A DNA stretch of 64,000 bases from Reichenbachiella agariperforans (GTDB lineage Bacteria > Bacteroidota > Bacteroidia > Cytophagales > Cyclobacteriaceae), in assembly GCF_900142205.1 (NCBI RefSeq), contig NZ_FRAA01000008.1, positions 124,001-188,000 on the forward strand, in the 5' to 3' direction. Below are positions 1-64,000 of the stretch, in pieces. Every line of letters begins with the position of its first letter. Within the stretch, counting starts at the first letter, position 1. Under the pieces are notes generated by a model. The model was not told the origin of the DNA and searched no databases. It saw nothing but the letters and a program-made list of their open reading frames with translations. Both the position numbers and the translations under genes were made by a program.

Positions 1-162
1 TGTATCTATACCTGCTTTCGCAGCTGCGACCGAGTCAATTCTAGCTTGTAGGTCAGAAGGAGCATCTATCCTATAGATTTCGTCCTCCTCACAGCCAGCT
101 AAGGCAAATGCTATAAAAAACGCTGCAAACAAAACGCAACTCATTAGTCTAGTTTTTTTCAT
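1..162 (-). CDS. Partial lipoprotein, 3' part outside window
   Basis: The first 54 codons of a gene that runs off the left edge are visible. The start is the ATG at 160-162. The protein begins MKKTRLMSCVLF and has a lipobox around ALAGC followed by an acidic stretch (EEDE), the usual pattern for a Bacteroidota surface-exposed lipoprotein. The mature N-terminus (YRIDAPSDLQARID) resembles the start of carbohydrate-associated lipoproteins, but the visible part is too short to assign a family. It lies downstream of the hybrid two-component sensor gene on the same strand, 187 bp away, and may belong to another polysaccharide locus to the left. Confidence 0.75.
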   Translation of the reverse strand, partial: MKKTRLMSCVLFAAFFIAFALAGCEEDEIYRIDAPSDLQARIDSVAAAKAGIDT

Positions 163-349
163 ATCATACTTAGTTCTTAATTGTTAAAAAATTTAGTCTA
201 CGAGATGGATCATGACCATCCTTATCGTAAAGGTTACCAATGAGGATAAAAACGAGGTGGAGCTATGTCTTTTTGGGTTGGACTATTGTACAACCACACT
301 ATAAACCAAATACTTACAAACTATTATTTCTTAATAAATCAACGAAAAC

Positions 350-3300
350 CTACTCCCCTTCTTGGTACTGTTTAGGAGAATGCCCGTAGTATTTGCTAAA
401 TAATCGAGAGAAATACTTGGGGTCATTGTAGCCTACAGCGTACGCGACTTCTGAGACATTGAGTTCTTGTGTTTTGAGCAATTCCTTCGATTTCTTCATT
501 CGAAAATGATTGATAAACTCAGAAGCAGATTGGTTGGTGAGAGCGCTTAGTTTTTTGTGCAGCAAACTGCGACTGATACCCAGAGAGGTCACTAGATCTT
601 TGGAGCTGAAATCAGAGTTAGACATTTGCTCTTCCACGACGGTAATGGCTTGCTCTAGAAATTTTTGATCTTTAGTATTTTGTGTCAAGGCAGCAGGGCG
701 TACATCTTCCTCTGTTGCAAATTGCTCTCGGAGTTTTCTACGAGACTCGATGAGGTTGGAGATACGTGCCTCTAGCAATTCGAAGTTGAAAGGCTTGGGC
801 AGGTAGTCATCTGCGCCGATCTGCAGCCCTTCGATCTGATTCTCTACGGAGGACTTGGCTGTGAGCAGTACCACAGGGATGTGGCTCGTACTAAAGTTGT
901 TTTTGATAGAAGTACAAAGTTCAAACCCATCCATCTTGGGCATCATGACATCACTGACGATCAAGTCTGGGTTGTACTGCTCCGCAAACTCCATCCCTGT
1001 CAGTCCGTTGCCTGCTTCGACGATGTTGTACTTTTCGCTCAATCGCAATGATATGAATTTTCTCAAATCCAAGTTATCCTCCACGACGAGAACAGTTCTA
1101 CGTTGTTCATCGATCACCAAATTTTCAGAAACCAGGGGTTCGTCTTCCCGAATCACGAGTTCGTTCTTCAATATTTCGATTTGCGACTGAATATTAGGTG
1201 CTCCTCCATCCACCTGATCTGCGTCATGCGCCAAGGCGCGTAGACATGGGAACTGAACCTCAAATACCGATCCCTCCCCAAGCTGACTACTTACAAATAT
1301 CTCTCCGTGGTGTGCCTTGATCAGTTCCTCGGTGATGGCTAGACCGATTCCAGACCCGCCGATCTTAAAGGCATTTTCGGACTCTATACGATAAAACCGC
1401 TTGAAAATCAACGGAAGATTCTCTTCGCTAATCCCCGATCCAGAATCTGTGATTTTGACACTGATGATCTCCTGATCTGCGGCATTGTACTCCTCATCCA
1501 ACGTCAATTTACTCTCCTCCAGAGATGGATTGCTAATCACCATTTTGACCTTACCACCATTCAGAGTGTACTTAAATGCATTGGAGAGTAGGTTGTACAG
1601 CATGTTCTCGATTTTCTGTACATCGAACCACACCTCACTCGGCATCTCCCCTACTTCGTGGCTAAAATCAATGCTTTTGATCTCAGCCAAAGGCTCAAAA
1701 GCTTCAAAGATTTGGATACAAAACCCTTTGATATCTCCTCGACTCACTTTCAACTCTGCTTTGCCTTGCTCAATTTTTCTAAAATCCATGATTTCATTGA
1801 TGAGATGTAGCAGACGCTTGGCATTGCGGTTGATGACGTCTAGGTTATTCTTCACGTCCTCTCCAAAACTATAGTGTGACATCAGCCGCTCCAAAGGACC
1901 GATAATCAGTGTCAGCGGTGTACGAAACTCATGGGAAATATTCGTAAAAAAGCTCAAGCGAAGCTGGCTCACGAGCTTCAGCTTGTTATTAAGCTCCAGT
2001 AACTCATCACGCCTATCTCCGATCTCCTTGTTCTTGCTTTCTAACTCTTGATTCTGTCCCTCGATGTATTTCTGTTTGTCCTCTAGCGACTCGTTGGTCT
2101 TTTTCAACTGGATGGATTGATAGGTCAATGCCTCCTTCTGACGATTGATCTCCTCGGTACGTTCTCTCACTTGCTGTTCCAGTACTGCCCTTTGTCGCTT
2201 GAGACTGTAGACACGGTAGCGGATATAGCCCAAAATCACAGATGCTATGATGGCTACCAAAAGCAACTGAAACCAAGTCGTCTGCCAATACGGCGGCCGA
2301 ATGCGGATTTTCAACTCTGTGGGTATATCATTGTATATACCATTAGGACCTGCTGCCTTGACCTTGAATATATACTCTCCTGGTTTCAAGTTAGTGTAGC
2401 TCGCAAAATGTCTTTTCGAACCGATGTGGTTCCACTGCTGATCGAACCCATCGAGATAGTAGGCAAAGGTGATCACATCCGAATCCAAAAAATTGAAGGT
2501 GGAAAACTCAAATGACACAATTTTTTCCTTGTAGGACAGCTCAATACTTTTGGCATTGGAGAGCAATCCTTCACTGACGACCACTCCGTTGTAACTATGA
2601 TTAGGCACGACAGATTGATCCAGTAATTTCAAGTCAGTGATGACCACATGCGGTTGATCGATCTCATCACTGATCCAATCTGGATGCAGTGCATCCACTC
2701 CATTCATCCCTCCAAAATAGAACTTCCCCTCCTCGTTTTTGTACGAAGAAGACCAATAGTACTGGTTGTTGAGCAAACCATCCGATACATAGAAGTTTCG
2801 AGAAGTCTCGGTCTCTGGATCGAAGCGACTCAACCCATAGTCCGTACTGAGCCAGAGTGAGTGGTCCCCTGCCTCCTCTATCCCAAAAATGATGTTGTTG
2901 CTCAGGCCAGATCGTGTATCGTATCGTTTGATGATTTTAGACCTTCCCTCAAGGGTTATCTTATTGATGCCCTGACCGTAGGTCCCTACCCACATATTGC
3001 CTTGGTAGTCCTCTATGAGTGAAATCACATAGTTGCCACTAATCGAATTGGTGTTTTGACTCTCATGCTGAAATATTTGAATGCTTTCGTTGGGCCGCAA
3101 TGGGTCGAGTTGAAACAACCCCTCCCGAGTACCTACCCAGACTTTCTCCCTAGAATCCAATGCCAAACATCCTACTCCACTAATCGCCACCTTTTGATTC
3201 ACTGGTTGGATTTGTATCATCTCCCTTTTGGCCCTGTCCAATCGATAAAGCCCTCCCAAAGTACCAATCCATACATAGCCCCAATTGTCCTCTATGATCG

Positions 3301-4696
3301 AGGAAATGAATGCATTACTACCCATGCCATACACTTCATTCATCCGTAGGAATGGGGCTTCCATCTGACCTTTTGGTAGGATATTTATGCCTTGACCCCA
3401 CGTACCTACCCAGAGCTCTCCGTTCTTCATTCGGTAAATTTTGGTCACAAAATCACTCGAAATTGCCCCATGATCGGTAGACGAAATCTTGAAATGCTTA
3501 AAGAATTTTGTTTTCTTATTCATCCGATTGAGGCCTCCACCAGCAGTACCTATCCATACGTGTTTGTCCCCCTCATAAATCGAATTGACAGTGCTGTGAC
3601 TCAAGCTATTCGGGTTTCCAATCTCAAACTTGATTTGCTCAAAACTATTTTGACGAGCATTGATGATATTGACCCCTCCACGTTCGGTCCCGATCCATAC
3701 ATTGTCCTCCGTATCGACCAGTAGACAATTCAAAAAATCATTGTTGAGACTGAAATTATCCGAAGGGTTGTTGCGGTAATTGCTAAACTCATCGGTCTTC
3801 ACATTCAATACCGACAACCCACCCAAAGTGGCTATATAGAGTTGATTTCCGCTCTCAGCTAGATCCAGCACCGAGTTGTGAAGCAAACTATTGGAGTCAT
3901 CTGCTTGACTATAATAGCGCACAAAACCATCAGTGACAGGATCATAGCGATTGACTCCTATCTCCGTAGCTATCCAAAGCTGTCCATCACGCGTCAATAA
4001 AATATCCAATATCAGGTTGGCTGTGATACTCGCTCCATCCATCGGATCATACTGATACGTCTGATCCAGTTGGAGCCCCTGCCCCAATCGGTAAAGCGCC
4101 GAGTCCGTCCCTACCCATAGTGCCTCTTTGGTATCATGTGTTATAGCATTGACCACTGTCCCCCTCAATTCACCTCTACCGTCTAGTTGGAGGTGCTGAA
4201 GAAGTTTTACTTCCCCTTGATTATCTTTGATTTCTAAGGATGTCAGTCCCTCACTAGACCCTATATATAGGATACTATCCATGGTATGAAGAGAGTGAAC
4301 AGCAGCGACCTTGGGTAGGTCATAAGAAGAGAGATCAGTATAGCGAAAGGTCTTGCTATCATACAGATAGACATACAATCCCTTACTCGTACCGACCCAG
4401 ATGTTGCCAAAATGATCCTCTAGAAGTGCATAGACAAAATTATTCCCAAGGGTAGATTCAACATTGGCCTGACTATCAAAAGTTTCAAAACTATACCCAT
4501 CATACTTGCAGAGACCGTTCCATGTCCCTAGCCAGATATAGCCTTGACTGTCTTGGAGCATGCAGTCAACCATATTTTGCGCCAAACCATTGGCGGTCGT
4601 GAGATGCTGAAAACGAATGTTTGGTTCGTGACTAGCCCACGACAACCCAACAGCCCAAAGCTGTAAAGCCCATACAAGTATTCGTTTTTTCATCAT
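350..4696 (-). CDS. Hybrid two-component system sensor/regulator (HTCS)
   Basis: This 1448-residue protein combines a periplasmic sensor, histidine kinase, receiver and DNA-binding domain in one chain. Domains in order: a signal peptide (about 1-21); a long series of two-component propeller repeats (about 30-720, recurring patterns such as WIGTxxGGL); a Y_Y_Y domain (about 735-800); one membrane segment (about 805-830); a coiled coil; a HisKA domain with the H-box NISHEFRTPL; an HATPase domain (GSGIGLAI); a receiver with phospho-Asp in SDVMMPKMDG; and a C-terminal AraC helix-turn-helix (about 1345-1448, ending SPKQYQEGE). Proteins of this type sense oligosaccharides in the periplasm and activate polysaccharide utilisation loci. 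Its position beside the pectin locus and divergent from the GH9 gene makes it the likely local regulator; the ligand is inferred, not shown. Confidence 0.95.
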   Translation of the reverse strand: MMKKRILVWALQLWAVGLSWASHEPNIRFQHLTTANGLAQNMVDCMLQDSQGYIWLGTWNGLCKYDGYSFETFDSQANVESTLGNNFVYALLEDHFGNIWVGTSKGLYVYLYDSKTFRYTDLSSYDLPKVAAVHSLHTMDSILYIGSSEGLTSLEIKDNQGEVKLLQHLQLDGRGELRGTVVNAITHDTKEALWVGTDSALYRLGQGLQLDQTYQYDPMDGASITANLILDILLTRDGQLWIATEIGVNRYDPVTDGFVRYYSQADDSNSLLHNSVLDLAESGNQLYIATLGGLSVLNVKTDEFSNYRNNPSDNFSLNNDFLNCLLVDTEDNVWIGTERGGVNIINARQNSFEQIKFEIGNPNSLSHSTVNSIYEGDKHVWIGTAGGGLNRMNKKTKFFKHFKISSTDHGAISSDFVTKIYRMKNGELWVGTWGQGINILPKGQMEAPFLRMNEVYGMGSNAFISSIIEDNWGYVWIGTLGGLYRLDRAKREMIQIQPVNQKVAISGVGCLALDSREKVWVGTREGLFQLDPLRPNESIQIFQHESQNTNSISGNYVISLIEDYQGNMWVGTYGQGINKITLEGRSKIIKRYDTRSGLSNNIIFGIEEAGDHSLWLSTDYGLSRFDPETETSRNFYVSDGLLNNQYYWSSSYKNEEGKFYFGGMNGVDALHPDWISDEIDQPHVVITDLKLLDQSVVPNHSYNGVVVSEGLLSNAKSIELSYKEKIVSFEFSTFNFLDSDVITFAYYLDGFDQQWNHIGSKRHFASYTNLKPGEYIFKVKAAGPNGIYNDIPTELKIRIRPPYWQTTWFQLLLVAIIASVILGYIRYRVYSLKRQRAVLEQQVRERTEEINRQKEALTYQSIQLKKTNESLEDKQKYIEGQNQELESKNKEIGDRRDELLELNNKLKLVSQLRLSFFTNISHEFRTPLTLIIGPLERLMSHYSFGEDVKNNLDVINRNAKRLLHLINEIMDFRKIEQGKAELKVSRGDIKGFCIQIFEAFEPLAEIKSIDFSHEVGEMPSEVWFDVQKIENMLYNLLSNAFKYTLNGGKVKMVISNPSLEESKLTLDEEYNAADQEIISVKITDSGSGISEENLPLIFKRFYRIESENAFKIGGSGIGLAITEELIKAHHGEIFVSSQLGEGSVFEVQFPCLRALAHDADQVDGGAPNIQSQIEILKNELVIREDEPLVSENLVIDEQRRTVLVVEDNLDLRKFISLRLSEKYNIVEAGNGLTGMEFAEQYNPDLIVSDVMMPKMDGFELCTSIKNNFSTSHIPVVLLTAKSSVENQIEGLQIGADDYLPKPFNFELLEARISNLIESRRKLREQFATEEDVRPAALTQNTKDQKFLEQAITVVEEQMSNSDFSSKDLVTSLGISRSLLHKKLSALTNQSASEFINHFRMKKSKELLKTQELNVSEVAYAVGYNDPKYFSRLFSKYYGHSPKQYQEGE

Positions 4697-4973
4697 CTGC
4701 TGCTTCGAGTATAGAAAGTCTCTACTCGTTCCTTGCTCAAAAATACAAAAGAAGTGTAAGAACTACACCACAATAAAAAGCTCTTTCAAATTGTAACGAG
4801 AGCAATATCCATTTATATGGTGTTTCACGTGTTCAATCCCTTCGATGGAATTGAGCGTATTTATTGACACTCCTGTAAATCAAACATTTTAGTAACTTAG
4901 CGTTAAGCTACACACAGAATCTTCCCTGATAATATGAATCAGTAGGTAGCAAAGACTTACACTATTCTAAACC

Positions 4974-7451
4974 GTGATTATGAACAGAACAGCCTATTTG
5001 GTCATCTTGTGTATACTTTTTTCACTTCGCACTATTGGTCAAGGACTAAAAATAAACGAGCAGGGGTATTTTGAAAAACCGGGATTGAATATCACAGTAT
5101 TTAGCGATATCTACCCTGATGGACACCAAACAGGTGTGACTATTATCCAGCATGGTAATCGAGTGGCTGCCAACGGTGACCTTAGATTGGAAGCATCTCC
5201 CGGACAATGGTCACCAGTACCCAAGGGAGGGCATATAAAAATTGACGAAGACAATCAGCGCATTACACAGCGACTTTGGTATCCAGATTCGTCCAAAAAC
5301 CGAACAGGGTTCAATCCGATTCTCTACCCAGACCTCACATTTGCCTATGAGGTGGAAGTAAAGGCATTGGAAGGCAATAGCTTTCAAGTGGCTGTTCATC
5401 TGGACGAGGCGCTCCCCGAAGAGTGGATCGGAAAAGTCCACTTCAATTTCGAACTTTTTCCTGGTGATTTATTTGGCAAATCTTGGCTCATGGATCAACA
5501 AACGGGACAGTTTCCCATTCAACCCAATGGCCCAATCATCGAGCAAAACGACACCAACATTTCACTCCCCATGGCCAAAGGACAGCGCCTGACCGTCGCA
5601 CCAGAAAGCGATCTACAGCGCATTCGCTTTCAGTCCCAGAGTGGAATACTACAACTACGTGACGGACGCTCCAACCACAACAACGGCTGGTTCATCATCA
5701 ATGAAGCCGTACCCTCAGGCACTACTCAAAATGCCATCGTATGGATCATCACTCCCAATACTGTAGAGGACTGGGTGTATCAGCCAGTCATCCAAGTATC
5801 TCAGCTGGGCTATCACCCTGATCAGGAAAAAAGAGCAGTGATCGAACTGGACAAAAGAAGCACTGCGCCGCAAACAGCACGACTCTACCGAATAGGTCAG
5901 GAAGGTAAATCACTTGTCAAAGAGGTTAATCCTGAAAACTGGGGAGAATTTCTTCGCTACCAATATCGTATTTTTGATTTTTCGGAGATAAAGGAAGCTG
6001 GTTTGTACACGGTACAATTCGGAGCGCAAGAAACCCATGCTTTCCAAATCAGCAAAGAACTCTATGACCGCAATATCTGGCAACCTGTACTGGAATACTA
6101 CCTACCCGTACAAATGTGCCACATGCGGGTCAACGAAAAATATCGGGTATGGCACGACTACTGTCACCTAGACGATGCACGCATGGCCCCCGTTAACACC
6201 AATCATTTCGATGGTTATATTCAGGAAACTTCCACACTCACAGAGTATAAATCAGGAGAGATCGTACCTGCACTCAACCAAGGCGGATGGCACGATGCAG
6301 GTGACTATGACCTGCGCGTAGAGTCTCAAATCGGCACGATCCGTAACCTCGCTTGGATGATCGAGGAATTTGGTATCAACTATGATGCTACCATGGTTGA
6401 CCCCTACAATCAACTGGTCGAAATCCACCAGCCTGATGGCAAATCAGATGCCTTGCAACAAATAGAACATGGACTCCATAGCGTATTAGCAGGATATCGG
6501 TCACTCGGCAGACTCTATCGTGGGATCATCTGTCCTACACTCCGTCAGTATGTGATGCTCGGAGATGCCAGTGCAATGACAGACAATTTATTTTATGATC
6601 CAGCACTCGCCAAAGGAGATCGAACAGCACGTAACTCTTCTTTGTCAGATGATCGCTGGGTGTTTACCGAGGAGAACCCTAGACGAGAACTCCATGTCAT
6701 TAGTGGCTTGGCGGCTGCCAGTAGAGTACTCGCAGGCTATAACGATGACCTAGCTACAGAATCTCTGGTCGCAGCGGAGGCATTGTATGACTTGATCCCA
6801 GATGACACCTCTCTCGCTACTGCCAAAAGTATTGCCCTCTCGGAATTGATACTGAGCACTGGAAAGAGAAAATACATCGACGAATTACTTACACTGCAAC
6901 CTCAAATAGTAAAAAATATCGAGAAATGCGGCTGGGCTATAGGCCGTGTCATGGATCAGGCAAATGACCGAAAATTTAGAAAAGCAATAGATGGTGCGGT
7001 CCAAACCTATCATAATCAATTGAAAACAGCACAAAAAGCAGACTCGCCCTACGGCGTCCCCTACACCCCTAACATCTGGGGAGCTGGTTGGTCCATCCAG
7101 CGCTTTGGTGTCGAGCAATACTTCTTTTACAAGGGTTGGCCAGAGATCTGTACTCCTGACTTTACACTCAACTCCCTCAACTTTGTACTCGGGGTACACC
7201 CAGGGATCAATACTTCTTCGTTTGCCTCTGGGGTAGGATCAAAATCGGTCACTGTAGCGTATGGAGTGAATCGTGCGGATTGGTCCTTTATCCCTGGAGG
7301 AGTAGCCTCGGGTACGGCACTAATCCGACCGGATCTACCAGAACTGAAAGTATGGCCATTTTTCTGGCAGCAGACCGAGTATGTCATGGGAGGAGGATCA
7401 ACAGACTATATGTTTTTGGTGTTGGCTGTACAGGACATTCTTAAAAACTAA
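4974..7451 (+). CDS. Glycoside hydrolase family 9 protein
   Basis: An 825-residue secreted protein with an N-terminal signal peptide (LVILCILFSLRTIGQG). The first ~270 residues are unassigned. An Ig-like CelD_N domain follows (about 275-360, beginning VSQLGYHPDQEKRAVI), then a GH9 (alpha/alpha)6 catalytic domain. The catalytic aspartate motif GGWHDAGDYD is clear near residue 440, and the C-terminal segment QQTEYVMGGGSTDYM supplies the expected acid glutamate (about residue 805). GH9 enzymes are mostly endo- or exo-acting beta-1,4-glucanases; some act on glucosamine-containing or mixed glucans. It is transcribed away from the regulator gene and converges on the pectin operon. A GH9 enzyme in a pectin locus suggests co-attack on plant or algal wall glucan, but the substrate is not certain. 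Confidence 0.88.
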   Translation: MIMNRTAYLVILCILFSLRTIGQGLKINEQGYFEKPGLNITVFSDIYPDGHQTGVTIIQHGNRVAANGDLRLEASPGQWSPVPKGGHIKIDEDNQRITQRLWYPDSSKNRTGFNPILYPDLTFAYEVEVKALEGNSFQVAVHLDEALPEEWIGKVHFNFELFPGDLFGKSWLMDQQTGQFPIQPNGPIIEQNDTNISLPMAKGQRLTVAPESDLQRIRFQSQSGILQLRDGRSNHNNGWFIINEAVPSGTTQNAIVWIITPNTVEDWVYQPVIQVSQLGYHPDQEKRAVIELDKRSTAPQTARLYRIGQEGKSLVKEVNPENWGEFLRYQYRIFDFSEIKEAGLYTVQFGAQETHAFQISKELYDRNIWQPVLEYYLPVQMCHMRVNEKYRVWHDYCHLDDARMAPVNTNHFDGYIQETSTLTEYKSGEIVPALNQGGWHDAGDYDLRVESQIGTIRNLAWMIEEFGINYDATMVDPYNQLVEIHQPDGKSDALQQIEHGLHSVLAGYRSLGRLYRGIICPTLRQYVMLGDASAMTDNLFYDPALAKGDRTARNSSLSDDRWVFTEENPRRELHVISGLAAASRVLAGYNDDLATESLVAAEALYDLIPDDTSLATAKSIALSELILSTGKRKYIDELLTLQPQIVKNIEKCGWAIGRVMDQANDRKFRKAIDGAVQTYHNQLKTAQKADSPYGVPYTPNIWGAGWSIQRFGVEQYFFYKGWPEICTPDFTLNSLNFVLGVHPGINTSSFASGVGSKSVTVAYGVNRADWSFIPGGVASGTALIRPDLPELKVWPFFWQQTEYVMGGGSTDYMFLVLAVQDILKN

Positions 7452-7515
7452 ACGACTAAAGCATGATAGCTCCCTAAGTTTACTTTTACCCAAATCGATA
7501 CGGGATGAGCCTTTG

Positions 7516-7923
7516 TCATTCTAACTCGTACTTTTTGATAACGAGATATTTAAGCAGACCTGTGCCTGCATTTTTAATACCATGCATGGACTGTGATGGA
7601 CAATATAGACTCGTATGCGAGCCTACGATTCGTGTTTCTCCGTCAAGAAAGAACTCAGCGGTTCCTTCCAGCACGTAAAAAAACTCATCTTCCGAATGCT
7701 GATGAGGTGCATGTGTAGACATACCCAGCTCAACTACACTTAATTTTAACGTGTTGCCTTCGGCAAAACTCTTGTCTGCAAACCAATACTGGTATCCACT
7801 TTTGGTCTCTACAGATCGTGTTGTATCCAACGTGTTGACACAGTTGTCCATAGTATACTCTTGAGCATGAGCATAAAATATCATCCCCATACTCAATACT
7901 GTTAATGCTAATTTCCTTTTCAT
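7516..7923 (-). CDS. Secreted cupin-domain protein, possibly KdgF-like
   Basis: A 135-residue single-domain cupin with a signal peptide. The ATG at 7921-7923 is preferred over one 18 bp upstream because MKRKLALTVLSMGMIFYAHAQ is then a clean signal sequence. The metal-binding cupin motifs are visible: HAPHQHSEDEFFYVLEG (two His and a Glu) and a later MHGI histidine. It is the last gene of the pectin operon, 20 bp after the GH105 gene. GH105 releases 4,5-unsaturated galacturonate, and KdgF-type cupins speed conversion of that product to the linear keto form. A periplasmic KdgF-like role is therefore plausible but inferred from context and fold only. Confidence 0.8.
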   Translation of the reverse strand: MKRKLALTVLSMGMIFYAHAQEYTMDNCVNTLDTTRSVETKSGYQYWFADKSFAEGNTLKLSVVELGMSTHAPHQHSEDEFFYVLEGTAEFFLDGETRIVGSHTSLYCPSQSMHGIKNAGTGLLKYLVIKKYELE

Positions 7924-7943
7924 ATCTAAAGTCTCATTCAAGA

Positions 7944-9113
7944 TTAAAATTCCATAACTGATGCTGCCATCAATATGGCACAGTACCCATGAGGGTGTTG
8001 CTTTTCCGATTCAGATGGACAAGACACTGGCCTAACTTTGACATACTCATCCAAATTGTCTTTGATCCCCATACCTGGGTTAAAAGAATTGATTTGAGGT
8101 AGTCCATCTGGGTTAGTTGAAATATATGTCTGCATGCTATTCCATGCTTGGTTTACAACTCCTTCATATGAGGTGTCTAACCACCCTTTATCCATTCCTT
8201 TTTTCAGTGCATAAATAACCATACCTGACCCACTGGTCTCAATATAATTACCGAATGCAGATGGGTGATTGACCATCTGATACCAGAGACCTTGCTGGTT
8301 TTGGGTCTCCTTGATCCCAACAGACAGCTGCTGAAACAAGTACAGTATGTTTTGGTAATCGGAATGTGTAGCTGGCAAATCATCCAAGATATCTACTAGC
8401 GCCATAGAAAACCACCCTACACTCCTACTCCACACCTCAGTGGACGTCCCAATAGCGTTTGACCAAGATTTGTTTTTGGCATAATTCCACCCATGATACG
8501 GCAAATGACTCTCGATATTGAAAGAACGAGACGCAATCAGTAGCGTTTGAAATGTGGCTACATCTAAACTCTCTGCGTCATCAAACATCTGACCATACTT
8601 GACTAAGAAAGGATTGGACATGTATGCTCCATCCACTGTCATTACCTGCTCGTAGTGATCGTTATTTTTATGCCAATACCCTCCATCAGGTGTTTTCTGA
8701 AAAACAGAAGGATGATCAACCGTACCGATCAAAAAATCTCTCATCTGTTGAGCTGCGACTTGGTATCGCTCCTCTCCCGTCTCTTGGTACAGAAACAGGC
8801 ACAACACTCCCGGATGTATCCCGTCCAACTCAGTCTTCAGTCCTCGTACCTCTCCTTCACTCGAAACAAAATCATCAACAAAAGACTGGATGTATTGGAC
8901 ATAGGTCTTATCTCCCGTGTGTGCATAAATCTTCTCCATGCCATGCAGAATGATGCTATTGGCATGATCCCAGTCTTTGCCCGTCATGGCATTGATATTG
9001 GGCTGATAACGGCTAATGATGGCATCACTGAAATCAACGCCCCATTGGGTCCTCTGCCCAAACACTGGCACAATAACTCCACACAGTACTAATACCATTA
9101 TAGCTTTCATCAT
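7944..9113 (-). CDS. GH105 unsaturated rhamnogalacturonyl/galacturonyl hydrolase
   Basis: A 389-residue secreted enzyme (signal ending VPVFGQ). GH105 enzymes hydrate the C4-C5 double bond left by pectin lyases and release the unsaturated uronate. Family motifs are visible: GGYWHKN, TVDGAYMSNPFL with the catalytic aspartate of the DGxYM box, YHGWNYA, and WSRSVGWFSMAL. Length agrees with YteR/YesR-type members. Three start codons in a row (GTG, ATG, ATG) precede the signal peptide; the first ATG was chosen. An intrinsic terminator lies in the 124-bp gap upstream, so this gene and the cupin may form a partly independent transcript. A second GH105 gene lies in the same locus, only distantly similar, suggesting different chain preference. 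Confidence 0.9.
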   Translation of the reverse strand: MMKAIMVLVLCGVIVPVFGQRTQWGVDFSDAIISRYQPNINAMTGKDWDHANSIILHGMEKIYAHTGDKTYVQYIQSFVDDFVSSEGEVRGLKTELDGIHPGVLCLFLYQETGEERYQVAAQQMRDFLIGTVDHPSVFQKTPDGGYWHKNNDHYEQVMTVDGAYMSNPFLVKYGQMFDDAESLDVATFQTLLIASRSFNIESHLPYHGWNYAKNKSWSNAIGTSTEVWSRSVGWFSMALVDILDDLPATHSDYQNILYLFQQLSVGIKETQNQQGLWYQMVNHPSAFGNYIETSGSGMVIYALKKGMDKGWLDTSYEGVVNQAWNSMQTYISTNPDGLPQINSFNPGMGIKDNLDEYVKVRPVSCPSESEKQHPHGYCAILMAASVMEF

Positions 9114-9137
9114 CACTTTTTAACTTAATCCCGGATT

Positions 9138-9168
9138 AAAAAAGGTCTCCATTCTACGAACAGAGACC
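9138..9168 (-). terminator. Intrinsic terminator after the DUF4861 gene
   Basis: Read on the minus strand, a 6-bp stem GGTCTC / GAGACC (13-nt loop) is followed directly by six T residues (AAAAAA at 9138-9143 on the plus strand). It lies between the DUF4861 gene and the distal GH105 gene of the pectin locus, so it would reduce or separate transcription of the last two genes. Confidence 0.65.
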
Positions 9169-9237
9169 CCACTTTACAAACTCCAACAAACATTGGATTT
9201 CTTTCTAGTCAACACCTGTACGGTTTCAGTTCTGAAC

Positions 9238-10497
9238 TTAAAAAGCCAGTTGAACAGTCACAGGTTCTTTCAACCTTTCAATTTTCTCTTTGAGATATGT
9301 ACTAAATGCCTCTTTGGTTTTGATACCATTTTGCTCTTGCTCCCATGCGCCCAAGAGATAGTAGCTAAATTTCTTAGTCGTTGGTTTGAATACCACCAAA
9401 TGATCATAGTCCGATACTTTGACATAATCCACGTCCTTGACATGGTAGATGATTGCTAGGCCTAGATTGTCCCCAGCCAGGCTTTGCTCTCCATAGGTAG
9501 CGATGTATGCCCAGCCGTTTGTACCTACGAGTGATTCCATTTTCTCTGCTTTAGGATGCTTCACGAGCCCCGTACAAAACCCTTCTACCGCCTTACTCAA
9601 CTGTATCTGGTGCTCTACGGCTCGGTCACCCGTCTCTATGCGCAACGTCGAAGAGAGATCAGTAGTCGATGCAGAAGTCGTCCATCCATAATACCTCGTA
9701 TCTATCTGCGACCCTAGGTACCCGTCAGTCGTAATCTCACACGTCACCGAATCAGTCTGTTTGAAATGCTCCACGGCACCACCTATGTACTGCCCAATAG
9801 AACCTACGCCGAGTGACTTTCCCGCTTTGAGTATATCCATACCCCATGGTGATGGCTCGTGATAGGAGTCAAATCCATCTTGACCGACGGTTTGCAAAAC
9901 CAAGGTATCGACTTTTTTCCCGAAGATATCGATGGCATTTCGCCAGTCTAGATAAAAGCGATAGCCCAGCTGCTCATTTTCCCACCCTGGTCCTTCGTAG
10001 CGAATAAAATAGGAATGATCCGTATGTGCATCAGGTACTCTCAATTGTTGCACACGTTCAAAACCAGTTTTGTCATCGTATTTTCTACCGTTCCATGTAC
10101 CTCCCGTTCCGATAGATAGCTCTGCTTGTGTTTTTTTGGGCAGATCAGTACCTGATATCAAATCCTTGTTCAGATCAATCGAAACAGTCTGTTTAGGTGC
10201 TAATTGAGCACGAACGGCTAGTTGATCCACCGTGCCATTCTCATCCTGATCCAAAGCCTCTACCCATGTATCAGCCGTCTGATACATCCCTGGTTTCATC
10301 TTTGCCATTTTAGCCTGTTGATCTATTGATAGTGTCAAGGTGACCACCTCTTCTCTAGATACGTCCAGTGGGTTAGTCAATACTAAGGTATTTGCCTCCT
10401 CATTCGTCGCTCCTTTAGAAGCACAGCCATATACGATAGCTACTCCACAAGCCAACACTAACATCTGACTCCAAACTGATTTTTCTCTCCTATTCAT
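9238..10497 (-). CDS. DUF4861-family lipoprotein
   Basis: A 419-residue protein with a lipobox (VAIVYGCASKG) placing it in the cell envelope. The body matches the DUF4861 pattern: conserved stretches around YRFYLDWRNAIDIFGKK, GFDSYHEPSPWGMDILK and GKSLGVGSIG. DUF4861 proteins recur in pectin utilisation loci beside GH105 and PL enzymes. Their reaction is not established to my knowledge, so only involvement in pectin breakdown can be inferred. The gene is 120 bp downstream of the esterase gene and is followed by an intrinsic terminator. Confidence 0.85.
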   Translation of the reverse strand: MNRREKSVWSQMLVLACGVAIVYGCASKGATNEEANTLVLTNPLDVSREEVVTLTLSIDQQAKMAKMKPGMYQTADTWVEALDQDENGTVDQLAVRAQLAPKQTVSIDLNKDLISGTDLPKKTQAELSIGTGGTWNGRKYDDKTGFERVQQLRVPDAHTDHSYFIRYEGPGWENEQLGYRFYLDWRNAIDIFGKKVDTLVLQTVGQDGFDSYHEPSPWGMDILKAGKSLGVGSIGQYIGGAVEHFKQTDSVTCEITTDGYLGSQIDTRYYGWTTSASTTDLSSTLRIETGDRAVEHQIQLSKAVEGFCTGLVKHPKAEKMESLVGTNGWAYIATYGEQSLAGDNLGLAIIYHVKDVDYVKVSDYDHLVVFKPTTKKFSYYLLGAWEQEQNGIKTKEAFSTYLKEKIERLKEPVTVQLAF

Positions 10498-10617
10498 GCT
10501 CTAATTCTTATCATCCCTTAGCGGGACTTATGTTTCTACATCCTGTAAAACTAACTTGCTACACGCCGTATCGATATTCAATAATTAACATTTGACTTGC
10601 AGCTGCTGTGGTACAGT

Positions 10618-11586
10618 CTACTTTTCGAACATTTGATACAAAAAATCTACAATCCAATCCGTGGTAGGGTCTAGCCATGGATCAAACAACCAAAACGTAT
10701 GTGGGGTATCTGCAATCTGATGTACTTCGGTATAAATATCGAAAGCAGACAACTGTGCAATCAGGTCGTCTTGTCCTGCATGAAAGCGTGGCGTAGAACT
10801 ATTGATAAACAAACAAGGTGGATCTTCTGCAGAGGCATGATTAAGTGCAGATGCCTCTTCCCAAATCGCTGGAACTTCTTCATAACTACCTCCTAGCCAT
10901 AGTCCTGCCACTCGACCCTCAGCTGACTCTGGATGGTGAAACGCCAGTACACCATCCATATCTATCATCGCCTGTACCTTATCACTCGCTGGACAGTCAT
11001 TCACAGACTCATATAGACTGTCCATAGCAGTCAATCCTACCAATGCTGCCAATTGCCCCCCAGCCGAACATCCCAAAATCGCAACCTGCGAACTATCAAT
11101 TGCATACGTGTTGGACTGCATTTTGAGCCAGCGAATCGCAAATTTAATATCATGAACTGCTGCTGGATAAACCGCCTCGGGAGACAGACGGTACGAAACC
11201 GTAGCTGCCACAAAACCCGCACCGGCCAAACGACTTGCTAAAGGATGCAGGTGATCGCGTGTACCAGATACCCAACCTCCACCATGCACCATCACGACCA
11301 ACGGATGCTTGGCGGCAGTATCTTTGGGATAGAAAATATCTAGTGCTAGATCACGTGCCCCAATCGACCGATAGACGACTCCTTCCTCCATTCGAACAGA
11401 AGAAAGTGTCTTGGCAATTTCGATCTGAGGGAACTTCTTTTTGTACTTGGTATAGGCACTATTGACAGTGTAGGATGTATCTCTAGGATAACCCTGACCC
11501 CATGTCGTCAATACCCCCAAAAGTAAAAGTCCCACCGTAATCAATACAGCAGGACTAACACATTTACTAAAATTAATGAATTGCAC
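10618..11586 (-). CDS. Secreted alpha/beta-hydrolase esterase, probable pectin deacetylase
   Basis: A 322-residue protein with an N-terminal hydrophobic signal (PAVLITVGLLLLGVLTTWGQ). It has the HSL/BD-FAE-type esterase signature: oxyanion-hole motif MVHGGGW (about residue 100), nucleophile elbow GCSAGG (about residue 168), and a C-terminal histidine in DTPHTFW. The only in-frame start before the signal peptide is GTG at 11584-11586. It starts 6 bp after the PL9 stop, within the operon. Families with this fold remove acetyl or feruloyl groups from plant polysaccharides. In a locus rich in pectin lyases, acetyl-pectin is the most likely substrate, but this is contextual. Confidence 0.85.
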   Translation of the reverse strand: MQFINFSKCVSPAVLITVGLLLLGVLTTWGQGYPRDTSYTVNSAYTKYKKKFPQIEIAKTLSSVRMEEGVVYRSIGARDLALDIFYPKDTAAKHPLVVMVHGGGWVSGTRDHLHPLASRLAGAGFVAATVSYRLSPEAVYPAAVHDIKFAIRWLKMQSNTYAIDSSQVAILGCSAGGQLAALVGLTAMDSLYESVNDCPASDKVQAMIDMDGVLAFHHPESAEGRVAGLWLGGSYEEVPAIWEEASALNHASAEDPPCLFINSSTPRFHAGQDDLIAQLSAFDIYTEVHQIADTPHTFWLFDPWLDPTTDWIVDFLYQMFEK

Positions 11587-11592
11587 TATCTA

Positions 11593-13074
11593 CTAGTTTT
11601 CGAAAGGCCCTAAATCTGGTGCAGTACCATTAAATGGCAGACTAACATCTGTACCTGCATCGATCAGCGCACTTGTTGATTTCAATTTCATAAAAGCTAC
11701 ATCAGGCAAACTGCCATCTGCTTGCCTCGCACTAGACAACCAATCTATGTCTAGACTCTCATAATCGTCCGCACTGGCTACACTGGTATCCCAACTGTTG
11801 TGTGAGATATCCTTACTAGCTGCACTGATACTCCCCACGCTACCGACTACTACACTGTTCTTAATCGTCAGACTCGCAAGACTATTGGTTGAGCTAAAAT
11901 TGTAGTTGGTTCCATTGTCATAAGCACCTGCATTGTAGATAATGACTGCTCCGCGATTGCTATTATGATCAAACCCATCGTGTGTATTACCTACAGCGAT
12001 ACAGTTGCTATAGACCGCATGGTGCTTCAAGTCTTTGCCATCACTACCACCCGTTTTGAAGCCATTGCCGTCTCCTGCTCCTTCTGTGCCATCTTTTAGA
12101 AAGCCGTTTTTGAAAGCCCAGCAGTTTTCGTAAGTCGTCTTCACATTGTCATTGTCTCTGAGGTAGCCATCCCAGCCATCATCTAAATTTTGCCACGCAC
12201 GACAGCCTACGAACTTGTTTCCAGACCCTACGGTCAGTTTGGCTGCAAAACCATCTGCATTCTCCAAACTAGAGTCCGCATTGAAGTACGAATCACAGTT
12301 GAGAATCAAGTTATCCGACGCACCACCATCGAGCTGTAACCCCGTGTCAGAATTTTCATAGAAAGCACAAAACTCTATGATATTTTTGCTGCCTTTGACT
12401 TGCATCCCGTTGTCTCCTGCTCCTTTGATATCAAACCCCTTGAAGTGCCAGTAGTCTCCTTCCAACAAAATCCCTTGGTTGGACGAGCCTTCGCTCATCT
12501 GAGAGTAGTCCAATACTGGTCGTTCAGTAGCTTCTGGATCAGCCTTTACAATGATCATTTTTTCTTCCGTACCAGAGTCCTTGATTCTGATACGAGACGA
12601 CATATCATAAGTCCCCCCAGCCAATAGAATCATATCTCCTGGCTCCACTGCATCAAATGCTGCTTCCAACTCAGCCTGCGTCGATACATTGATGGTATTG
12701 CCCATCTCTGCTGCGACACTCGTGATATTAAGCGTAACCTTCCCTTCTACTGTACCTTGATCTGCTGCCACAGCGGTTACAATCACTTGACCATTCTGCT
12801 TGGCAGTCAAGACTCCTTGTGAAGAGACTTCCGCTACCTGAGTATCAGAGACAGACCAAGTCAAACTTTGGTCATCCGCATCCTCTGGCAGGATCGTCAC
12901 AGCAATCTCCCTAACCAAATCAGTAGTCAAATCCTCCGCACTCAAGACCACTTCCTCCACATAGATCGCTTCTACTACCCCGTCTCCATCACCAGTATCT
13001 GAACCTTCGTCTTCACTACATGACAACATGGATACAAAAAAAACTCCTAGTATATATAACACCCTTTTCTTCAC
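11593..13074 (-). CDS. Polysaccharide lyase family 9 pectate lyase with Big_2 domain
   Basis: A 493-residue lipoprotein (lipobox FFVSMLSCSED). The GTG at 13072-13074 is the best start: it gives MKKRVLYILGVFF and is preceded by GAGGAG; a TTG 18 bp upstream is the alternative. A bacterial Ig-like Big_2 domain (about 35-115, LTWSVSDTQVAEVSSQGVLTA) precedes a right-handed beta-helix with PL9 hallmarks: NSDTGLQLDGGASDN, ENADGFAAKL, GCRAWQNLDDGWD and GNGFKTGG, which carries the likely catalytic lysine. PL9 enzymes cleave polygalacturonate, or in some cases rhamnogalacturonan, by Ca2+-dependent beta-elimination. The Big_2 domain probably serves as a spacer or adhesion module on the cell surface. Confidence 0.9.
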   Translation of the reverse strand: MKKRVLYILGVFFVSMLSCSEDEGSDTGDGDGVVEAIYVEEVVLSAEDLTTDLVREIAVTILPEDADDQSLTWSVSDTQVAEVSSQGVLTAKQNGQVIVTAVAADQGTVEGKVTLNITSVAAEMGNTINVSTQAELEAAFDAVEPGDMILLAGGTYDMSSRIRIKDSGTEEKMIIVKADPEATERPVLDYSQMSEGSSNQGILLEGDYWHFKGFDIKGAGDNGMQVKGSKNIIEFCAFYENSDTGLQLDGGASDNLILNCDSYFNADSSLENADGFAAKLTVGSGNKFVGCRAWQNLDDGWDGYLRDNDNVKTTYENCWAFKNGFLKDGTEGAGDGNGFKTGGSDGKDLKHHAVYSNCIAVGNTHDGFDHNSNRGAVIIYNAGAYDNGTNYNFSSTNSLASLTIKNSVVVGSVGSISAASKDISHNSWDTSVASADDYESLDIDWLSSARQADGSLPDVAFMKLKSTSALIDAGTDVSLPFNGTAPDLGPFEN

Positions 13075-13100
13075 GCTACGTTCTCCTCTCAATGTACTAA

Positions 13101-14801
13101 TTAATTTAATTCGACAGATTTTAAATCTACTTCCGAACCGATATTCACTTCCGCTTTGTCAATATGCGAGTTCGCTAAGACAAAATTCTTAGTTTCCTCT
13201 CCATAGATATTGATCGAAGGACCTTCCAGCTCTCTTACTTCTAAGCCTGTCATCTGTAATCCAGACGTATTGAAAGTCGTCAACCCAGCTCCCTTTTGCT
13301 GTTTGATCGTCACATTCGTGAAAACGATATCATCCGCATCAATCATCGTTATTCCTCTTTCTCCTTCCAGCATCACATTTTCCAACTGGATGTTTTTGAG
13401 TTTCATCTCAGGCAAACCTTGAAAAAACGCTGCTACGCCAGAACCTGTAGAGGTTACATTCTTGATGTAGATATCTCTAAACGACGGAGTGGTACGCGTC
13501 ACCGCTACTTCTTTGGCCTTGGCCATGTCTTTGCCCACTGATCCATCAGACGCCACTGGAGATTCTCCTCCATAAAACAAATTGAAACGAATTGCCTCCG
13601 CTCCTATATCTACCATATTGATCTCAGAGATGTAAATCTGCTCTACCACTCCACCTCTACCTCTCGTACTCTTGAAGCGCAACCCACAGTCCGTACCTAT
13701 GAATGTACAATGCGACACGTGAACATTTTTGACTCCACCAGACATCTCACTCCCTACGACGAATCCACCATGACCGTGGTAGACAATGTTGTCCCTCACG
13801 ATGACATTCTCAGTAGGAATATTTCTTTTCAGCCCATCTTCGTCCTTGCCTGACTTGAAACAGATCGCATCGTCTCCAACATCAAAGCTATTGTTGTAAA
13901 TCAGGACGTTTTTGCAAGACTCCAGATCCAGACCATCACCATTTTGTGAATACCATGGATTGCGAATCGTCAGGTTACGCAGAATCACATTCTCACACAT
14001 GATAGGGTGTAGGTTCCATGCGGGAGAATTTTGGAAAGTAGGACCATCAAACAGTACTTTATTGCTACTTATGATGTTGACCATCACGGGGCGCAAGAAG
14101 TCTTTCACCTCTTCGAACTCAGCTAATGAATTGAGATCAGGCACGTTAAAATTGCCCGCTGTATCTCCTTTCTTAGATTTTTCACTCGGATACCATGTTT
14201 GCTCGTCATCACTAGTGACACCTCCAGATTTGACAAATTTCCTCCACTGCGCCTCGGTAAGTTTGCTACGCTTCACGGGTCTCCATGAATCCCCTGATCC
14301 GTCAAATACTCCCCCTCCTGTGATCGCCACATTGGTCAAGTTTTTACCGTTGATGGGGGATGTACATCTGAACGTTTCTAACCCTTCGAAACTCGTCGCG
14401 ACGATAGGATATAGATCAAAATCAGTACTAAAAAGTACCAAAGCACCGTCTTCGGTATTCAAGTTCACATTGCTCTGCAACTTGATCGGACCGGTGAGCC
14501 AAATTCCTTTAGGGATAACTACTTTTCCTCCTCCATTTTGAGACACCTCTAAGATCGCTTGATTGATAGCTTCCGAATTTTCGGTCAGACCGTCTCCTAC
14601 CGCACCATACTCCTCTATACTCACCGTGTAGTCTGGAAAGGAAGGTTCTTCCACTTTGGGCATATCAAACTCTAGGCCGTCATACAAAAACGCCGTCTCG
14701 TCGACCGTCTCTACCGCTACCGTAGCATTGGGCTGGCACGCCTGCATACCGAGTGCTGCTATCAATACTACCCCTACAATTCTTTTCATGTCTATTTTCA
14801 T
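13101..14801 (-). CDS. GH28 polygalacturonase-like lipoprotein
   Basis: A 566-residue protein starting at the ATG at 14799-14801, which avoids overlap with the pectinesterase gene and leaves a lipobox (LIAALGMQACQPN). The Pectate_lyase_3-type entry (YGAVGDGLTENSEAINQA) leads into a GH28 beta-helix with the catalytic Asp cluster: NGDGLDLESC, VGDDAICFKSG, GHGGFVVGSEMSGG and the substrate-binding RFKSTRGRGG. GH28 enzymes hydrolyse alpha-1,4 links in polygalacturonate or rhamnogalacturonan, often from the non-reducing end in multi-enzyme loci. It sits in the operon between CE8 and PL9, 23 bp after the pectinesterase stop. Confidence 0.92.
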   Translation of the reverse strand: MKIDMKRIVGVVLIAALGMQACQPNATVAVETVDETAFLYDGLEFDMPKVEEPSFPDYTVSIEEYGAVGDGLTENSEAINQAILEVSQNGGGKVVIPKGIWLTGPIKLQSNVNLNTEDGALVLFSTDFDLYPIVATSFEGLETFRCTSPINGKNLTNVAITGGGVFDGSGDSWRPVKRSKLTEAQWRKFVKSGGVTSDDEQTWYPSEKSKKGDTAGNFNVPDLNSLAEFEEVKDFLRPVMVNIISSNKVLFDGPTFQNSPAWNLHPIMCENVILRNLTIRNPWYSQNGDGLDLESCKNVLIYNNSFDVGDDAICFKSGKDEDGLKRNIPTENVIVRDNIVYHGHGGFVVGSEMSGGVKNVHVSHCTFIGTDCGLRFKSTRGRGGVVEQIYISEINMVDIGAEAIRFNLFYGGESPVASDGSVGKDMAKAKEVAVTRTTPSFRDIYIKNVTSTGSGVAAFFQGLPEMKLKNIQLENVMLEGERGITMIDADDIVFTNVTIKQQKGAGLTTFNTSGLQMTGLEVRELEGPSINIYGEETKNFVLANSHIDKAEVNIGSEVDLKSVELN

Positions 14802-14824
14802 ATTCACTGTATTAAATCTCTTTC

Positions 14825-15805
14825 TTAAGGCTCTACTGTTGTTTGTTCGTTGGGATTCCACCCACCGAGGACTGTCACTACATCATACTTCTGCACCTCC
14901 GACGGACTCAGCTGATGTGACCAAGCGACACGCTCATCGGGTGCTGCTCCTGACCCTCTAGACTCGTACTCGGCATAGTATGCGGTTGATTCCGCATTGG
15001 GTTTGTCCCAATTGTGCCATCCCTCTGGTACAATGTGCTCGTCCATCGTACATCCGATATATACCGTCTGTGCATAATCTCTCCAAGGCCGTCCCAAATA
15101 GACCGATCCCTTGGGTGCATCTCCTGATAATCTACAGTTGAGGAAGACAAAACCATACGCAGAGGATTCTACTGTACTCGCCGCTGTAATGTATCTCCCT
15201 CCCGTCTTCGAGTATATCTCACATTGCTCGAAAACTGCTGTAGACCAACCGAATATGTAATCTGTTGTCCCTTCGATGTAGCAGTTCTTGTAGTACTGCC
15301 TCGAATTTTTTCCGTGTGGGTAGAGCGTATCTTGGTAGCCCAAGAACCTACAGCCCACAAATGCCACTCGGTCTCCATCGACCCGTACTGCCACTGCCTG
15401 CCCTACGGGTCCAGACGAATTCTCAAACGTGAGATTCTCCGCTCTGAAACCATCGCCATAAACATAAAAACTAGATGACCCTGACGTACCGATGCGTTCT
15501 CCGAATCGGTTGAGCTTGTCCGCAAAATCGTCGTAGGTCAACACCGTCTCTTTCACAGACTCACCGATGAGTGTGACGTTGGTCTTAGAACCTGCCAAGA
15601 CCAATTTCTCTTTGTACACCCCTTTTTTAATCAAAATACGTGTCTCTGCTTTTCGGATATCCGGCACGGCATCCAGTGCAGCTTGTACGGTCGTATAATC
15701 CCCCGAGCCATCCAGCGCCACGACGAAATCATACTGATCCGCCTGCGCACTCGCTCCCAAGGTGCTACCAATCCAAAACAACGCTATGATAAGAGGCAAT
15801 CGCAT
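14825..15805 (-). CDS. CE8 pectin methylesterase (pectinesterase)
   Basis: A 326-residue secreted enzyme (signal ending GASAQA). It removes methyl esters from homogalacturonan, producing the pectate that the lyases need. All four family signatures are visible: GQAVAVRV, GYQDTLYPHG (first catalytic Asp), GTTDYIFGWS (nucleophile Asp) and YLGRPWRDYAQ (Arg/Trp). Length is typical for bacterial CE8. The start ATG follows the GH105 stop codon by a single base, so the two are probably translationally coupled. Confidence 0.96.
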   Translation of the reverse strand: MRLPLIIALFWIGSTLGASAQADQYDFVVALDGSGDYTTVQAALDAVPDIRKAETRILIKKGVYKEKLVLAGSKTNVTLIGESVKETVLTYDDFADKLNRFGERIGTSGSSSFYVYGDGFRAENLTFENSSGPVGQAVAVRVDGDRVAFVGCRFLGYQDTLYPHGKNSRQYYKNCYIEGTTDYIFGWSTAVFEQCEIYSKTGGRYITAASTVESSAYGFVFLNCRLSGDAPKGSVYLGRPWRDYAQTVYIGCTMDEHIVPEGWHNWDKPNAESTAYYAEYESRGSGAAPDERVAWSHQLSPSEVQKYDVVTVLGGWNPNEQTTVEP

Positions 15806-15806
15806 G

Positions 15807-17021
15807 TTACAGTTCTGTATTGAGGTTTTCGTATAGCAAGGCTGCCATGATGAATGGCCCTATGCCTTTCGGGTCGTTGTCTCGAATCTCTTCGCCCACA
15901 TAGTACTCGAAAGAAGCATCTCTATAAGGATCTCCACCCAATCCTGCTACACCACATACTTTGGTCAGACTGACTGTCCCATCAGCATTTTCTATCACAT
16001 AGTCGTTAAGCATCCCTTCGTAGGCCTTTTTGGCATTCGCCAAATACGCTTGATCGATGTATTCATATTTGACAGCCTTTAGTAGAGCGTAGGCAAACAT
16101 GCTCGTGCATGATGTTTCGAGGTAGTTGCCTTCACGATCGCCCTGATCCAACACCTGCCACCACAGCCCTGACGCATCTTGGTAGGTCACCAAACCCTCT
16201 ACGAGTTTATTGAGAATGTCTATCACCTCGTATCGTCTCGGATGATTGGCCGGGATGTAATCCAGTACATCTACCAAAGCCATCGCATACCAACCCATCG
16301 CTCGTCCCCAAAAGTGTGGAGAAACGCCCGTCTCAGGATTGGACCATTTTTGTTCTCTGCTCTCATCCCATCCGTGGTAGTAGAGTTTTTTGTCTTGGTC
16401 ATAGGTGTACTTGTCTACCAATGTGATCTGATGGATCACTTCGTCAAACAAAGCAGGTTCGTCAAACGCCGCACCGTACTGAGCCAAAAAAGGTGAGCCC
16501 ATGTACAATCCATCCAACCACATCTGATAGGGGTATCTTTTCTTGTGCCAAAACCCACCTTCCGAGGTACGCGGGTGACCGTTCATTTGATCTCTTAGCG
16601 TATCGATCGCCTTGAGGTACTTTGGTTTTTGATCGAGTTTGTACACCTCCATCAATACTTTACCTGGATTGATTCGGTCGATATTGAAATCTCTTTTTTT
16701 GTAGGTCTTGATACTCCCGTCTTCGTTGATCATCGAGTCCAAAAAGTACTTGGCATAGTCTAGGTATTTCTCCTTGCCTGTTGACTCGTATACTTGTACC
16801 ATCGCAGAGCATACCAAACCGTTGGTATACTCCCATTTGGGTTTCTCCCGAAAATCCAACAACCGAGGGTCAGGATTGCGCTGCATCTCCGAGTCCGCCA
16901 TACGTACAGACATGGGAGCCTCATTGCTTTCGGTCACGGTTTCCTGCTTCTCTTTACCAGTCGTCGTACAAGCCGCCAGTAGTACGGATAGAATATAGAT
17001 GTATGTTTTGGTTACCCTCAT
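15807..17021 (-). CDS. GH105 unsaturated uronyl hydrolase (lipoprotein)
   Basis: A 404-residue lipoprotein (lipobox LSVLLAACTTT). GH105 motifs: GGFWHKKRYPYQMWLDGLYM with the catalytic Asp, YYHGWDESREQKWS, and FWGRAMGWYAMALVDVLDYI. The LWWQVLDQ and SCTSMFAYALLK segments also match the family. It differs clearly from the distal GH105 of this locus: this one has the WLDGLYM box, the other TVDGAYM. Its ATG overlaps the PL1 stop (ATGA). It would act on unsaturated oligogalacturonides or rhamnogalacturonides in the periplasm. Confidence 0.93.
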   Translation of the reverse strand: MRVTKTYIYILSVLLAACTTTGKEKQETVTESNEAPMSVRMADSEMQRNPDPRLLDFREKPKWEYTNGLVCSAMVQVYESTGKEKYLDYAKYFLDSMINEDGSIKTYKKRDFNIDRINPGKVLMEVYKLDQKPKYLKAIDTLRDQMNGHPRTSEGGFWHKKRYPYQMWLDGLYMGSPFLAQYGAAFDEPALFDEVIHQITLVDKYTYDQDKKLYYHGWDESREQKWSNPETGVSPHFWGRAMGWYAMALVDVLDYIPANHPRRYEVIDILNKLVEGLVTYQDASGLWWQVLDQGDREGNYLETSCTSMFAYALLKAVKYEYIDQAYLANAKKAYEGMLNDYVIENADGTVSLTKVCGVAGLGGDPYRDASFEYYVGEEIRDNDPKGIGPFIMAALLYENLNTEL

Positions 17022-18382
17022 TTGTTCGTCTTTTTAGCCAATAGAAATTCGAAATAATACTCGATGTTGGTATAATCACTACCCAAGTCGTACGCTTGAT
17101 GATCCTTTGGATCTTTAGGATCTAGCCCATTCTCCTTTTCCCATCGATCACTCATACCGTCTTGATCTTTGTCTTTTGGTGCTTTGCCTCCGACCAATAC
17201 GGGCCAGTTGCCTACATCGCTCTGTGTATCGATGATCCCATTGGACTCCTTACCATACGTAGCAGTACCCTCGGAGACCTCTGTCACGATGCGTTGATCC
17301 AAGACATCTCGTCTATGGCTCGCCCCTGCCTGTGCCAGCACAAGTGCCAACGCTTCGTCCGCAGACTGCGTAGTGACTCCCGCTACATCGATAGGTTCAG
17401 TGAGTAGGCCCTCGACAGGAAAATCCCCCTTGACACCCAAACTGTTGTCAGCGGTAATATCATCTTGCCCCAAGATCCTGTTGCCTGACAAGTAAAATGT
17501 TCCGTAAGGAGCGAAAGGTTCTACGATAATCCTTGCTTTTTTGCCTTGCGTAGCTGGACCAGGTTTGTAGTAGTTGCCGATCATGTTGTGGTTACCCTCT
17601 TCGCCACCATAAGCACTGTTGGCCTTCCAGTTGTAGATGACGTTGTTGCGAAAGTCCACTATTTCTTCTTCGGGTACCTTGTGATAGCGCGCCCCACAGA
17701 ATCTTGGATTTCGGCTCTTGTGATGTGCCAATAGGTTGTGATGAAAGGAAGCTTTTTTCCCTCCCCAGATTCCGCCATAGCCATGCTCACCTTTTTTATG
17801 CACCGAGTTGTTGAGACTCTCGCTGATGATGCACCACTGCAACGTAAAGTTCTCATTGTCATAGAAGGTGGCCGTCTCATCCGTTCCCCAGCTGAATGTA
17901 CAGTGATCGAGTATGATGTCCTTCTTTCGGGTGATACTGATGGCGTCATCCTGCTCAGCAGCCAAATCCCCCATACGCACGCGGATGTAGCGTATGATGA
18001 CATTCGATGCGCTGACCTTGAGAGCATAGTTTTGCAAGCAGATGCCTTCTCCTGGTGCGGTCTGCCCAGCGATGGTGACATTGCCACTGTTGATTTTCAA
18101 TTCTGACTCTAAGACGATGTTGCCACTGACTGCAAATACAATCGTTCTTGGCCCTTTGGTCTCGATGGCTTCACGCAAAGTACCTGCTCCACTGTCTGCC
18201 AAACTGGTCACAATGAGCACTTGTCCACCTCTGCCCCCTGTCGTGTACTGACCATAGCCCTCCGCGCTCGGGAATGCCAAAGTCTGCGCTTGCAATCCTA
18301 TTGAAAAGAAGGTACAAACTACCGCAAGGCAAATTTGAATGTGCTTGAATGAAATAGACAATATAGACTTTTGGTCTAGCAT
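17018..18382 (-). CDS. PL1-family pectate lyase
   Basis: A 454-residue secreted protein (signal FFSIGLQAQ) with a PL1 beta-helix. The start AFPSAEGYGQYTTGGRGG, the segments IRYIRVRMGD and DHCTFSWGTDE, and RNPRF with the catalytic arginine are characteristic. The C-terminus carries a thrombospondin-type-3-like Ca2+ motif (DKDQDGMSDRWE) followed by YTNIEYYFEFLL, common in Bacteroidota PL1 proteins. The enzyme cleaves demethylated homogalacturonan by beta-elimination. The gene overlaps the CE12 stop by one base (TAATG) and the downstream GH105 start by four bases. Confidence 0.92.
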   Translation of the reverse strand: MLDQKSILSISFKHIQICLAVVCTFFSIGLQAQTLAFPSAEGYGQYTTGGRGGQVLIVTSLADSGAGTLREAIETKGPRTIVFAVSGNIVLESELKINSGNVTIAGQTAPGEGICLQNYALKVSASNVIIRYIRVRMGDLAAEQDDAISITRKKDIILDHCTFSWGTDETATFYDNENFTLQWCIISESLNNSVHKKGEHGYGGIWGGKKASFHHNLLAHHKSRNPRFCGARYHKVPEEEIVDFRNNVIYNWKANSAYGGEEGNHNMIGNYYKPGPATQGKKARIIVEPFAPYGTFYLSGNRILGQDDITADNSLGVKGDFPVEGLLTEPIDVAGVTTQSADEALALVLAQAGASHRRDVLDQRIVTEVSEGTATYGKESNGIIDTQSDVGNWPVLVGGKAPKDKDQDGMSDRWEKENGLDPKDPKDHQAYDLGSDYTNIEYYFEFLLAKKTNK

Positions 18383-19146
18383 TAATTATTTGTTTTTAGG
18401 TTCTCAGCCTTCAAATATTTCACAAAGGGAAAGCCCTGATTTTTCATTTCTTTGATGGCCAGTTGAGCCATCTGTTGTGCCCCATATTTGGAGAAATGTG
18501 TATCGTCCTGTTTGCCCTCTGGCTTGTAAGAAGACTCCCCCGGCTCTAGCCAGAGATATAGTTCTTTTGATTTTGGGTCTCCCATACTCGCGACGAGTTG
18601 CTCGGAATACCACTGCATGTCCACGAATGGCACGTCTAGCTCGATGGCCAGCTGTCTCATCACATAAGGATACACGCCGTGTGTGTCGATGAGAACACCT
18701 TCTTCATTGAATTTTCGTCTGACGATCGAACTAAATAATACTGGTTTTGCTCCCAAAGCGTGTGCTTCAGTCACATAGGTCTTGAGGTTGTTGCGGTAGC
18801 CGGTATACGGGTTCGTATAGCGTTCGGCATCTTTGCTTTTTTGGTCGTTGTGACCGAATTGAATGAAGACATAGTCTCCGGATTTGATTTGTGCTTTCAC
18901 ACGGTCCCACTTTCCTTCTTCGATGAAGCTCTTGGTACTACGACCATTCACCGCATGGTTGACCACTGTCACTGCTGAGTCAAAATAACTCGGCAGCACT
19001 TGCCCCCATCCGTGTTCTGGATTGAGTTCTGGATCCTTTTTGTCTGCCATCGTCGAGTCTCCCACCAAATGAAGCGTGTAGGATTCCTGCTGATGACATC
19101 CACTCATCCATATCGTGAGAAGAAAAATCAGAAAATATTTCAACAT
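18382..19146 (-). CDS. CE12 rhamnogalacturonan acetylesterase (SGNH hydrolase)
   Basis: A 254-residue lipoprotein from the ATG at 19144-19146, which gives a signal with lipobox (LLTIWMSGCHQQ); an upstream in-frame start would add 18 residues that spoil the signal. SGNH blocks are intact: GDSTMAD (nucleophile Ser), the Gly of block II in AVNGRSTKSF, GHNDQKS (Asn), and DDTHFSKYG (Asp/His dyad). This layout is that of the RhgT/YxiM rhamnogalacturonan acetylesterases. It is the first enzyme gene after the SusCD-lipoprotein trio and removes acetyl groups blocking RG backbone cleavage. Confidence 0.9.
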   Translation of the reverse strand: MLKYFLIFLLTIWMSGCHQQESYTLHLVGDSTMADKKDPELNPEHGWGQVLPSYFDSAVTVVNHAVNGRSTKSFIEEGKWDRVKAQIKSGDYVFIQFGHNDQKSKDAERYTNPYTGYRNNLKTYVTEAHALGAKPVLFSSIVRRKFNEEGVLIDTHGVYPYVMRQLAIELDVPFVDMQWYSEQLVASMGDPKSKELYLWLEPGESSYKPEGKQDDTHFSKYGAQQMAQLAIKEMKNQGFPFVKYLKAENLKTNN

Positions 19147-19175
19147 TGATGTTGTCAAAAAATGAAATTGAGAGA

Positions 19176-19218
19176 AGAATACAACCAAGGTGACAAGCAC
19201 CCTGGTTGTATGTATTCT
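19176..19218 (-). promoter_or_regulatory. Long hairpin between binding-protein and enzyme genes
   Basis: An imperfect inverted repeat with arms 19176-19192 and 19198-19218 (core ACAACCA / TGGTTGT, GGTG / CACC, outer AGAAT / ATTCT) and a 5-nt loop. It fills the gap between the surface lipoprotein gene and the CE12 gene. No clean U-tract follows, so it may be a processing or stability element or an attenuator that keeps SusCD expression above that of the enzymes. Confidence 0.55.
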
Positions 19219-19223
19219 AAATT

Positions 19224-20492
19224 TTAGTTGAGGTCTTGGTAAACCACTTTGAAGTCCATGACATAGTAGTCACCTTTCATTGTGCTACTTTCTGGGTTTT
19301 CCTTCACTTCTCTCAATCTCACTAGGCACTGTGCTCCCCATTGAGTTTCGAAGTAAATAACTCTTCCTCCTACGATATCGACATTGGAAGAACCATCTGC
19401 TAAACCTCTGATATCAGTATCTCTTGTACTCGCACCTTCGTCTGTCAAGGTCATAGCCATGATATCATCTTTGGTAGCTGCATCAAAGAATGCTTCGTCT
19501 CCTCTATCCAACACAGAGAAAGTGGTAGTATTCAGGTTCAATTCACCATTAATCTCGCTTAGTTTGAATTTATCTCCATTCTGACTTGATGGTGAGTAGA
19601 ATCTAACTTTTGGCGTAGTATTGTCTGCATTGGTGATCATGAAGTCAATGCCCATACCGTCAGGATCTGCAGTGATAGTCGCCATGTCATAGACCTTTCC
19701 GTCAGTTAATGCAATGCCTATTCCATTTCCAGCAGTTTTTCTCTTGTCTGTACCATGTAGCTCTTTACCAATATACTCATAGTACAAGAATACTGGAGAA
19801 GCTACTACTGATACCGTTAGTGTGTTCGTCGTTACATTTCCTCTATCGTCCGTCACGGCTACTTCTAGAGCAGTCATTCCCATTTCGAAAGTAAAAACTT
19901 CTGAGATGTCATAAGAAGACTTATCTGCTCCTGACAAAGTCACCGTTTTGGTATCACCTCGTACGTCACCTGAAATAAGTGTGTAATCCACTTGAGATAA
20001 GATGTCTTTTGCTGAGGTTACGTTTCCTGTCAACGTACCTGTAGCCTCTACAGACAAATCAATGATGAACTCGGTCACATCCAAAGCCAAAACAGGGCCA
20101 CCTTTGACATTGATCTTACGAGACTCCTCTACGATATCACCACTCTCGTTTTCAGCAGTAGCGATCAATGTAGTCATGCCCAAGGCATAATCAGGCTGTA
20201 CGTCGAAATCATACGAACGTGCATTTCCGTCGAAGCTCGTCGCTTCGTCTATCATGATACGGCCCTGATCAGAATCAACACTAATCGTCACTTTCACTAG
20301 ATTCGACTCAGATGATATATGACCTGAGAAACCCGCTTGTGCCTCTACATCCAAATCTACTGGTGCGTAATCCACTGGATTTTGATCGATACTGATCGTG
20401 ATAGACGCATCACTACCTGCATCGTCTTCGTTACATGCGAATATTACCAAAGTCAATAGTATCGCAAACAAATAATTTATCTTTCTAAACAT
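19224..20492 (-). CDS. Surface lipoprotein, SusE/F-position glycan-binding candidate
   Basis: A 422-residue lipoprotein (lipobox TLVIFACNEDD). No enzyme motif is visible. Residues about 30-235 look like two or three beta-sandwich (Ig/PKD-like) repeats: paired stretches such as YALGMTTLIATAENESGD and FEMGMTALEVAVTDDRGN show internal duplication. The C-terminal ~190 residues form a separate beta-rich domain ending GDYYVMDFKVVYQDLN. It follows susD by 25 bp. Proteins in this position usually are surface glycan-binding proteins that help SusCD capture polysaccharide; that role is inferred from position and layout. Confidence 0.8.
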   Translation of the reverse strand: MFRKINYLFAILLTLVIFACNEDDAGSDASITISIDQNPVDYAPVDLDVEAQAGFSGHISSESNLVKVTISVDSDQGRIMIDEATSFDGNARSYDFDVQPDYALGMTTLIATAENESGDIVEESRKINVKGGPVLALDVTEFIIDLSVEATGTLTGNVTSAKDILSQVDYTLISGDVRGDTKTVTLSGADKSSYDISEVFTFEMGMTALEVAVTDDRGNVTTNTLTVSVVASPVFLYYEYIGKELHGTDKRKTAGNGIGIALTDGKVYDMATITADPDGMGIDFMITNADNTTPKVRFYSPSSQNGDKFKLSEINGELNLNTTTFSVLDRGDEAFFDAATKDDIMAMTLTDEGASTRDTDIRGLADGSSNVDIVGGRVIYFETQWGAQCLVRLREVKENPESSTMKGDYYVMDFKVVYQDLN

Positions 20493-20517
20493 AATTCTTC
20501 TATTTTGATGATACAGA

Positions 20518-22158
20518 TTACTTAGAATAAGCAGGGTTTTGCTTATAATCTGGATTTTGGTTCAAATCCAACGCTGACTGAGGAATAGGTCTCAAAATCT
20601 TCTGAGTACTATTGTTTCCTGTAAAGTTAGTCGTCTCTACCTGAGGGTTGTGAGCAGATGCTCTCTCTACGAGTTTACCTGTTCTCTTGAGATCAAACCA
20701 TCTCTTGTATTCTCCCATCAACTCTCTACCTCTCTCGTCAAGGATATCGTCAAGGTCAAGGGCTGTCATATCAGCCACATTTGCTCTTGAGCGCACTTCG
20801 TTGATTCTGTCTAGTGCAGTAGGCTCATTGTTAGCTCCTAGGTAAGCTTCAGCAGCCACCAAGTAAGTCTCAGCCAATCTAGAAACCACTACGTCTCTTG
20901 TACTCGTGTAAGCATCGTTTCCGGCAGACGCAAATCGTGAAGTAGGATCATCGAATTTCTTTACGATGATGGTAGCATAGTTACCAGAGATATCTCCACC
21001 TTCTGGATCATAAGTTCCATATTTATGATATCTAAAGTTCGCCAACTCATCTGTAGACAAAGCACTTACGTATGCTGTACTATCCACAGTCGTGTACCAT
21101 GCTGGTGCATAGAAATGAACTACATCTAAAGTCGAGTGATCTGCTACATCAAAGTAATCAAAGTATCTCGCGTACACTTCTGTCATGAAAGTTGCCTCCC
21201 AACGCTCATCTCCTTGCTCGAAAAGATCCAAGGCGAATCTCGTTGGACACAAGTTGTATGACTTGTAAGGTGCATCTCCTGCTACCTCTGTTCCTCCTGT
21301 GTACGAACCAAAGAAATTTTGCTGTTGGTTACCTAACTCTGTAGGTGCTGTACTGATACTCGCTGCGTCAAACTGAACAGAGAAGATTACTTCCTCGTTC
21401 ATCTCGTTACCTGGTGTCCATAATTCTTCGAACGATAGGTTTAACGTTTGTGATCCTATCGCTGCATCCGCATAAGAAGCCGCTTTAGAGAAATCATCAC
21501 TGGCTGCAAAATCCTCATAGGCTCTAGTCAAGTGAACCTTTGCTAACATATCCTGAACTGCTCTTTCAGTCACTCGACCTGCAAAACCATCTTTAGATAC
21601 TGTAATCAATGCCTCTTCTAAATCCTGAATGATCAAATCATACACCGCAGAAGCCTCTGCTCTATCAAATTCAGTGACAGCTTCATCTACTAACTCAGTG
21701 ATCAAGGCTACACCTCCATAAGATTGAACCAACAAAAAGTAAGCATTGGCTCTGATAAACTTCATTTCACCGACATACTGATCTAAGTTATCAGTAGGTG
21801 CAGTCAATGTAGCATAGTGCAGAGCAGTGTTTGCACGTTGCACAGCCACATAAGCTTTCAAGTAAATAAAGTCTACTCCTTCAGCAGCACCATTTAGCTG
21901 CGTATAGCCTGCCAACCCTACTGGTGACTGGTTTCTACCATCTGTGTACAAATCCGTACCAGAAGCAAACATCCATGGATCTTGACCATACAGTGATCTC
22001 ATCGAAGAATAACTCGCATTGATCAATGATTCATACCCCTCCTCTGTGAGGTAAAACTCCTCTGCAGTGACATTAGACTTGTTTTCTTCTTCTAGGAAAC
22101 TCTCGCACCCCACTAGAAAGATCAATGCCAATGTTATTATTGAAAATATATTTTTCAT
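20518..22158 (-). CDS. SusD/RagB-family glycan-binding lipoprotein (pectin locus)
   Basis: A 546-residue lipoprotein (lipobox ALIFLVGCESFLEEE). It has the typical SusD N-terminal pattern (NVTAEEFYLTEEGYESLINASY), the conserved FIRANAYFLLVQSYGG segment, LAETYLVAAEAYLGANN in the C-terminal RagB region, DERGRELMGEYKRWFDLKRTG, and a C-terminus that gives IPQSALDLNQNPDYKQNP. SusD proteins form a lid on the SusC transporter and bind oligosaccharide at the cell surface. It lies 11 bp after susC. Confidence 0.96.
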   Translation of the reverse strand: MKNIFSIITLALIFLVGCESFLEEENKSNVTAEEFYLTEEGYESLINASYSSMRSLYGQDPWMFASGTDLYTDGRNQSPVGLAGYTQLNGAAEGVDFIYLKAYVAVQRANTALHYATLTAPTDNLDQYVGEMKFIRANAYFLLVQSYGGVALITELVDEAVTEFDRAEASAVYDLIIQDLEEALITVSKDGFAGRVTERAVQDMLAKVHLTRAYEDFAASDDFSKAASYADAAIGSQTLNLSFEELWTPGNEMNEEVIFSVQFDAASISTAPTELGNQQQNFFGSYTGGTEVAGDAPYKSYNLCPTRFALDLFEQGDERWEATFMTEVYARYFDYFDVADHSTLDVVHFYAPAWYTTVDSTAYVSALSTDELANFRYHKYGTYDPEGGDISGNYATIIVKKFDDPTSRFASAGNDAYTSTRDVVVSRLAETYLVAAEAYLGANNEPTALDRINEVRSRANVADMTALDLDDILDERGRELMGEYKRWFDLKRTGKLVERASAHNPQVETTNFTGNNSTQKILRPIPQSALDLNQNPDYKQNPAYSK

Positions 22159-22169
22159 CTTTCCTTATT

Positions 22170-25100
22170 TTAAAATTTCAAATTAAGTCCCAACTGTGTG
22201 ATGACATTACTCACCCCACCAGTGCTAAATGAAGCCGTAGCCCACTCAGGATCAAACCCAGTGTAGTCTGTGAAAGTAAATGGATTCAATACGTTGACAT
22301 ATACTCTCAACTGCTGAACTCTCAATTTTTCCAGTACGCTGCTCGGCAAAGAATAACCCAAAGAAATGTTGTTCACTTTAACATACGAGGCGTCTTTGTA
22401 GTAGCCTACGCCTGCACCTGATTGGTTCCAGTAAGTACCTTCGTTACGCGCTTGTGGGTAAGTGTTAGAAGGTCTTGGTGTCAAGCCTACATTGTTGGCA
22501 GGGACATAAAAATCGATATCCAATTTCTGACGACCTCTATCTCCTACATTTTCAAAGTTCTCGTGGAACCTACTATATGCCAGCACGCCTTGTACCGTGG
22601 ATAGTGTAAAATTGAAATCAAACCCACCTACTTTTAGAGTAGAGACCAAACCACCCGTCCAGTCTGGATTAGACGACCCTAGAATCATTCTATCATCATC
22701 TGGATCAATTTTGCCATCGTTGTTTACATCTACAACTTTCGCTTGGCCTTCTGCTTGGTCATATAGCTCCGCTAACTCTGCTTCGTCTGCTTGCCATACA
22801 CCATCGAACTGGTAGTTATAATAAGCATCAAAAGACTCACCGATGAAGAACCCATTTCCTACATCGTCATTTTCGCTTTGTCCATAAATAGACTCTACTA
22901 CATTGACATTTTTACTAAAAGTAAATGTAGTCTCCCAAGTAATCAAATCAGTTTCTACATTGGTAGTAGTCAACATTAACTCGACTCCTTTATTTCTCAT
23001 AGAACCTACATTGGCCCATATTTTTTCGTACCCAGTCTCCAAAGGCAAAGTTTGCTCCATCAACATACCGTCATGTAGTCTATCATAAACATCAACAGAA
23101 CCTCTTAATCTTCGCTGTAGCAACGCAAAATCTAACCCTATATTTAACTCTGTCATAGTCTCCCATGTCAAGGCTTTGTTTGCGATGTTATTCGCTACCC
23201 AGCCATTCGCAGTAGAACCATTGTAGTCATAGTATGTTGGCTGAGTCAAAGTGTTGACAGAAGAATAAGTAGGCACATTATTATTACCTGCAGTACCATA
23301 TCCTACTCTTAATTTCAAATCATCTATTTCTGAAATCCCATTCAAGAATGCTTCATTGCTCAATCTCCAAGCCACTGCTACTGATGGAAAAGATGTCCAC
23401 TGGTGGCCTTCTGCAAGAATAGAAGACCCATCCCATCTATTGGTCACAGTCAAAAGATACTTGTCATTGTAAGCATAGTTCAAACGCAACGCATAAGAAA
23501 GCAATTGACTCTTGCTAAAGCTGTTACCTAAGTTGTAGCTTGATTGCAAACCAGACCCTACATTATAAAACCCTGTCTCAAACGGCTGATTGTTCGAAGA
23601 CATATTCGATCTATCTGTTTGAGTCACAAAAACACTCTGCAGTCCCATCAAATTGATATTGTGCTTACCGTATTCTTTAGTGAAGTTCACTTGATTGTCC
23701 CAGGTATAATTGAAGTTTTGATAACTCTCTAACTCAGAAGAAGCCAAATCATTATTTTTAGAACCATCATTGGTCAATACTCCAGAAAACTTACCTCTAC
23801 TGTAAGATTTCAACCCTCCAGAAAAACTAGACTTCAGCATCAGCCACTCTACTGGCTTGTACTGTAGGTACATGTTACCAATGGTGTTCCACTGGCTCTG
23901 TAGATCACTAGAGTTAGCAATCTCCAACAGTGGATTGTATGTACTCGTTTTGTTGATTACATAGTTGCCATCCACATCCGTCAACTTACCTGGCAGTGGA
24001 AACAACTCACTTGTTTCAGCACCATTCTCATCTATGGCATACGGATGCAAGAAAGGGTTCAAACGGAAGGCCTCCTGCATCGCATATCGGCTACCTCTTT
24101 GCGTCTCTGTCTTCGCTAATGTAAACGCCGCTCCTACTTTGAATTTATCATTGATCTCTTGATCGATGTTGGATCTCAATGTAAACTTCTCTAATCCTTC
24201 GTTCTCAATGTTACCTGTTTCTTTTTGGTAACCTGCACCGATCGTATAAGATGACCCACCGTTTCTGTGTGCGATAGACACGTAGTTATTAGACTGCATA
24301 CCAGGCTGCAATACTGCATCGTACCAATCAAATCCATCCAAATTCTGTACTCGCTCTCTCAATACTGAGTTAGAGCTCGTCGGATATACTTTGTCATAAT
24401 ACTCATCAGGTGTTAGATCGTCATACCCACTCGTAGTGGCCATGTAAGCAGACAAGTGATAATCATTCCAATCACTATAGCTCATCATCTCTGGCAAACG
24501 CGCTGGATTTTTAAATCCATAAAATGCATCATAGCTTACTGTCGTGCCGCTCGGTACACTAGATCCACCTTTGGTTTTGATCATCACAACTCCATTAGCT
24601 CCTCTAGAACCATAAATAGCTGAAGAAGAAGCATCTTTTAGGATATCTAGTTTTGCAATATCCTGTGGGTTCAAGAAGTCAATATCTTCTACAATCACAC
24701 CATCTACCACATAAAGAGGGGAACCTCCAGTAAACGAGCCTTGCCCTCTAACCACTACATCGAAACTATCTCCTACTCTACCAGTAGAATTACTCACTTG
24801 GACACCAGGTGCGGCTCCTTGCAGCGCTTGAATAGGGTTTGTCACCCCTCTACCTGTAATCTCTTCAGCACTTACTCCAGTAATAGACCCTGTTAAATCC
24901 TTCTTCTTTTGTGTACCATAACCTACAATAACCACTTCGGTCAACGTCTCTGCGTCAACTTCTAGTCCAACGTCAATAGTAGATCGTCCGTTGATACCTA
25001 CAGTCTTCGTAGTATAGCCGATGTAGCTAACGACAAGATTAGTCGTACCCTCTGGCACTGACAGTTTGTAGTTCCCATCAAAGTCAGTCACTGTACCGGC

Positions 25101-25280
25101 AGATGTACCTTCTGCTAAAATGGTTGCGCCAGGAAGTCCTTCTCCTAAATCACCTACCACCTTACCACTTATCTGTGTCTGGGCAAACGAGGCGAAACTC
25201 ATGAAGAGTAAACCTATTAATCCCAGCTGAACTCTTCCCAATTGTCTCAGGAATGATCCAAATAGTAATTCTTTAATCAT
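22170..25280 (-). CDS. SusC/RagA TonB-dependent outer-membrane transporter (pectin locus)
   Basis: A 1036-residue protein: signal peptide (ending SFASFAQ), CarboxypepD_reg-like domain (about 37-110, ISGKVVGDLGEGLPGATI), plug domain with VVIVGYGTQKKKDLTGSI and the SusC signature DILKDASSSAIYGSRGANG, then a 22-strand beta-barrel ending in LGLNLKF. It imports oligosaccharides in a TonB-dependent manner with its SusD partner. This is the first gene of the pectin operon; a 710-bp non-coding region lies upstream. The adjacent enzymes predict oligogalacturonide or rhamnogalacturonide cargo. Confidence 0.97.
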   Translation of the reverse strand: MIKELLFGSFLRQLGRVQLGLIGLLFMSFASFAQTQISGKVVGDLGEGLPGATILAEGTSAGTVTDFDGNYKLSVPEGTTNLVVSYIGYTTKTVGINGRSTIDVGLEVDAETLTEVVIVGYGTQKKKDLTGSITGVSAEEITGRGVTNPIQALQGAAPGVQVSNSTGRVGDSFDVVVRGQGSFTGGSPLYVVDGVIVEDIDFLNPQDIAKLDILKDASSSAIYGSRGANGVVMIKTKGGSSVPSGTTVSYDAFYGFKNPARLPEMMSYSDWNDYHLSAYMATTSGYDDLTPDEYYDKVYPTSSNSVLRERVQNLDGFDWYDAVLQPGMQSNNYVSIAHRNGGSSYTIGAGYQKETGNIENEGLEKFTLRSNIDQEINDKFKVGAAFTLAKTETQRGSRYAMQEAFRLNPFLHPYAIDENGAETSELFPLPGKLTDVDGNYVINKTSTYNPLLEIANSSDLQSQWNTIGNMYLQYKPVEWLMLKSSFSGGLKSYSRGKFSGVLTNDGSKNNDLASSELESYQNFNYTWDNQVNFTKEYGKHNINLMGLQSVFVTQTDRSNMSSNNQPFETGFYNVGSGLQSSYNLGNSFSKSQLLSYALRLNYAYNDKYLLTVTNRWDGSSILAEGHQWTSFPSVAVAWRLSNEAFLNGISEIDDLKLRVGYGTAGNNNVPTYSSVNTLTQPTYYDYNGSTANGWVANNIANKALTWETMTELNIGLDFALLQRRLRGSVDVYDRLHDGMLMEQTLPLETGYEKIWANVGSMRNKGVELMLTTTNVETDLITWETTFTFSKNVNVVESIYGQSENDDVGNGFFIGESFDAYYNYQFDGVWQADEAELAELYDQAEGQAKVVDVNNDGKIDPDDDRMILGSSNPDWTGGLVSTLKVGGFDFNFTLSTVQGVLAYSRFHENFENVGDRGRQKLDIDFYVPANNVGLTPRPSNTYPQARNEGTYWNQSGAGVGYYKDASYVKVNNISLGYSLPSSVLEKLRVQQLRVYVNVLNPFTFTDYTGFDPEWATASFSTGGVSNVITQLGLNLKF

Positions 25281-25990
25281 ACTTAGTCTTTTAAATATTA
25301 GAAATGATTGAACAAACCATCACTCACTTCATTGTAATTAGTCTTTTGTGCAAATGAGCGATATCCCAAAAGTGACTATTCAAGATTTATTCGGCTATTC
25401 AAAAATTAACACTTGATCAGCAATAATCTTTTGACACTTTCCCAACCTCGCTTCTTCAAAAACCCTCATAAATCAACGCATTACACGTTTTAATCACAAC
25501 ATGAAGAATAAAAGTGAATTCATGCACCTATGCGAAAAGCAAATAAATTAGCTATTAAAATAGACTGAATAGGAAAGCATACATATAAATCCTCCCCCCT
25601 CAATAAATATTTGCTAAACAGCACTTTTGGTCTATTAACTACAAAATAACGGTAGAAATGTGCCTCCCAGACATAACATTTGTCTCCGATACGGTAATAG
25701 AATGTATACTGATTAACCATCACGCAACGAAAAATCAAGCGCTATGCTAACCCTACCCGTTCAGAAAATGTCCTTAACCAGAACGAAAAGCAACATACCT
25801 TGCCTAGTCCTAGATTATTGTTTGCTTATAAACAATTGTTTAGATAGGTATCTAAAGGAAGTTTTATAACTATAAATCACCTAGCAGAAAGGCCAGTCTT
25901 AACTAATCCCCCCGTCCCAAGCGGGCATGGTTAAGGTTCTTTTAAAGAGTCTCTTGGCTACTCCTCACTTTCGAGAGACACCTCCTTCCT
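25281..25990. promoter_or_regulatory. Non-coding region upstream of the pectin operon
   Basis: 710 bp, AT-rich, with no convincing gene. It must contain the promoter for the SusC-led operon. A direct repeat CTATTCAA occurs at 25376-25383 and 25395-25402, 19 bp apart (about two helical turns), about 100-120 bp upstream of the susC start. This spacing would suit binding by an AraC-type dimer such as the HTCS output domain. An imperfect hairpin (CTTAAC / GTTAAG, 25898-25935) lies just past the end of the xylanase gene without a U-tract. Functions are inferred. Confidence 0.4.
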
Positions 25991-26992
25991 TCAATTAACC
26001 AATAACTTAGTAGTGTAGCTCCTTCCGCTACTGTGTATATTGATAATATAAATACCGCTAACGAGCTTGGAAAGCTGAACTTGATGGTCTCGTATATTCT
26101 TCTGAGACAAAACAAGTTTACCTGTATTATCATAAATATTAATGGCCGGATTAGACACAGATGGGTCTATGTTGATCGAGACCTTTCCTGAGCTAGGGTT
26201 TGGATATACATCTAGCCATGAGGTGACGGCATTGGTATCACTCCCTAATATAGGTTCATCCTTGTTCACAAATACATCCAGCGCTGTGAACTCAAAACTT
26301 CCAGTACTTTTATAGCCTTCCACCACAAATGACACTTCGTACAACTTGCCCAAATCCATCCCTAGTGACTCCCACCGATCAAAATGCTCAGAAATATTAA
26401 TCGTCCCTGCATTTCGTTCATCTCTCCTAATGCTGAAATACTGTTGAAAAGTAGTATTACCTAAGATTGATGGTTGATTCACTCTCGTATTCTCATATAT
26501 ATCGTAGGTTGCTCCATTGACAGAAATCGAACCTTTTGAAGAAACTCCATTAGCCATAGAGGGGATCCAGTTTCGCCAGTCCTCGACTATATAAAACTCA
26601 ATCAATGGATCTACCGTCCATCCATAGATGGATAAATACGAATTCCCCGTAGCACTTTCAGGATTATAGTCACAATCATAGGTCGCATAGAACCTACCGA
26701 TTTCCTCATGTTCTTGTGTCTGGTCATAATCCAAACCACGACGGGCCAAATAGTTTAGTATATCATCCCATTCACCACTAAACAAAGCTCCACTCCCGAG
26801 CGTCATACATGCGGTTCCCTCTGAGTTTTGATTCCATAGTTCATATCGATAATCATCTTGCACACCTGCAACCTGATCAGATCCACTTTCAATACAAAAC
26901 GTCTGAGAATGCAAATTCTGAATACTCAGAAGCACACCGATCAATGATAAACATATTACTTTTTCTACCCTGTAAAAACTAGCCTTTTCCAT
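25991..26992 (-). CDS. GH11 endo-1,4-beta-xylanase with T9SS sorting domain
   Basis: A 333-residue secreted enzyme from the ATG at 26990-26992, giving a signal peptide (VICLSLIGVLLSIQNLHSQ). The beta-jelly-roll GH11 domain (about 55-240) shows YLSIYGWTVDPLIEFYIVED with the nucleophile Glu, RVNQPSILGNTTFQQYFSIR, and VEGYKSTGSFEF with the acid/base Glu. A type A C-terminal T9SS sorting domain follows (about 260-333: LDVYPNPSSGKVSI ... SGIYIINI ... TTKLLVN), so it is exported through the type IX system and probably attached to the surface. It is a single gene upstream of the pectin operon and extends the range to xylan. Confidence 0.93.
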   Translation of the reverse strand: MEKASFYRVEKVICLSLIGVLLSIQNLHSQTFCIESGSDQVAGVQDDYRYELWNQNSEGTACMTLGSGALFSGEWDDILNYLARRGLDYDQTQEHEEIGRFYATYDCDYNPESATGNSYLSIYGWTVDPLIEFYIVEDWRNWIPSMANGVSSKGSISVNGATYDIYENTRVNQPSILGNTTFQQYFSIRRDERNAGTINISEHFDRWESLGMDLGKLYEVSFVVEGYKSTGSFEFTALDVFVNKDEPILGSDTNAVTSWLDVYPNPSSGKVSINIDPSVSNPAINIYDNTGKLVLSQKNIRDHQVQLSKLVSGIYIINIHSSGRSYTTKLLVN

Positions 26993-27266
26993 AATGAAAC
27001 GAAGTTCAGTTGCCGAATTTGGGTTGAAGATATTGAACACAATACCCATTCGTACCCCTTTCTATGTAGGCACAAACAAACACGACCGAGGGAATAAGAC
27101 TAAATCATAGAATGCCCAAATCAAGATGCCTTTTAGCCCAACCGTCTACTAAAGGATGTTCAATGTAACGTGAGGCGTTACACTAAAGAGTAAAAAACAT
27201 GATACTTTAGTGATTAGAATCAATCCTAGCAACTTTGGTCAGCCCCGAACTCTCCTATAGCGAACA

Positions 27267-28565
27267 ATGAAAGAAGAAAAAATATCTATATTTTGGTTTC
27301 GAAGAGACCTCAGGTTAGAAGACAACCATGGACTATGGCGTGCACTTAGTAGCAACTCCCCCGTCTTACCTATTTTCATCTTTGATGATAATATTACCGC
27401 TGAACTAGACAAAGCAGATCCTAGAATCACTTTCATCTACGATCAACTAACACATATATCCAAAACACTAGTAGGTAAGAGTAGTCAACTGTATTGCAAA
27501 CAAGGAGATCCGCTGGAGATATGGAAAAGTATCATCAAAGAGTTCAATATCGATACGGTATACGCCAATGAAGATTACGAACCCTATGCCATTCAGCGGG
27601 ACAAAAACATAGCACAGCTCCTAGCCCAAAGTAACATACAATTTAACCTGCACAAAGATCAAGTGGTCTACGCAAAGGACGATATTCTTAAAGCTGATGG
27701 ATCACCCTACACTGTCTTCACTCCCTACAAAAATAAATGGCTGAGCCAATTTGAACTGAAAGGTTTCAATATGTACCCCTCCGAAGTAGGTACAAACTTC
27801 CTCAATCTCAACAATCAATTCCCCAGCATTGCTGAACTAGGGTTCGAAAGATCCACTATTGAAGTTTTAGATTACACACTAGATGAATTAGACACCTACG
27901 AAGAAACCAGAAACTACCCTAGCCTAAATCAAACCTCTCATCTATCTCCTCATCTACGTTTTGGTACTGTTAGCATCCGCCAGATCATATCACAGATGGA
28001 TGGCAATGTAATCTTTCTCAGCGAGCTCATTTGGAGAGAGTTCTTCATGCAGATTCTATATCATTTCCCCAAGGTGGTCAATTCCAATTTCAAGAACAAA
28101 TACGACCATATTCAATGGAGAAACAACCCAGAAGAATTTGAAAAGTGGAAAAAAGGAGAAACAGGATACCCAATAGTAGACGCAGGTATGCGTGAGCTAA
28201 ATGCTACAGGTTATATGCACAATAGGGTCAGGATGATCGTTGCAGGATTTTTGTGCAAACACCTCCTAATTGACTGGCAGTGGGGAGAAGCTTATTTTGC
28301 CAGCAAACTGCTAGATTACGAACTCTCTTCCAACAACGGAAATTGGCAATGGGCTGCAGGAACAGGCTGTGACGCTGCACCCTACTTCCGCATATTCAAC
28401 CCATACGAGCAGGTCAAAAAGTTTGATTCCAAAATGACTTACATCAAAAAGTGGGTCCCTGAGCTAAACCAACTCCACTACCCCATGCCAATAGTAGACC
28501 ACAAACAAGCCCGAGAAAGAGCCATATCAACCTACAAGAAAGGACTCGCACTCACTAATCAATAG
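27267..28565 (+). CDS. phr: Deoxyribodipyrimidine photolyase (class I)
   Basis: A 432-residue cytoplasmic flavoprotein that uses blue light to split cyclobutane pyrimidine dimers. N-terminal antenna domain begins IFWFRRDLRLEDNHGLW. FAD-binding domain motifs include LSPHLRFGTVSIRQI, LIWREFFMQILYHFP, GYPIVDAGMRELNATGYMHN, NRVRMIVAGFLCKHLLIDW and GNWQWAAGTGCDAAPYFRIF, which carry the conserved Trp and Asn residues. Length is normal for the family. It is transcribed alone, divergently from the xylanase gene. A cryptochrome function cannot be excluded by motifs alone, but the layout is that of a CPD photolyase. Confidence 0.93.
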   Translation: MKEEKISIFWFRRDLRLEDNHGLWRALSSNSPVLPIFIFDDNITAELDKADPRITFIYDQLTHISKTLVGKSSQLYCKQGDPLEIWKSIIKEFNIDTVYANEDYEPYAIQRDKNIAQLLAQSNIQFNLHKDQVVYAKDDILKADGSPYTVFTPYKNKWLSQFELKGFNMYPSEVGTNFLNLNNQFPSIAELGFERSTIEVLDYTLDELDTYEETRNYPSLNQTSHLSPHLRFGTVSIRQIISQMDGNVIFLSELIWREFFMQILYHFPKVVNSNFKNKYDHIQWRNNPEEFEKWKKGETGYPIVDAGMRELNATGYMHNRVRMIVAGFLCKHLLIDWQWGEAYFASKLLDYELSSNNGNWQWAAGTGCDAAPYFRIFNPYEQVKKFDSKMTYIKKWVPELNQLHYPMPIVDHKQARERAISTYKKGLALTNQ

Positions 28566-28567
28566 TG

Positions 28568-28616
28568 GTAGCCTATTCTGATCATACTGACAGTAGCCCT
28601 AACACTAGGCTACTTT
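28568..28616 (+). terminator. Possible terminator of the photolyase gene
   Basis: GTAGCCTA (28568-28575) and GTAGCCC (28593-28599) both can pair with TAGGCTAC (28606-28613), which is followed by TTT. The two upstream arms compete. The U-run is short, so this is a weak candidate. The rest of 28617-28843 shows nothing recognisable. Confidence 0.35.
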
Positions 28617-28843
28617 CGGATCAGTCGGTAAATTGAGGGATAAAATTAATGCTAGACATTGAGCCTTCGATATTCATTATTCCAATCATTTAAATATTAC
28701 CTCAAAGACTCATAGTAGGTGATTGTTTTATAAAAAACAATGATGAGTCCTGAACAATAAATCTTGAATAACGAAATGATCTACCTCTCCTCCATAAATA
28801 CAGATTGATCCCTTACTACACGTCAAAAACCTTTGTGCACAAA

Positions 28844-28877
28844 CAAAAAAAGGACTACTCATTCTTGAGTAGTCCTT
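28844..28877 (-). terminator. Intrinsic terminator downstream of tRNA-Cys
   Basis: A perfect stem AAGGACTACTC / GAGTAGTCCTT (28850-28860 with 28867-28877, 6-nt loop) begins 8 bp past the tRNA 3' end. On the minus strand it is followed by a run of T residues (28844-28850), the standard intrinsic terminator layout. Confidence 0.88.
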
Positions 28878-28884
28878 ATCAATC

Positions 28885-28958
28885 TGGAGGTCCCGAGCGG
28901 ATTCGAACCGCTGTGGATGCTTTTGCAGAGCACTGCCTAGCCACTCGGCCACAGGACC
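28885..28958 (-). tRNA. tRNA-Cys (GCA anticodon)
   Basis: On the minus strand the 74 nt fold into a full cloverleaf. Acceptor stem GGTCCTG pairs with CGGGACC (one G-U). The D-arm contains GGCCGAGTGGCTAGGC. The anticodon stem GTGCT / AGCAT encloses CTGCAAA (anticodon GCA). The T-arm is AGCGG-TTCGAAT-CCGCT. The discriminator is U73, as expected for cysteine tRNA, and CCA is encoded. An intrinsic terminator follows directly. Confidence 0.97.
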
Positions 28959-29046
28959 GTTTTGATGTTGCAAAAATAGAATTATTTAGGCGATGCGCAA
29001 ACAATTCTTGATCTAATACAACTAATATCTCTTACGAGATAAGAAT

Positions 29047-29077
29047 AAAAAGGGTGCGCATATCACACACCCTTTTT
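29047..29077 (-). terminator. Bidirectional intrinsic terminator after rpsA
   Basis: A perfect 10-bp stem AAAAAGGGTG / CACCCTTTTT (29047-29056 with 29068-29077) with an 11-nt loop. T-runs occur on both strands. It starts 9 bp after the rpsA stop codon and would end the rpsA transcript. Confidence 0.88.
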
Positions 29078-29085
29078 ATGTATTA

Positions 29086-31044
29086 TTATTTAGCTGATTC
29101 GTCTTTTGAATCGCCTTCTTCTTTCTTAGCAGCGGGCTTTTTAGCACCACCTTCCATTTGCTCTTTTAGAGCAGTCAAAGCAGCTAGATCACCTAAAGTA
29201 GATTTCTCAGACTCTGAGTTCAGCTTGCTGATCGCCTGTCCGCCTTGTCCACCTTTACCACCTTTTTTAGCTGGCTTAGCTGGAGCTTTCTCTACGATGT
29301 GATCGCTATATGTCCCTACGTGAGACAAAGCGATTCTTCTTTCATCCTTAGAGAAATCAATCACGACGAAATCTAGACTATCACCTACTGCTGGAGTAGA
29401 TCCATCTTCTTTCTTCAAGTTTCTAGTCGATGAGAATCCTTCCAATCCGTATGGTAGCTCTAGGATAGCTCCTTTGTCTATGATCGTATTGACCGTACAC
29501 TTGTGAGTTGTTCCTTTTGAGAATACAGTTTCGAAAGTATCCCATGGATTTTCTTCTAGTTGCTTGTGTCCTAGTGCCAATCTTCTGTTGTCTACGTCTA
29601 GCTCCAGTACTCTCACTTCTAGCTCTTCGTTTACACTGACAAACTCTGATGGGTGCTTGATCTTTTTTGTCCATGACAAATCAGATACGTGAACCAAACC
29701 GTCGATTCCTTCTTCTAGCTCGATGAATAATCCGAAGTTAGTCAAGTTTCTAACCACTCCTTTGTGATCAGTACCTACAGCATACTTCGTCAATACGTCT
29801 TGCTTAGTCCATGGATCTTCAGTGAGTTGCTTGATCCCTAGAGACATTTTTCTATCATCTCTATCGATAGTCAATACAACTGCTTCTAGCTCGTCACCGA
29901 TATTGATGAAATCCTGAGGATTTCTCAAATGCTGTGACCAAGACATCTCAGATACGTGAATTAGACCTTCAACACCTGGCTGAATTTCTAGGAACGCACC
30001 GTAATCAGCAACGTTTACAATCTTACCTTTCACCTTAGTACCGATCTCAACAGTAGCGTCTAGAGAATCCCATGGATGCTCTGACAACTGCTTCATACCG
30101 AGAGAAATTCTCTTCTTGTCATCGTCAAAATCAAGAACAACAACATTCACTTTAGCATCTAGATCCAATACTTCCTCTGGGTGATTAACTCTACCCCATG
30201 AGATATCTGTAATGTGAAGCAGACCATCTACACCACCCAAATCGATGAATACACCGAAGTTGGTCATGTTTTTGATTACTCCTTCTAGTACTTGACCTTT
30301 CTCTAGGTTCTCTAGGATTTGTGCTTTTTGCTTCTCTAGATCTTTCTCGATCAGGATTTTGTGAGATACTACTACGTTATCGTTCGTGTAGTTAATTTTC
30401 ACAACCTTCACTTCCATCTTCTTGTCAACGAAGATATCGAAATCTCTAATTGGCTTCACATCAATTTGTGAACCAGGTAGGAACGCTTCCACTCCGAAGA
30501 TATCGACGATCAAACCACCTTTGGTTCTTCTCTTGACCATACCGTCGATCACGAGATCTTGGTCGAAAGATTTTTGTATATTTTCCCAAGCACTTACGAT
30601 CTTCGCTTTTCTTCTAGAAAGAACGAGCTGACCGTTGTTATCTTCTTGCTCTTCAATGAATACTTCTACTTCATCACCTGCCTTCAAATCCGGCTGATCT
30701 CTGAATTCTGAAGCAGATACCAAACCATCAGATTTAAACCCGATGTTGATAATCACGTCTCTAGCAGTCATGCTAACGATCACACCTTTCACTACCTCTT
30801 TTTCTTCGATAGTATTCAGTGAATCACCGTATAGTGCTTCTAGATCTTCTTTTTGTGCTTTAGAGTAACCGTCACCGAAACCTTTTGGTTGGATATTATC
30901 CCAATCAAATTCTTCTTCTACGACTACTTTCTTTGCAGGCTTTTCAGCTGCTACTTCTTCTGTCGCTGTCTCAGCTACTGGAGTTGCCTCTGTTGCTTTT
31001 TCAGTTACTTCTTCTTTAGCAACCTCTTTTTCTTCTTGTGCCAT
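29086..31044 (-). CDS. rpsA: 30S ribosomal protein S1
   Basis: A 652-residue protein with six consecutive S1 RNA-binding domains (from about residue 75 to 590). The repeated signature is clear, e.g. GVFIDLGGVDGLLHITDISW, GAFLEIQPGVEGLIHVSEMSW and GLFIELEEGIDGLVHVSDLSW, each followed by RISLGMKQL/RKMSLGIKQL-type ends. A charged Ala/Glu-rich N-terminal extension (about 1-45) and a Lys/Ala/Gly-rich C-terminal tail are typical of Bacteroidota S1. S1 binds mRNA leaders on the 30S subunit; it is notable here because this phylum relies little on Shine-Dalgarno pairing. It ends at an intrinsic terminator. Confidence 0.97.
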   Translation of the reverse strand: MAQEEKEVAKEEVTEKATEATPVAETATEEVAAEKPAKKVVVEEEFDWDNIQPKGFGDGYSKAQKEDLEALYGDSLNTIEEKEVVKGVIVSMTARDVIINIGFKSDGLVSASEFRDQPDLKAGDEVEVFIEEQEDNNGQLVLSRRKAKIVSAWENIQKSFDQDLVIDGMVKRRTKGGLIVDIFGVEAFLPGSQIDVKPIRDFDIFVDKKMEVKVVKINYTNDNVVVSHKILIEKDLEKQKAQILENLEKGQVLEGVIKNMTNFGVFIDLGGVDGLLHITDISWGRVNHPEEVLDLDAKVNVVVLDFDDDKKRISLGMKQLSEHPWDSLDATVEIGTKVKGKIVNVADYGAFLEIQPGVEGLIHVSEMSWSQHLRNPQDFINIGDELEAVVLTIDRDDRKMSLGIKQLTEDPWTKQDVLTKYAVGTDHKGVVRNLTNFGLFIELEEGIDGLVHVSDLSWTKKIKHPSEFVSVNEELEVRVLELDVDNRRLALGHKQLEENPWDTFETVFSKGTTHKCTVNTIIDKGAILELPYGLEGFSSTRNLKKEDGSTPAVGDSLDFVVIDFSKDERRIALSHVGTYSDHIVEKAPAKPAKKGGKGGQGGQAISKLNSESEKSTLGDLAALTALKEQMEGGAKKPAAKKEEGDSKDESAK

Positions 31045-31461
31045 TATTACTGTGCCCTAGTTATACAATGCAATCACGGGCATGAGCGCATCATTATTTG
31101 TTACATATTCTGATTAGATCAGAACCCACCCACTTGAATGGAGCGCAAAGTTAAGTATTTAATCGTTAAACCCGAACTAATACACTAAGTTGTTGAAATC
31201 AGCCGCTTTCAACTGTGTTTTTTACCCCTGATTATTCAATAGGAAATAGAAATAGTGTTTAAATAAGTATTTTATAGTTGAAACAACAAACCAGGTTGAG
31301 CCGATAATAAAAATGATGAAATGAAATGGAGCGGGTACATGAACGTGTTAAGAAAGTAATTATTGCGATACCATATCCAATGGCATAAAATAAGAATCCT
31401 TTGATTCCTGTCCTAACTATTGGGGTATGATCACCTTTAGTAGCAATTAATTTTACACATT
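31045..31461. other. Non-coding region upstream of rpsA
   Basis: About 415 bp with no convincing reading frame. It should contain the rpsA promoter near its left end. One small hairpin, GTTGAAA / TTTCAAC (31192-31213), followed by TGTGTTTTTT, could terminate plus-strand transcription toward the island. Near the right end a CCTAAC (31412-31417) resembles an attC-like core beside the isochorismatase cassette, but is not convincing alone. Confidence 0.4.
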
Positions 31462-31471
31462 GTTGTGCTTA
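31462..31471. repeat. Outer inverted repeat of the isochorismatase cassette (3' side)
   Basis: GTTGTGCTTA here is the exact reverse complement of TAAGCACAAC at 32076-32085; with one mismatch the match extends to 14 bp. In gene-sense orientation the 3' copy reads TAAGCACAAC and the 5' copy GTTGTGCTTA, as do the R'' and R' arms of an integron gene cassette. Confidence 0.65.
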
Positions 31472-31488
31472 GTGTTTTCTTCGTTCTG

Positions 31489-32055
31489 CTAAATTTCAGA
31501 CATTAATTTCTTAAAATCCCAAACACTTGCAAATTCATCATTCAAATTAGCAAGAGTAGTCAAATGAATGGTTTCTGAATCATATTTTTCTCCGTTAATT
31601 CCAATTCTGTCAAATGTTGCAGTTGCATCGGAAATTAGATAAGTTTCGTATCCAAAATTACCAGCCATTCGTGTCGTTGTTGATACGCAATGATTAGTCG
31701 TTATTCCTACAATAACTAGAGTGTCAATATTTAATTTGTCTAATTGCTCTTTTAGGTCTGTTCCAATAAATGCACTATTAACCTCTTTTGTAATTATCGG
31801 TTCTTTCTCTAAGGGTATTACGTTTTCATTGAATTCAAATCCTTCATTAGATTGGTTTAACTTGGAATTCAGATTAGTTGAACTATGTCTTATATGAAAT
31901 ATTGGTAAATCTAATTCTCTCCATTTCTCCAAAATTTTAGCACAAACAAACTCTGCATTTTTATTGTTCCTGTTTCCTCCCCAATAATCTTCGTCCAAAA
32001 ATGCTTTTTGTACATCGATTAGTATTAGTGCAGGTTTTTTATCTCTTAATTTCAT
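31489..32055 (-). CDS. Isochorismatase-family cysteine hydrolase
   Basis: A 188-residue cytoplasmic hydrolase starting MKLRDKKPALILIDVQKAF at the ATG at 32053-32055. Catalytic Asp is in LIDVQKAF, Lys in PIITKEVNSAFIGTDL, and the nucleophile Cys in VGITTNHCVSTTTRMAGNFG, so the Asp-Lys-Cys triad is intact. Members hydrolyse isochorismate, nicotinamide or other amides; the substrate here is unknown. An in-frame ATG 66 bp upstream would place the start outside the flanking inverted repeat (32076-32085), which argues for the chosen start. It is AT-rich compared with the flanking operons and sits in an island between rpsA and the phosphonate genes, consistent with acquisition as a cassette. Confidence 0.88.
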   Translation of the reverse strand: MKLRDKKPALILIDVQKAFLDEDYWGGNRNNKNAEFVCAKILEKWRELDLPIFHIRHSSTNLNSKLNQSNEGFEFNENVIPLEKEPIITKEVNSAFIGTDLKEQLDKLNIDTLVIVGITTNHCVSTTTRMAGNFGYETYLISDATATFDRIGINGEKYDSETIHLTTLANLNDEFASVWDFKKLMSEI

Positions 32056-32075
32056 TATTCGGTCATTTTTTACAT

Positions 32076-32276
32076 TAAGCACAACGACACTGTATGAATC
32101 GTGCGTTTTGGTGAAGATCATGTTTCGGATTGAAAATAGCCAAATCTCTGATTTGGTCTATTACATTTTTTTTGTTCACAATAGACCAAATCGGAGATTT
32201 GGCGGGGCTTCCAGAATGCAGAAAACTCCCGTCTAGCATTGCCCACGCATGATTTCATCACAGAATGTTGGCATTA
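32076..32276 (-). other. attC-like recombination site between two cassettes
   Basis: Read on the minus strand: R'' TAATGCCAAC, an 8-nt spacer, L'' ATGAAATCATGCGT (plus 32245-32258), a central region, L' pairing as ATGAATCGTGCGT (plus 32094-32106), an 8-nt spacer, then R' GTTGTGCTTA. L'' and L' pair over 13 positions with one extra unpaired A in L'' and one mismatch or wobble. The two spacers are equal. This order, the AAC/GTT ends and the extrahelical base are the known hallmarks of integron attC sites. The central region holds a long hairpin (arms 32139-32162 and 32180-32203). Identification as attC is inferred from structure only. Confidence 0.6.
32139..32203. repeat. 24-bp inverted repeat, each arm itself palindromic
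   Basis: Arms 32139-32162 and 32180-32203 are reverse complements with one mismatch, separated by 17 nt rich in T. Each arm contains its own palindrome (CCAAATC-NNN-GATTTGG), so either one long cruciform or two small hairpins can form. The right copy is followed by CGGGGCTT. A differently sequenced palindrome in the same position of the second island (52788-52806) is followed by GGGCTAT. Confidence 0.8.
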
Positions 32277-33592
32277 GTTTTTAGTTCCACTCTGAATTTT
32301 TCCAACAGACTCTTAATTAGCAACTCTCTTATATTGCCTAGGTCTTGAGATTCATCCTCGTCAAGTTTGGACAAAGCCATTTTGCAAAATGCTTTAAAAA
32401 AGGGATCTGAAAAAGAGTAGGTTCCAGCGTTCTCATCGAGTCTCAATATTTCATTGCCTTCACTGGAGATTAACTTTTTCAAATATGTTGTGCAATTTCC
32501 CTGCGGATAATCTCTGGTGGTTTCTTGAATTTTTGAAAGTATTTCATTGTGAGTTACGTTCTCCTTATTAAGTTCAATTATTGCATTTAATATGAAGTGA
32601 ACGTTTTTAAATTTCCTTTCACGTTGTTTTAAAACATTATCTAATTTTTGTTGAAACGTATCTGCTTTATCCTTAACATAATCCTCTATGGAAGTATTTA
32701 TTACCGATTCAGATATGTCTTGATTGAATCTACGAGTTTTATCAATACCTGATGAATCACAATGATTATATGCTAAAATATGACATATAGAGCCTAATGA
32801 ATTTGAATAACTTATTGTTTGATTGATCAGTTTGTTTGTGAATGTAATATTTAGAAGTCTAGATCCATTTAGAAGTATTTCTTTAAGTTCTTCATCATCA
32901 AGAAGTGGGACTAATGTTTCTGATAACCGAGGTTTTAATTCATCGTTATAGTTTACTACTTCTCTAGGTGAATTCACTGCGCCTATTGCAATTATCTTAA
33001 CTTTTGGATATTCATCTGAAATATCCACAAAGGCTTTCATTACCTCTGCTAATTTTTTCTTTTCTTCATCGCTAACTTTATGGAAGTCATCAATTAGCCA
33101 TACGCAATTAGCCGCTCCAAGAAACTCTGCAAGCTTTTCATAAGTTAATTGAACAGGAAGAACTCTTTGAAACTCAGTTGATGTTTCAGTTGAAAACTCA
33201 GATTGCAGAGAAGATTCAATTCCTGAATACGTTGCTTTTAGTGAAGATGATATTTTCGTGGAAAATTTGTGCGATTTTTTTGAGGTATAAAACGGGTTTA
33301 ATTTATCAAATGCGTTTATTATCAGCTCTTCTAAAGTACTTGTGGAAATGCAGCTCGTTTTAATGAAATTTCTCTCTGATCTATTTAAAGCCCTTCTTAT
33401 TAGAGTAGTTTTTCCACTTCCAGAATGTCCATATACAATAAGCTGAGTACCAACAATTTTCAGTGCCTTATCTACTTTTCGTTCCAATTCTGGACGATTT
33501 ATATAGTTGATTTTAGCTGCATTAGAAGGAGTGAAAACAGATTCAAGTGAATATCGGTTGATCCCTAAAAAATTAAGCAAGGATTTTATCAT
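32258..33592 (-). CDS. Stand-alone AAA/STAND-type ATPase
   Basis: A 444-residue protein of unknown function. Walker A is YGHSGSGKTTLIRRAL (about residue 54), Walker B VWLIDDFHK (about residue 167), and a sensor segment IIAIGAVNSPREVV follows. The C-terminal half is helical and probably a winged-helix-like region. The N-terminal 20 residues (MIKSLLNFLGINRYSLESVF) are not a signal peptide. No effector domain is fused. The last codons run into the flanking repeat TAATGCCAAC, so the ORF ends inside the attC-like element. It is followed by the isochorismatase cassette. ATPases like this occur in regulators and in anti-phage systems; no partner gene is visible, so no function is claimed. Confidence 0.8.
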   Translation of the reverse strand: MIKSLLNFLGINRYSLESVFTPSNAAKINYINRPELERKVDKALKIVGTQLIVYGHSGSGKTTLIRRALNRSERNFIKTSCISTSTLEELIINAFDKLNPFYTSKKSHKFSTKISSSLKATYSGIESSLQSEFSTETSTEFQRVLPVQLTYEKLAEFLGAANCVWLIDDFHKVSDEEKKKLAEVMKAFVDISDEYPKVKIIAIGAVNSPREVVNYNDELKPRLSETLVPLLDDEELKEILLNGSRLLNITFTNKLINQTISYSNSLGSICHILAYNHCDSSGIDKTRRFNQDISESVINTSIEDYVKDKADTFQQKLDNVLKQRERKFKNVHFILNAIIELNKENVTHNEILSKIQETTRDYPQGNCTTYLKKLISSEGNEILRLDENAGTYSFSDPFFKAFCKMALSKLDEDESQDLGNIRELLIKSLLEKFRVELKTNANIL

Positions 33593-33606
33593 GGTTAAGT
33601 TTTAAT

Positions 33607-33616
33607 TAATGCCAAC
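33607..33616. repeat. Outer inverted repeat of the AAA ATPase cassette (5' side)
   Basis: TAATGCCAAC at 33607-33616 is the exact reverse complement of GTTGGCATTA at 32267-32276 (11 bp with the next outer base). The pair encloses the AAA ATPase gene. A small hairpin (AAACAC... / GGTGTTT, about 33626-33646) lies just outside. Confidence 0.65.
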
Positions 33617-33709
33617 AATTCAATAAACACACCTTTGTGGTGTTTACTTCGGTTGTATCAGAGCGAATCTAATGGATTTTTGATATCTCGCAAACTTGAG
33701 GTGGCTACA

Positions 33710-33925
33710 CTAGGTATACATTTGGGTGGTTTCTAGAGAGTTGTGTCCCAATAATGTTTGAATAGTGCGTAAATCTATGCCTGCTTCTAACAGATGTGTT
33801 GCAAAACTGTGACGCAGCATATGTGGTGTAACGACCTTTAATATTTTTGCATTTCTTGCAGCGACTTTTATAATTTTAGCCAGGCTAGTAGCGCTGTATT
33901 GAATAGACAACAATCTCAAAAACAC
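33710..33925 (-). pseudogene. Tyrosine recombinase C-terminal fragment
   Basis: A 71-codon remnant with only the catalytic end of a phage/Xer-type integrase: [17 protein letters not shown] (HxxR box), [20 protein letters not shown] (second His and Tyr). The frame is closed by TGA a few codons before the first recognisable residues, and the N-terminal arm-binding and core parts are missing. The usual H-V/L tail after MYT is replaced by a stop codon. It lies upstream of the AAA ATPase cassette on the same strand. It could be the relic of the recombinase that assembled this island; IntI and XerC/D origins cannot be told apart from this piece. Confidence 0.85.
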
Positions 33926-34063
33926 CTGATTTCAGATTCTAATCCACGCAAATAGTGCATTAATATTTTCTTAGGAAGTACCCATAGGATACCTAAAAAC
34001 CCCTCCAATATCTATCGATTATGAGGTACCAAAAAAAGCCTGTTTTTGTCTTTTCAAAAACCC

Positions 34064-34302
34064 GTGCAGGTTCGGCTCAAAGTCTGCACGGGTTTGACCT
34101 AAAGTCTGCGCAGATTCGGAGCAAAGTCTGCGCGGGTTTGATCTAAAGTCTGCGCGGATTTCTAGCAATGATGCGCGGGTTTTCTGGCAAACCTGTACAG
34201 GTTTAGCATAAAGTCACAGCAGGTTTGTGGCAAAGTATCAGTAGGTTTTTGGTAAAGCTTCGGTAGGTTTGGAGCAAAGTCTGCGCAGACTTTTTGAACA
34301 AG
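34064..34302. repeat. Array of about eleven degenerate 22-bp tandem repeats
   Basis: Units of 22 bp start at 34064, 34086, 34108, 34130, 34152 (21 bp), 34173, 34195, 34217, 34239 and 34261, with a partial unit at 34283. The approximate consensus is gcgcgGGTTTggagcAAAGTCT. The left five units are most alike and GC-rich; later ones decay (e.g. cagtaggtttttggtaaagctt). Neighbouring units can form hairpins, e.g. CCCGTGCAG / CTGCACGGG at the left end. The period is not a multiple of three, so it is non-coding. There are no unique spacers, so it is not CRISPR. It separates the recombinase relic from the end of the phosphonate operon. Confidence 0.85.
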
Positions 34303-34429
34303 TACATTTTATGCCTCTAGAAGACCTGAGGGGCAGTTTATTGACTTGCCTTTGGTACAAGATTCATAGAAGCAAAACAGCACTCAAACCAGACAATATC
34401 CCCACTTGAATCCCCAAGAATCCAGTCCC

Positions 34430-35590
34430 TTATTCTCCAAAAATCCTCCGAATACTCTCCTCGGCGAATCCTGCGCTACCTGTCATGCCCTTGCCTCCTA
34501 TCCCGGTGACAATGTGGATGTGCTGGTCAATGGTATGCTCGAAAACATCCTTGTTTTTGCACTGGCTGTAAACCCCAAACCAGGTGCGCTGCAGCTCCCA
34601 AGATTCTAGGTCGAAGATTTCCTTGGCTAACCGGATCATGTACGCATTCATCTCCTGATTGATATCGAAACCCAAGGCATCTGCTTGGGCGGCATCTGCA
34701 TATTCGTGGGAATCACCGATGATGACACTGCCATCCATCGCTTGCTTGAATAGGATGTGAATCCCCCATTCTTTGTGTTTGGACTGTGGGTCTTCTTTGG
34801 CCTTGATTGCTGCGTAGGAGTTGCATTCGCTAAAACTCTCATAACGTCGGATGCTCAGTCCTGTCAGCACAGAGCCAGGTATGAACTGATTCCTTTGCGG
34901 TACTGTCTGCATCATCTGCAGCTTGGTCACTTCGAGATCGCTCTCCTGGTAGAGTTTTGGATACAGATTTTTGAAATCACTGCCCGTGCATACGACGACC
35001 TTTTCGGACATGAATACTTCGCCTGAATTGCAAAATACCCACTGGTTGTCACTGGCAGACTCAATCTCTGTCACACAGCGGTTCGAGAGATACTGCAAAC
35101 CGTACTGCTCGATCAAGTAGGCTCTGATCTGATGTACCGCCACTCTCGGCTCTACGGTCACCTCATCTGGAAAAAACAAGCCTCCCTTCACATAGTCCGC
35201 TTTCAAACCCTGATAAGTCTCTAGACATTCGGTAGGGGATTTCAACTGTGAAGCATATCCATTGACCTGATTGATCTGATGCAGTTCGTGGATCAGTGTC
35301 ATTTCTTCCTCGTCTGAGGCAATGTAGATCGAGCCGTTTTGACGAATCGATATATCTGTCTTAGCCTGTATGTCTTTGTATATCTCTAGACTCCTGCGTC
35401 CATATTTTTGCCATTTGGCATCCATACCCGAGGGGACGACCTGTCCGAAGTTTCGCACGGTGGCACTCATCGGTTCATGGTCTCGCTCGATCATCGCGAC
35501 GGACCTGCCTGCCATCAGTGCATGGTAGGCATGAAAGGTACCCAAGATACCGCCACCCACTACGATCAAATCATATTTCATTGTACTCAT
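34430..35590 (-). CDS. TIGR03364-family FAD-dependent oxidoreductase (aminophosphonate oxidase)
   Basis: A 386-residue DAO-fold flavoprotein. The N-terminal Rossmann motif is VVGGGILGTFHAYHAL with ERDHEP after the second strand. The segments VRNFGQVVPSGM, VTVEPRVAVHQIRAYL and the C-terminal THxVTGIGGKGMTGSAG-like region (seen as VTGIGGKGMTGSAGFAEES) fit TIGR03364. Members occur beside phosphonatase-like hydrolases, and enzymes of this kind are reported to oxidise N-methyl-AEP or AEP to phosphonoacetaldehyde, replacing the PhnW transaminase. No phnW is visible in this locus, which fits. It is the last gene of the operon, one base after the MFS gene. Exact substrate is inferred. Confidence 0.85.
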   Translation of the reverse strand: MSTMKYDLIVVGGGILGTFHAYHALMAGRSVAMIERDHEPMSATVRNFGQVVPSGMDAKWQKYGRRSLEIYKDIQAKTDISIRQNGSIYIASDEEEMTLIHELHQINQVNGYASQLKSPTECLETYQGLKADYVKGGLFFPDEVTVEPRVAVHQIRAYLIEQYGLQYLSNRCVTEIESASDNQWVFCNSGEVFMSEKVVVCTGSDFKNLYPKLYQESDLEVTKLQMMQTVPQRNQFIPGSVLTGLSIRRYESFSECNSYAAIKAKEDPQSKHKEWGIHILFKQAMDGSVIIGDSHEYADAAQADALGFDINQEMNAYMIRLAKEIFDLESWELQRTWFGVYSQCKNKDVFEHTIDQHIHIVTGIGGKGMTGSAGFAEESIRRIFGE

Positions 35591-35591
35591 C

Positions 35592-36875
35592 TCAATTCGC
35601 TATTCTAATCTTTCGCAACAAATAAACTACCGTAAAGCCCGTCATCACGATCCCTATCACGGCCACCACATAGGCGGACTGGACGATAAAGTCCAACCAA
35701 TCCACATTGGGTGAATAAAAATTCTTAAACAACAACACTCCCACACTGCCTAGGTAGCCAAAAGCATCCGCGATGTACATCAAAAAACCTATGTTAGCAC
35801 CAGAGATTTTGAAGACCGGGATGACCCGCTCAAACACAAAGCAGTTGAACGGTATATAGGCCAAATACACGCCTGTCATGATCATAATCACCCACAGCGA
35901 ACCAGATACCACTTTTTGTTCCATCCCAAAAGTGCTCAGTGCAATCGTGACATAGCCCACCAATATGATCAACTGTATGGCCAACAGTGCCTTGAAGTTG
36001 TCCCTGATCAGGAAAATCGAACTCATCACGATCAGTACAATGATGGTGGAAGGTATCGACGTACTCAAGTAGATCGACGGCTCCTCCGCAAAGCCCAAAG
36101 CCAGCCAAATATCGGAAGCGTAATTGCTGCGCAGGTCTCTAAAGATGGTGAGCATCATGTAGCTCAGTACCATGACCAGCATCAATCCTCCGATACTTTT
36201 GAGGCTTGTACGGCGACTTGCGGCATCCATGGGGACACGTGCCATCCGCTCCGCTTTGTCCTCCTCTGTCGGTTCGGGCATTTTGTTGAGCAAATAAACC
36301 GAGACCAACAGTGGCACGGTGAATATCAGCCCAACAATGTAGGGCATGTGGTACTCCGATACACTGAGGTTGATGATGAGCCATTGTGCGACGGACTTGC
36401 AGAGATTGGATGCCATGATGAAACTGATCGACAGGATCGCACCCAATATCTCCGTACTAGACCTACCCTCGAGGTAACTAAACACGATACCCCAGATCAT
36501 ACCCAAGGGCAGACCATTGAGGAAAAGACACCAGAAGTTATAGGGAGCTGGGATGAACGCAAACAGTACCAAGGCCAACTCTGCAAAACCAATCAGCGCC
36601 AAGATCAACCAAGCCCGCTGGCTCTTCTTTAGTTCAGAAATGAACTTGATCCCTATGAACTTCGAGAACATATACCCCAGTGCCTGAGCGATGATCAGCA
36701 GACTCTTGAACTCCAACCCCAGATAGGTAACATCCGCAAATACACCCACAGAAAAAGCCTTTCGAAAAGCATACATGCATGAATAAGTCGAAAATGCCAC
36801 CAAACCCATAGAGATCACGAGGAACCAAGCGTTTTTGGATTTTTGGGAGAAAGCAGCAGGCAAGGTCACATCCAT
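35592..36875 (-). CDS. DUF5690-family MFS transporter
   Basis: A 427-residue inner-membrane protein with about 12 hydrophobic helices and an MFS-like duplicated layout. The N-terminal segment STYSCMYAFRKAFSVGVF and the cytoplasmic loop around PEPTEEDKAERMARVP are seen between the halves. The family (DUF5690) resembles organophosphate:phosphate antiporters of the major facilitator superfamily. It is placed between the phosphonatase-like hydrolase (3 bp) and the FAD oxidoreductase (1 bp), so it probably carries the small phosphonate, or a related organophosphate, from periplasm to cytoplasm. No ABC-type phosphonate transporter (PhnCDE) is visible, so this is the only candidate importer here. 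Confidence 0.82.
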   Translation of the reverse strand: MDVTLPAAFSQKSKNAWFLVISMGLVAFSTYSCMYAFRKAFSVGVFADVTYLGLEFKSLLIIAQALGYMFSKFIGIKFISELKKSQRAWLILALIGFAELALVLFAFIPAPYNFWCLFLNGLPLGMIWGIVFSYLEGRSSTEILGAILSISFIMASNLCKSVAQWLIINLSVSEYHMPYIVGLIFTVPLLVSVYLLNKMPEPTEEDKAERMARVPMDAASRRTSLKSIGGLMLVMVLSYMMLTIFRDLRSNYASDIWLALGFAEEPSIYLSTSIPSTIIVLIVMSSIFLIRDNFKALLAIQLIILVGYVTIALSTFGMEQKVVSGSLWVIMIMTGVYLAYIPFNCFVFERVIPVFKISGANIGFLMYIADAFGYLGSVGVLLFKNFYSPNVDWLDFIVQSAYVVAVIGIVMTGFTVVYLLRKIRIAN

Positions 36876-36878
36876 GTC

Positions 36879-37568
36879 TTATACTTTGGCGTAATCCATG
36901 ATTTCCATCAGATTGGAGACGACATGTGTCGCGCCCAAAGCTGTCAATTCTTCGCGGCTGTACATGTTGGACGCTACGCCTACGATGTACTTGCACTGGG
37001 CATTGAGTCCCTCTTCCATATCGGATTGGGTATCCCCTACTTTGACGACTCGCTGTGCGTCTGTGATTCCAAAATGCGCCATGATCTTTTGGATCATCTC
37101 TGGCGAGGGTCTGCCCGATTCTACTTCATCACTGGTCACTGTGAAATCGATCAAATCACTTCCAGTCCAGCCTAGACGCTTGAGCAATAGGTCCACAATC
37201 TCCCGACTATAGCCAGTATCTAGGGCTACTTTGATCCCACGGTTGTGTAGTTCTGCAAATAACTCTACCGCTCCTGGAAAAGCCTTTATTTCATCTGTCT
37301 CTTCGTATTTTTTGATCAAAATCTTAAAAAAATCTGCATTGACTGCCTCACGCTCTTCATCACTAGTCTCAGGCGCATGCGCATCAATCAACTGATTGAT
37401 GCCTTCGGTTTTGTTCATCCCACCCACTGCTCTAAACACCTCTTCCAACTCCAGATGGATGCCGACTCTTTCCAATGCTTTTTTCACACACTGATACACT
37501 GTTTTTCCTTCTTCTACTGTGGTGCCAGCCATGTCAAATACGACCAGCTCTATTCCGTTCAAATTCAT
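36879..37568 (-). CDS. Phosphonatase-like HAD hydrolase (TIGR03351 type)
   Basis: A 229-residue cytoplasmic HAD enzyme close to PhnX, which cleaves the C-P bond of phosphonoacetaldehyde to acetaldehyde and phosphate. The nucleophile motif is the phosphonatase-specific FDMAGTT (Asp12) instead of DxDxT. Lys53 in GGMNKTEG lies in the cap at the position of the Schiff-base lysine of PhnX. The third motif has Arg (SGRPSPEMI), and KVGDTQSDMEEG supplies the acidic residues. All catalytic features of a phosphonatase are thus present. TIGR03351 members are typically found with FAD oxidoreductases instead of phnW, as here. It follows the ammonia-lyase-like gene by 31 bp. Confidence 0.9.
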   Translation of the reverse strand: MNLNGIELVVFDMAGTTVEEGKTVYQCVKKALERVGIHLELEEVFRAVGGMNKTEGINQLIDAHAPETSDEEREAVNADFFKILIKKYEETDEIKAFPGAVELFAELHNRGIKVALDTGYSREIVDLLLKRLGWTGSDLIDFTVTSDEVESGRPSPEMIQKIMAHFGITDAQRVVKVGDTQSDMEEGLNAQCKYIVGVASNMYSREELTALGATHVVSNLMEIMDYAKV

Positions 37569-37599
37569 ATATCTATATTATAATGCCGAAGCACAATGG

Positions 37600-38967
37600 T
37601 TAATTTTTTATTAAGCTTTTGAAAATCTGTCTGAAGCTCTCCAGTATAAAATCCGCTTCGTCCTGACTGATGATCAAGGGAGGATGCAGTGTGACCACAT
37701 TGGTATCGATCACTTTGAATGACAAGCCTTTGGACAGGCCATATTCCAATACCGCATTCGCTAAAGTTGGGTTCCGTTCTTTGGACTTCTTTGAGGTCAC
37801 CAGATCTATCGACAGGAGCAAACCGATCCCGTCCACATGACCGATCTGATCATATGCAGCTGCCATCTCTTGCAATCCTTTGAGCAGGTAGCTACCCAAT
37901 GATTCCGCACGTGACACCAATTCTTCTTGCTGAATGAAGTCAATGGTCGCATGCCCCGCTGCTGCACTAATCGGACTCTTCTCATGCGTAAAATGCCCGA
38001 TCGAATAATCTGCCACGACGTTGTATTTGTCCTTGGTCAAGATACCTGCAAACGGCAGTATTCCTCCGCCTAGAGACTTGCCCACTACCAATACATCAGG
38101 GGTGACATAGTGCTCCGCGGCAAACATTTTACCCGTTCGCCCCATGCCACACACGATTTCATCAAAGATCAAAAATGCGCCGTACTCATCGCAAAGTGTT
38201 CTCACAGTCTGCCAATATCTAGCTGTCGGGATAAAAGGCGTAGATGCCACAGGCGTCCCGACCACCGCTGCGATATCTGGATTGTTCTGAAACACCACAC
38301 GCAGCTGATCAAGATAGGCAGCATCGATGGCATCTGTATCAGCAGGATCTATACCCCAGGGATTGCGGTAATAGTTCGGGAACTCCACGAAAAATGCACC
38401 CGGCACCATGGGCCCCACGCCAGTCGTCCAGTGGGCATTGCCACTGAGCGTCGCTGCTTGAAAGGTGCTGCCATGAAATTGATTCCAAAAGGAAACTGTC
38501 TTCCACTTGCCCGTCACACGCTTGGCGAGCATCACGGCCATCTCTATGGCTTCCGATCCTCCCGGACAAAACAACACCCGGTCCAGTTCCTCAGGTGCCA
38601 TCGACACCAACTTCTCTGCAAAATCCACCGTCACCTGTGCCGTGTAGCGTCTCGGAGCAAAACTCAACTGATCGTCCAGTTGACGTTTGATGGCTGCTAC
38701 GACAGCAGGGTTGTTGTACCCGATGTGGTGTACGCCATTGCCATGCAGGTCGAAGTAGCGCTTGCCGTCATGGTCGAAGATGTAAGCGCCCTCTGCCCTC
38801 TCGATGACATTCATCACAGGCGAAGACAATGCTTGGTGCAAAAAAATATTGGCATCACGATTCAATATCGTCCGTGACGCTTGACTCAGGGATTCGGCCT
38901 TTCGGCTCTGCACCCCAGACTTGTGCGTATCTCCTTGCTGTACGAAGGAGGCAGTCATGTTACTCAT
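37600..38967 (-). CDS. pbfA: Class III PLP enzyme, probable 1-hydroxy-2-aminoethylphosphonate ammonia-lyase
   Basis: A 455-residue class-III-aminotransferase-fold protein. PLP features: FCPGGSEAIEMA, IFDEIVCGMGRTGKMF (Asp269 for the pyridine nitrogen) and VVGKSLGGGILPFAG with Lys297 as the Schiff-base residue. PbfA, an ammonia-lyase of this fold, converts (R)-1-hydroxy-2-aminoethylphosphonate to phosphonoacetaldehyde and is found in phosphonate loci with PhnX-type hydrolases. The neighbour here is such a hydrolase, so this is the favoured call over an ordinary omega-aminotransferase. The start ATG lies 8 nt inside the upstream phosphoesterase gene (ATGAGTAA); a second ATG nine bases later would sit just past that stop. 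Confidence 0.72.
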   Translation of the reverse strand: MSNMTASFVQQGDTHKSGVQSRKAESLSQASRTILNRDANIFLHQALSSPVMNVIERAEGAYIFDHDGKRYFDLHGNGVHHIGYNNPAVVAAIKRQLDDQLSFAPRRYTAQVTVDFAEKLVSMAPEELDRVLFCPGGSEAIEMAVMLAKRVTGKWKTVSFWNQFHGSTFQAATLSGNAHWTTGVGPMVPGAFFVEFPNYYRNPWGIDPADTDAIDAAYLDQLRVVFQNNPDIAAVVGTPVASTPFIPTARYWQTVRTLCDEYGAFLIFDEIVCGMGRTGKMFAAEHYVTPDVLVVGKSLGGGILPFAGILTKDKYNVVADYSIGHFTHEKSPISAAAGHATIDFIQQEELVSRAESLGSYLLKGLQEMAAAYDQIGHVDGIGLLLSIDLVTSKKSKERNPTLANAVLEYGLSKGLSFKVIDTNVVTLHPPLIISQDEADFILESFRQIFKSLIKN

Positions 38968-40843
38968 GGTTGGTTGATTTATTGAGTTTAAATATGTCTT
39001 TCATTCGGCCTTCGCTATCGTACATGCGCAGCTCCAGCTCGTCCCCAAACACCTCGATGGTCAAGTAGTGATGTCCCCTGAATGTCTTGGCACTGAACCA
39101 TGAACGAGTCGGTGCAAAATCCTCCAAATTACCGCCTGCACCACCGGCTTGGACATAAGTCACACCTTTGGTTTTGGTGACTTTGTTGTCCAATATCTGA
39201 TGGGTCCGCTGATAGGTATGCAGGTGACCGAAGAAGACCATGTCCACACCATACTTTTCGTAGAGTGGCACGATGGGCTTGATCTCTGGGTCGCCCATGG
39301 AGGTAGACTCCTTCCAACTGTCACCATAGTCGTCCTCATCCGAAGAATAGGGTGCATGATGATGCGCCACGAACTTCCACTCAGCAGTAGAGTGCTGTAG
39401 CTGTTCCTCTAGCCAGACATACTGCTCCGCTCCCTCCGCAAACTGATCCTTTCGGTTGCTATCGAGCATGAAGAACTCCGCATTGCCAAAGGTGAATTTG
39501 TAGTAGGCCTTGTCCTTGTACGGCAAGATGTGGTACTGATTGAACCAATACAGATCACCCTCTCCATTGCCCGCAACTGGATACACCGGAATGCGTGAGG
39601 TCAGTTGACTCATGGCATGGAAGTACTCATAGTTCCACTGGAACTTGTTGGCCTCTTGACCGCCATCAGTCAAGTCTCCAAGATTGAGCAAAAACTCAGG
39701 TCGCTCGTCCCAAAGCAACTTGGACACACGGTTGTTGACATGTGGGCGCGCCTCCGTATCACCAATCACCGAGAAGGTGAAAGATGCTGGCGCAACCTCC
39801 CCAGTTTTGAAGGTCGAAATTCCGCTTTCTATCACCTGCCCATCCTTGGTAGTTGATTTGATGTTGTAGAAATAAGCTTGACCCGGCTCTAGGTTTTTGA
39901 ATACGTATTGATTGATGTTGCTGCCTTCAATTGTGCCTGTTTCGCGGTTGCTTTTTAGGGTCTCTAGCTTCACACTTTCCGTCAAGGGCACAGAAGTCCC
40001 GTACTCAATCACTGTATTGGTGGGTTCGCTGGTTTCCCAGACGACCCCCATCTGGGTAGGCGTACCCATCTGTAGGTAAGGTCCAGCATTGTAATGAAAT
40101 AGGTCTGGGTAGAGCTTGCCTTCTATGGTCAGGTTTTGAAAGTCTTCGAAGTTCTTTTCAATCTCCTTTTTGCTCAAAGCCTGACGATACAGTCGCTGAC
40201 ACTTCAACAAATCTCCCATCTGCATGTAGGGCTCATGAGAGAGGTAGGCAGCATTCTCCAACTGCATGACTTTCGGGTCGTATTGCATGATTTTACCGAC
40301 TTTCATCTGAGCTTTCAGTTCGCCATTGAGGTAGAGTTTCATGAACTGCCCGTCATAGGTGGCTACCAGATGTGCCCAGTAATTCTTCCATCCGCGTCCC
40401 TCCACTTCAACATTCAGCGCGCTAGAAAACGCCGACTCCTGATCTTTGAGTGTAAAAACTACCTGACGACCATAGACACCCAGCAACCACAGCGGATCTT
40501 GCTCCTGATGCTGATAACGATAGGTGGTCATGATGCCCACCTCTTGATTGACATGATAGAGCAACCAGAGTTCCACCGAAAAAGCCTCCGTTGGCACTCG
40601 CTCAGAAGGAAAAAACCCTTCGACTCGCTCCGTCGGATCTTGACCGAAAAACTCAAACGGATAGGTCTTGTATTTCAAAGGAGCAACGGGTGACTTAGGC
40701 GATTCTAATCTTGGCCCGATGGGGTTATTGGCATGGCGATCCAGCGTATAGTCTGGCCAAAACCACCATTCGCTGAGGGCGTCCTGTGCTCGCGAAAATT
40801 GTACTGTTCCTATTAAAACAACTAGAATTAATAATCTTTTCAT
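38960..40843 (-). CDS. Secreted LamG-type metallophosphoesterase (purple-acid-phosphatase-like)
   Basis: A 627-residue exported enzyme; the ATG at 40841-40843 gives the signal MKRLLILVVLIGTVQFSRAQ and overlaps the PhoX stop (ATGA). An N-terminal concanavalin/LamG-like domain (about 55-215; SVELWLLYHVNQEVGIMTTY, WAHLVATYDGQFMKLYLNGE) precedes a fibronectin-III-like purple acid phosphatase N-domain (about 245-335) and a calcineurin-like catalytic domain with GDTEARPHVNN, NLGDLTDGG, GNGEGD in place of GNHD, AHHHAPYSSDEDD and GHLHTYQRTH. The usual GNHD His appears changed, which is unusual. It should hydrolyse phosphomonoesters or diesters outside the cytoplasm; the LamG domain may hold a glycan or lipid-linked substrate. 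Confidence 0.88.
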   Translation of the reverse strand: MKRLLILVVLIGTVQFSRAQDALSEWWFWPDYTLDRHANNPIGPRLESPKSPVAPLKYKTYPFEFFGQDPTERVEGFFPSERVPTEAFSVELWLLYHVNQEVGIMTTYRYQHQEQDPLWLLGVYGRQVVFTLKDQESAFSSALNVEVEGRGWKNYWAHLVATYDGQFMKLYLNGELKAQMKVGKIMQYDPKVMQLENAAYLSHEPYMQMGDLLKCQRLYRQALSKKEIEKNFEDFQNLTIEGKLYPDLFHYNAGPYLQMGTPTQMGVVWETSEPTNTVIEYGTSVPLTESVKLETLKSNRETGTIEGSNINQYVFKNLEPGQAYFYNIKSTTKDGQVIESGISTFKTGEVAPASFTFSVIGDTEARPHVNNRVSKLLWDERPEFLLNLGDLTDGGQEANKFQWNYEYFHAMSQLTSRIPVYPVAGNGEGDLYWFNQYHILPYKDKAYYKFTFGNAEFFMLDSNRKDQFAEGAEQYVWLEEQLQHSTAEWKFVAHHHAPYSSDEDDYGDSWKESTSMGDPEIKPIVPLYEKYGVDMVFFGHLHTYQRTHQILDNKVTKTKGVTYVQAGGAGGNLEDFAPTRSWFSAKTFRGHHYLTIEVFGDELELRMYDSEGRMKDIFKLNKSTNHE

Positions 40844-42195
40844 GCTTTGTCTCTCAATTGATCCCAAGGCCCTGTGATGGCCATGGTGAGCCCTTCTTCT
40901 TGTACATTGACGAATAGTGTTTTGCCGGATGGCGAAAAACATACGCCCGTGAGCTCTGATTTGGAGCCTACATTTCTACCAATGTTGTAGATCTCTCCGT
41001 CCGGCTTGATGCCTCGGATGTAGGCATCCGCTACATCCTCCACCAAGATCACATCACCCCATGGTGAAACGGTCAGGTTGTCGCAGAACTTCAGTATCTC
41101 GGTATCATTGGGTTCTGCAAACAAAGTCAAAACACCGGGCTGTTCGGCTTCCCGATCAGTCCCCTCAAACGGACTCGGTTTGTATTTGAACACCTGACCT
41201 GAGCGGTTCTTGCCGCCATTGGTACAGGCAAAATAGACCTCCTCGTTACCATACCACATGCCTTCGCCTCTATCAAAAACAGCCGCTCCCGCTTCGAAAC
41301 CTCTGTGGCGCAAATCATCCGCTGGGCTTTCGACATTGTCAAGCGTCATCCATTCCACAGCAAGTGACTGGCCAACTGCCAGCGCCTGTTGTTCAATATT
41401 TCGTGTATCAAAGCTCAACTGGTCTTTGATAACCAAGGCCTGTAGCACGCCTCCTTCATGGAGCTCTCCCGGCACATGAGGCAGGTAACGATAGATCAAA
41501 CTGTCGTGCTGATCCTCGGTCTGATAGACTATGCCAGTACTGGGATCTACAGCCACCGCTTCGTGGTTGAAGCGACCCATCGCCTTGATGGGCTTAGGTA
41601 CGATCAATCCTGTGCCACTGACAGGAATCTCAAAATTGTATCCATGAGACTGCTCATTTTCTTCGCCTTGTGGCGTAGTGTCTTCCTCACAGGTGATCCA
41701 GGTGTTCCATGGAGTCGGTCCACCTGCGCAGTTGCGATTGGTACCGATCAGACTCAAAAACTGCTTCTCGACTTCCTGCTTCTCTTCGTCAAATACCACA
41801 GTAGTCGTACCTCCTAGACTTGGGTTTTTCCCAAATCCATGGTCATAAAACTGCTCTTTGTGCAACAGATCAAACAGCTCCAAATCTTTGCCAAATGGAC
41901 CAAATTCAATGGGATTAGGGCTGTTCTCATGGTTGCGGATGAGGACGACTTTTCCATCCAAATCAAAAGCCGCCATGCCATCTGCTCTGCTCGGTACAAA
42001 GAATCCATCTGACATTTTTTCTCCCCACTGAGAGATGATCTTTGCCTCAAATCCTTCTGGTAATTCCAACCATTGATTGGCAGCTGTCATGGTTTCATTT
42101 TTGGCAAACGAACAATGGGTCAGGTACTGTGCTAGTCCTGCAAATCCTATGGAAACTACTGCAGACTGCTTGATAAATTTTCTTCTTGAATTCAT
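40840..42195 (-). CDS. phoX: PhoX-family alkaline phosphatase
   Basis: A 451-residue protein with a Tat-like signal (NSRRKFIKQSAVVSIGFAGL). PhoX enzymes are Ca2+/Fe-dependent phosphatases releasing phosphate from many organic phosphoesters. DUF839/PhoX signatures are visible: LIRNHENSP, NPSLGGTTTVVFD, NRNCAGGPTPWNTWITCEED, GRFNHEAVAVDPSTGIVYQTED, and FEAGAAVFDRGEGMWYGNEE. It overlaps both neighbours by ATGA junctions, so it is translated as part of the operon. Length is near the shorter PhoX subgroup. Confidence 0.92.
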   Translation of the reverse strand: MNSRRKFIKQSAVVSIGFAGLAQYLTHCSFAKNETMTAANQWLELPEGFEAKIISQWGEKMSDGFFVPSRADGMAAFDLDGKVVLIRNHENSPNPIEFGPFGKDLELFDLLHKEQFYDHGFGKNPSLGGTTTVVFDEEKQEVEKQFLSLIGTNRNCAGGPTPWNTWITCEEDTTPQGEENEQSHGYNFEIPVSGTGLIVPKPIKAMGRFNHEAVAVDPSTGIVYQTEDQHDSLIYRYLPHVPGELHEGGVLQALVIKDQLSFDTRNIEQQALAVGQSLAVEWMTLDNVESPADDLRHRGFEAGAAVFDRGEGMWYGNEEVYFACTNGGKNRSGQVFKYKPSPFEGTDREAEQPGVLTLFAEPNDTEILKFCDNLTVSPWGDVILVEDVADAYIRGIKPDGEIYNIGRNVGSKSELTGVCFSPSGKTLFVNVQEEGLTMAITGPWDQLRDKA

Positions 42196-43286
42196 AGTGC
42201 TGGATTGGGATGGATGGACACTGGATTGCTTCTTTCGTAGGTCGAGCTATCAAATGTGACTTGGAAAGTACTGAATGGATTGATTTCTTTGATATAGTAA
42301 TCTGTGGTGATCACCTGTGCGCCTGAGCGTTTGGCAGCCTCGAATCGCTCGTAGTTGTTCTTCCTCGCTTCATCTGTATTGGCATCTGCGCGGGTTCTGA
42401 CCATGTAGCCTTTTTTGACTCGCTCTCTGATTTCCTGCTCCTGCTCAATCGGATCATTCATGATGAAAAATGCAGCCATAGGGTGCGTCTCTTCTACATC
42501 CACGAACATCGGTTTGCTCGCTACGTCACCTTGCAAATACTGCTCAGTTAGTTCACGACCTGCATCGAAGACAAACAAAACTTTCCCTCTCGAAGCGTCC
42601 AATGCTGGCCAGCCAGTAGTCAAGACCGCTTCCCTCAAACTCGCTGCTGATCCCTGTACCAGTCCAGGGGTGATCAGCTCTTCATCTGCAAATACAGCTG
42701 CGATCTCCGCATCCAAACTATCCAAAGCCTGTGCATCGAAAGCCGTCACTTCGGTATATCCTGGCTTGTTGATGCCGGAGTTCTTAGGATTGATCGTGAT
42801 GATGATAGGGAAATGGGTAGGATTTGCCATAGACCAGGTCCGTACATCCGACAAACATCCCTTGAAAGTCAAACAGTGACTCCTAAAGTCAATGTCCGGG
42901 ATATGAAAAGTTTTGATGCCCCGAGTCGACAACTCATGAGCCGTATCGAATGGTAAGGCTGGGATTCCCAGAGAATCCATCAACTGCAAAGCCAAAGGCT
43001 GCTGAAAACGCCCTCCTTCTGGGTCATACACGACATCTATTTCCAGATTCCTCAGTCCCAAATCCAACTGCTGATCGAGTGGCAGGTGTCTGTAGTCCAA
43101 GCCCATCGCACCAGAGTCTTCTTGAATCAACAATTGCATCAGGGCGGGTTCTATACCGCTCTTGTAACTGTTGTGGCTACCGATGACTTGCATTTGGTTG
43201 AGCTTGATTGGTACTTGGGTTTCTTGCTTGGGTTGGCAGGCGATTGCTGTCAGGAAGAGAAAGAATATGGGGGTCAAATGTTTCAT
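42192..43286 (-). CDS. PI-PLC-like phosphodiesterase lipoprotein (Ca2+-dependent type)
   Basis: A 364-residue lipoprotein (MKHLTPIFFLFLTAIACQPK). It matches the bacterial Ca2+-dependent phosphatidylinositol-specific phospholipase C1-like group: QVIGSHNSYKSG with the first catalytic His, LRNLEIDVVYDPEGGRF with metal-binding acidic residues, FHIPDIDFRSHCLTFKGCL, and FPIIITINPKNSG. Such enzymes cleave a phospholipid between glycerol and the phosphorylated head group. An in-frame ATG 48 bp upstream overlaps the preceding stop (ATGA) and could be used, but the later one gives a proper lipobox. In this operon it may release head groups or cleave phosphono- or phosphodiester lipids. Confidence 0.87.
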   Translation of the reverse strand: MKHLTPIFFLFLTAIACQPKQETQVPIKLNQMQVIGSHNSYKSGIEPALMQLLIQEDSGAMGLDYRHLPLDQQLDLGLRNLEIDVVYDPEGGRFQQPLALQLMDSLGIPALPFDTAHELSTRGIKTFHIPDIDFRSHCLTFKGCLSDVRTWSMANPTHFPIIITINPKNSGINKPGYTEVTAFDAQALDSLDAEIAAVFADEELITPGLVQGSAASLREAVLTTGWPALDASRGKVLFVFDAGRELTEQYLQGDVASKPMFVDVEETHPMAAFFIMNDPIEQEQEIRERVKKGYMVRTRADANTDEARKNNYERFEAAKRSGAQVITTDYYIKEINPFSTFQVTFDSSTYERSNPVSIHPNPAL

Positions 43287-43330
43287 GAATATAAAATGAT
43301 TAATTGCTAAATTCTTTTGGGTTGGGTGAA

Positions 43331-44998
43331 TCATTGGTGCGTTAAGGTTAGACTATCCATCAATTGATTTTCCAGATCATAGGCTCTGAAAGTCAATGAT
43401 TTGCCTTGTACTGTAGCTATACCATAGTGGTGTTTTTTGATGACGGTATCCATGACTGGCCAGTCGGACAAACCCGAAGGTTCAAGACCTCCTCCTCCAC
43501 CACCTACAACCAGAAACGCTGTCTTTTGCGCTCCAAACTGACGGATCAATCGCTCATAGTCATGGCTGTGTCCAGCGACCACTAGATCGATGCGAGTGGA
43601 TTCAAAAAGCGGCTCTAGGAGTTCCAGTATAGATACCTCACCGTGATAGCCTGGCCAACCTTGTGAGTAAGGCGGATGATGCAATACAATCCATCGCCAC
43701 TCCGCTGACACCCAAGCGGATGAATGAATCTGCTCAATAAACCAATCGTACTGCGCAGAGCCCTCTGGTATCCCAACAGGAAACCGTTCATCAGGATCCA
43801 ATGCAATGAAAGCACAATTGCCCTCAGTCCATGAGAAATACTGCTTTTGATGAGGCAAAGCAGCAAACTCAAAGTAATTCTTTGGATGGAGGTCATCGTA
43901 ATACCCGTCATAATCATGATTGCCCGGCACTGGATAATGCACAAAAGTGGACTGACTCAAGGCCTCTACAAACTGTAAATATGCGAAACGGTCACTACCC
44001 TGATCAACAAGATCCCCTGCTCCTAAACCGAAGGCGGGTTCATGTTCATTCATACGAGATATAAGCTGCCCAAATGTTGTCCAACCTCCTTGGCTATCTC
44101 CCCAGAGTGCCAATTGGAAAGTGTCCTTTACCATTTGTTTTTGGAAACTATAGATCTGCGATTGCGTCTTTCCTTGTTGTATTTGGTAATAGATTATGTT
44201 CTCAAAGGATGGAAAAGAAGTCAGAAAATTCCCTGAAACACCTGAGACCGTTTTGTGCAGATTGAGATCTAAAGAATCTTTTCCGAATCGGAGGATTGCC
44301 TGCTCTATTCCCTCAGATTGCCACCTTAGGTAGAGACTATCATTGGCTGCTTGCCAGTAGGGATCGGTAAGCATGGCTGGATATACTGACAAATCTGCTT
44401 GTTTCAAATCTGGATGAATCAAGCTGAGCTTTCGCTCTGTGATCCACTGATCGTAATGTTTTTGTTGGGTGCTCTGATAGTCTGACCAGCCCTTTTGAGC
44501 AATCCATTGGACACTTCTGAGCCCACCCTCCATGGCGTTGTTGAGCACTCGAATCGTGATTTCTGTAGGTTGATTGGATGTAGCATGAATGGGAAAATAT
44601 TCTCCTGTCAATCGATGAGCACGCTGGCCATTGAGCCAAAGCTGTGCGCCATCATCGGCACGAATGTGCAGTACGCCGTTATCGAGTGGCACAGAGGTTC
44701 TGTACCAAATCGGTGAATTGGGCAGTAGGATTCGATGTGGGAGTGTTACAGACTCGCTACTATCAAAGGACGGTATGGTGGGATTCAAGCCTCCAACCGT
44801 ATCTGTGGCAATTACCTGCCAGTCTTGATTGACATCCATGCCAACCATCATAGGCAAATGCAGCAGAGAGTCCAACCTTGCATTGGCTGTCAAGTCTCCT
44901 AATAACACATCCGAATAAGTAGGAATGGGGAAATGAGTCTGAGGGCTACTACACCCCCAGACAAACAAAATTACAAACGTAACAACTAGTCTATTCAT
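43331..44998 (-). CDS. Metallophosphoesterase lipoprotein with N-terminal beta-domain
   Basis: A 555-residue lipoprotein (lipobox VILFVWGCSSP). The N-terminal part (about 25-270) is beta-rich with a jelly-roll-like segment (VLHIRADDGAQLWLNGQRAH). The calcineurin-like catalytic domain shows every metal-ligand block: LALWGDSQGG, GLGAGDLVDQGSD, VPGNHDYDG, IVLHHPPYSQG and VAGHSHDYERL. The intact GNHD contrasts with the altered block in the LamG-type enzyme of this operon. Likely a secreted phosphomonoesterase or diesterase. Separated from the preceding hydrolase gene by 9 bp. Confidence 0.9.
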   Translation of the reverse strand: MNRLVVTFVILFVWGCSSPQTHFPIPTYSDVLLGDLTANARLDSLLHLPMMVGMDVNQDWQVIATDTVGGLNPTIPSFDSSESVTLPHRILLPNSPIWYRTSVPLDNGVLHIRADDGAQLWLNGQRAHRLTGEYFPIHATSNQPTEITIRVLNNAMEGGLRSVQWIAQKGWSDYQSTQQKHYDQWITERKLSLIHPDLKQADLSVYPAMLTDPYWQAANDSLYLRWQSEGIEQAILRFGKDSLDLNLHKTVSGVSGNFLTSFPSFENIIYYQIQQGKTQSQIYSFQKQMVKDTFQLALWGDSQGGWTTFGQLISRMNEHEPAFGLGAGDLVDQGSDRFAYLQFVEALSQSTFVHYPVPGNHDYDGYYDDLHPKNYFEFAALPHQKQYFSWTEGNCAFIALDPDERFPVGIPEGSAQYDWFIEQIHSSAWVSAEWRWIVLHHPPYSQGWPGYHGEVSILELLEPLFESTRIDLVVAGHSHDYERLIRQFGAQKTAFLVVGGGGGGLEPSGLSDWPVMDTVIKKHHYGIATVQGKSLTFRAYDLENQLMDSLTLTHQ

Positions 44999-45007
44999 AA
45001 ATCACTA

Positions 45008-46084
45008 CTACTGAATTGCTCCCTGCACTGCCTCACCAGCTTTAGGTTGCTTGTATTTTTCTCCCAGAGCCTCCATGACAGTACGCGCCACTTGGTTTTG
45101 GTAAAACTGCCCTTCTTCTTTTATTTCACCTTTAGTAGGGGTATCTGGTCCCATCACTGCTATCCAGATTTCACCAGCATCTTTGATGCGGTTGCCATGG
45201 TGCTGCCAAGTTTTCTTTGGGTGTGTGCCACGGCCGTGATCCGTTGTGATGATCAGAGTCGTCTTGCCTTTGTACTGTTCCTGAGACTGTGCATAATCCC
45301 ATAGCTCTTTGATATAAGCATCCGTTTGCTTCGCAGATTTCAAATACTGGTCGTACTCGCCATCATGAGCAAAATCATCCGTCTCACCGTAGGCGACATA
45401 GAGCACCTTAGGCTTGTTTTTCTTCATGTACTCCATGGCATAGTGATGGGTAAACACATCCAACCGAACGCCACCCCAAGGGCCTCTGATCTCGTCCTGA
45501 ATCTTGTTCAAGAAAGACTCGGTCTCGTTAGGACTATCAGTTGCTTTCTCAAACCCGGCATTGATTGGGAGACCACTGCGCTCCCTGTTGATGATGTAGG
45601 GGAACACATCCCAAGAGCCGAAGGCTGCTACTTGCCCCTTGTATTTTTTGGTATTGTTGAGATGCTCTAGAATGGTGACATTGGGATTGTTGATTTTATC
45701 GTTGCTACTGATGTTTTCGTCATCTGCAAAACCCGTCAATATCTCGTTATAGCCTGGGTATGAAAACCACATTTGGTTGCTGCAGTCTACCTTATTTCCA
45801 TACTTCCTATTGCCATAGAGTTGCCCCTCTGCTGCGATGGTGTTCCAAAAGAAAGGCATCAACATTTCTCTTCTTTGTAGTGGATCATTGACCCAAAATG
45901 CTTCGGTCAGTTCTTCTGGATTCTCGACATATTTAGAATCATCAACTAATAAAGAGTCCGCTCCACCGAACAATTCTTGCCATCTCAAACCATCAAGAGA
46001 TACGAGTATGACATTTTCTGTTTTCTGCGCCAAGCTCATAATTGACATTGAGCATAGTAGGCACAGTATTGATATTTTTTTCAT
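45008..46084 (-). CDS. Alkaline-phosphatase-superfamily phosphodiesterase/sulfatase-like hydrolase
   Basis: A 358-residue secreted protein (signal CSMSIMSLAQ). Metal-binding motifs of the alkaline phosphatase superfamily are in place: NVILVSLDGLRWQELF (Asp), the substrate-region WFSYPGYNEILTGF, YVAYGETDDFAHDGEYDQY (Asp and His), LIITTDHGRG (Asp-His) and the later WQHHGN (His). It resembles nucleotide pyrophosphatase/phosphodiesterases more than sulfatases (no CxPxR). In this locus it probably cleaves phosphodiesters or phosphonate esters at the surface or in the periplasm. First enzyme gene after susD, with a hairpin between. Confidence 0.88.
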   Translation of the reverse strand: MKKISILCLLCSMSIMSLAQKTENVILVSLDGLRWQELFGGADSLLVDDSKYVENPEELTEAFWVNDPLQRREMLMPFFWNTIAAEGQLYGNRKYGNKVDCSNQMWFSYPGYNEILTGFADDENISSNDKINNPNVTILEHLNNTKKYKGQVAAFGSWDVFPYIINRERSGLPINAGFEKATDSPNETESFLNKIQDEIRGPWGGVRLDVFTHHYAMEYMKKNKPKVLYVAYGETDDFAHDGEYDQYLKSAKQTDAYIKELWDYAQSQEQYKGKTTLIITTDHGRGTHPKKTWQHHGNRIKDAGEIWIAVMGPDTPTKGEIKEEGQFYQNQVARTVMEALGEKYKQPKAGEAVQGAIQ

Positions 46085-46153
46085 CCTTAAAGTATTGTGT
46101 TTTTTGACAAAATTTGATTGCTAGTGTGCTAGACATCATTATATCGAAAAGAC

Positions 46154-46193
46154 AAACCACCCCGTCTCTTATTCAGAGGTGAAGGGGTGGTTT
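46154..46193 (-). terminator. Hairpin between susD and the first hydrolase gene of the phosphonate locus
   Basis: A perfect 10-bp stem AAACCACCCC / GGGGTGGTTT (46154-46163 with 46184-46193) has a 20-nt apical region that itself pairs CTCT / AGAG. On the minus strand the tail is TTTGTCTTTT, a weak U-tract. It may act as a partial terminator or stabiliser, keeping susCD mRNA above that of the enzymes. The pectin locus has a hairpin at the equivalent junction (19176-19218). Confidence 0.65.
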
Positions 46194-46209
46194 TTATATC
46201 CTTATCGTA

Positions 46210-47760
46210 TTAATTTATATCCCACCACACTTTCGTGTTGAGATTGTCTGGTCCCTGACGAGCGATCACTGCATCGTAATTATCCTTGTTGAGAGCCTGT
46301 ACATCAGTCGGGTAGATGAATCTCACTGGCACTGTCGACTGTACTGCTCCTGCTCCAGGCGTGATCGTCGGGTAACCCGTTCTTCTCCAGTCGAACCATG
46401 CCTCCATTCCGCTGAAAAACAATGCGATCCACTTTTGTGTCCCGATTTTCTCCAAAAGCTCTGCTTGCGTCCCAGTGTAAGCCACATCTGCTTGTGTGAA
46501 ATAAGTCGCGTCTGGCGCTACTGCTGCACTGATATCAGTATAACCACCCACATCAAGTCTCGATATGTAGTAGTCAAATGAAGATTGAATGCCATTCGTG
46601 TAGTAAGTCTCGGCATCACCCGTCGAAATAAACCCACGCTCTCTCGCCTCTGCCAATACAAACTGCAACTCAGAATAGCTCATCAAGATCGATTGTCTTG
46701 CAATCGGTGAAGCCAAATCATCACATGCTGAACAGGAGAACATCAAGCCTACTCTAGAGATGTAGTTAGATCCGCCCTTATCCGCTTCACCACTAGGAGA
46801 GTAAGCCAATGCCTCTTCATCAGCTAGGCCATTAGGCACTCCTTGATAGTCATCCAAAGCCCCAACAAGCCCTGCGCCAGAATTAGTAGTAGGTTGAGCA
46901 TAAGCGTAGATTCTGTTGTCATTCAATGACTTGAGAATGTCTTCCATATTTTCGCTCAGTCGATACTCATCAAATGAACCTGAACGCGTCGTATAAAGTG
47001 GCTGCTGATTCGGGTTATCTTGCAAATACTGCAATGCGGCATTGTCTTCATTGCCTGTCATGATTGGGTAAGTACTCGCATCACTCATGATCGCTTGCAT
47101 CGCAGCACTAGGATCTATTCTATCAGACAGTCTCATGTGAATTCTCAACAATAGGGAGTTTGCAAACTTCTTCCACAACATGATGTCTCCAGCGAACAAA
47201 ATATCTCCTTCGATACTCGCTCCTAATGGATCTAAAAGTGTATTAGCTGATTCTAGATCAGCAATAATCCCTGCGTATATATCGGACTGCGTATCAAAAA
47301 CCGGTGAATTCACACCAGACTTGGCCGCTACAGCTTGACTATATGGCAAATCGCCATAAGTATCTGTCATCACAGAGTACATCCAAGATTTCATCACGAG
47401 TGCGACTCCTTTGTAATTGTCCTCACCTGACTCTTCAGAGATATTGATGATATTCTGCACATCACGCATCGAATTGAAGAATGGATCATACGGATCACTA
47501 GCGGGTCCCCAGTTATAACGATCCTCGTTAGTAAACTGAATTTTTGCAGAATATTGCATCACGACATTACCATACCCCCATGCTAGACCAGCGGTCTCAG
47601 ACACTCCTTTTCTGATGACAGTCGGAAGCAAGAGAGAAGCAGGCACAGCCTCAGGGCTATTGGGGTTGACGTTGGTTTCTTCGAACCCTTGGTCACAGGC
47701 TGACACAGCAAATGCTAATGCTAGCGCTACGGGAATTGCTTTTATATTAATTTTTTTCAT
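46210..47760 (-). CDS. SusD/RagB-family lipoprotein (phosphonate locus)
   Basis: A 516-residue lipoprotein (lipobox LALAFAVSACDQGFEE) of the SusD-like_2 type, marked by NVNPNSPEAVPASLLLPTV near the N-terminus, VVMQYSAKIQFTNEDRY, SWMYSVMTDTYGDLPYSQA and a C-terminal MEAWFDWRRTGYPTI and IPTDVQ-like end. It should be the surface lid and ligand-binding partner of the adjacent SusC-type transporter. This SusD subtype occurs with cargoes other than classical polysaccharides. The cargo is inferred from the phosphatase and phosphonate genes that follow. Confidence 0.94.
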   Translation of the reverse strand: MKKINIKAIPVALALAFAVSACDQGFEETNVNPNSPEAVPASLLLPTVIRKGVSETAGLAWGYGNVVMQYSAKIQFTNEDRYNWGPASDPYDPFFNSMRDVQNIINISEESGEDNYKGVALVMKSWMYSVMTDTYGDLPYSQAVAAKSGVNSPVFDTQSDIYAGIIADLESANTLLDPLGASIEGDILFAGDIMLWKKFANSLLLRIHMRLSDRIDPSAAMQAIMSDASTYPIMTGNEDNAALQYLQDNPNQQPLYTTRSGSFDEYRLSENMEDILKSLNDNRIYAYAQPTTNSGAGLVGALDDYQGVPNGLADEEALAYSPSGEADKGGSNYISRVGLMFSCSACDDLASPIARQSILMSYSELQFVLAEARERGFISTGDAETYYTNGIQSSFDYYISRLDVGGYTDISAAVAPDATYFTQADVAYTGTQAELLEKIGTQKWIALFFSGMEAWFDWRRTGYPTITPGAGAVQSTVPVRFIYPTDVQALNKDNYDAVIARQGPDNLNTKVWWDIN

Positions 47761-47798
47761 CTTTCTGTATTTATACTATTTAGAAATATGTCCCTGAA

Positions 47799-50700
47799 TT
47801 ATAGGTTGATGTTGATATTGAAACCGTAACTTCTCGCAGATGGGTAGGCCATGTTTTCTATCCCTGGCTGTAGTGTCCCTCCACTCATCGCCATGACATC
47901 TGGGTCAAAATGCGGGTTCTCCGTCCAAAGAGCTAGATTTCTACCTACTACAGATACTTTGATCGATCTAACTGGCGTACTAACAAACCACTTGCTAGGC
48001 ATCGTGTAGCTCAACTTAACCTCTCTCAACTTGACATACGACGCATCATACTTTGCAGCCTCTACGTTGTTTCGCTCGTAGTATCTGTTGTGCCAATTTC
48101 TAGAAGCAACTTTCACATTATTTGGTATAAAAGAACCATCGGCATTTTGAATTACACCTTCAGAAATGATACCGTTTCCATCTAAAGCTAGGTCATAGCC
48201 ATTCTCTCTTCCATATAATGTCTCTTTCAACTGACCAGAAGTACTGCCAATCGTCTTGGTTCGAGACACAACTATACCTCCTTGACGGATATCAAACAAA
48301 ACCCCCAATGATAGGCCTTTGAATGAAAGCGTATTTTGGATACCCATCATCCAGTCTGGGTTATAGTTGCCTTGTTTTTCCAATTCAGAACCACGGAGAG
48401 GTGTACCTTCAGCTGAGTGAATAATCTGACCGTAATACGGACTGTTCTCATCTTCAACTCTCGCAAAACCAACACCATAGATATCCCCCATTCGCTCACC
48501 TACTCGTGCTTGTACATAAGCTCCATTTATTTCAGTCATGGTATATGTATCTAAGCCTTCCGTCAATTCGATTACTTTTGATCTGTTTCGTGTAAAGTTG
48601 ACTCCCATCTCCCAGGTCAATCCATTGGCCAACTGAACTGGCGTAGCGTTCACCATAAGTTCGATTCCGTTGTTTTGAATCTCTCCTGCGTTGATGATAC
48701 GGCTATTATAGCCTGTAGCTATATCCAATGCGATCGGGATGATCTGATCACTTGTACGATTGTCATAGTATGTAAAATCTAATCCCAATCTACCTTTAAA
48801 GAGCCTCACATCTGCACCCAACTCGAATGAAGCTGTTTTCTCTGGCTTCAACTCAGCATTAGCCAAAACAGAAGACTCACTTTTAGCCTGAGTAGAACCC
48901 CATGCAGTCTCTGACACATAGACATTAGACAGACTGTATGGATTTGTATCGTTACCAACCTGTGCGTATGCGCCTCTCAACTTAACAAATGAAATCGGTG
49001 ACGGAAGCGCTACCATATCACTAATCACCGCACTCAATGTCGTTGATGGGTAGAAATAGCTATTGTTATCAACTGGCAATGTCGAAGACCAGTCATTTCG
49101 TCCTGTGACATCCAAGAAGATCATGTTCTTGTATGCGAACTGAGCGTAACCATATAGCGAGTTAATTTTCTTCTCAGTATCGTTTTGAGAAACTTGAAGA
49201 TTGACAGCCGAATTAGAGAAGTTATAAATCCCTGGAATCAATAGCTGAGGAGCAACGGTTTGATTGTAGTTGAAGGTTTGCTTCATTTGATTACCTCCTA
49301 CTGAAACCGTGAAACCAAAGTCCTTATTCAATTGCTTATTGTATGTCAAAAGGAAGTCAGAATTGCGTTCGTTGAAGTACAATTTATCCTCACGATACAT
49401 ACCTAATGGGAATCTCTGTGTACTAAAGGCTCTTTTTCTATCTCTGAGTTCGTTGTAAAAATCAGTACCTGTTCTAACCATCAAGCTCAACTCATTGGTA
49501 AACTTGTAGGTAGCAGACACATTCCCCAATACTCTGTCCTTGGATTGACCATTAGTATTTTCGTAGGTCGTGAAATAAGGATTGTCGTGGTAGTTGTAGT
49601 TGTAATTGAACTGTTGTACACCTTCCATCCCTGGCATCCAATAATTCTTCAGGTTGTTGGTATTGACCTGACGACCATACCATATCCATAAGTACATCAA
49701 ACTCTCCGTACCATAACTAATCGCTGGGCGGTTGCCACTCTCAGTATTGATGTAGTTGATAGAAGCATTGATTTTCAATTTATCCGTCAAGTTCACCCCT
49801 GTATTCAAAGCAAGTGTGTTTCTTTTCAAATCAGTATTTGGTACCATTCCCTTTTGATCCAAATTGGTATATGACAGCCTTATGTTTCCTTTGTCATTAG
49901 ACGAAGCAATCGAGATACTATTCGTCAGTGTCACTCCTGTTTCGAAAAAGTCATTGATATTGTCTGGACTTGGAGACCATGCAGTAGGTGTGATAGTACT
50001 CCCAGCAGGTGCATTAAGATCACCTCCCCTAAACCCATCAATATTTCGTGGTGAGTCAAACTGCGAGATCAACTGACCGTCCAACTTAGGACCCCAGCTT
50101 TCGTCCACACCATCCGCGATCCCTGATCCCGAACCATCTACAAACTCGAACTGACCATTGTTTCCTTGTCCGTATGTATTTTGCCACTCTGGCAAACGCA
50201 ATGGATTCTCAAAAGTCGTATTAGAGTTGATAGTTATCCCGATTCCTTTGGAGGATTTCCCTGTCTTGGTTGTGATTAAAATTGCCCCGTTAGCAGCACG
50301 TGAGCCATACAGGGCTGCTGCTGCAGGCCCTTTAAGAACAGACACCGTAGCAATATCATCTGGGTTAATTTCTCCTGCGGCGTTCCCGTAATCCACTTCT
50401 AGGTTTCCACTACCCGATGCGCCCTGCACTTGATTACTAATTGGAATACCATCCACGATGAACAAGGGCTGATTTCCATTGATGTTCAATGAGGACTCTC
50501 CTCTGATCGTAACTCTAGCCGATCCTCCTATGGTAGATCCTGAGTTAGTCACCTGTACACCTGCGACTTTACCACTCAACCCACTGACCATATTGGTCTC
50601 GCGCGCTTCGGTCATGTCATCACCTTGTACTTCTTGCACTGAATAGCCTAGTGCCTTAGTTTCTCTTTCCACACCAAGAGCAGTGACCACTACCTCGTGG

Positions 50701-51041
50701 AGTTCTTTTACATTTTCTGCTAATGTAGCGTCCACTACTGTGCGGCTACCTATCGTTACTTCCTGAGTCGCATAACCTATGCTAGTCATGATCAGCTTCT
50801 CTGCACCAGATGGAATCGTAAGAGAGTAACGACCATTGACATCTGTAATACTACCTACAGTTTCATTCCCTTTGACGATCACAGTCGCGCCGATGACAGC
50901 AGTCCCTGTAGCATCAGATACTTGTCCTTCGATGCGTCTATCCTGTGCGCTAGCGACAATACTACCCATGAGAACAAAAACGAGCACCAAGCTTTGTAGC
51001 AGTAGCTTAATGTTTTTTGGATTCAATAAAATTGAGTTCAT
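47799..51041 (-). CDS. SusC/RagA TonB-dependent transporter (phosphonate locus)
   Basis: A 1080-residue outer-membrane protein: signal (FVLMGSIVASAQ), CarboxypepD_reg-like domain (RIEGQVSDATGTAVIGATVI), plug with VVVTALGVERETKALGYS and SVLKGPAAAALYGSRAANG, then a long beta-barrel ending SYGFNININL. It belongs to a different SusC branch from the pectin-locus copy (ALGVxREtKALGYSVQ start, common in SusD-like_2 pairs). It leads an apparently continuous gene string of phosphatases and phosphonate catabolism and is divergent from an XRE-cupin regulator. Confidence 0.96.
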   Translation of the reverse strand: MNSILLNPKNIKLLLQSLVLVFVLMGSIVASAQDRRIEGQVSDATGTAVIGATVIVKGNETVGSITDVNGRYSLTIPSGAEKLIMTSIGYATQEVTIGSRTVVDATLAENVKELHEVVVTALGVERETKALGYSVQEVQGDDMTEARETNMVSGLSGKVAGVQVTNSGSTIGGSARVTIRGESSLNINGNQPLFIVDGIPISNQVQGASGSGNLEVDYGNAAGEINPDDIATVSVLKGPAAAALYGSRAANGAILITTKTGKSSKGIGITINSNTTFENPLRLPEWQNTYGQGNNGQFEFVDGSGSGIADGVDESWGPKLDGQLISQFDSPRNIDGFRGGDLNAPAGSTITPTAWSPSPDNINDFFETGVTLTNSISIASSNDKGNIRLSYTNLDQKGMVPNTDLKRNTLALNTGVNLTDKLKINASINYINTESGNRPAISYGTESLMYLWIWYGRQVNTNNLKNYWMPGMEGVQQFNYNYNYHDNPYFTTYENTNGQSKDRVLGNVSATYKFTNELSLMVRTGTDFYNELRDRKRAFSTQRFPLGMYREDKLYFNERNSDFLLTYNKQLNKDFGFTVSVGGNQMKQTFNYNQTVAPQLLIPGIYNFSNSAVNLQVSQNDTEKKINSLYGYAQFAYKNMIFLDVTGRNDWSSTLPVDNNSYFYPSTTLSAVISDMVALPSPISFVKLRGAYAQVGNDTNPYSLSNVYVSETAWGSTQAKSESSVLANAELKPEKTASFELGADVRLFKGRLGLDFTYYDNRTSDQIIPIALDIATGYNSRIINAGEIQNNGIELMVNATPVQLANGLTWEMGVNFTRNRSKVIELTEGLDTYTMTEINGAYVQARVGERMGDIYGVGFARVEDENSPYYGQIIHSAEGTPLRGSELEKQGNYNPDWMMGIQNTLSFKGLSLGVLFDIRQGGIVVSRTKTIGSTSGQLKETLYGRENGYDLALDGNGIISEGVIQNADGSFIPNNVKVASRNWHNRYYERNNVEAAKYDASYVKLREVKLSYTMPSKWFVSTPVRSIKVSVVGRNLALWTENPHFDPDVMAMSGGTLQPGIENMAYPSARSYGFNININL

Positions 51042-51165
51042 AGAATTTGATTTTTGTGTTTTGATCCCGCAATATCAAATTCTACTTTGAAGTGAGTATG
51101 TTGAAAATGTTACACTATCTGTAAGATCAGTAGCGCAAAAAGTCCATTTGTTAACATTAAATTAA

Positions 51166-51277
51166 TTGACTAATATGAAACCCAATTGACAACACTGAAT
51201 CAAAATAAAGTCATTAAACAAATGTTAAGTTTACTAATATGAAACTATACTTGTACGTAAGTTGACAAATAAGAAAC
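51166..51277. promoter_or_regulatory. Three copies of a 16-bp element between susC and the XRE-cupin gene
   Basis: TTGACTAATATGAAAC (51166-51181), TTTACTAATATGAAAC (51230-51245) and TTGACAAATAAGAAAC (51262-51277) start 64 and 32 bp apart, i.e. about six and three helical turns, so all three would face the same side of the DNA. The last copy ends 12 bp before the regulator start codon. The best explanation is an operator set for the XRE-cupin protein, controlling both itself and the divergent susC operon. Binding is inferred. Confidence 0.6.
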
Positions 51278-51289
51278 CAAAGAAAAGCC

Positions 51290-51856
51290 ATGAACAACAT
51301 CGTAGTTAGCTGGATCGGTAACAAAATCAAGTCCCTCCGCAACCAAAAAAACCTCTCACTCAACGAACTAAGCAACCAATCCAAAATCAGTAAAAGTCTA
51401 CTCTCAAAAATAGAAAACTCACGCACGATCCCTTCTCTACCTGTTTTCATCAATATCCTAGAATCACTCGAAGTAGCACCCAAAGATTTCTTTGAAGACA
51501 TGTACCTAAAAAACGGTCACAATTTCACAGTCGTAAAAAAAGAAGATCGAAAAACAATAGAAAAGGAAGATCGTGTGGGATTCAAGTATCACTCCATCAT
51601 CAACCAAAGCCTCCTCAACCTCAATGTAGATATCGTACACCTGACAGTAGAACCACACGCCAAATATGAACCCACCAGCACCGATGGTTATGAGTTCAAA
51701 ATTGTTCTCTCTGGAAAAATCGAATACATCATAGGAGAAGAAAGCACCCTGCTGCAAGAAGGTGACTCGATATTCTTTGACGCCCGTATCCCCCACTATC
51801 CCAAAGCTGCCGAGGAACGGGTTCAGCTGCTAGTCATCTATTTTTTATTCCCATAA
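51290..51856 (+). CDS. XRE-family regulator with C-terminal cupin domain
   Basis: A 188-residue regulator. An N-terminal HTH (about 8-66; IGNKIKSLRNQKNLSLNELS, ISKSLLSKIENSRTIPSLP) is joined to a cupin sensor domain (about 105-185; VEPHAKYEPTSTDGYEFKIV, LQEGDSIFFDARIPHYPKAA). Proteins of this layout sense a small ligand through the cupin and repress or activate a neighbouring catabolic operon. It is divergent from the susC of the phosphonate locus, with three repeats of a 16-bp element in the 248-bp gap. A phosphonate or degradation product is a reasonable but unproven ligand. Confidence 0.92.
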   Translation: MNNIVVSWIGNKIKSLRNQKNLSLNELSNQSKISKSLLSKIENSRTIPSLPVFINILESLEVAPKDFFEDMYLKNGHNFTVVKKEDRKTIEKEDRVGFKYHSIINQSLLNLNVDIVHLTVEPHAKYEPTSTDGYEFKIVLSGKIEYIIGEESTLLQEGDSIFFDARIPHYPKAAEERVQLLVIYFLFP

Positions 51857-52035
51857 ATAGATGATGAAAGCATCACAAATCAACTAACCTCTATCCAGTA
51901 CAAACTGAATTCGGTCCTGCATACGTGACACCACTGCGCCCCAATTAAAGGAAGTGCACACGCGATTTCGTCCATACACTGAAAGTATGATGGATTACTA
52001 CGCCAAAGTGAAAGTCTGATTGGATGAACCGCCCA

Positions 52036-52074
52036 GTACAGCCTGTCCCGTACTTGATACGGGACAGGCTGTAC
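52036..52074. repeat. Perfect 17-bp inverted repeat (REP-like hairpin)
   Basis: GTACAGCCTGTCCCGTA (52036-52052) and its exact reverse complement (52058-52074) enclose CTTGA. Flanking ACCGCCCA / TGGGTGGT extends the stem after a two-base bulge. There is no U-tract on either side, so it is not a standard intrinsic terminator. It lies between the XRE-cupin gene and the next gene, converging from both sides; the remainder of 51857-52144 shows no gene I can support. Confidence 0.8.
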
Positions 52075-52144
52075 GCTGGGTGGTGTGAGAGGCGCACTGG
52101 CGGTCATTTGATCGTCAGCCGTCTACTCGATTAGGTGTAGTTTT

Positions 52145-52696
52145 TTATAATTCCAAAACATTTTTAGTTACTTGAGTTAAAACTTCTCTCAGCATTTTAT
52201 TTTCAGACAAATTTGATTTCTTGTGTAGGTTTTTATTTTCGATTGAAAGGTTGTCAGTTCCATAAAAATCTTTTACATATTTTAGAAGAGAATAATATTG
52301 TTCATAATAAACTTCATAAGCCAACTGTTTCTTTTTAGTATCACTACCTAATTGAATTAAATAAAATTCCTGACTATCAACTATCAGATTCTTGCTCAAT
52401 TCCGCAATTTCACTTGGAATCAAAAATTCATTATTTTGGAATACTGAAGCAATGTTATTTATAATATTTTGATATTCGGATTCTTTTATTCTATTAGGAT
52501 TGTTTATGATTTTATCAAATTCGGCATTCATTTTATTAAGTTCAAGAAATAAATCTTTGAAGAAATCTATTTGCTCTTTGTAAAGATGTTCTCTTAAAGC
52601 ATTTCGTCTGTTTTTTAAATTCAAATACAATGTTATTATACTCAAAGTTAGAGTAGCACAAATTCCTATTATGTAAAAAACATCTTTAGTTTCCAA
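52145..52696 (-). CDS. Hypothetical membrane-anchored protein
   Basis: A 183-residue protein not recognised by family. One N-terminal membrane segment (about 6-27; VFYIIGICATLTLSIITLYL) is followed by a charged helical region with likely coiled coil (KNRRNALREHLYKEQIDFFK). The start codon is TTG, because no in-frame ATG precedes the membrane segment. It has low GC content like the downstream OLD gene, and its upstream flank reads G-TTGTGTGTAA in gene sense, like a cassette start; its 3' flank (CTACACCTAAT) matches only partly. It may be a damaged cassette. No function can be assigned. Confidence 0.65.
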   Translation of the reverse strand: METKDVFYIIGICATLTLSIITLYLNLKNRRNALREHLYKEQIDFFKDLFLELNKMNAEFDKIINNPNRIKESEYQNIINNIASVFQNNEFLIPSEIAELSKNLIVDSQEFYLIQLGSDTKKKQLAYEVYYEQYYSLLKYVKDFYGTDNLSIENKNLHKKSNLSENKMLREVLTQVTKNVLEL

Positions 52697-52728
52697 TTTC
52701 TATCGAGTTTGTTTTAAATTACACACAA

Positions 52729-52875
52729 CGCTCTAGTTGTGCGTCGTGGCGTGTTTAAGTTCGTGTTCTGTTTCGTTTATCTAAGTAGCGAATTCAGAGA
52801 ATTCGCGGGCTATCAAATAACCACAAATATCGTAACCCACTGACACGACATGGTGTTATAGGTCTTGTTAGCTAC
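52729..52875 (-). other. attC-like site after the OLD nuclease gene
   Basis: In gene sense: R'' GTAGCTAAC (with 52867-52875), spacer, L'' GTCGTGTCAGTG (plus 52838-52849), centre, L' pairing as GTCGTGGCGTG (plus 52743-52753), spacer, then GTT (R'). L''/L' pair at ten positions with one unpaired A and one mismatch. Spacers are longer and unequal (about 17 and 13 nt). The centre holds a perfect palindrome, GCGAATTC-AGA-GAATTCGC (52788-52806), followed by GGGCTAT. Less convincing than the site at 32076-32276, but the same plan. Confidence 0.5.
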
Positions 52876-55012
52876 TTTTTTTAAATATCTGTTCGAAGAT
52901 TTGACTCAACTCACAGACTTCTTTGTCTCCAATTCTAGTTGTTGGTAGAAATGAACTCAAATCATCTATTTCCTTAATTTTTTTGATAGCATTTAATGCT
53001 TTGGAGGGTTTATCTTCACCTGTTACCCCTTCTGGATAATAGTCCTCAATCACTCCCTTACCAAGGATGAAAATGTTTATGTCTCTGAGGTCTTTTAGTA
53101 ACTCATGCTTAAGGTCTAAATCCCCTTCAGGATACCCAAGAACTTGTCTTCTCAAATTATTGGATTCCTCTGCAAACAAAAAGTCTATATCTGAAATATC
53201 ATTGCTAGAAATTGTTCCACCTTCCTTAACTAAAGCAGCAAGCTCTTTTAGACGTACATACTTTTCCTTCCAGTTATATCTTCTCGTTAATTCTTTAATT
53301 TTTGACTTTTTTAGGTCAGACTCAAAATCACCTGATTCAGATATGTCATCTAAATTTTTGAGCAATTCTTCTCTTTTTGATCGAATTTCTGCACCAACCT
53401 CATATTTATCAAATCCGTCAATTAACATATCTAAGTCAACCAAGGAAAATACTTGGACTTCAAAATGGTGATAAAAATCCGTGTATTTTTTAAGGTTTGA
53501 TTTACCACTCATTCTTATTATTGGAATGTTTTGGTTGTCAAAATCCCAATTAGGGTTCATGGTTTTGGATAACTCTTTGAGATAAATCAAATCAGAATCG
53601 CCTTCAACCAGTAAAACTTTATTTGCGAAGAATGCTGGAGTGCTATTTTCATAACATAACATTTGAAAAGCATCTTTGTAAGATATGTCACGTTCTAGAT
53701 TTACCGCAATAAGTTTTCCAAATGGCTTTTCTTCATCAGGATATACTTTTTTGACCTTTATAAATGTTCCTGTAGAATTAGCTGAGAAAAAAAGAGGAGA
53801 ATGAGTAGTAACGAACACTTGATTTAGTTCACTAGATAAACTTTCCAAGGCTTCAAAAAGTATTTTTTGCGCATTTGGATGAAGGTAGAGTTCAGGCTCT
53901 TCAAAAAGGAATATGTATGGTTGAGAATTTACGTCTAATGTTTCTCCTTCGTTATTTTCTTCAAACTTTCTCTTTTTATGTTCCTTGAGCTGATCAACGT
54001 ATGTTCTTAAAAGAGAAAATGTAAGAGCTCTTTTAATTCCATCACCTTTAGTTTCAATTGTGTCTTTAACACCATCATTGATAAATATTTTGGAGTTGCT
54101 AAAAACCTGCTTAAGCTCAGGTTTTGGCACACTGATTTCAACTTCTACCTTTGGAAAGTTTTCCTTAAGGTATGTTTCCATTTGATTCTCAATGTTGATT
54201 ATTTGTTGAATCCTATTATCTGAAATACCTTCTTTCGTTTCAACAACATTGAGTAATCCATGTAATTTTTCAAAGGAGCTTGAGATCTCTTCAAATTCTT
54301 CTGTGTTTTCAAGAAACCTTAGAAGGATACCTAAAAGCTTACCAAAGGTTGTAGATTCTTTGGTTTTAACATCATCTTTTAAATCTTTGACAGCCGCGAT
54401 ATAAATTGGTTCTGGTAAAAAGTTTGTGACACTGTTATCAATTCCTGTAGGGAGGTTGGTTATCTGCATTTCAAGACAGTCACTATCAAGATTGTTAACA
54501 ATTGATTCTATTTTCTCTTTCGCGGCTTTTTGAGTTTTTAGATCAGTTAATTCTGGCTCATATTCAGGCAACATTGTTATTAAGCTACTCGAAATATCAG
54601 CACCCTTTTTTCCTTTTAAAAGATTGTTAATATTGTCTTCAGATAATCTTGAATCTTTCGGACCAAGTTTCTTACAATAAAGCTTCGATTTACCATCAGT
54701 TTCATAAAGTCTTACTAAGCTTAGCTTACCATCTATGATTAAATCTTCGATTTTCGATTTGTGTTCGGGTGAAAGACGGAGCAGATCTTCATCTGAAATA
54801 TTAGAAAATTCGAGCTCTATTAATATCTGATCTTCTGAATTGTAAAAATCTGATGGTGAAATTGCGCTACCTGAAAAGAATAGACTTATGGCGATTAAAA
54901 CCGTTGATTTACCAGCGTTATTTTCACCTATTACGCATGTCAATGCTGAAGGAAAAAAGTCTGCATTCTTTATTCCTCTGTAATTGTCTATGGTAACTCT
55001 TGTAATATCCAT
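52868..55012 (-). CDS. OLD-family ATP-dependent nuclease (AAA + TOPRIM)
   Basis: A 714-residue protein. The N-terminal ABC-type ATPase has IDNYRGIKNADFFPS, Walker A GENNAGKSTV, and a signature/Walker B region with FLFEEPELYLHPNAQ and VFVTTHSPLFFSA. The C-terminal TOPRIM domain has LLVEGDSDLIYL and LVDLDMLIDGFDKYE. OLD nucleases act in anti-phage defence and DNA repair. No UvrD-like gajB partner gene is adjacent, so this would be a stand-alone (class 1-type) member. The gene is AT-rich and enclosed by a 10-bp inverted repeat, TGTTAGCTAC at 52866-52875 and its complement at 55024-55033. Confidence 0.9.
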   Translation of the reverse strand: MDITRVTIDNYRGIKNADFFPSALTCVIGENNAGKSTVLIAISLFFSGSAISPSDFYNSEDQILIELEFSNISDEDLLRLSPEHKSKIEDLIIDGKLSLVRLYETDGKSKLYCKKLGPKDSRLSEDNINNLLKGKKGADISSSLITMLPEYEPELTDLKTQKAAKEKIESIVNNLDSDCLEMQITNLPTGIDNSVTNFLPEPIYIAAVKDLKDDVKTKESTTFGKLLGILLRFLENTEEFEEISSSFEKLHGLLNVVETKEGISDNRIQQIINIENQMETYLKENFPKVEVEISVPKPELKQVFSNSKIFINDGVKDTIETKGDGIKRALTFSLLRTYVDQLKEHKKRKFEENNEGETLDVNSQPYIFLFEEPELYLHPNAQKILFEALESLSSELNQVFVTTHSPLFFSANSTGTFIKVKKVYPDEEKPFGKLIAVNLERDISYKDAFQMLCYENSTPAFFANKVLLVEGDSDLIYLKELSKTMNPNWDFDNQNIPIIRMSGKSNLKKYTDFYHHFEVQVFSLVDLDMLIDGFDKYEVGAEIRSKREELLKNLDDISESGDFESDLKKSKIKELTRRYNWKEKYVRLKELAALVKEGGTISSNDISDIDFLFAEESNNLRRQVLGYPEGDLDLKHELLKDLRDINIFILGKGVIEDYYPEGVTGEDKPSKALNAIKKIKEIDDLSSFLPTTRIGDKEVCELSQIFEQIFKKSS

Positions 55013-55023
55013 TTTGGTCAGTT

Positions 55024-55033
55024 GTAGCTAACA
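55024..55033. repeat. Outer inverted repeat of the OLD nuclease cassette (5' side)
   Basis: GTAGCTAACA is the exact reverse complement of TGTTAGCTAC at 52866-52875. In gene sense the upstream copy reads TGTTAGCTAC and the downstream copy GTAGCTAACA. The left copy overlaps the stop codon of the OLD gene. Confidence 0.65.
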
Positions 55034-55433
55034 TTTCGCTATACGCAATTGCATATATATACTATTGGTATCAAGCTAATCTAGTGGGTTTTTAATGTTT
55101 TTCATAGTGTTATGAGCAACATGTGTATAAAGCTCCCTAGTGCCTGCCGTGTCGAGACAATGCTTTTCGTTTCAGTGGTTTTCAGTCACTCTGCGGAAGG
55201 CCTAAAACAACAGACAGCCAAGCTGCACACTATTCATTTTACACGCTTAAAAACCACGGCTACCGACACCTCGTCAACCATTGATTTCCTCAAGAATACC
55301 TTTTTCCCAGCGTAGCGGCAAGCAAGCAGGTCTTTAAGATCAAAGTACAACCTATATATACCCAAATCTGGGTAGCGGGTCAAAGGCTTTCACCTTTCAG
55401 AACGTTTTGAGGAGAGTAATAAAGGTTCGGGTT
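55034..55433. other. Non-coding spacer between OLD gene and palindrome cluster
   Basis: About 400 bp. Short open frames here lack family resemblance and start signals, so none is called. The sequence is less AT-rich than the OLD gene and may be degraded chromosomal sequence. Confidence 0.4.
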
Positions 55434-55546
55434 TCTGCTTGCGCAAGCAGAAGGTCCACCTTGGGCAAGCAGACCGTTGCGCTTGCCCAAGCACAGGCCT
55501 CCCCTTGCGCAAGGGGAAGGCCGACCTTGCGCAAGGCCAGATCGGC
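55434..55546. repeat. Cluster of four TTGCGCAA-type palindromes
   Basis: Within 113 bp: a perfect 18-bp palindrome TCTGCTTGCGCAAGCAGA (55434-55451); an inverted repeat CTTGGGCAAGC / GCTTGCCCAAG (55460-55470 with 55481-55491); CCCCTTGCGCAAGGGG (55501-55516), extended by GGCCT / AGGCC; and CCTTGCGCAAGG (55525-55536), enclosed by GCCGA / TCGGC. The block is much more GC-rich than its surroundings. It could be a REP/BIME-type element; no transposase is adjacent. Confidence 0.75.
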
Positions 55547-55823
55547 GCTTGGAGTGTTCCCAGTCGCAGGTGCTACAGGATTTAGGGTTTTCATTTCAAT
55601 ATTTTGCTCGATCTACCCTGTCAAAGACAGACGATACTACTTCTCTTATGAATATGGTTTTTGTCCAATAGAGGAGAAAAAAATACTGGACAGGAAGTGA
55701 TTCAAAAAGTAATAATCATTCAAAAACAAACTTACATGACCGTGCCCTTTGACCCGTGGGTCTCATGATAGCCGCTAGTCCAGTGATGCTCCTAAGCCTA
55801 TTTCTAGTCCCTGCCCTCTCTCA

Positions 55824-55886
55824 TACTGCCACAAGCTTACCAAAGAAGATGTACAGCTACTGGCCACATATTTCTTGTTTCCATAG
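55824..55886 (+). pseudogene. Relic of an XRE-cupin regulator C-terminus
   Basis: Twenty codons and a stop read YCHKLTKEDVQLLATYFLFP. The intact XRE-cupin regulator at 51290-51856 ends HYPKAAEERVQLLVIYFLFP. The shared VQLL-x-x-YFLFP-stop end is too specific to be chance, while the nucleotide sequence has diverged. No upstream part of the cupin or HTH remains in frame. It is therefore the decayed end of a paralogue, about 4 kb from the intact gene and on the far side of the OLD island. Confidence 0.6.
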
Positions 55887-55954
55887 CTACTGTAGTATCT
55901 TTGTGCGACATCAATGCTCATGACATTTAATCAGGATCGAAAATCAAATCACAG

Positions 55955-56530
55955 ATGAATATAGAACAAGAACTACTTAAAAGAAGTGAATCCAAATGTG
56001 AACTATGCGGCGCGACAGAAACACTCAACGTGCACATCGTCTCTCCAAAATCTGGGCAGGACCTCTCCGAAAACGCAATGATCTGTGGCTCTTGTTTGGA
56101 ACAAATAGACGACAAAGATAAAATCAACCCCAACCACTGGCACTGCCTCAACGACAGCATGTGGAGCGAAGTACCTGCCGTACAAGTACTCGCATGGAGA
56201 ATGCTCAACGACTTGATCGCTGAAGGCTGGGCACAAAACCTCCTAGAAATGCTCTACCTCGACGATGACACCCTTGCATGGGCCAAAGAAGGAATGGTCG
56301 CTGATGAGCAAAAGGCCATTAAGCATATCGATAGCAACGGCGTACAGCTATCTGCGGGGGATTCGGTTGTTCTCATCAAAGACCTCAACGTCAAAGGTGC
56401 CAACTTCACTGCCAAACGTGGCACGGCAGTCCGCAACATCACCCTCACCCATGACAATGCCGAACATATCGAAGGCAAGGTCAACGGACAACACATCGTC
56501 ATCCTCACCCAGTTCGTCAAGAAGAGCTAG
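55955..56530 (+). CDS. PhnA/YjdM-domain zinc-ribbon protein
   Basis: A 191-residue cytoplasmic protein. An N-terminal zinc ribbon has Cys pairs CELCGATE and ICGSCLEQ. The C-terminal PhnA domain is GVQLSAGDSVVLIKDLNVKG ... GTAVRNITL ... HIVILTQFVKKS. Despite the name, YjdM/PhnA is not phosphonoacetate hydrolase and its role is unknown. Its closeness to the phosphonate locus is probably chance, since it lies beyond the OLD island and beside housekeeping genes. Start at ATG 55955. Confidence 0.88.
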   Translation: MNIEQELLKRSESKCELCGATETLNVHIVSPKSGQDLSENAMICGSCLEQIDDKDKINPNHWHCLNDSMWSEVPAVQVLAWRMLNDLIAEGWAQNLLEMLYLDDDTLAWAKEGMVADEQKAIKHIDSNGVQLSAGDSVVLIKDLNVKGANFTAKRGTAVRNITLTHDNAEHIEGKVNGQHIVILTQFVKKS

Positions 56531-56677
56531 TTAGCATGTAGATTCCTACAAAACCCATACAATCACAAATACTGTTTTTCTAAGGAACAAACCCTACTAT
56601 CTGATTCAGAGGGATTATCAAATTGAATAATTCAGGTTAAATTGTGCCTTAGACTTAACAACATAAATTCGACAACT

Positions 56678-57442
56678 ATGTCCATAAGTACTGACGCTGA
56701 AATGGCAGGGATGCGAGAAATTAGCACCATCGTGGGACTTACCTTGAAAAAAATGCGTGAATATGCCAAGGAAGGCATGCCCACCAAAGAACTCGACGAG
56801 TATGGCTATGAAATACTCAAAAAGCATGGAGCAAAATCTGCCCCATTCGAAACCTACGGATTTCCTGGATGGACATGCATCAGTGTCAACAAGGAGATCG
56901 CGCATGGTATTCCCTCAGAACAAAAAATCCTCAAAAATGGTGACCTCATCAACATAGACGTGTCTGGAGAGCGTAACGGTTTTTGGGCAGACAATGGCGG
57001 ATCATTCGTGCTAGGCGAGGATATACATGTACATCAACCACTCATCGAAGCATCCAAAAAAGCCCTCTTCAATGCGATCAACAAAATCCAAGATGGCGTC
57101 AAAATATCCGACATAGGACACATCATCGAGTCAGAGGCTAATCGAAGTGGATTCAAAGTAATCAAAAATCTAGCAGGTCACGGAGTAGGCAGAAGCCTCC
57201 ACGAAAAACCCGAAAACATCCTCAACTACCGAGACAAACATGATCACCAAAGGTTCGAAAAAAACTCTGTCGTGGCGATAGAAACTTTCATCTCTACCAA
57301 ATCTACCCAAGCTGTAGAACTGAAAGATGGATGGACTTTGGTAGGCAACCGAGGAGGGTTCGTCGCACAGCACGAACACACCATCGTGGTGACTGATGAG
57401 CAGCCGATTGTCTTGACAGAAGCCAACGAGATATGGAAGTAA
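56678..57442 (+). CDS. map: Methionine aminopeptidase type I
   Basis: A 254-residue enzyme that removes the N-terminal Met of new proteins. The five metal ligands can be placed: Asp in NIDVSGERNGFW, Asp in ADNGGSF, His in GHGVGRSLHE, Glu in AIETFIS and Glu in QHEHTIVV. The ATG at 56678-56680 was chosen over an upstream TTG because MSISTDAEMAGMREI aligns with the usual short N-terminus. The histidine kinase gene starts 16 bp after its stop. Bacteria often carry a second copy elsewhere. Confidence 0.94.
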   Translation: MSISTDAEMAGMREISTIVGLTLKKMREYAKEGMPTKELDEYGYEILKKHGAKSAPFETYGFPGWTCISVNKEIAHGIPSEQKILKNGDLINIDVSGERNGFWADNGGSFVLGEDIHVHQPLIEASKKALFNAINKIQDGVKISDIGHIIESEANRSGFKVIKNLAGHGVGRSLHEKPENILNYRDKHDHQRFEKNSVVAIETFISTKSTQAVELKDGWTLVGNRGGFVAQHEHTIVVTDEQPIVLTEANEIWK

Positions 57443-57458
57443 ACCTAGCCCCTCGACG

Positions 57459-59033
57459 ATGACCAAAAACATCCGGACGGTTTTACTACTCGCGGTGGTG
57501 ATCCTAACCCCTCTCCTGCTCTATGCGCTACTTCAGGTCAAATCACTCGAAGAAGACGAAGAGACTGCAAACCAAATCTACCAAAAGCAGTTAGAGACCA
57601 TCATGTTTTCGCTCAACCAGTATGCAGATGATATGATGGATAGTTGGGTACGAAAACTCACCAACGAAAAACATCCCCTATCCAAAAATGCATCTGATCT
57701 GCTACTCGCCAACGAGTCCATCCAAATGCTCGTCATTCGTCAGATGTCTAACCGATCCGACAGCATCTGTGTCAACGACTATGTGATATCTACCGATGAT
57801 ACCCGTCGCAACATCAACAACTGGTACGACTCCAAGGATTCCGTCCTCTTCCAATTGACCAAATACCTCGATGCGGGATTTCAAAAAATCCAACCCGCTA
57901 CAGACTGGCAAGCCATCAGCGGTCTACAACCAGCCCAATCTGGCATCACAGTCATGCTCTACGACCGTGACTCAACCCTATACAATGCCCTTTTCATCCT
58001 AGAGACCAACTACTGGATAGAACAGACATTGGGATCCAAAATGCAAGAATCTGCTCAAGACAACCTCCGAATAGCGGTACTACAATCCGCCGACACCTTA
58101 GACACTCCACGCATCGCATTCAGCACGGAAACCTTCGACCTAGACAAAGACTACATACGCAACGAACTCTGGATACTCCCCAATACCTCACTAGCCATAC
58201 AGACCAAAGGAGAAAGCTACGCTGAACTGATCCGATCCAGAAGCCGAAACAATCTCTACATCCTACTAGCATCCATATCGACGATGCTACTAGGTACACT
58301 CATCATGCTCCGAAACATCCGAAACACCGTACGGGTTGCACAGCTCAAATCGGATTTCGTATCCAACGTATCTCATGAGATTCGTACTCCCCTCTCCCTC
58401 ATCAAAATGTACGCCGAAACCCTCATGCTAGGCAGGCTACCCTCTGAGGAGAAAAAAAAACACTACTATGAGGTCATCCATCATGAAGCCGGGAGACTCA
58501 CCTACCTAGTCAACAACATCCTTGATTTCTCCAAAATAGAGGCAAACAAAAAGACCTACCGACTCGAAGCTCAGGACCTCAACGAACCCATCCCGCAACT
58601 CATAGAACATTACTCACACACCCTACGAGAAAAAGGAATTCGCTGCGAACTATCACTATCCAGTAGTCCACTCCTCGTCAATCTAGATCTTCAGGCATTT
58701 GACGAGGCATTGTCTAACCTGATCGAAAACGCAATCAAATACCACGGAGACAGCGATCAACTCAAAATCTCAACCTACCGCAAAGGCGACTATGCTTGCT
58801 GCCAAATCCAGGATTACGGCATTGGGATACCCAAAAGTGCACAGCGCAAGATTTTCGATAAATTCTACCGTGTAGAGCACGCCCTAACTCAAAAAACAAA
58901 AGGGACAGGACTTGGGTTGAGTCTCGTACAGCATATCATGACCTCTCATGGAGGGCGAGTCACTGTAGATTCGATATTGAATCAAGGCAGTACTTTCACC
59001 TTATGTTTTCCACTAAACCAGACCAGCGCATGA
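57459..59033 (+). CDS. Sensor histidine kinase
   Basis: A 524-residue membrane kinase. TM1 (about 5-26, TVLLLAVVILTPLLLYALLQ), a periplasmic sensor of ~240 residues without recognised domain, and TM2 (about 267-286, YILLASISTMLLGTLIML). HisKA has SNVSHEIRTPLSLIKMYAET (phospho-His); HATPase has LIENAIKYHG, QDYGIGIPKS and KGTGLGLSLVQHI. It overlaps the response-regulator start by ATGA, so the pair is co-translated. The signal sensed is unknown; the RND pump downstream is on the opposite strand and converges. Confidence 0.93.
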   Translation: MTKNIRTVLLLAVVILTPLLLYALLQVKSLEEDEETANQIYQKQLETIMFSLNQYADDMMDSWVRKLTNEKHPLSKNASDLLLANESIQMLVIRQMSNRSDSICVNDYVISTDDTRRNINNWYDSKDSVLFQLTKYLDAGFQKIQPATDWQAISGLQPAQSGITVMLYDRDSTLYNALFILETNYWIEQTLGSKMQESAQDNLRIAVLQSADTLDTPRIAFSTETFDLDKDYIRNELWILPNTSLAIQTKGESYAELIRSRSRNNLYILLASISTMLLGTLIMLRNIRNTVRVAQLKSDFVSNVSHEIRTPLSLIKMYAETLMLGRLPSEEKKKHYYEVIHHEAGRLTYLVNNILDFSKIEANKKTYRLEAQDLNEPIPQLIEHYSHTLREKGIRCELSLSSSPLLVNLDLQAFDEALSNLIENAIKYHGDSDQLKISTYRKGDYACCQIQDYGIGIPKSAQRKIFDKFYRVEHALTQKTKGTGLGLSLVQHIMTSHGGRVTVDSILNQGSTFTLCFPLNQTSA

Positions 59034-59716
59034 CTAGAATATTAGTAGTAGATGATGAGCCCGCTATGCGGGAAGGGTTACATGACAACTTGATCTTCGA
59101 AGGGTATCAGGTCGATACAGCCAGTGATGGTAGCGCCGCACTAGCTGCACTAAAAGACCAACACTACGACCTCATGGTTTTAGACGTAATGATGCCTGAG
59201 ATGTCTGGATTCGATGTGTGCAAACAACTGCGCAGTGAACAAAATCCCATCCCCATCATCCTGCTCACAGCCAAAGGAGAAGAAATAGATCGTGTACTCG
59301 GATTAGAATTCGGTGCAGATGATTACATCTCCAAACCCTTTAGTGTCCGTGAACTAGTCGCTCGAATCAAAGCCATTCTCAGACGCACACAGCAAGGACA
59401 ACAAACCGCTTCTCCTCAGCATTTTGAGCAGATCGGGCTAATGCAGGTAGATTTCAAAACCTATGAAGCCAAGTTGGGATCGGAAACAATCAAACTCTCC
59501 CACCGAGAATTCGAAGTGTTACACTTCCTCTGGAATCACCGTCAACAGATCGTCAGTCGAGACGATCTACTCAAAAACATCTGGGGCTATGACGAGTTCC
59601 CTACCACACGGACTATAGACAACTTCATTCTACGTCTTCGTCAAAAAATAGAAAACAACCCCAACGATCCAAAAATCATCCTGACTGTCCACGGTATGGG
59701 GTATAAAATGCTTTAA
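59030..59716 (+). CDS. OmpR/PhoB-family response regulator
   Basis: A 228-residue regulator. Receiver domain: LVVDDEPAMREG, phospho-Asp in LMVLDVMMPEMSGFDV, TAKGEEIDRVLGLEFGADD and the switch Lys in YISKPFSVREL. C-terminal winged helix (about 130-228) with LSHREFEVLHFLW, NIWGYDEFPTTRTIDNFILR and LTVHGMGYKML. The ATG at 59030-59032 overlaps the kinase stop. Partner of the preceding kinase. Confidence 0.95.
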   Translation: MTRILVVDDEPAMREGLHDNLIFEGYQVDTASDGSAALAALKDQHYDLMVLDVMMPEMSGFDVCKQLRSEQNPIPIILLTAKGEEIDRVLGLEFGADDYISKPFSVRELVARIKAILRRTQQGQQTASPQHFEQIGLMQVDFKTYEAKLGSETIKLSHREFEVLHFLWNHRQQIVSRDDLLKNIWGYDEFPTTRTIDNFILRLRQKIENNPNDPKIILTVHGMGYKML

Positions 59717-59879
59717 ATTGATTTAAACGTAAGTACCAAAAGGCACCTGTAGTTCTACTCTCGTACCATGTATTTCTCCACTTTCATTCTTAATTTCATT
59801 GAGGACCAACTTGATTTTATCCTTGAGTGATTGGTTAACTCGACCTTCCACATCATAGCGCCCACGTGTTGGACTGACA

Positions 59880-59911
59880 CAAAAAAAGGGCTCCCCTTTC
59901 GAGAAGCCCTT
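59880..59911 (-). terminator. Intrinsic terminator of the RND efflux operon
   Basis: On the minus strand a stem AAGGGCT / AGCCCTT (59905-59911 with 59886-59892) is followed by seven T residues (59881-59887 on the plus strand as A). It lies 36 bp past the RND permease stop. Confidence 0.85.
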
Positions 59912-59946
59912 CACTAACAATCAATAATAATAACCAATACGGTATT

Positions 59947-62900
59947 TTAATTATCCTCTTCAAGCCCTGCTTTGGCTTGGAGTTCTTCCAACCCCTTTTT
60001 GCCGTAGGCCAATTTCGTAATCACGATATAGAGTACTGGCACGATGAAGATCGCTAGGAAGGTCGCAGCGAGCATCCCGCCGATCACGGTCCACCCGATC
60101 GTCTGACGCGCGACAGCTCCCGCACCAGAAGCCAACGCCAACGGCACGACTCCCAATATAAATGCCAAAGACGTCATCACAATCGGCCTCAATCTCAATT
60201 TGACCGCCTCCAGTGTAGCTGCGACGATTTCCATCCCACGGTCTACCCGTTCTTTGGCAAACTCCACGATCAAGATAGCATTCTTAGCAGCCAGACCTAT
60301 CAGGGTAATCAAACCAATCTGCGCATAGACGTTGTTGCTCAGGTGTGGCAAGAACATCAACGCCACGATCGCTCCAAAAGCACCCAAAGGCACTGTCAGC
60401 AAGATCGAAAACGGTACAGACCAACTCTCATACAGTGCAGCGAGCAGCAACAACACAATCACGATTGACAGTCCAAAAATCGCTACCGTGGCATTGCCTG
60501 ACGACAGCTCCTCACGGCTCAGCCCTGAAAAATCATAACCATAGCCTGCTGGCAGCACTTCATCCGCCACCTCTTTGAGTGCCTCCATCGCTTGACCACT
60601 ACTGTAGCCCGGTGCTGCAGCCCCATTGACTTCTGCCGATCGGAAGAGGTTGTAGTGAGAGATCACCGGTGCACTTTCCTTGACGTGATAGCTGACCAAT
60701 GCACTCAGCGGTACTGATTCGCCGTTGCGGTTTTGGACGTAATACTTTTCTAGATTTTTGATATCCATGCGATAGCTCGTATCGGCCTGAGCCACGACGC
60801 GGAAGTTTCGACCGTAGCGCGTGAAGTCATTGATGTACTGGCTCCCCATAAACGACGACATGGTTGCAAAAACATCCGATACGGACACACCCAATTTCTT
60901 GGCTTTCTCTCGGTCTACATCTACTTGGTAGCCCGGTGCTCGTGCGGTAAAGAAGCTATAGGCCATCGCAATCTCTGGTCGCTGATTGGCTGCCATGAGA
61001 AATTGCCCCAAGACTCCTTCGAGCTCCTTGACCTCTCCGCCAGCACGCTGCTCCAGCATGAAACTGAATCCCCCTGTGTTACCCAAACCTGGAATCGCAG
61101 GTGGAGACACCACGCGAATGGTCGCTTCGTGTACACTCGCAAATGCGGCATTGAGCTGACCGATCACTCCCTGCAACTGCATGGATGGATCTTTTCTTTC
61201 CTCCCAAGGATGCATCTGGATGAAGTAGGTCGCTGAGTTGGATTTGAACGAGAAGTTGATCGCATTCAGTCCAGCGATACCCGTGTAGTTTTTGATCGCG
61301 GGGTGCTCGCCGAGTGTCGCACCTACTTTGTCCATCACTTCCAGTGTACGTGCCGTAGACGACCCTTCGGGCAGTTCCATCGCGATGAAAATACGTCCTT
61401 CATCTTCCGTTGGGATAAATCCAGTCGGTTTGATGTTGAACATCCCCACCGTGCCTACATAGATACATACTAGCGCGATCAATACCATCGGCGTGGCTTT
61501 GATGGCCTTCCGGACACCATTGCCATAAGACTCAGTAGTCCGCTCAAACCAAGTATTGAACTTGAAGAACAGCCCATTGATACCCGTAGATTTCTTGGAC
61601 AAATTCATCGGACGCAGCATCAGCGAACAAAGCGCTGGTGTCAGTGTCAGAGCGACAAAAGCCGAAATCAATACCGAAATCGCAATCGTAATCGCAAACT
61701 GCTGGTACAATCGTCCTACGATACCTGGGATGAATCCCACCGGAATAAATACAGCCGCCAAGATCAAAGCAATCGCAATAACTGGCGCAGTGATGTCTTT
61801 CATCGCTCGGCGTGTGGCTTCTTTGGGCGAAAGCTTGAAGTGATCGATGTAGTGCTGTACTGCCTCTACCACCACAATCGCGTCATCCACTACGATACCA
61901 ATCGCAAGGACGAAACCAAACAGCGTCAGTGTGTTGATGGTGAAGCCCAAGGGAATAAAAAAGATGAACGTACCCACAATCGAAACCGGAATTGCCAAAA
62001 TCGGCACCAAAGTCGCTCTCCAGCTCTGCAAGAACAGGAACACCACGATCGTCACGAGCAGCAAGGCTTCAAACAGCGTATGCAACACTTCCTCGATCGA
62101 CACCTCTACCACAGAGACCGACTCAAAAGAGACCACATAATCCACATCATTAGGAAATGCTTTCTTCAACTCTTCCAATGCTTCGTTGACCCCATCGGCC
62201 GTCGTGAGGGCATTGCTACCCGGCGCTTGATAGATCAAAAGCAGCGCCGTAGGGTCTCCATTGACCACAGACGCACGGCCATAGTCGAATCGACCAAACT
62301 CGATGCGCGCGATATCTTTGAGATAGACCAAAGAGCCATCTTCGGGGTTAGTACGAACGATGATATCTTCAAATTCTTCTTTTGACGACAGTCGGCCGTT
62401 GACAGTGATCGGGTACTCGAAAGCCTGATCATCTACCTGCGGCATAGCGCCTACTTTCCCCGCCGCGACTTGGAGATTTTGCTCCTGTATCGCTGCACTG
62501 ACTTCTTGTGTACGGATCCCATACTGAGCCATCTTGTCTGGCTTGAGCCAAAGTCTCATCGAGAAATCCTGCCCTAGAGAAGTAATATCCCCCACACCTG
62601 GCACACGCAACAAAGCGTCTCGCACGAAGATGTTGGTATAGTTGTCGAGGTAGCCTACGTCGTGTGTCCCGTTTGGAGAGTAGATCCCTACCACCATCAT
62701 GATGCTCGGATTACGCTTGCGTACGACGATACCGAGACGCTTGACCGCCTCTGGGAGTGTCGGTTCGGCGATGCTCACTCTGTTTTGCACATCCAATGTG
62801 GCAATATCCACATCGGTCCCCACCTCAAAGGTGACGTTCATTTGCATCTGTCCCGTACTCGTACTGTTGGATGACACGTAGGCCATACCCGGAGTACCGT

Positions 62901-63111
62901 TGACCTGTGTCTCCACAGGAGTCGCGACCGTCTGCTCTACGGTCTGGGCATCTGCCCCTGTATAATTACCCGAAATCGACACCACTGGGGGCGTAATCTC
63001 CGGATACTGGGTCACAGGCAGGTTCATGATCGCCAAGGTCCCCGTCAACAGCAGCAAGAGCGAGATGACGATCGAGGTGACCGGGCGTTTTATAAATACA
63101 TCAGATATCAT
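59947..63111 (-). CDS. RND efflux permease, HAE1/AcrB family
   Basis: A 1054-residue inner-membrane drug/proton antiporter. It begins ISDVFIKRPVTSIVISLLLL with VTQYPEITPPVVSISGNYTG. About twelve membrane helices and two large periplasmic loops fit AcrB. The proton-relay aspartates are in FVLAIGIVVDDAIVVVEAVQ and the lysine in LIGLAAKNAILIVEFAKER, both intact. It follows the adaptor gene by 30 bp. With an outer-membrane TolC-type protein, likely outside the window, it would expel toxic compounds. Confidence 0.96.
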   Translation of the reverse strand: MISDVFIKRPVTSIVISLLLLLTGTLAIMNLPVTQYPEITPPVVSISGNYTGADAQTVEQTVATPVETQVNGTPGMAYVSSNSTSTGQMQMNVTFEVGTDVDIATLDVQNRVSIAEPTLPEAVKRLGIVVRKRNPSIMMVVGIYSPNGTHDVGYLDNYTNIFVRDALLRVPGVGDITSLGQDFSMRLWLKPDKMAQYGIRTQEVSAAIQEQNLQVAAGKVGAMPQVDDQAFEYPITVNGRLSSKEEFEDIIVRTNPEDGSLVYLKDIARIEFGRFDYGRASVVNGDPTALLLIYQAPGSNALTTADGVNEALEELKKAFPNDVDYVVSFESVSVVEVSIEEVLHTLFEALLLVTIVVFLFLQSWRATLVPILAIPVSIVGTFIFFIPLGFTINTLTLFGFVLAIGIVVDDAIVVVEAVQHYIDHFKLSPKEATRRAMKDITAPVIAIALILAAVFIPVGFIPGIVGRLYQQFAITIAISVLISAFVALTLTPALCSLMLRPMNLSKKSTGINGLFFKFNTWFERTTESYGNGVRKAIKATPMVLIALVCIYVGTVGMFNIKPTGFIPTEDEGRIFIAMELPEGSSTARTLEVMDKVGATLGEHPAIKNYTGIAGLNAINFSFKSNSATYFIQMHPWEERKDPSMQLQGVIGQLNAAFASVHEATIRVVSPPAIPGLGNTGGFSFMLEQRAGGEVKELEGVLGQFLMAANQRPEIAMAYSFFTARAPGYQVDVDREKAKKLGVSVSDVFATMSSFMGSQYINDFTRYGRNFRVVAQADTSYRMDIKNLEKYYVQNRNGESVPLSALVSYHVKESAPVISHYNLFRSAEVNGAAAPGYSSGQAMEALKEVADEVLPAGYGYDFSGLSREELSSGNATVAIFGLSIVIVLLLLAALYESWSVPFSILLTVPLGAFGAIVALMFLPHLSNNVYAQIGLITLIGLAAKNAILIVEFAKERVDRGMEIVAATLEAVKLRLRPIVMTSLAFILGVVPLALASGAGAVARQTIGWTVIGGMLAATFLAIFIVPVLYIVITKLAYGKKGLEELQAKAGLEEDN

Positions 63112-63141
63112 TCTTCTATGTTATGTTTTGAACCGAATTGA

Positions 63142-64000
63142 TTAATTGTTGCTCACGACCTCTACTGCTGATCCTTCGCGTAGTTTCTGGATGCCGTTGA
63201 CGATGAGTTTTTCGCCTCCCTTGAGCCCGTCACGTACGACGATATCTCCACCGACAATGCTACCGAGTTGGATACGGACTTGATGTGCTTTACCGTCTTG
63301 GACGACATAGACGAAGTACTCGCCCATCTGCTCGACAACTGCTTTGTAAGGGATCGCAATTTGCTTTCCATGGTCTTGATTAAGTACCTTGACATCCACA
63401 GTCATCCCTGGAATCAGGTCCTTCTCCGGATTAGGAAAACTCAAACGGATCGTCAGTGTCCCCGTCTGACGGCCTACTGCACGATCGATGGCTATCACCT
63501 TTCCCGAATAGGGGTACTTGCTGCCGTCACTCAACGCCATGGTAAACAACGAATCAGGCTGCTCCTCACGTTTCAGCCTGTTGAATCGTGGAATTTCCTT
63601 TTCGTTGATCACGAAATCTACCGCCACAGGATCGTCAGACGAGAGCGTATTGAGCAATGGCTGACCGGGCGATACTTGCGCACCGACGCGAACTTGATGT
63701 ATCCCGATGGTCCCAGCGAATGGTGCTTTGATCGTAGAGTACTGCAAGTCATTGGTCGAAGAAGACAATTGCGCTTTGGCCGCATCGACTTGCGCTTTGG
63801 CTGTTTGGAGGTCTGCTTTGGCGTAATCTACTTTTTGCGCAGCGATGGCATCCTGCTCGCGCAGTGCTTCGTAGCGCTTCACGTCCTGCTCTATTTTTGC
63901 CAAATTGGCTTCTGCCGTAGACACATTTGCTTTGGCTTGATGATAGGACGCGATATATTTGGTTCGGTCTATTTCATAGAGTTTCTGCCCCTTTTTGACT
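63142..64000 (-). CDS. RND periplasmic adaptor (membrane fusion) protein, 5' end outside window
   Basis: About 286 codons of the 3' part are visible; the frame stays open to the window edge (VKKGQKLYEIDRTKY...), so the start lies to the right. The coiled-coil hairpin is seen (KANVSTAEANLAKIEQDVKR ... VDAAKAQLSSSTNDL), followed by the lipoyl return strand IKAPFAGTIGIHQVRVGAQV, the beta-barrel domain and the membrane-proximal domain ending GIQKLREGSAVEVVSNN. This is an AcrA/MexA-type adaptor linking the RND permease to the outer-membrane channel. Confidence 0.93.
   Translation of the reverse strand, partial: VKKGQKLYEIDRTKYIASYHQAKANVSTAEANLAKIEQDVKRYEALREQDAIAAQKVDYAKADLQTAKAQVDAAKAQLSSSTNDLQYSTIKAPFAGTIGIHQVRVGAQVSPGQPLLNTLSSDDPVAVDFVINEKEIPRFNRLKREEQPDSLFTMALSDGSKYPYSGKVIAIDRAVGRQTGTLTIRLSFPNPEKDLIPGMTVDVKVLNQDHGKQIAIPYKAVVEQMGEYFVYVVQDGKAHQVRIQLGSIVGGDIVVRDGLKGGEKLIVNGIQKLREGSAVEVVSNN

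Follow-up and report, generated by a model that had tools for sequence, protein, structure and literature searches.

A probable SusC/SusD-led aminophosphonate utilisation locus in Reichenbachiella agariperforans

Gene content of the locus

The window, a 64,000-nucleotide stretch of the Reichenbachiella agariperforans genome, carries eleven same-strand open frames between 34430 and 51041 on its minus strand, all intact on frame inspection (Table 1). The initial annotation had described a one-strand run of eleven genes leading from susC and susD to phosphonate catabolism, and the intact frames and family matches bear this out. The susC-susD gap is 38 bp, and among the nine genes 3' of susD neighbours either overlap or are separated by no more than 31 bp. 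Since 125 bp separate susD from the first hydrolase gene, a separate promoter at this point is possible. The closest solved relatives of the SusD protein are RagB/SusD proteins. The pair of SusC and SusD that defines polysaccharide utilisation loci, an outer-membrane import system that ordinarily serves sugars, is present, and a comparison with Pfam and NCBIfam families detected no carbohydrate-active enzyme among the eleven genes, only a LamG domain. We also note an XRE-cupin regulator gene beside the run, which the initial annotation had not named.

Table 1. Genes and candidate regulatory features of the locus (positions in the window)
Feature	Position	Strand	Evidence
SusC-type TonB-dependent outer-membrane transporter, 1080 aa	47799..51041	-	Pfam plug and barrel
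SusD-like_2 surface lipoprotein, 516 aa	46210..47760	-	PF12771, 325.8 bits; lipobox-like SAC
Secreted alkaline-phosphatase-superfamily hydrolase	45008..46084	-	Best Pfam match Sulfatase, 34.2 bits
Metallophosphoesterase, lipoprotein-like N-terminus	43331..44998	-	PF00149; N-terminus
PI-PLC-C1 protein, lipoprotein-like N-terminus	42192..43334	-	PF16670, 384.4 bits; N-terminus
PhoX phosphatase, Tat-like RRKFIK N-terminus	40840..42195	-	PF05787, 258.6 bits; N-terminus
LamG and purple-acid-phosphatase-type metallophosphoesterase	38960..40843 (probable start 40843; first ATG 40942)	-	Metallophos, Laminin_G_3, purple-acid-phosphatase N-domain
PbfA-like (type II) lyase	37600..38967	-	NF049939, 615.7 bits (cut-off 525)
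TIGR03351 phosphonatase-like HAD hydrolase	36879..37568	-	218.4 bits, 0.5 under cut-off 218.9
DUF5690 membrane protein, possible inner-membrane phosphonate carrier, weak OPA-like signature	35592..36875	-	489 bits
TIGR03364 FAD oxidoreductase (PbfD family)	34430..35590	-	416.9 bits (cut-off 285.1)
XRE-cupin regulator, divergent from susC	51290..51856	+	Pfam
Three exact copies of TTKACWAATAWGAAAC, candidate operators	51166..51277 (51166, 51230, 51262)		Regulator-susC intergenic region

The secreted phosphoesterases belong to several families. PI-PLC-C1 is a family of Ca2+-dependent phosphoinositide phospholipases C, with PI-PLC1 (3h4w) as a solved relative. The first hydrolase had no solved relative below E 0.027 in a profile search. 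Its low-confidence structure model (pLDDT 54.4) matched alkaline-phosphatase-superfamily proteins such as YejM, LtaP, iPGM and ENPP7, with a best E of 3.8e-4 and a TM of about 0.4, which indicates the superfamily only. For the second metallophosphoesterase, the start at 40843 is more likely than the first ATG, because the ATG there has a 4-bp overlap with the phoX stop and is followed by an N-terminus that resembles a signal peptide.

The TIGR03351 hydrolase falls just under its family cut-off and keeps the catalytic residues. Asp12, Lys53 and the arginine that the initial annotation had ascribed to it are present, with Arg153 equivalent to Arg160 in an alignment with 2iof, in which Asp179 and Asp183 align with Asp186 and Asp190. 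We take the roles of these residues, including the Asp186/Asp190 positions, to be those of the known phosphonatase. A Lys stands at the Cys22 position of 2iof and a Gly at the His56 position, and the PhnX catalytic residues are invariant in all 28 aligned rows.

A search of a paper library returned no paper under the name DUF5690. The sole solved relative found by profile was the glucose-6-phosphate exchanger SLC37A4 (E 0.0058), whose RK aligns with R38-K39, which we interpret as a weak OPA-like signature. Membership of DUF5690 among ordinary MFS proteins was not supported (hhalign probability 2.2% against a pair of MFS proteins), and its structure model had a pLDDT of 40.1.

The initial annotation had reported that phnW, phnCDE and C-P lyase genes are missing, and this holds among the eleven genes. 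PhnW also stays below cut-off genome-wide: no protein passed in any of the seven genomes with a PbfA cassette (best 63.9 bits against a cut-off of 360.8; 50.5 in the window's own genome). Because PhnW passes in none of the seven, and by analogy with PbfD2, which stands in for PhnW in Mariniblastus according to passages of PMC10590968, the FAD oxidase probably does PhnW's job. Labels of "PhnW" near G320, L127 and L128 were rejected for weak identity (30, 28 and 24%); PhnW scores in G406 and G407 were below cut-off, G320 being outside that scoring. Elsewhere in the window, a PhnA-domain YjdM protein (55955-56530) was set aside as a candidate phosphonoacetate hydrolase, which we presume it is not.

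Recurrence of the gene set in Bacteroidota

Distant relatives carry this gene set too, and it forms a phylum-wide core. Among 395 Bacteroidota genomes, 33 places with TIGR03364 were found, of which 32, one per genome, were over cut-off and retained (G223 was under it). Within about 12 kb of TIGR03364, these 32 genomes carried TIGR03351 in 23, DUF5690 in 24, SusC in 19 and SusD in 17 (29 genomes counted by script; the window, where SusC lies 12.2 kb from TIGR03364, and G182 and G202 by eye). Homologs of the first hydrolase occurred in the stretch in 14 of the 32 and XRE-cupin homologs near TIGR03364 in 16, while three genomes (G119, G336, G162) had an isolated TIGR03364 gene with none of the others near. 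Of the 15 genomes with PbfA over cut-off, 11 were among the 32 (p 1.8e-10, uncorrected for kinship). Cassette order varies among lineages and the set itself is kept; these conservation counts make the gene run more than chance. The phosphoesterase complement varies among clusters, and secreted diesterase or phospholipase C families recur, including a phospholipase C near the cassette triad in L149 and PF04185 phosphoesterases in L153 and, weakly, in L152 and L166.

The proposal that the SusCD pair is tied to the phosphonate branch was borne out. Among the best two SusC candidates per genome (further SusCs may exist), those at least 50% identical to the window's SusC had DUF5690 and TIGR03364 adjoining in seven of seven scored places, compared with none of the 11 places fetched, out of many lower-scoring ones, at 41-49% identity. 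The search of Bacteroidota genomes for SusCD near phosphonate genes, which the initial annotation had set as a refutation test, thus found conservation across the 395 genomes.

Cassette regions were also compared with control stretches from distant parts of the same contigs. A SusC and SusD pair was present in 13/20 cassette regions and 0/20 controls, and a SusC or TonB receptor in 15/20 and 3/20, respectively, with profiles built from unlinked SusCDs only; a first version, with profiles partly trained on test members, gave 19/20 and 5/20. This comparison used 20 of the 24 DUF5690 regions (G000, G202, G391 and G099 omitted), and five of these (L133-L137) had been retrieved by way of SusC and so had it at their centre. 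Counting against the proposed aminophosphonate function, the linked SusCs are not one clade and require three changes on the tree, the G202 cluster has a different SusCD (33% identity), and these profiles detected no TonB receptor in the fetched stretch of two of the 24 DUF5690 clusters (G099, G253). In some clusters a lone TonB receptor occurs with no SusD.

The PbfA-like protein passes the NF049939 cut-off, yet falls in a separate clade (type II; stem support 0.87 in a 50-row tree) and differs from type I at eight nearly fixed positions, for example in having Q170 instead of D170. With six long-branch or unplaced rows dropped, K297, by position the likely PLP lysine, and 53 other residues were invariant in the remaining 44 rows (27 type II, 17 type I). 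Phosphoethanolamine lyase (6tor) has the same fold. The substrate of type II PbfA is not certain, because some genomes that carry it lack a TIGR03351 match at E 1e-15 (G397, G401, G410 and G411, four of 20 searched, 18 of the 20 having type II) and because in Runella and Limnovirga no cassette genes surround it.

PbfA was present in seven of 30 clusters and a PhnZ-type oxygenase in 13, never together; not included in this count were L162, L163 and L164, which have only TIGR03364, the clusters of phnW type in G352, G258 and G215, and L121-L124 (PbfA with DUF5690, unscreened for PhnZ). In an NCBIfam scan of seven of the 13 PhnZ-like genes, three were over the TIGR03276 cut-off of 214.6 and the rest scored 194-214. 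PbfA and PhnZ thus appear to replace one another, and this mutual exclusion points to hydroxy-aminoethylphosphonate as one substrate.

The exact repeats upstream of susC are kept only for the window, L129 and L134, from which the repeat pattern was built, so their matches are by construction. Among the other nine linked loci, the pattern was absent from L128, L130, L135, L136, L137, L112 and L020, and L127 and L133 had one site inside phoX and none before susC. A palindrome shared over 18 regulator upstream regions, sought with a Gibbs sampler, was rejected: its gain over shuffles was small (width 18, 9.93 bits versus 7.35-7.9) and its sites were inconsistent.

Proposed function and alternatives

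We consider it likely that this locus serves Bacteroidota in the use of aminophosphonates and is organised in the manner of a polysaccharide utilisation locus; its carriers probably obtain nutrients from aminophosphonates that are attached to larger molecules. The observed basis is the gene set, its order, families and conserved catalytic residues, and its recurrence with SusCD or a TonB receptor; we infer the cargo, whether lipid, glycan or free phosphonate. Surface and periplasmic phosphoesterases would release aminophosphonates from esters, for example phosphonolipids or phosphonoglycans; diesterases and phospholipases C could be present because a phosphonate ester resembles a phosphodiester. 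SusCD would move the ligand across the outer membrane and DUF5690, probably MFS-like, a small phosphonate across the inner membrane. The PbfD-type oxidase would then convert AEP or N-methyl-AEP to phosphonoacetaldehyde, replacing PhnW, the PbfA-like lyase would form the same product from R-HAEP, and the TIGR03351 hydrolase would split it into acetaldehyde and phosphate. The XRE-cupin protein may control the operon from the repeats before susC.

The phosphoesterases could instead mark a general phosphate-starvation (PusCD) locus for common phosphodiesters (lipid headgroups or nucleic acids, for example), with the phosphonate genes as an add-on co-regulated under low phosphate. Phosphate depletion induces PusCD loci with PMEs and PDEs, as described in parts of Lidbury 2020 (PMC8115612), PhoX and metallophosphoesterases are in the locus, and the phosphoesterase set differs between clusters. 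However, the steady partners of the window's SusC are the phosphonate genes and not one phosphatase, and half of the 32 genomes have an XRE-cupin gene near the cassette; we judge this account, which is compatible with ours, rather unlikely. A glycan role, in which SusCD would take up a glucan such as laminarin, is very improbable. This role was proposed for a SusCD of Maribacter forsetii, where the SusCD most raised on laminarin adjoins an alkaline phosphatase, an FAD oxidoreductase and a phosphonatase-like hydrolase, but the passages of that paper concerned with these genes (PMC11345257) report no SusC/SusD gene with a same-direction CAZyme beside it. Moreover, CAZymes are absent among the eleven genes, and the linked SusCs follow the phosphonate genes.

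It is rather unlikely that what passes through the SusCD or TonB receptor is a small free aminophosphonate (AEP, HAEP) and no polymer or lipid, with the hydrolases serving other ends. Clusters with a single TonB receptor and no SusD, and the absence of a glycan-cleaving enzyme, would fit such import, and SusCD need not imply a large cargo because free AEP might cross otherwise. Against it, the clusters repeatedly carry secreted enzymes of diesterase or phospholipase families, and SusD lids have been described mostly for oligomeric ligands. The type II protein may also be a related phospho- or ammonia-lyase, acting for example on O-phosphoethanolamine from phospholipids, and not an HAEP lyase. 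Its own clade, the near-fixed differences, its presence in genomes without a TIGR03351 match and the fold shared with 6tor are consistent with this, but the PbfA model score, the invariant residues and its occupation of the slot held by type I PbfA or PhnZ in other clusters make it unlikely.

A more specific version of the aminophosphonate reading is speculative, and we think it quite unlikely in full: a phosphonate PUL for hydroxy- and N-methyl-aminoethylphosphonate esters of protist or invertebrate membranes (e.g., Acanthamoeba-type lipophosphonoglycan), in which surface PI-PLC and diesterases release the headgroup for import by SusCD, DUF5690 is a phosphonate:phosphate exchanger and the XRE-cupin protein is a substrate-sensing switch instead of Pho. 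If true, such an exchange may supply the cell with carbon and nitrogen as phosphate is handed back.

With the aminophosphonate reading, the Bacteroidota, known as glycan consumers, acquire a well-delimited and recurring set of genes for aminophosphonates. DUF5690 receives a candidate function, and SusC branches can be named that probably have ligands other than glycans. SusCDs labelled as glycan transporters by proteomics alone may be phosphonate transporters and call for caution.

Comparison with known systems

The window contains another SusC/SusD-led run, a pectin-type PUL at 11.6-25.3 kb, in which the partners are GH28, GH88 and pectate-lyase-like proteins. Mariniblastus lies outside the Bacteroidota. 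The PhnW-less PbfD cluster of Mariniblastus fucicola (2023, PMC10590968) likewise has a PbfD-type oxidase replacing PhnW, and the relevant passages of that paper do not mention SusCD. The PbfA/PhnWX clusters (PMC8154272) and PhnZ clusters have the HAEP branch in common with this locus, but it is phnW that defines them and our locus lacks that gene; within phnW clusters that contain phnZ, PbfA is reported as never present. The AepXVW, AepP and AepSTU importers, as covered in parts of PMC8316502, place inner-membrane AEP uptake beside AEP catabolism. DUF5690 occupies the importer's place in our locus, and that paper nowhere uses the term "outer membrane".

SusCD with phosphonate-degrading enzymes is not wholly new: passages of Lidbury 2020 describe low-phosphate PusCD loci with phosphoesterases and phosphonate-degrading enzymes in Flavobacterium (PMC8115612). 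SusCD stands beside PME/PDE genes in both. The Flavobacterium loci are defined there by induction under phosphate depletion; PusD1 and PusD2 carry PF07980/PF14322, while this SusD best matches PF12771; and the PusCD passages name no PbfA, PhnZ, PbfD or DUF5690. What is new is the phylum-wide core, the PbfA/PhnZ slot, the weak OPA-like signature in DUF5690 and the candidate operators.

Layout of the locus and its surroundings

The window locus is a real and recurrent aminophosphonate locus with the character of a polysaccharide utilisation locus (PUL). Eleven same-strand genes lead from a SusC/SusD pair through to phosphonate genes, as the initial annotation described, and all eleven are intact. 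In order from susC, they encode SusC, SusD, an alkaline-phosphatase-superfamily hydrolase, a metallophosphoesterase, PI-PLC-C1, PhoX, a second metallophosphoesterase of LamG/purple-acid-phosphatase type, a PbfA-like lyase, a TIGR03351 phosphonatase-like hydrolase, a DUF5690 protein, and a TIGR03364 FAD oxidoreductase. The gap from susD to the next gene is 125 bp, and the nine genes 3' of susD overlap or are spaced by at most 31 bp. The LamG-type gene probably starts at 40843 rather than 40942. G+C content was 46.4% across the run, compared with 42.8% in the first 34 kb of the window and 44.3% at 52–64 kb, with a maximum within the locus of 50.9% at about 38–40 kb.

Positions of the locus and neighbouring features in the window
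Feature	Position	Strand	Remarks
SusCD-led run with GH28, GH88, pectate-lyase-like and GDSL esterase genes	11593-25280	minus	second SusCD-led run
SusCD-led phosphonate run	34430-51041	minus	eleven genes
Hydrolase gene	45008-46084		homolog near TIGR03364 in 14/32 genomes
XRE-cupin regulator	51290-51856	plus	divergent from susC run
OLD-family ATPase with TOPRIM domain	52868-55012	minus	adjoins locus; possibly a defence gene
YjdM/PhnA-domain protein	55955-56530	plus	4 kb from locus
AcrB-type RND efflux pump	59947-63111	minus

The YjdM/PhnA-domain protein is presumably not a phosphonoacetate hydrolase despite its name, and represents an annotation trap close to a phosphonate locus.

Between the XRE-cupin regulator and susC lie three exact copies of TTKACWAATAWGAAAC. 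Allowing two mismatches, this sequence had four matches in the window against a shuffle mean of 0.48 (0 of 100 shuffles reached four), and two related sites occur in the corresponding gap of both L129 (the Rickettsiales-titled locus discussed below) and L134. Nine pattern sites occurred in 12 linked loci compared with two in 31 control stretches (0.377 versus 0.033 per 10 kb), with seven of the nine falling in the window, L129, and L134, the loci from which the pattern was built.

Recurrence of SusCD with phosphonate genes

A genome scan with the window PbfA-like protein returned 62 loci, of which four had SusC and SusD homologs together near the PbfA-like gene: the Rickettsiales-labelled MAG NP5 (SusC identity 79%), Parapedobacter luteus (51%), Roseivirga spongicola (76%), and Roseivirga pacifica (75%). 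One further locus (L018) had a 29% SusC without SusD. The MAG locus (PBTY01000083.1; L003 and L129) carries a Bacteroidota cassette, and its Rickettsiales title or binning is probably wrong. PbfA exceeded its cut-off in 15 of 395 Bacteroidota genomes, including the window's own, and this set added SusCD near PbfA in G182 (SusC 52%–53%) and G202 (33%). In wider stretches, SusC, SusD, TIGR03351, DUF5690, TIGR03364, and PbfA were all present in 7/7 loci including the window, in varying order. A regulator homolog was labelled in six of the seven, with none at E 1e-6 in the R. pacifica locus.

TIGR03364 was above cut-off in 32 of the 395 genomes. Within 10–12 kb (29 genomes scored by script; the window, G182, and G202 read individually), its neighbours included TIGR03351 in 23/32, DUF5690 in 24/32, SusC in 19/32, and SusD in 17/32, while G119, G336, and G162 had no other cassette gene nearby. 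Since four more DUF5690 clusters (G324, G174, G210, and G017) each carry a single TonB receptor, 22 of 24 had SusC or a TonB receptor; neither was found in the stretches of G099 and G253. The association stood out from background: a SusC+SusD pair was present in 13 of 20 cassette regions and 0 of 20 distant stretches on the same contigs (p 1.3e-5), and SusC or a TonB receptor in 15 versus three (p 3e-4), using profiles built from unlinked SusCDs only.

The association also held when starting from SusC. Scoring the two best candidates per genome, DUF5690 and TIGR03364 adjoined SusC of at least 50% identity in 7/7 places (the window's own counted) and TIGR03351 in 6/7, whereas none of these genes was in the stretch at any of 11 places of 41%–49% identity fetched from among the lower-scoring ones. 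Conservation of SusCD with phosphonate genes, on which the earlier proposal depended, is therefore upheld among close SusCs. The linked SusCs are not one clade, requiring three changes on the tree compared with a shuffled mean of 7.9.

Predicted aminophosphonate chemistry and transport

The hydrolase was earlier noted to have phosphonatase Asp12, Lys53, and an arginine, and Asp12, Lys53, Arg153, and Asp179/183 are conserved in 28/28 TIGR03351 rows. These align opposite the catalytic residues Asp12, Lys53, Arg160, Asp186, and Asp190 of the solved phosphonatase 2iof. No phnW had been visible in the locus, and PhnW exceeded its cut-off in 0/7 PbfA-cassette genomes, with a best score of 63.9 bits against a cut-off of 360.8. 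PbfD enzymes are reported to oxidise N-methyl-AEP and aminoethylphosphonate (AEP) to phosphonoacetaldehyde; Mariniblastus PbfD is thought to replace missing PhnW, and Acinetobacter PbfD is annotated TIGR03364 (PMC10590968). PbfA is reported to convert R-hydroxy-AEP (R-HAEP) to phosphonoacetaldehyde (PMC12366243, PMC8154272). Because PbfD acts on the first two compounds and PbfA on the third, AEP, N-methyl-AEP, and R-HAEP would be three inputs converging on phosphonoacetaldehyde. Among the 15 PbfA genomes, 11 were within the 32 of 395 with TIGR03364 (p 1.8e-10).

The window PbfA-like protein belongs to a 27-row branch separate from the best-scoring PbfAs (support 98/99). It retains K297, the PLP lysine by position, and 53 more residues invariant across 44 rows, and deviates at eight near-fixed sites. 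Runella, Limnovirga, and Paenibacillus also have members of this branch, and for some members no TIGR03351 match was found in the genome. Since the protein occupies the PbfA-or-PhnZ place in the cassette, we assign it from sequence, with moderate confidence, as an HAEP lyase. Three Paenibacillus loci (L022, L023, and L029) have two PbfA-like genes a few kb apart, one of the window protein's branch, which suggests two related substrates; the two genes of L023 are separated by an ABC importer and followed by a DeoR regulator. Clusters of a different type, L113, L119, and L120, combine PhnW, PhnY, PhnA, PbfA, and a type I phosphodiesterase with an MFS carrier (annotated in L113; by BLAST in L119 and L120). 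They have no SusC+SusD pair; at the edge of L113, the SusC profile gives a weak match.

PhnZ is reported to convert R-HAEP to glycine and phosphate, and PbfA to be never present in phnW clusters having phnZ (PMC8154272). Thirteen clusters without PbfA carry a 179–223-residue protein whose best NCBIfam match was the phosphonate HD-domain oxygenase TIGR03276 in 7/7 scanned, three passing the cut-off. Across 30 clusters, PbfA occurred in seven, the PhnZ-type oxygenase in 13, and both in none (nominal p 0.0096), and this exclusion supports HAEP as a substrate as a second line of evidence. PhyH-type dioxygenases, to which the AEP hydroxylase PhnY* belongs, were not found in five of 12 genomes searched (G202, G204, G395, G403, and G406), and the window's genome has two matches, both on a contig other than that of the locus. 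HAEP would in such cases be external in origin.

The sole solved relative of DUF5690 by profile was the glucose-6-phosphate exchanger SLC37A4, a weak match (E 0.0058) in which R38-K39 align onto its RK motif; R38 is conserved in 29/29 rows and R246 in 28/29. Comparison with two MFS proteins did not support a relation, and the predicted structure was too poor to inform.

Possible cargo and comparison with known systems

Type I phosphodiesterases (partly by BLAST) and GDPD-like proteins recur among clusters; the window locus adds PI-PLC, G099 has a phospholipase C, and three further clusters have PF04185 enzymes, two of them weak matches. Phosphonate esters within lipids or glycans are similar to phosphodiesters, so such enzymes could release AEP or HAEP. 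Acanthamoeba lipophosphonoglycan, which contains AEP and HAEP, is a possible example of cargo. It is described as a GPI-type glycan in a paper with AEP among its abbreviations (PMC3964302).

Among the open-licence papers searched, none named DUF5690 and none combined AEP, TonB-dependent, and phospholipase. The joining of SusCD with phosphonate genes is already in print (Lidbury 2020, PMC8115612). In Maribacter forsetii, a SusCD that was assigned to laminarin neighbours an alkaline phosphatase, an FAD oxidoreductase, and a phosphonatase-like hydrolase (PMC11345257), and may belong to the same cassette. In contrast to the SusCD-led phosphonate locus, the second SusCD-led run of the window is an ordinary pectin-type PUL.
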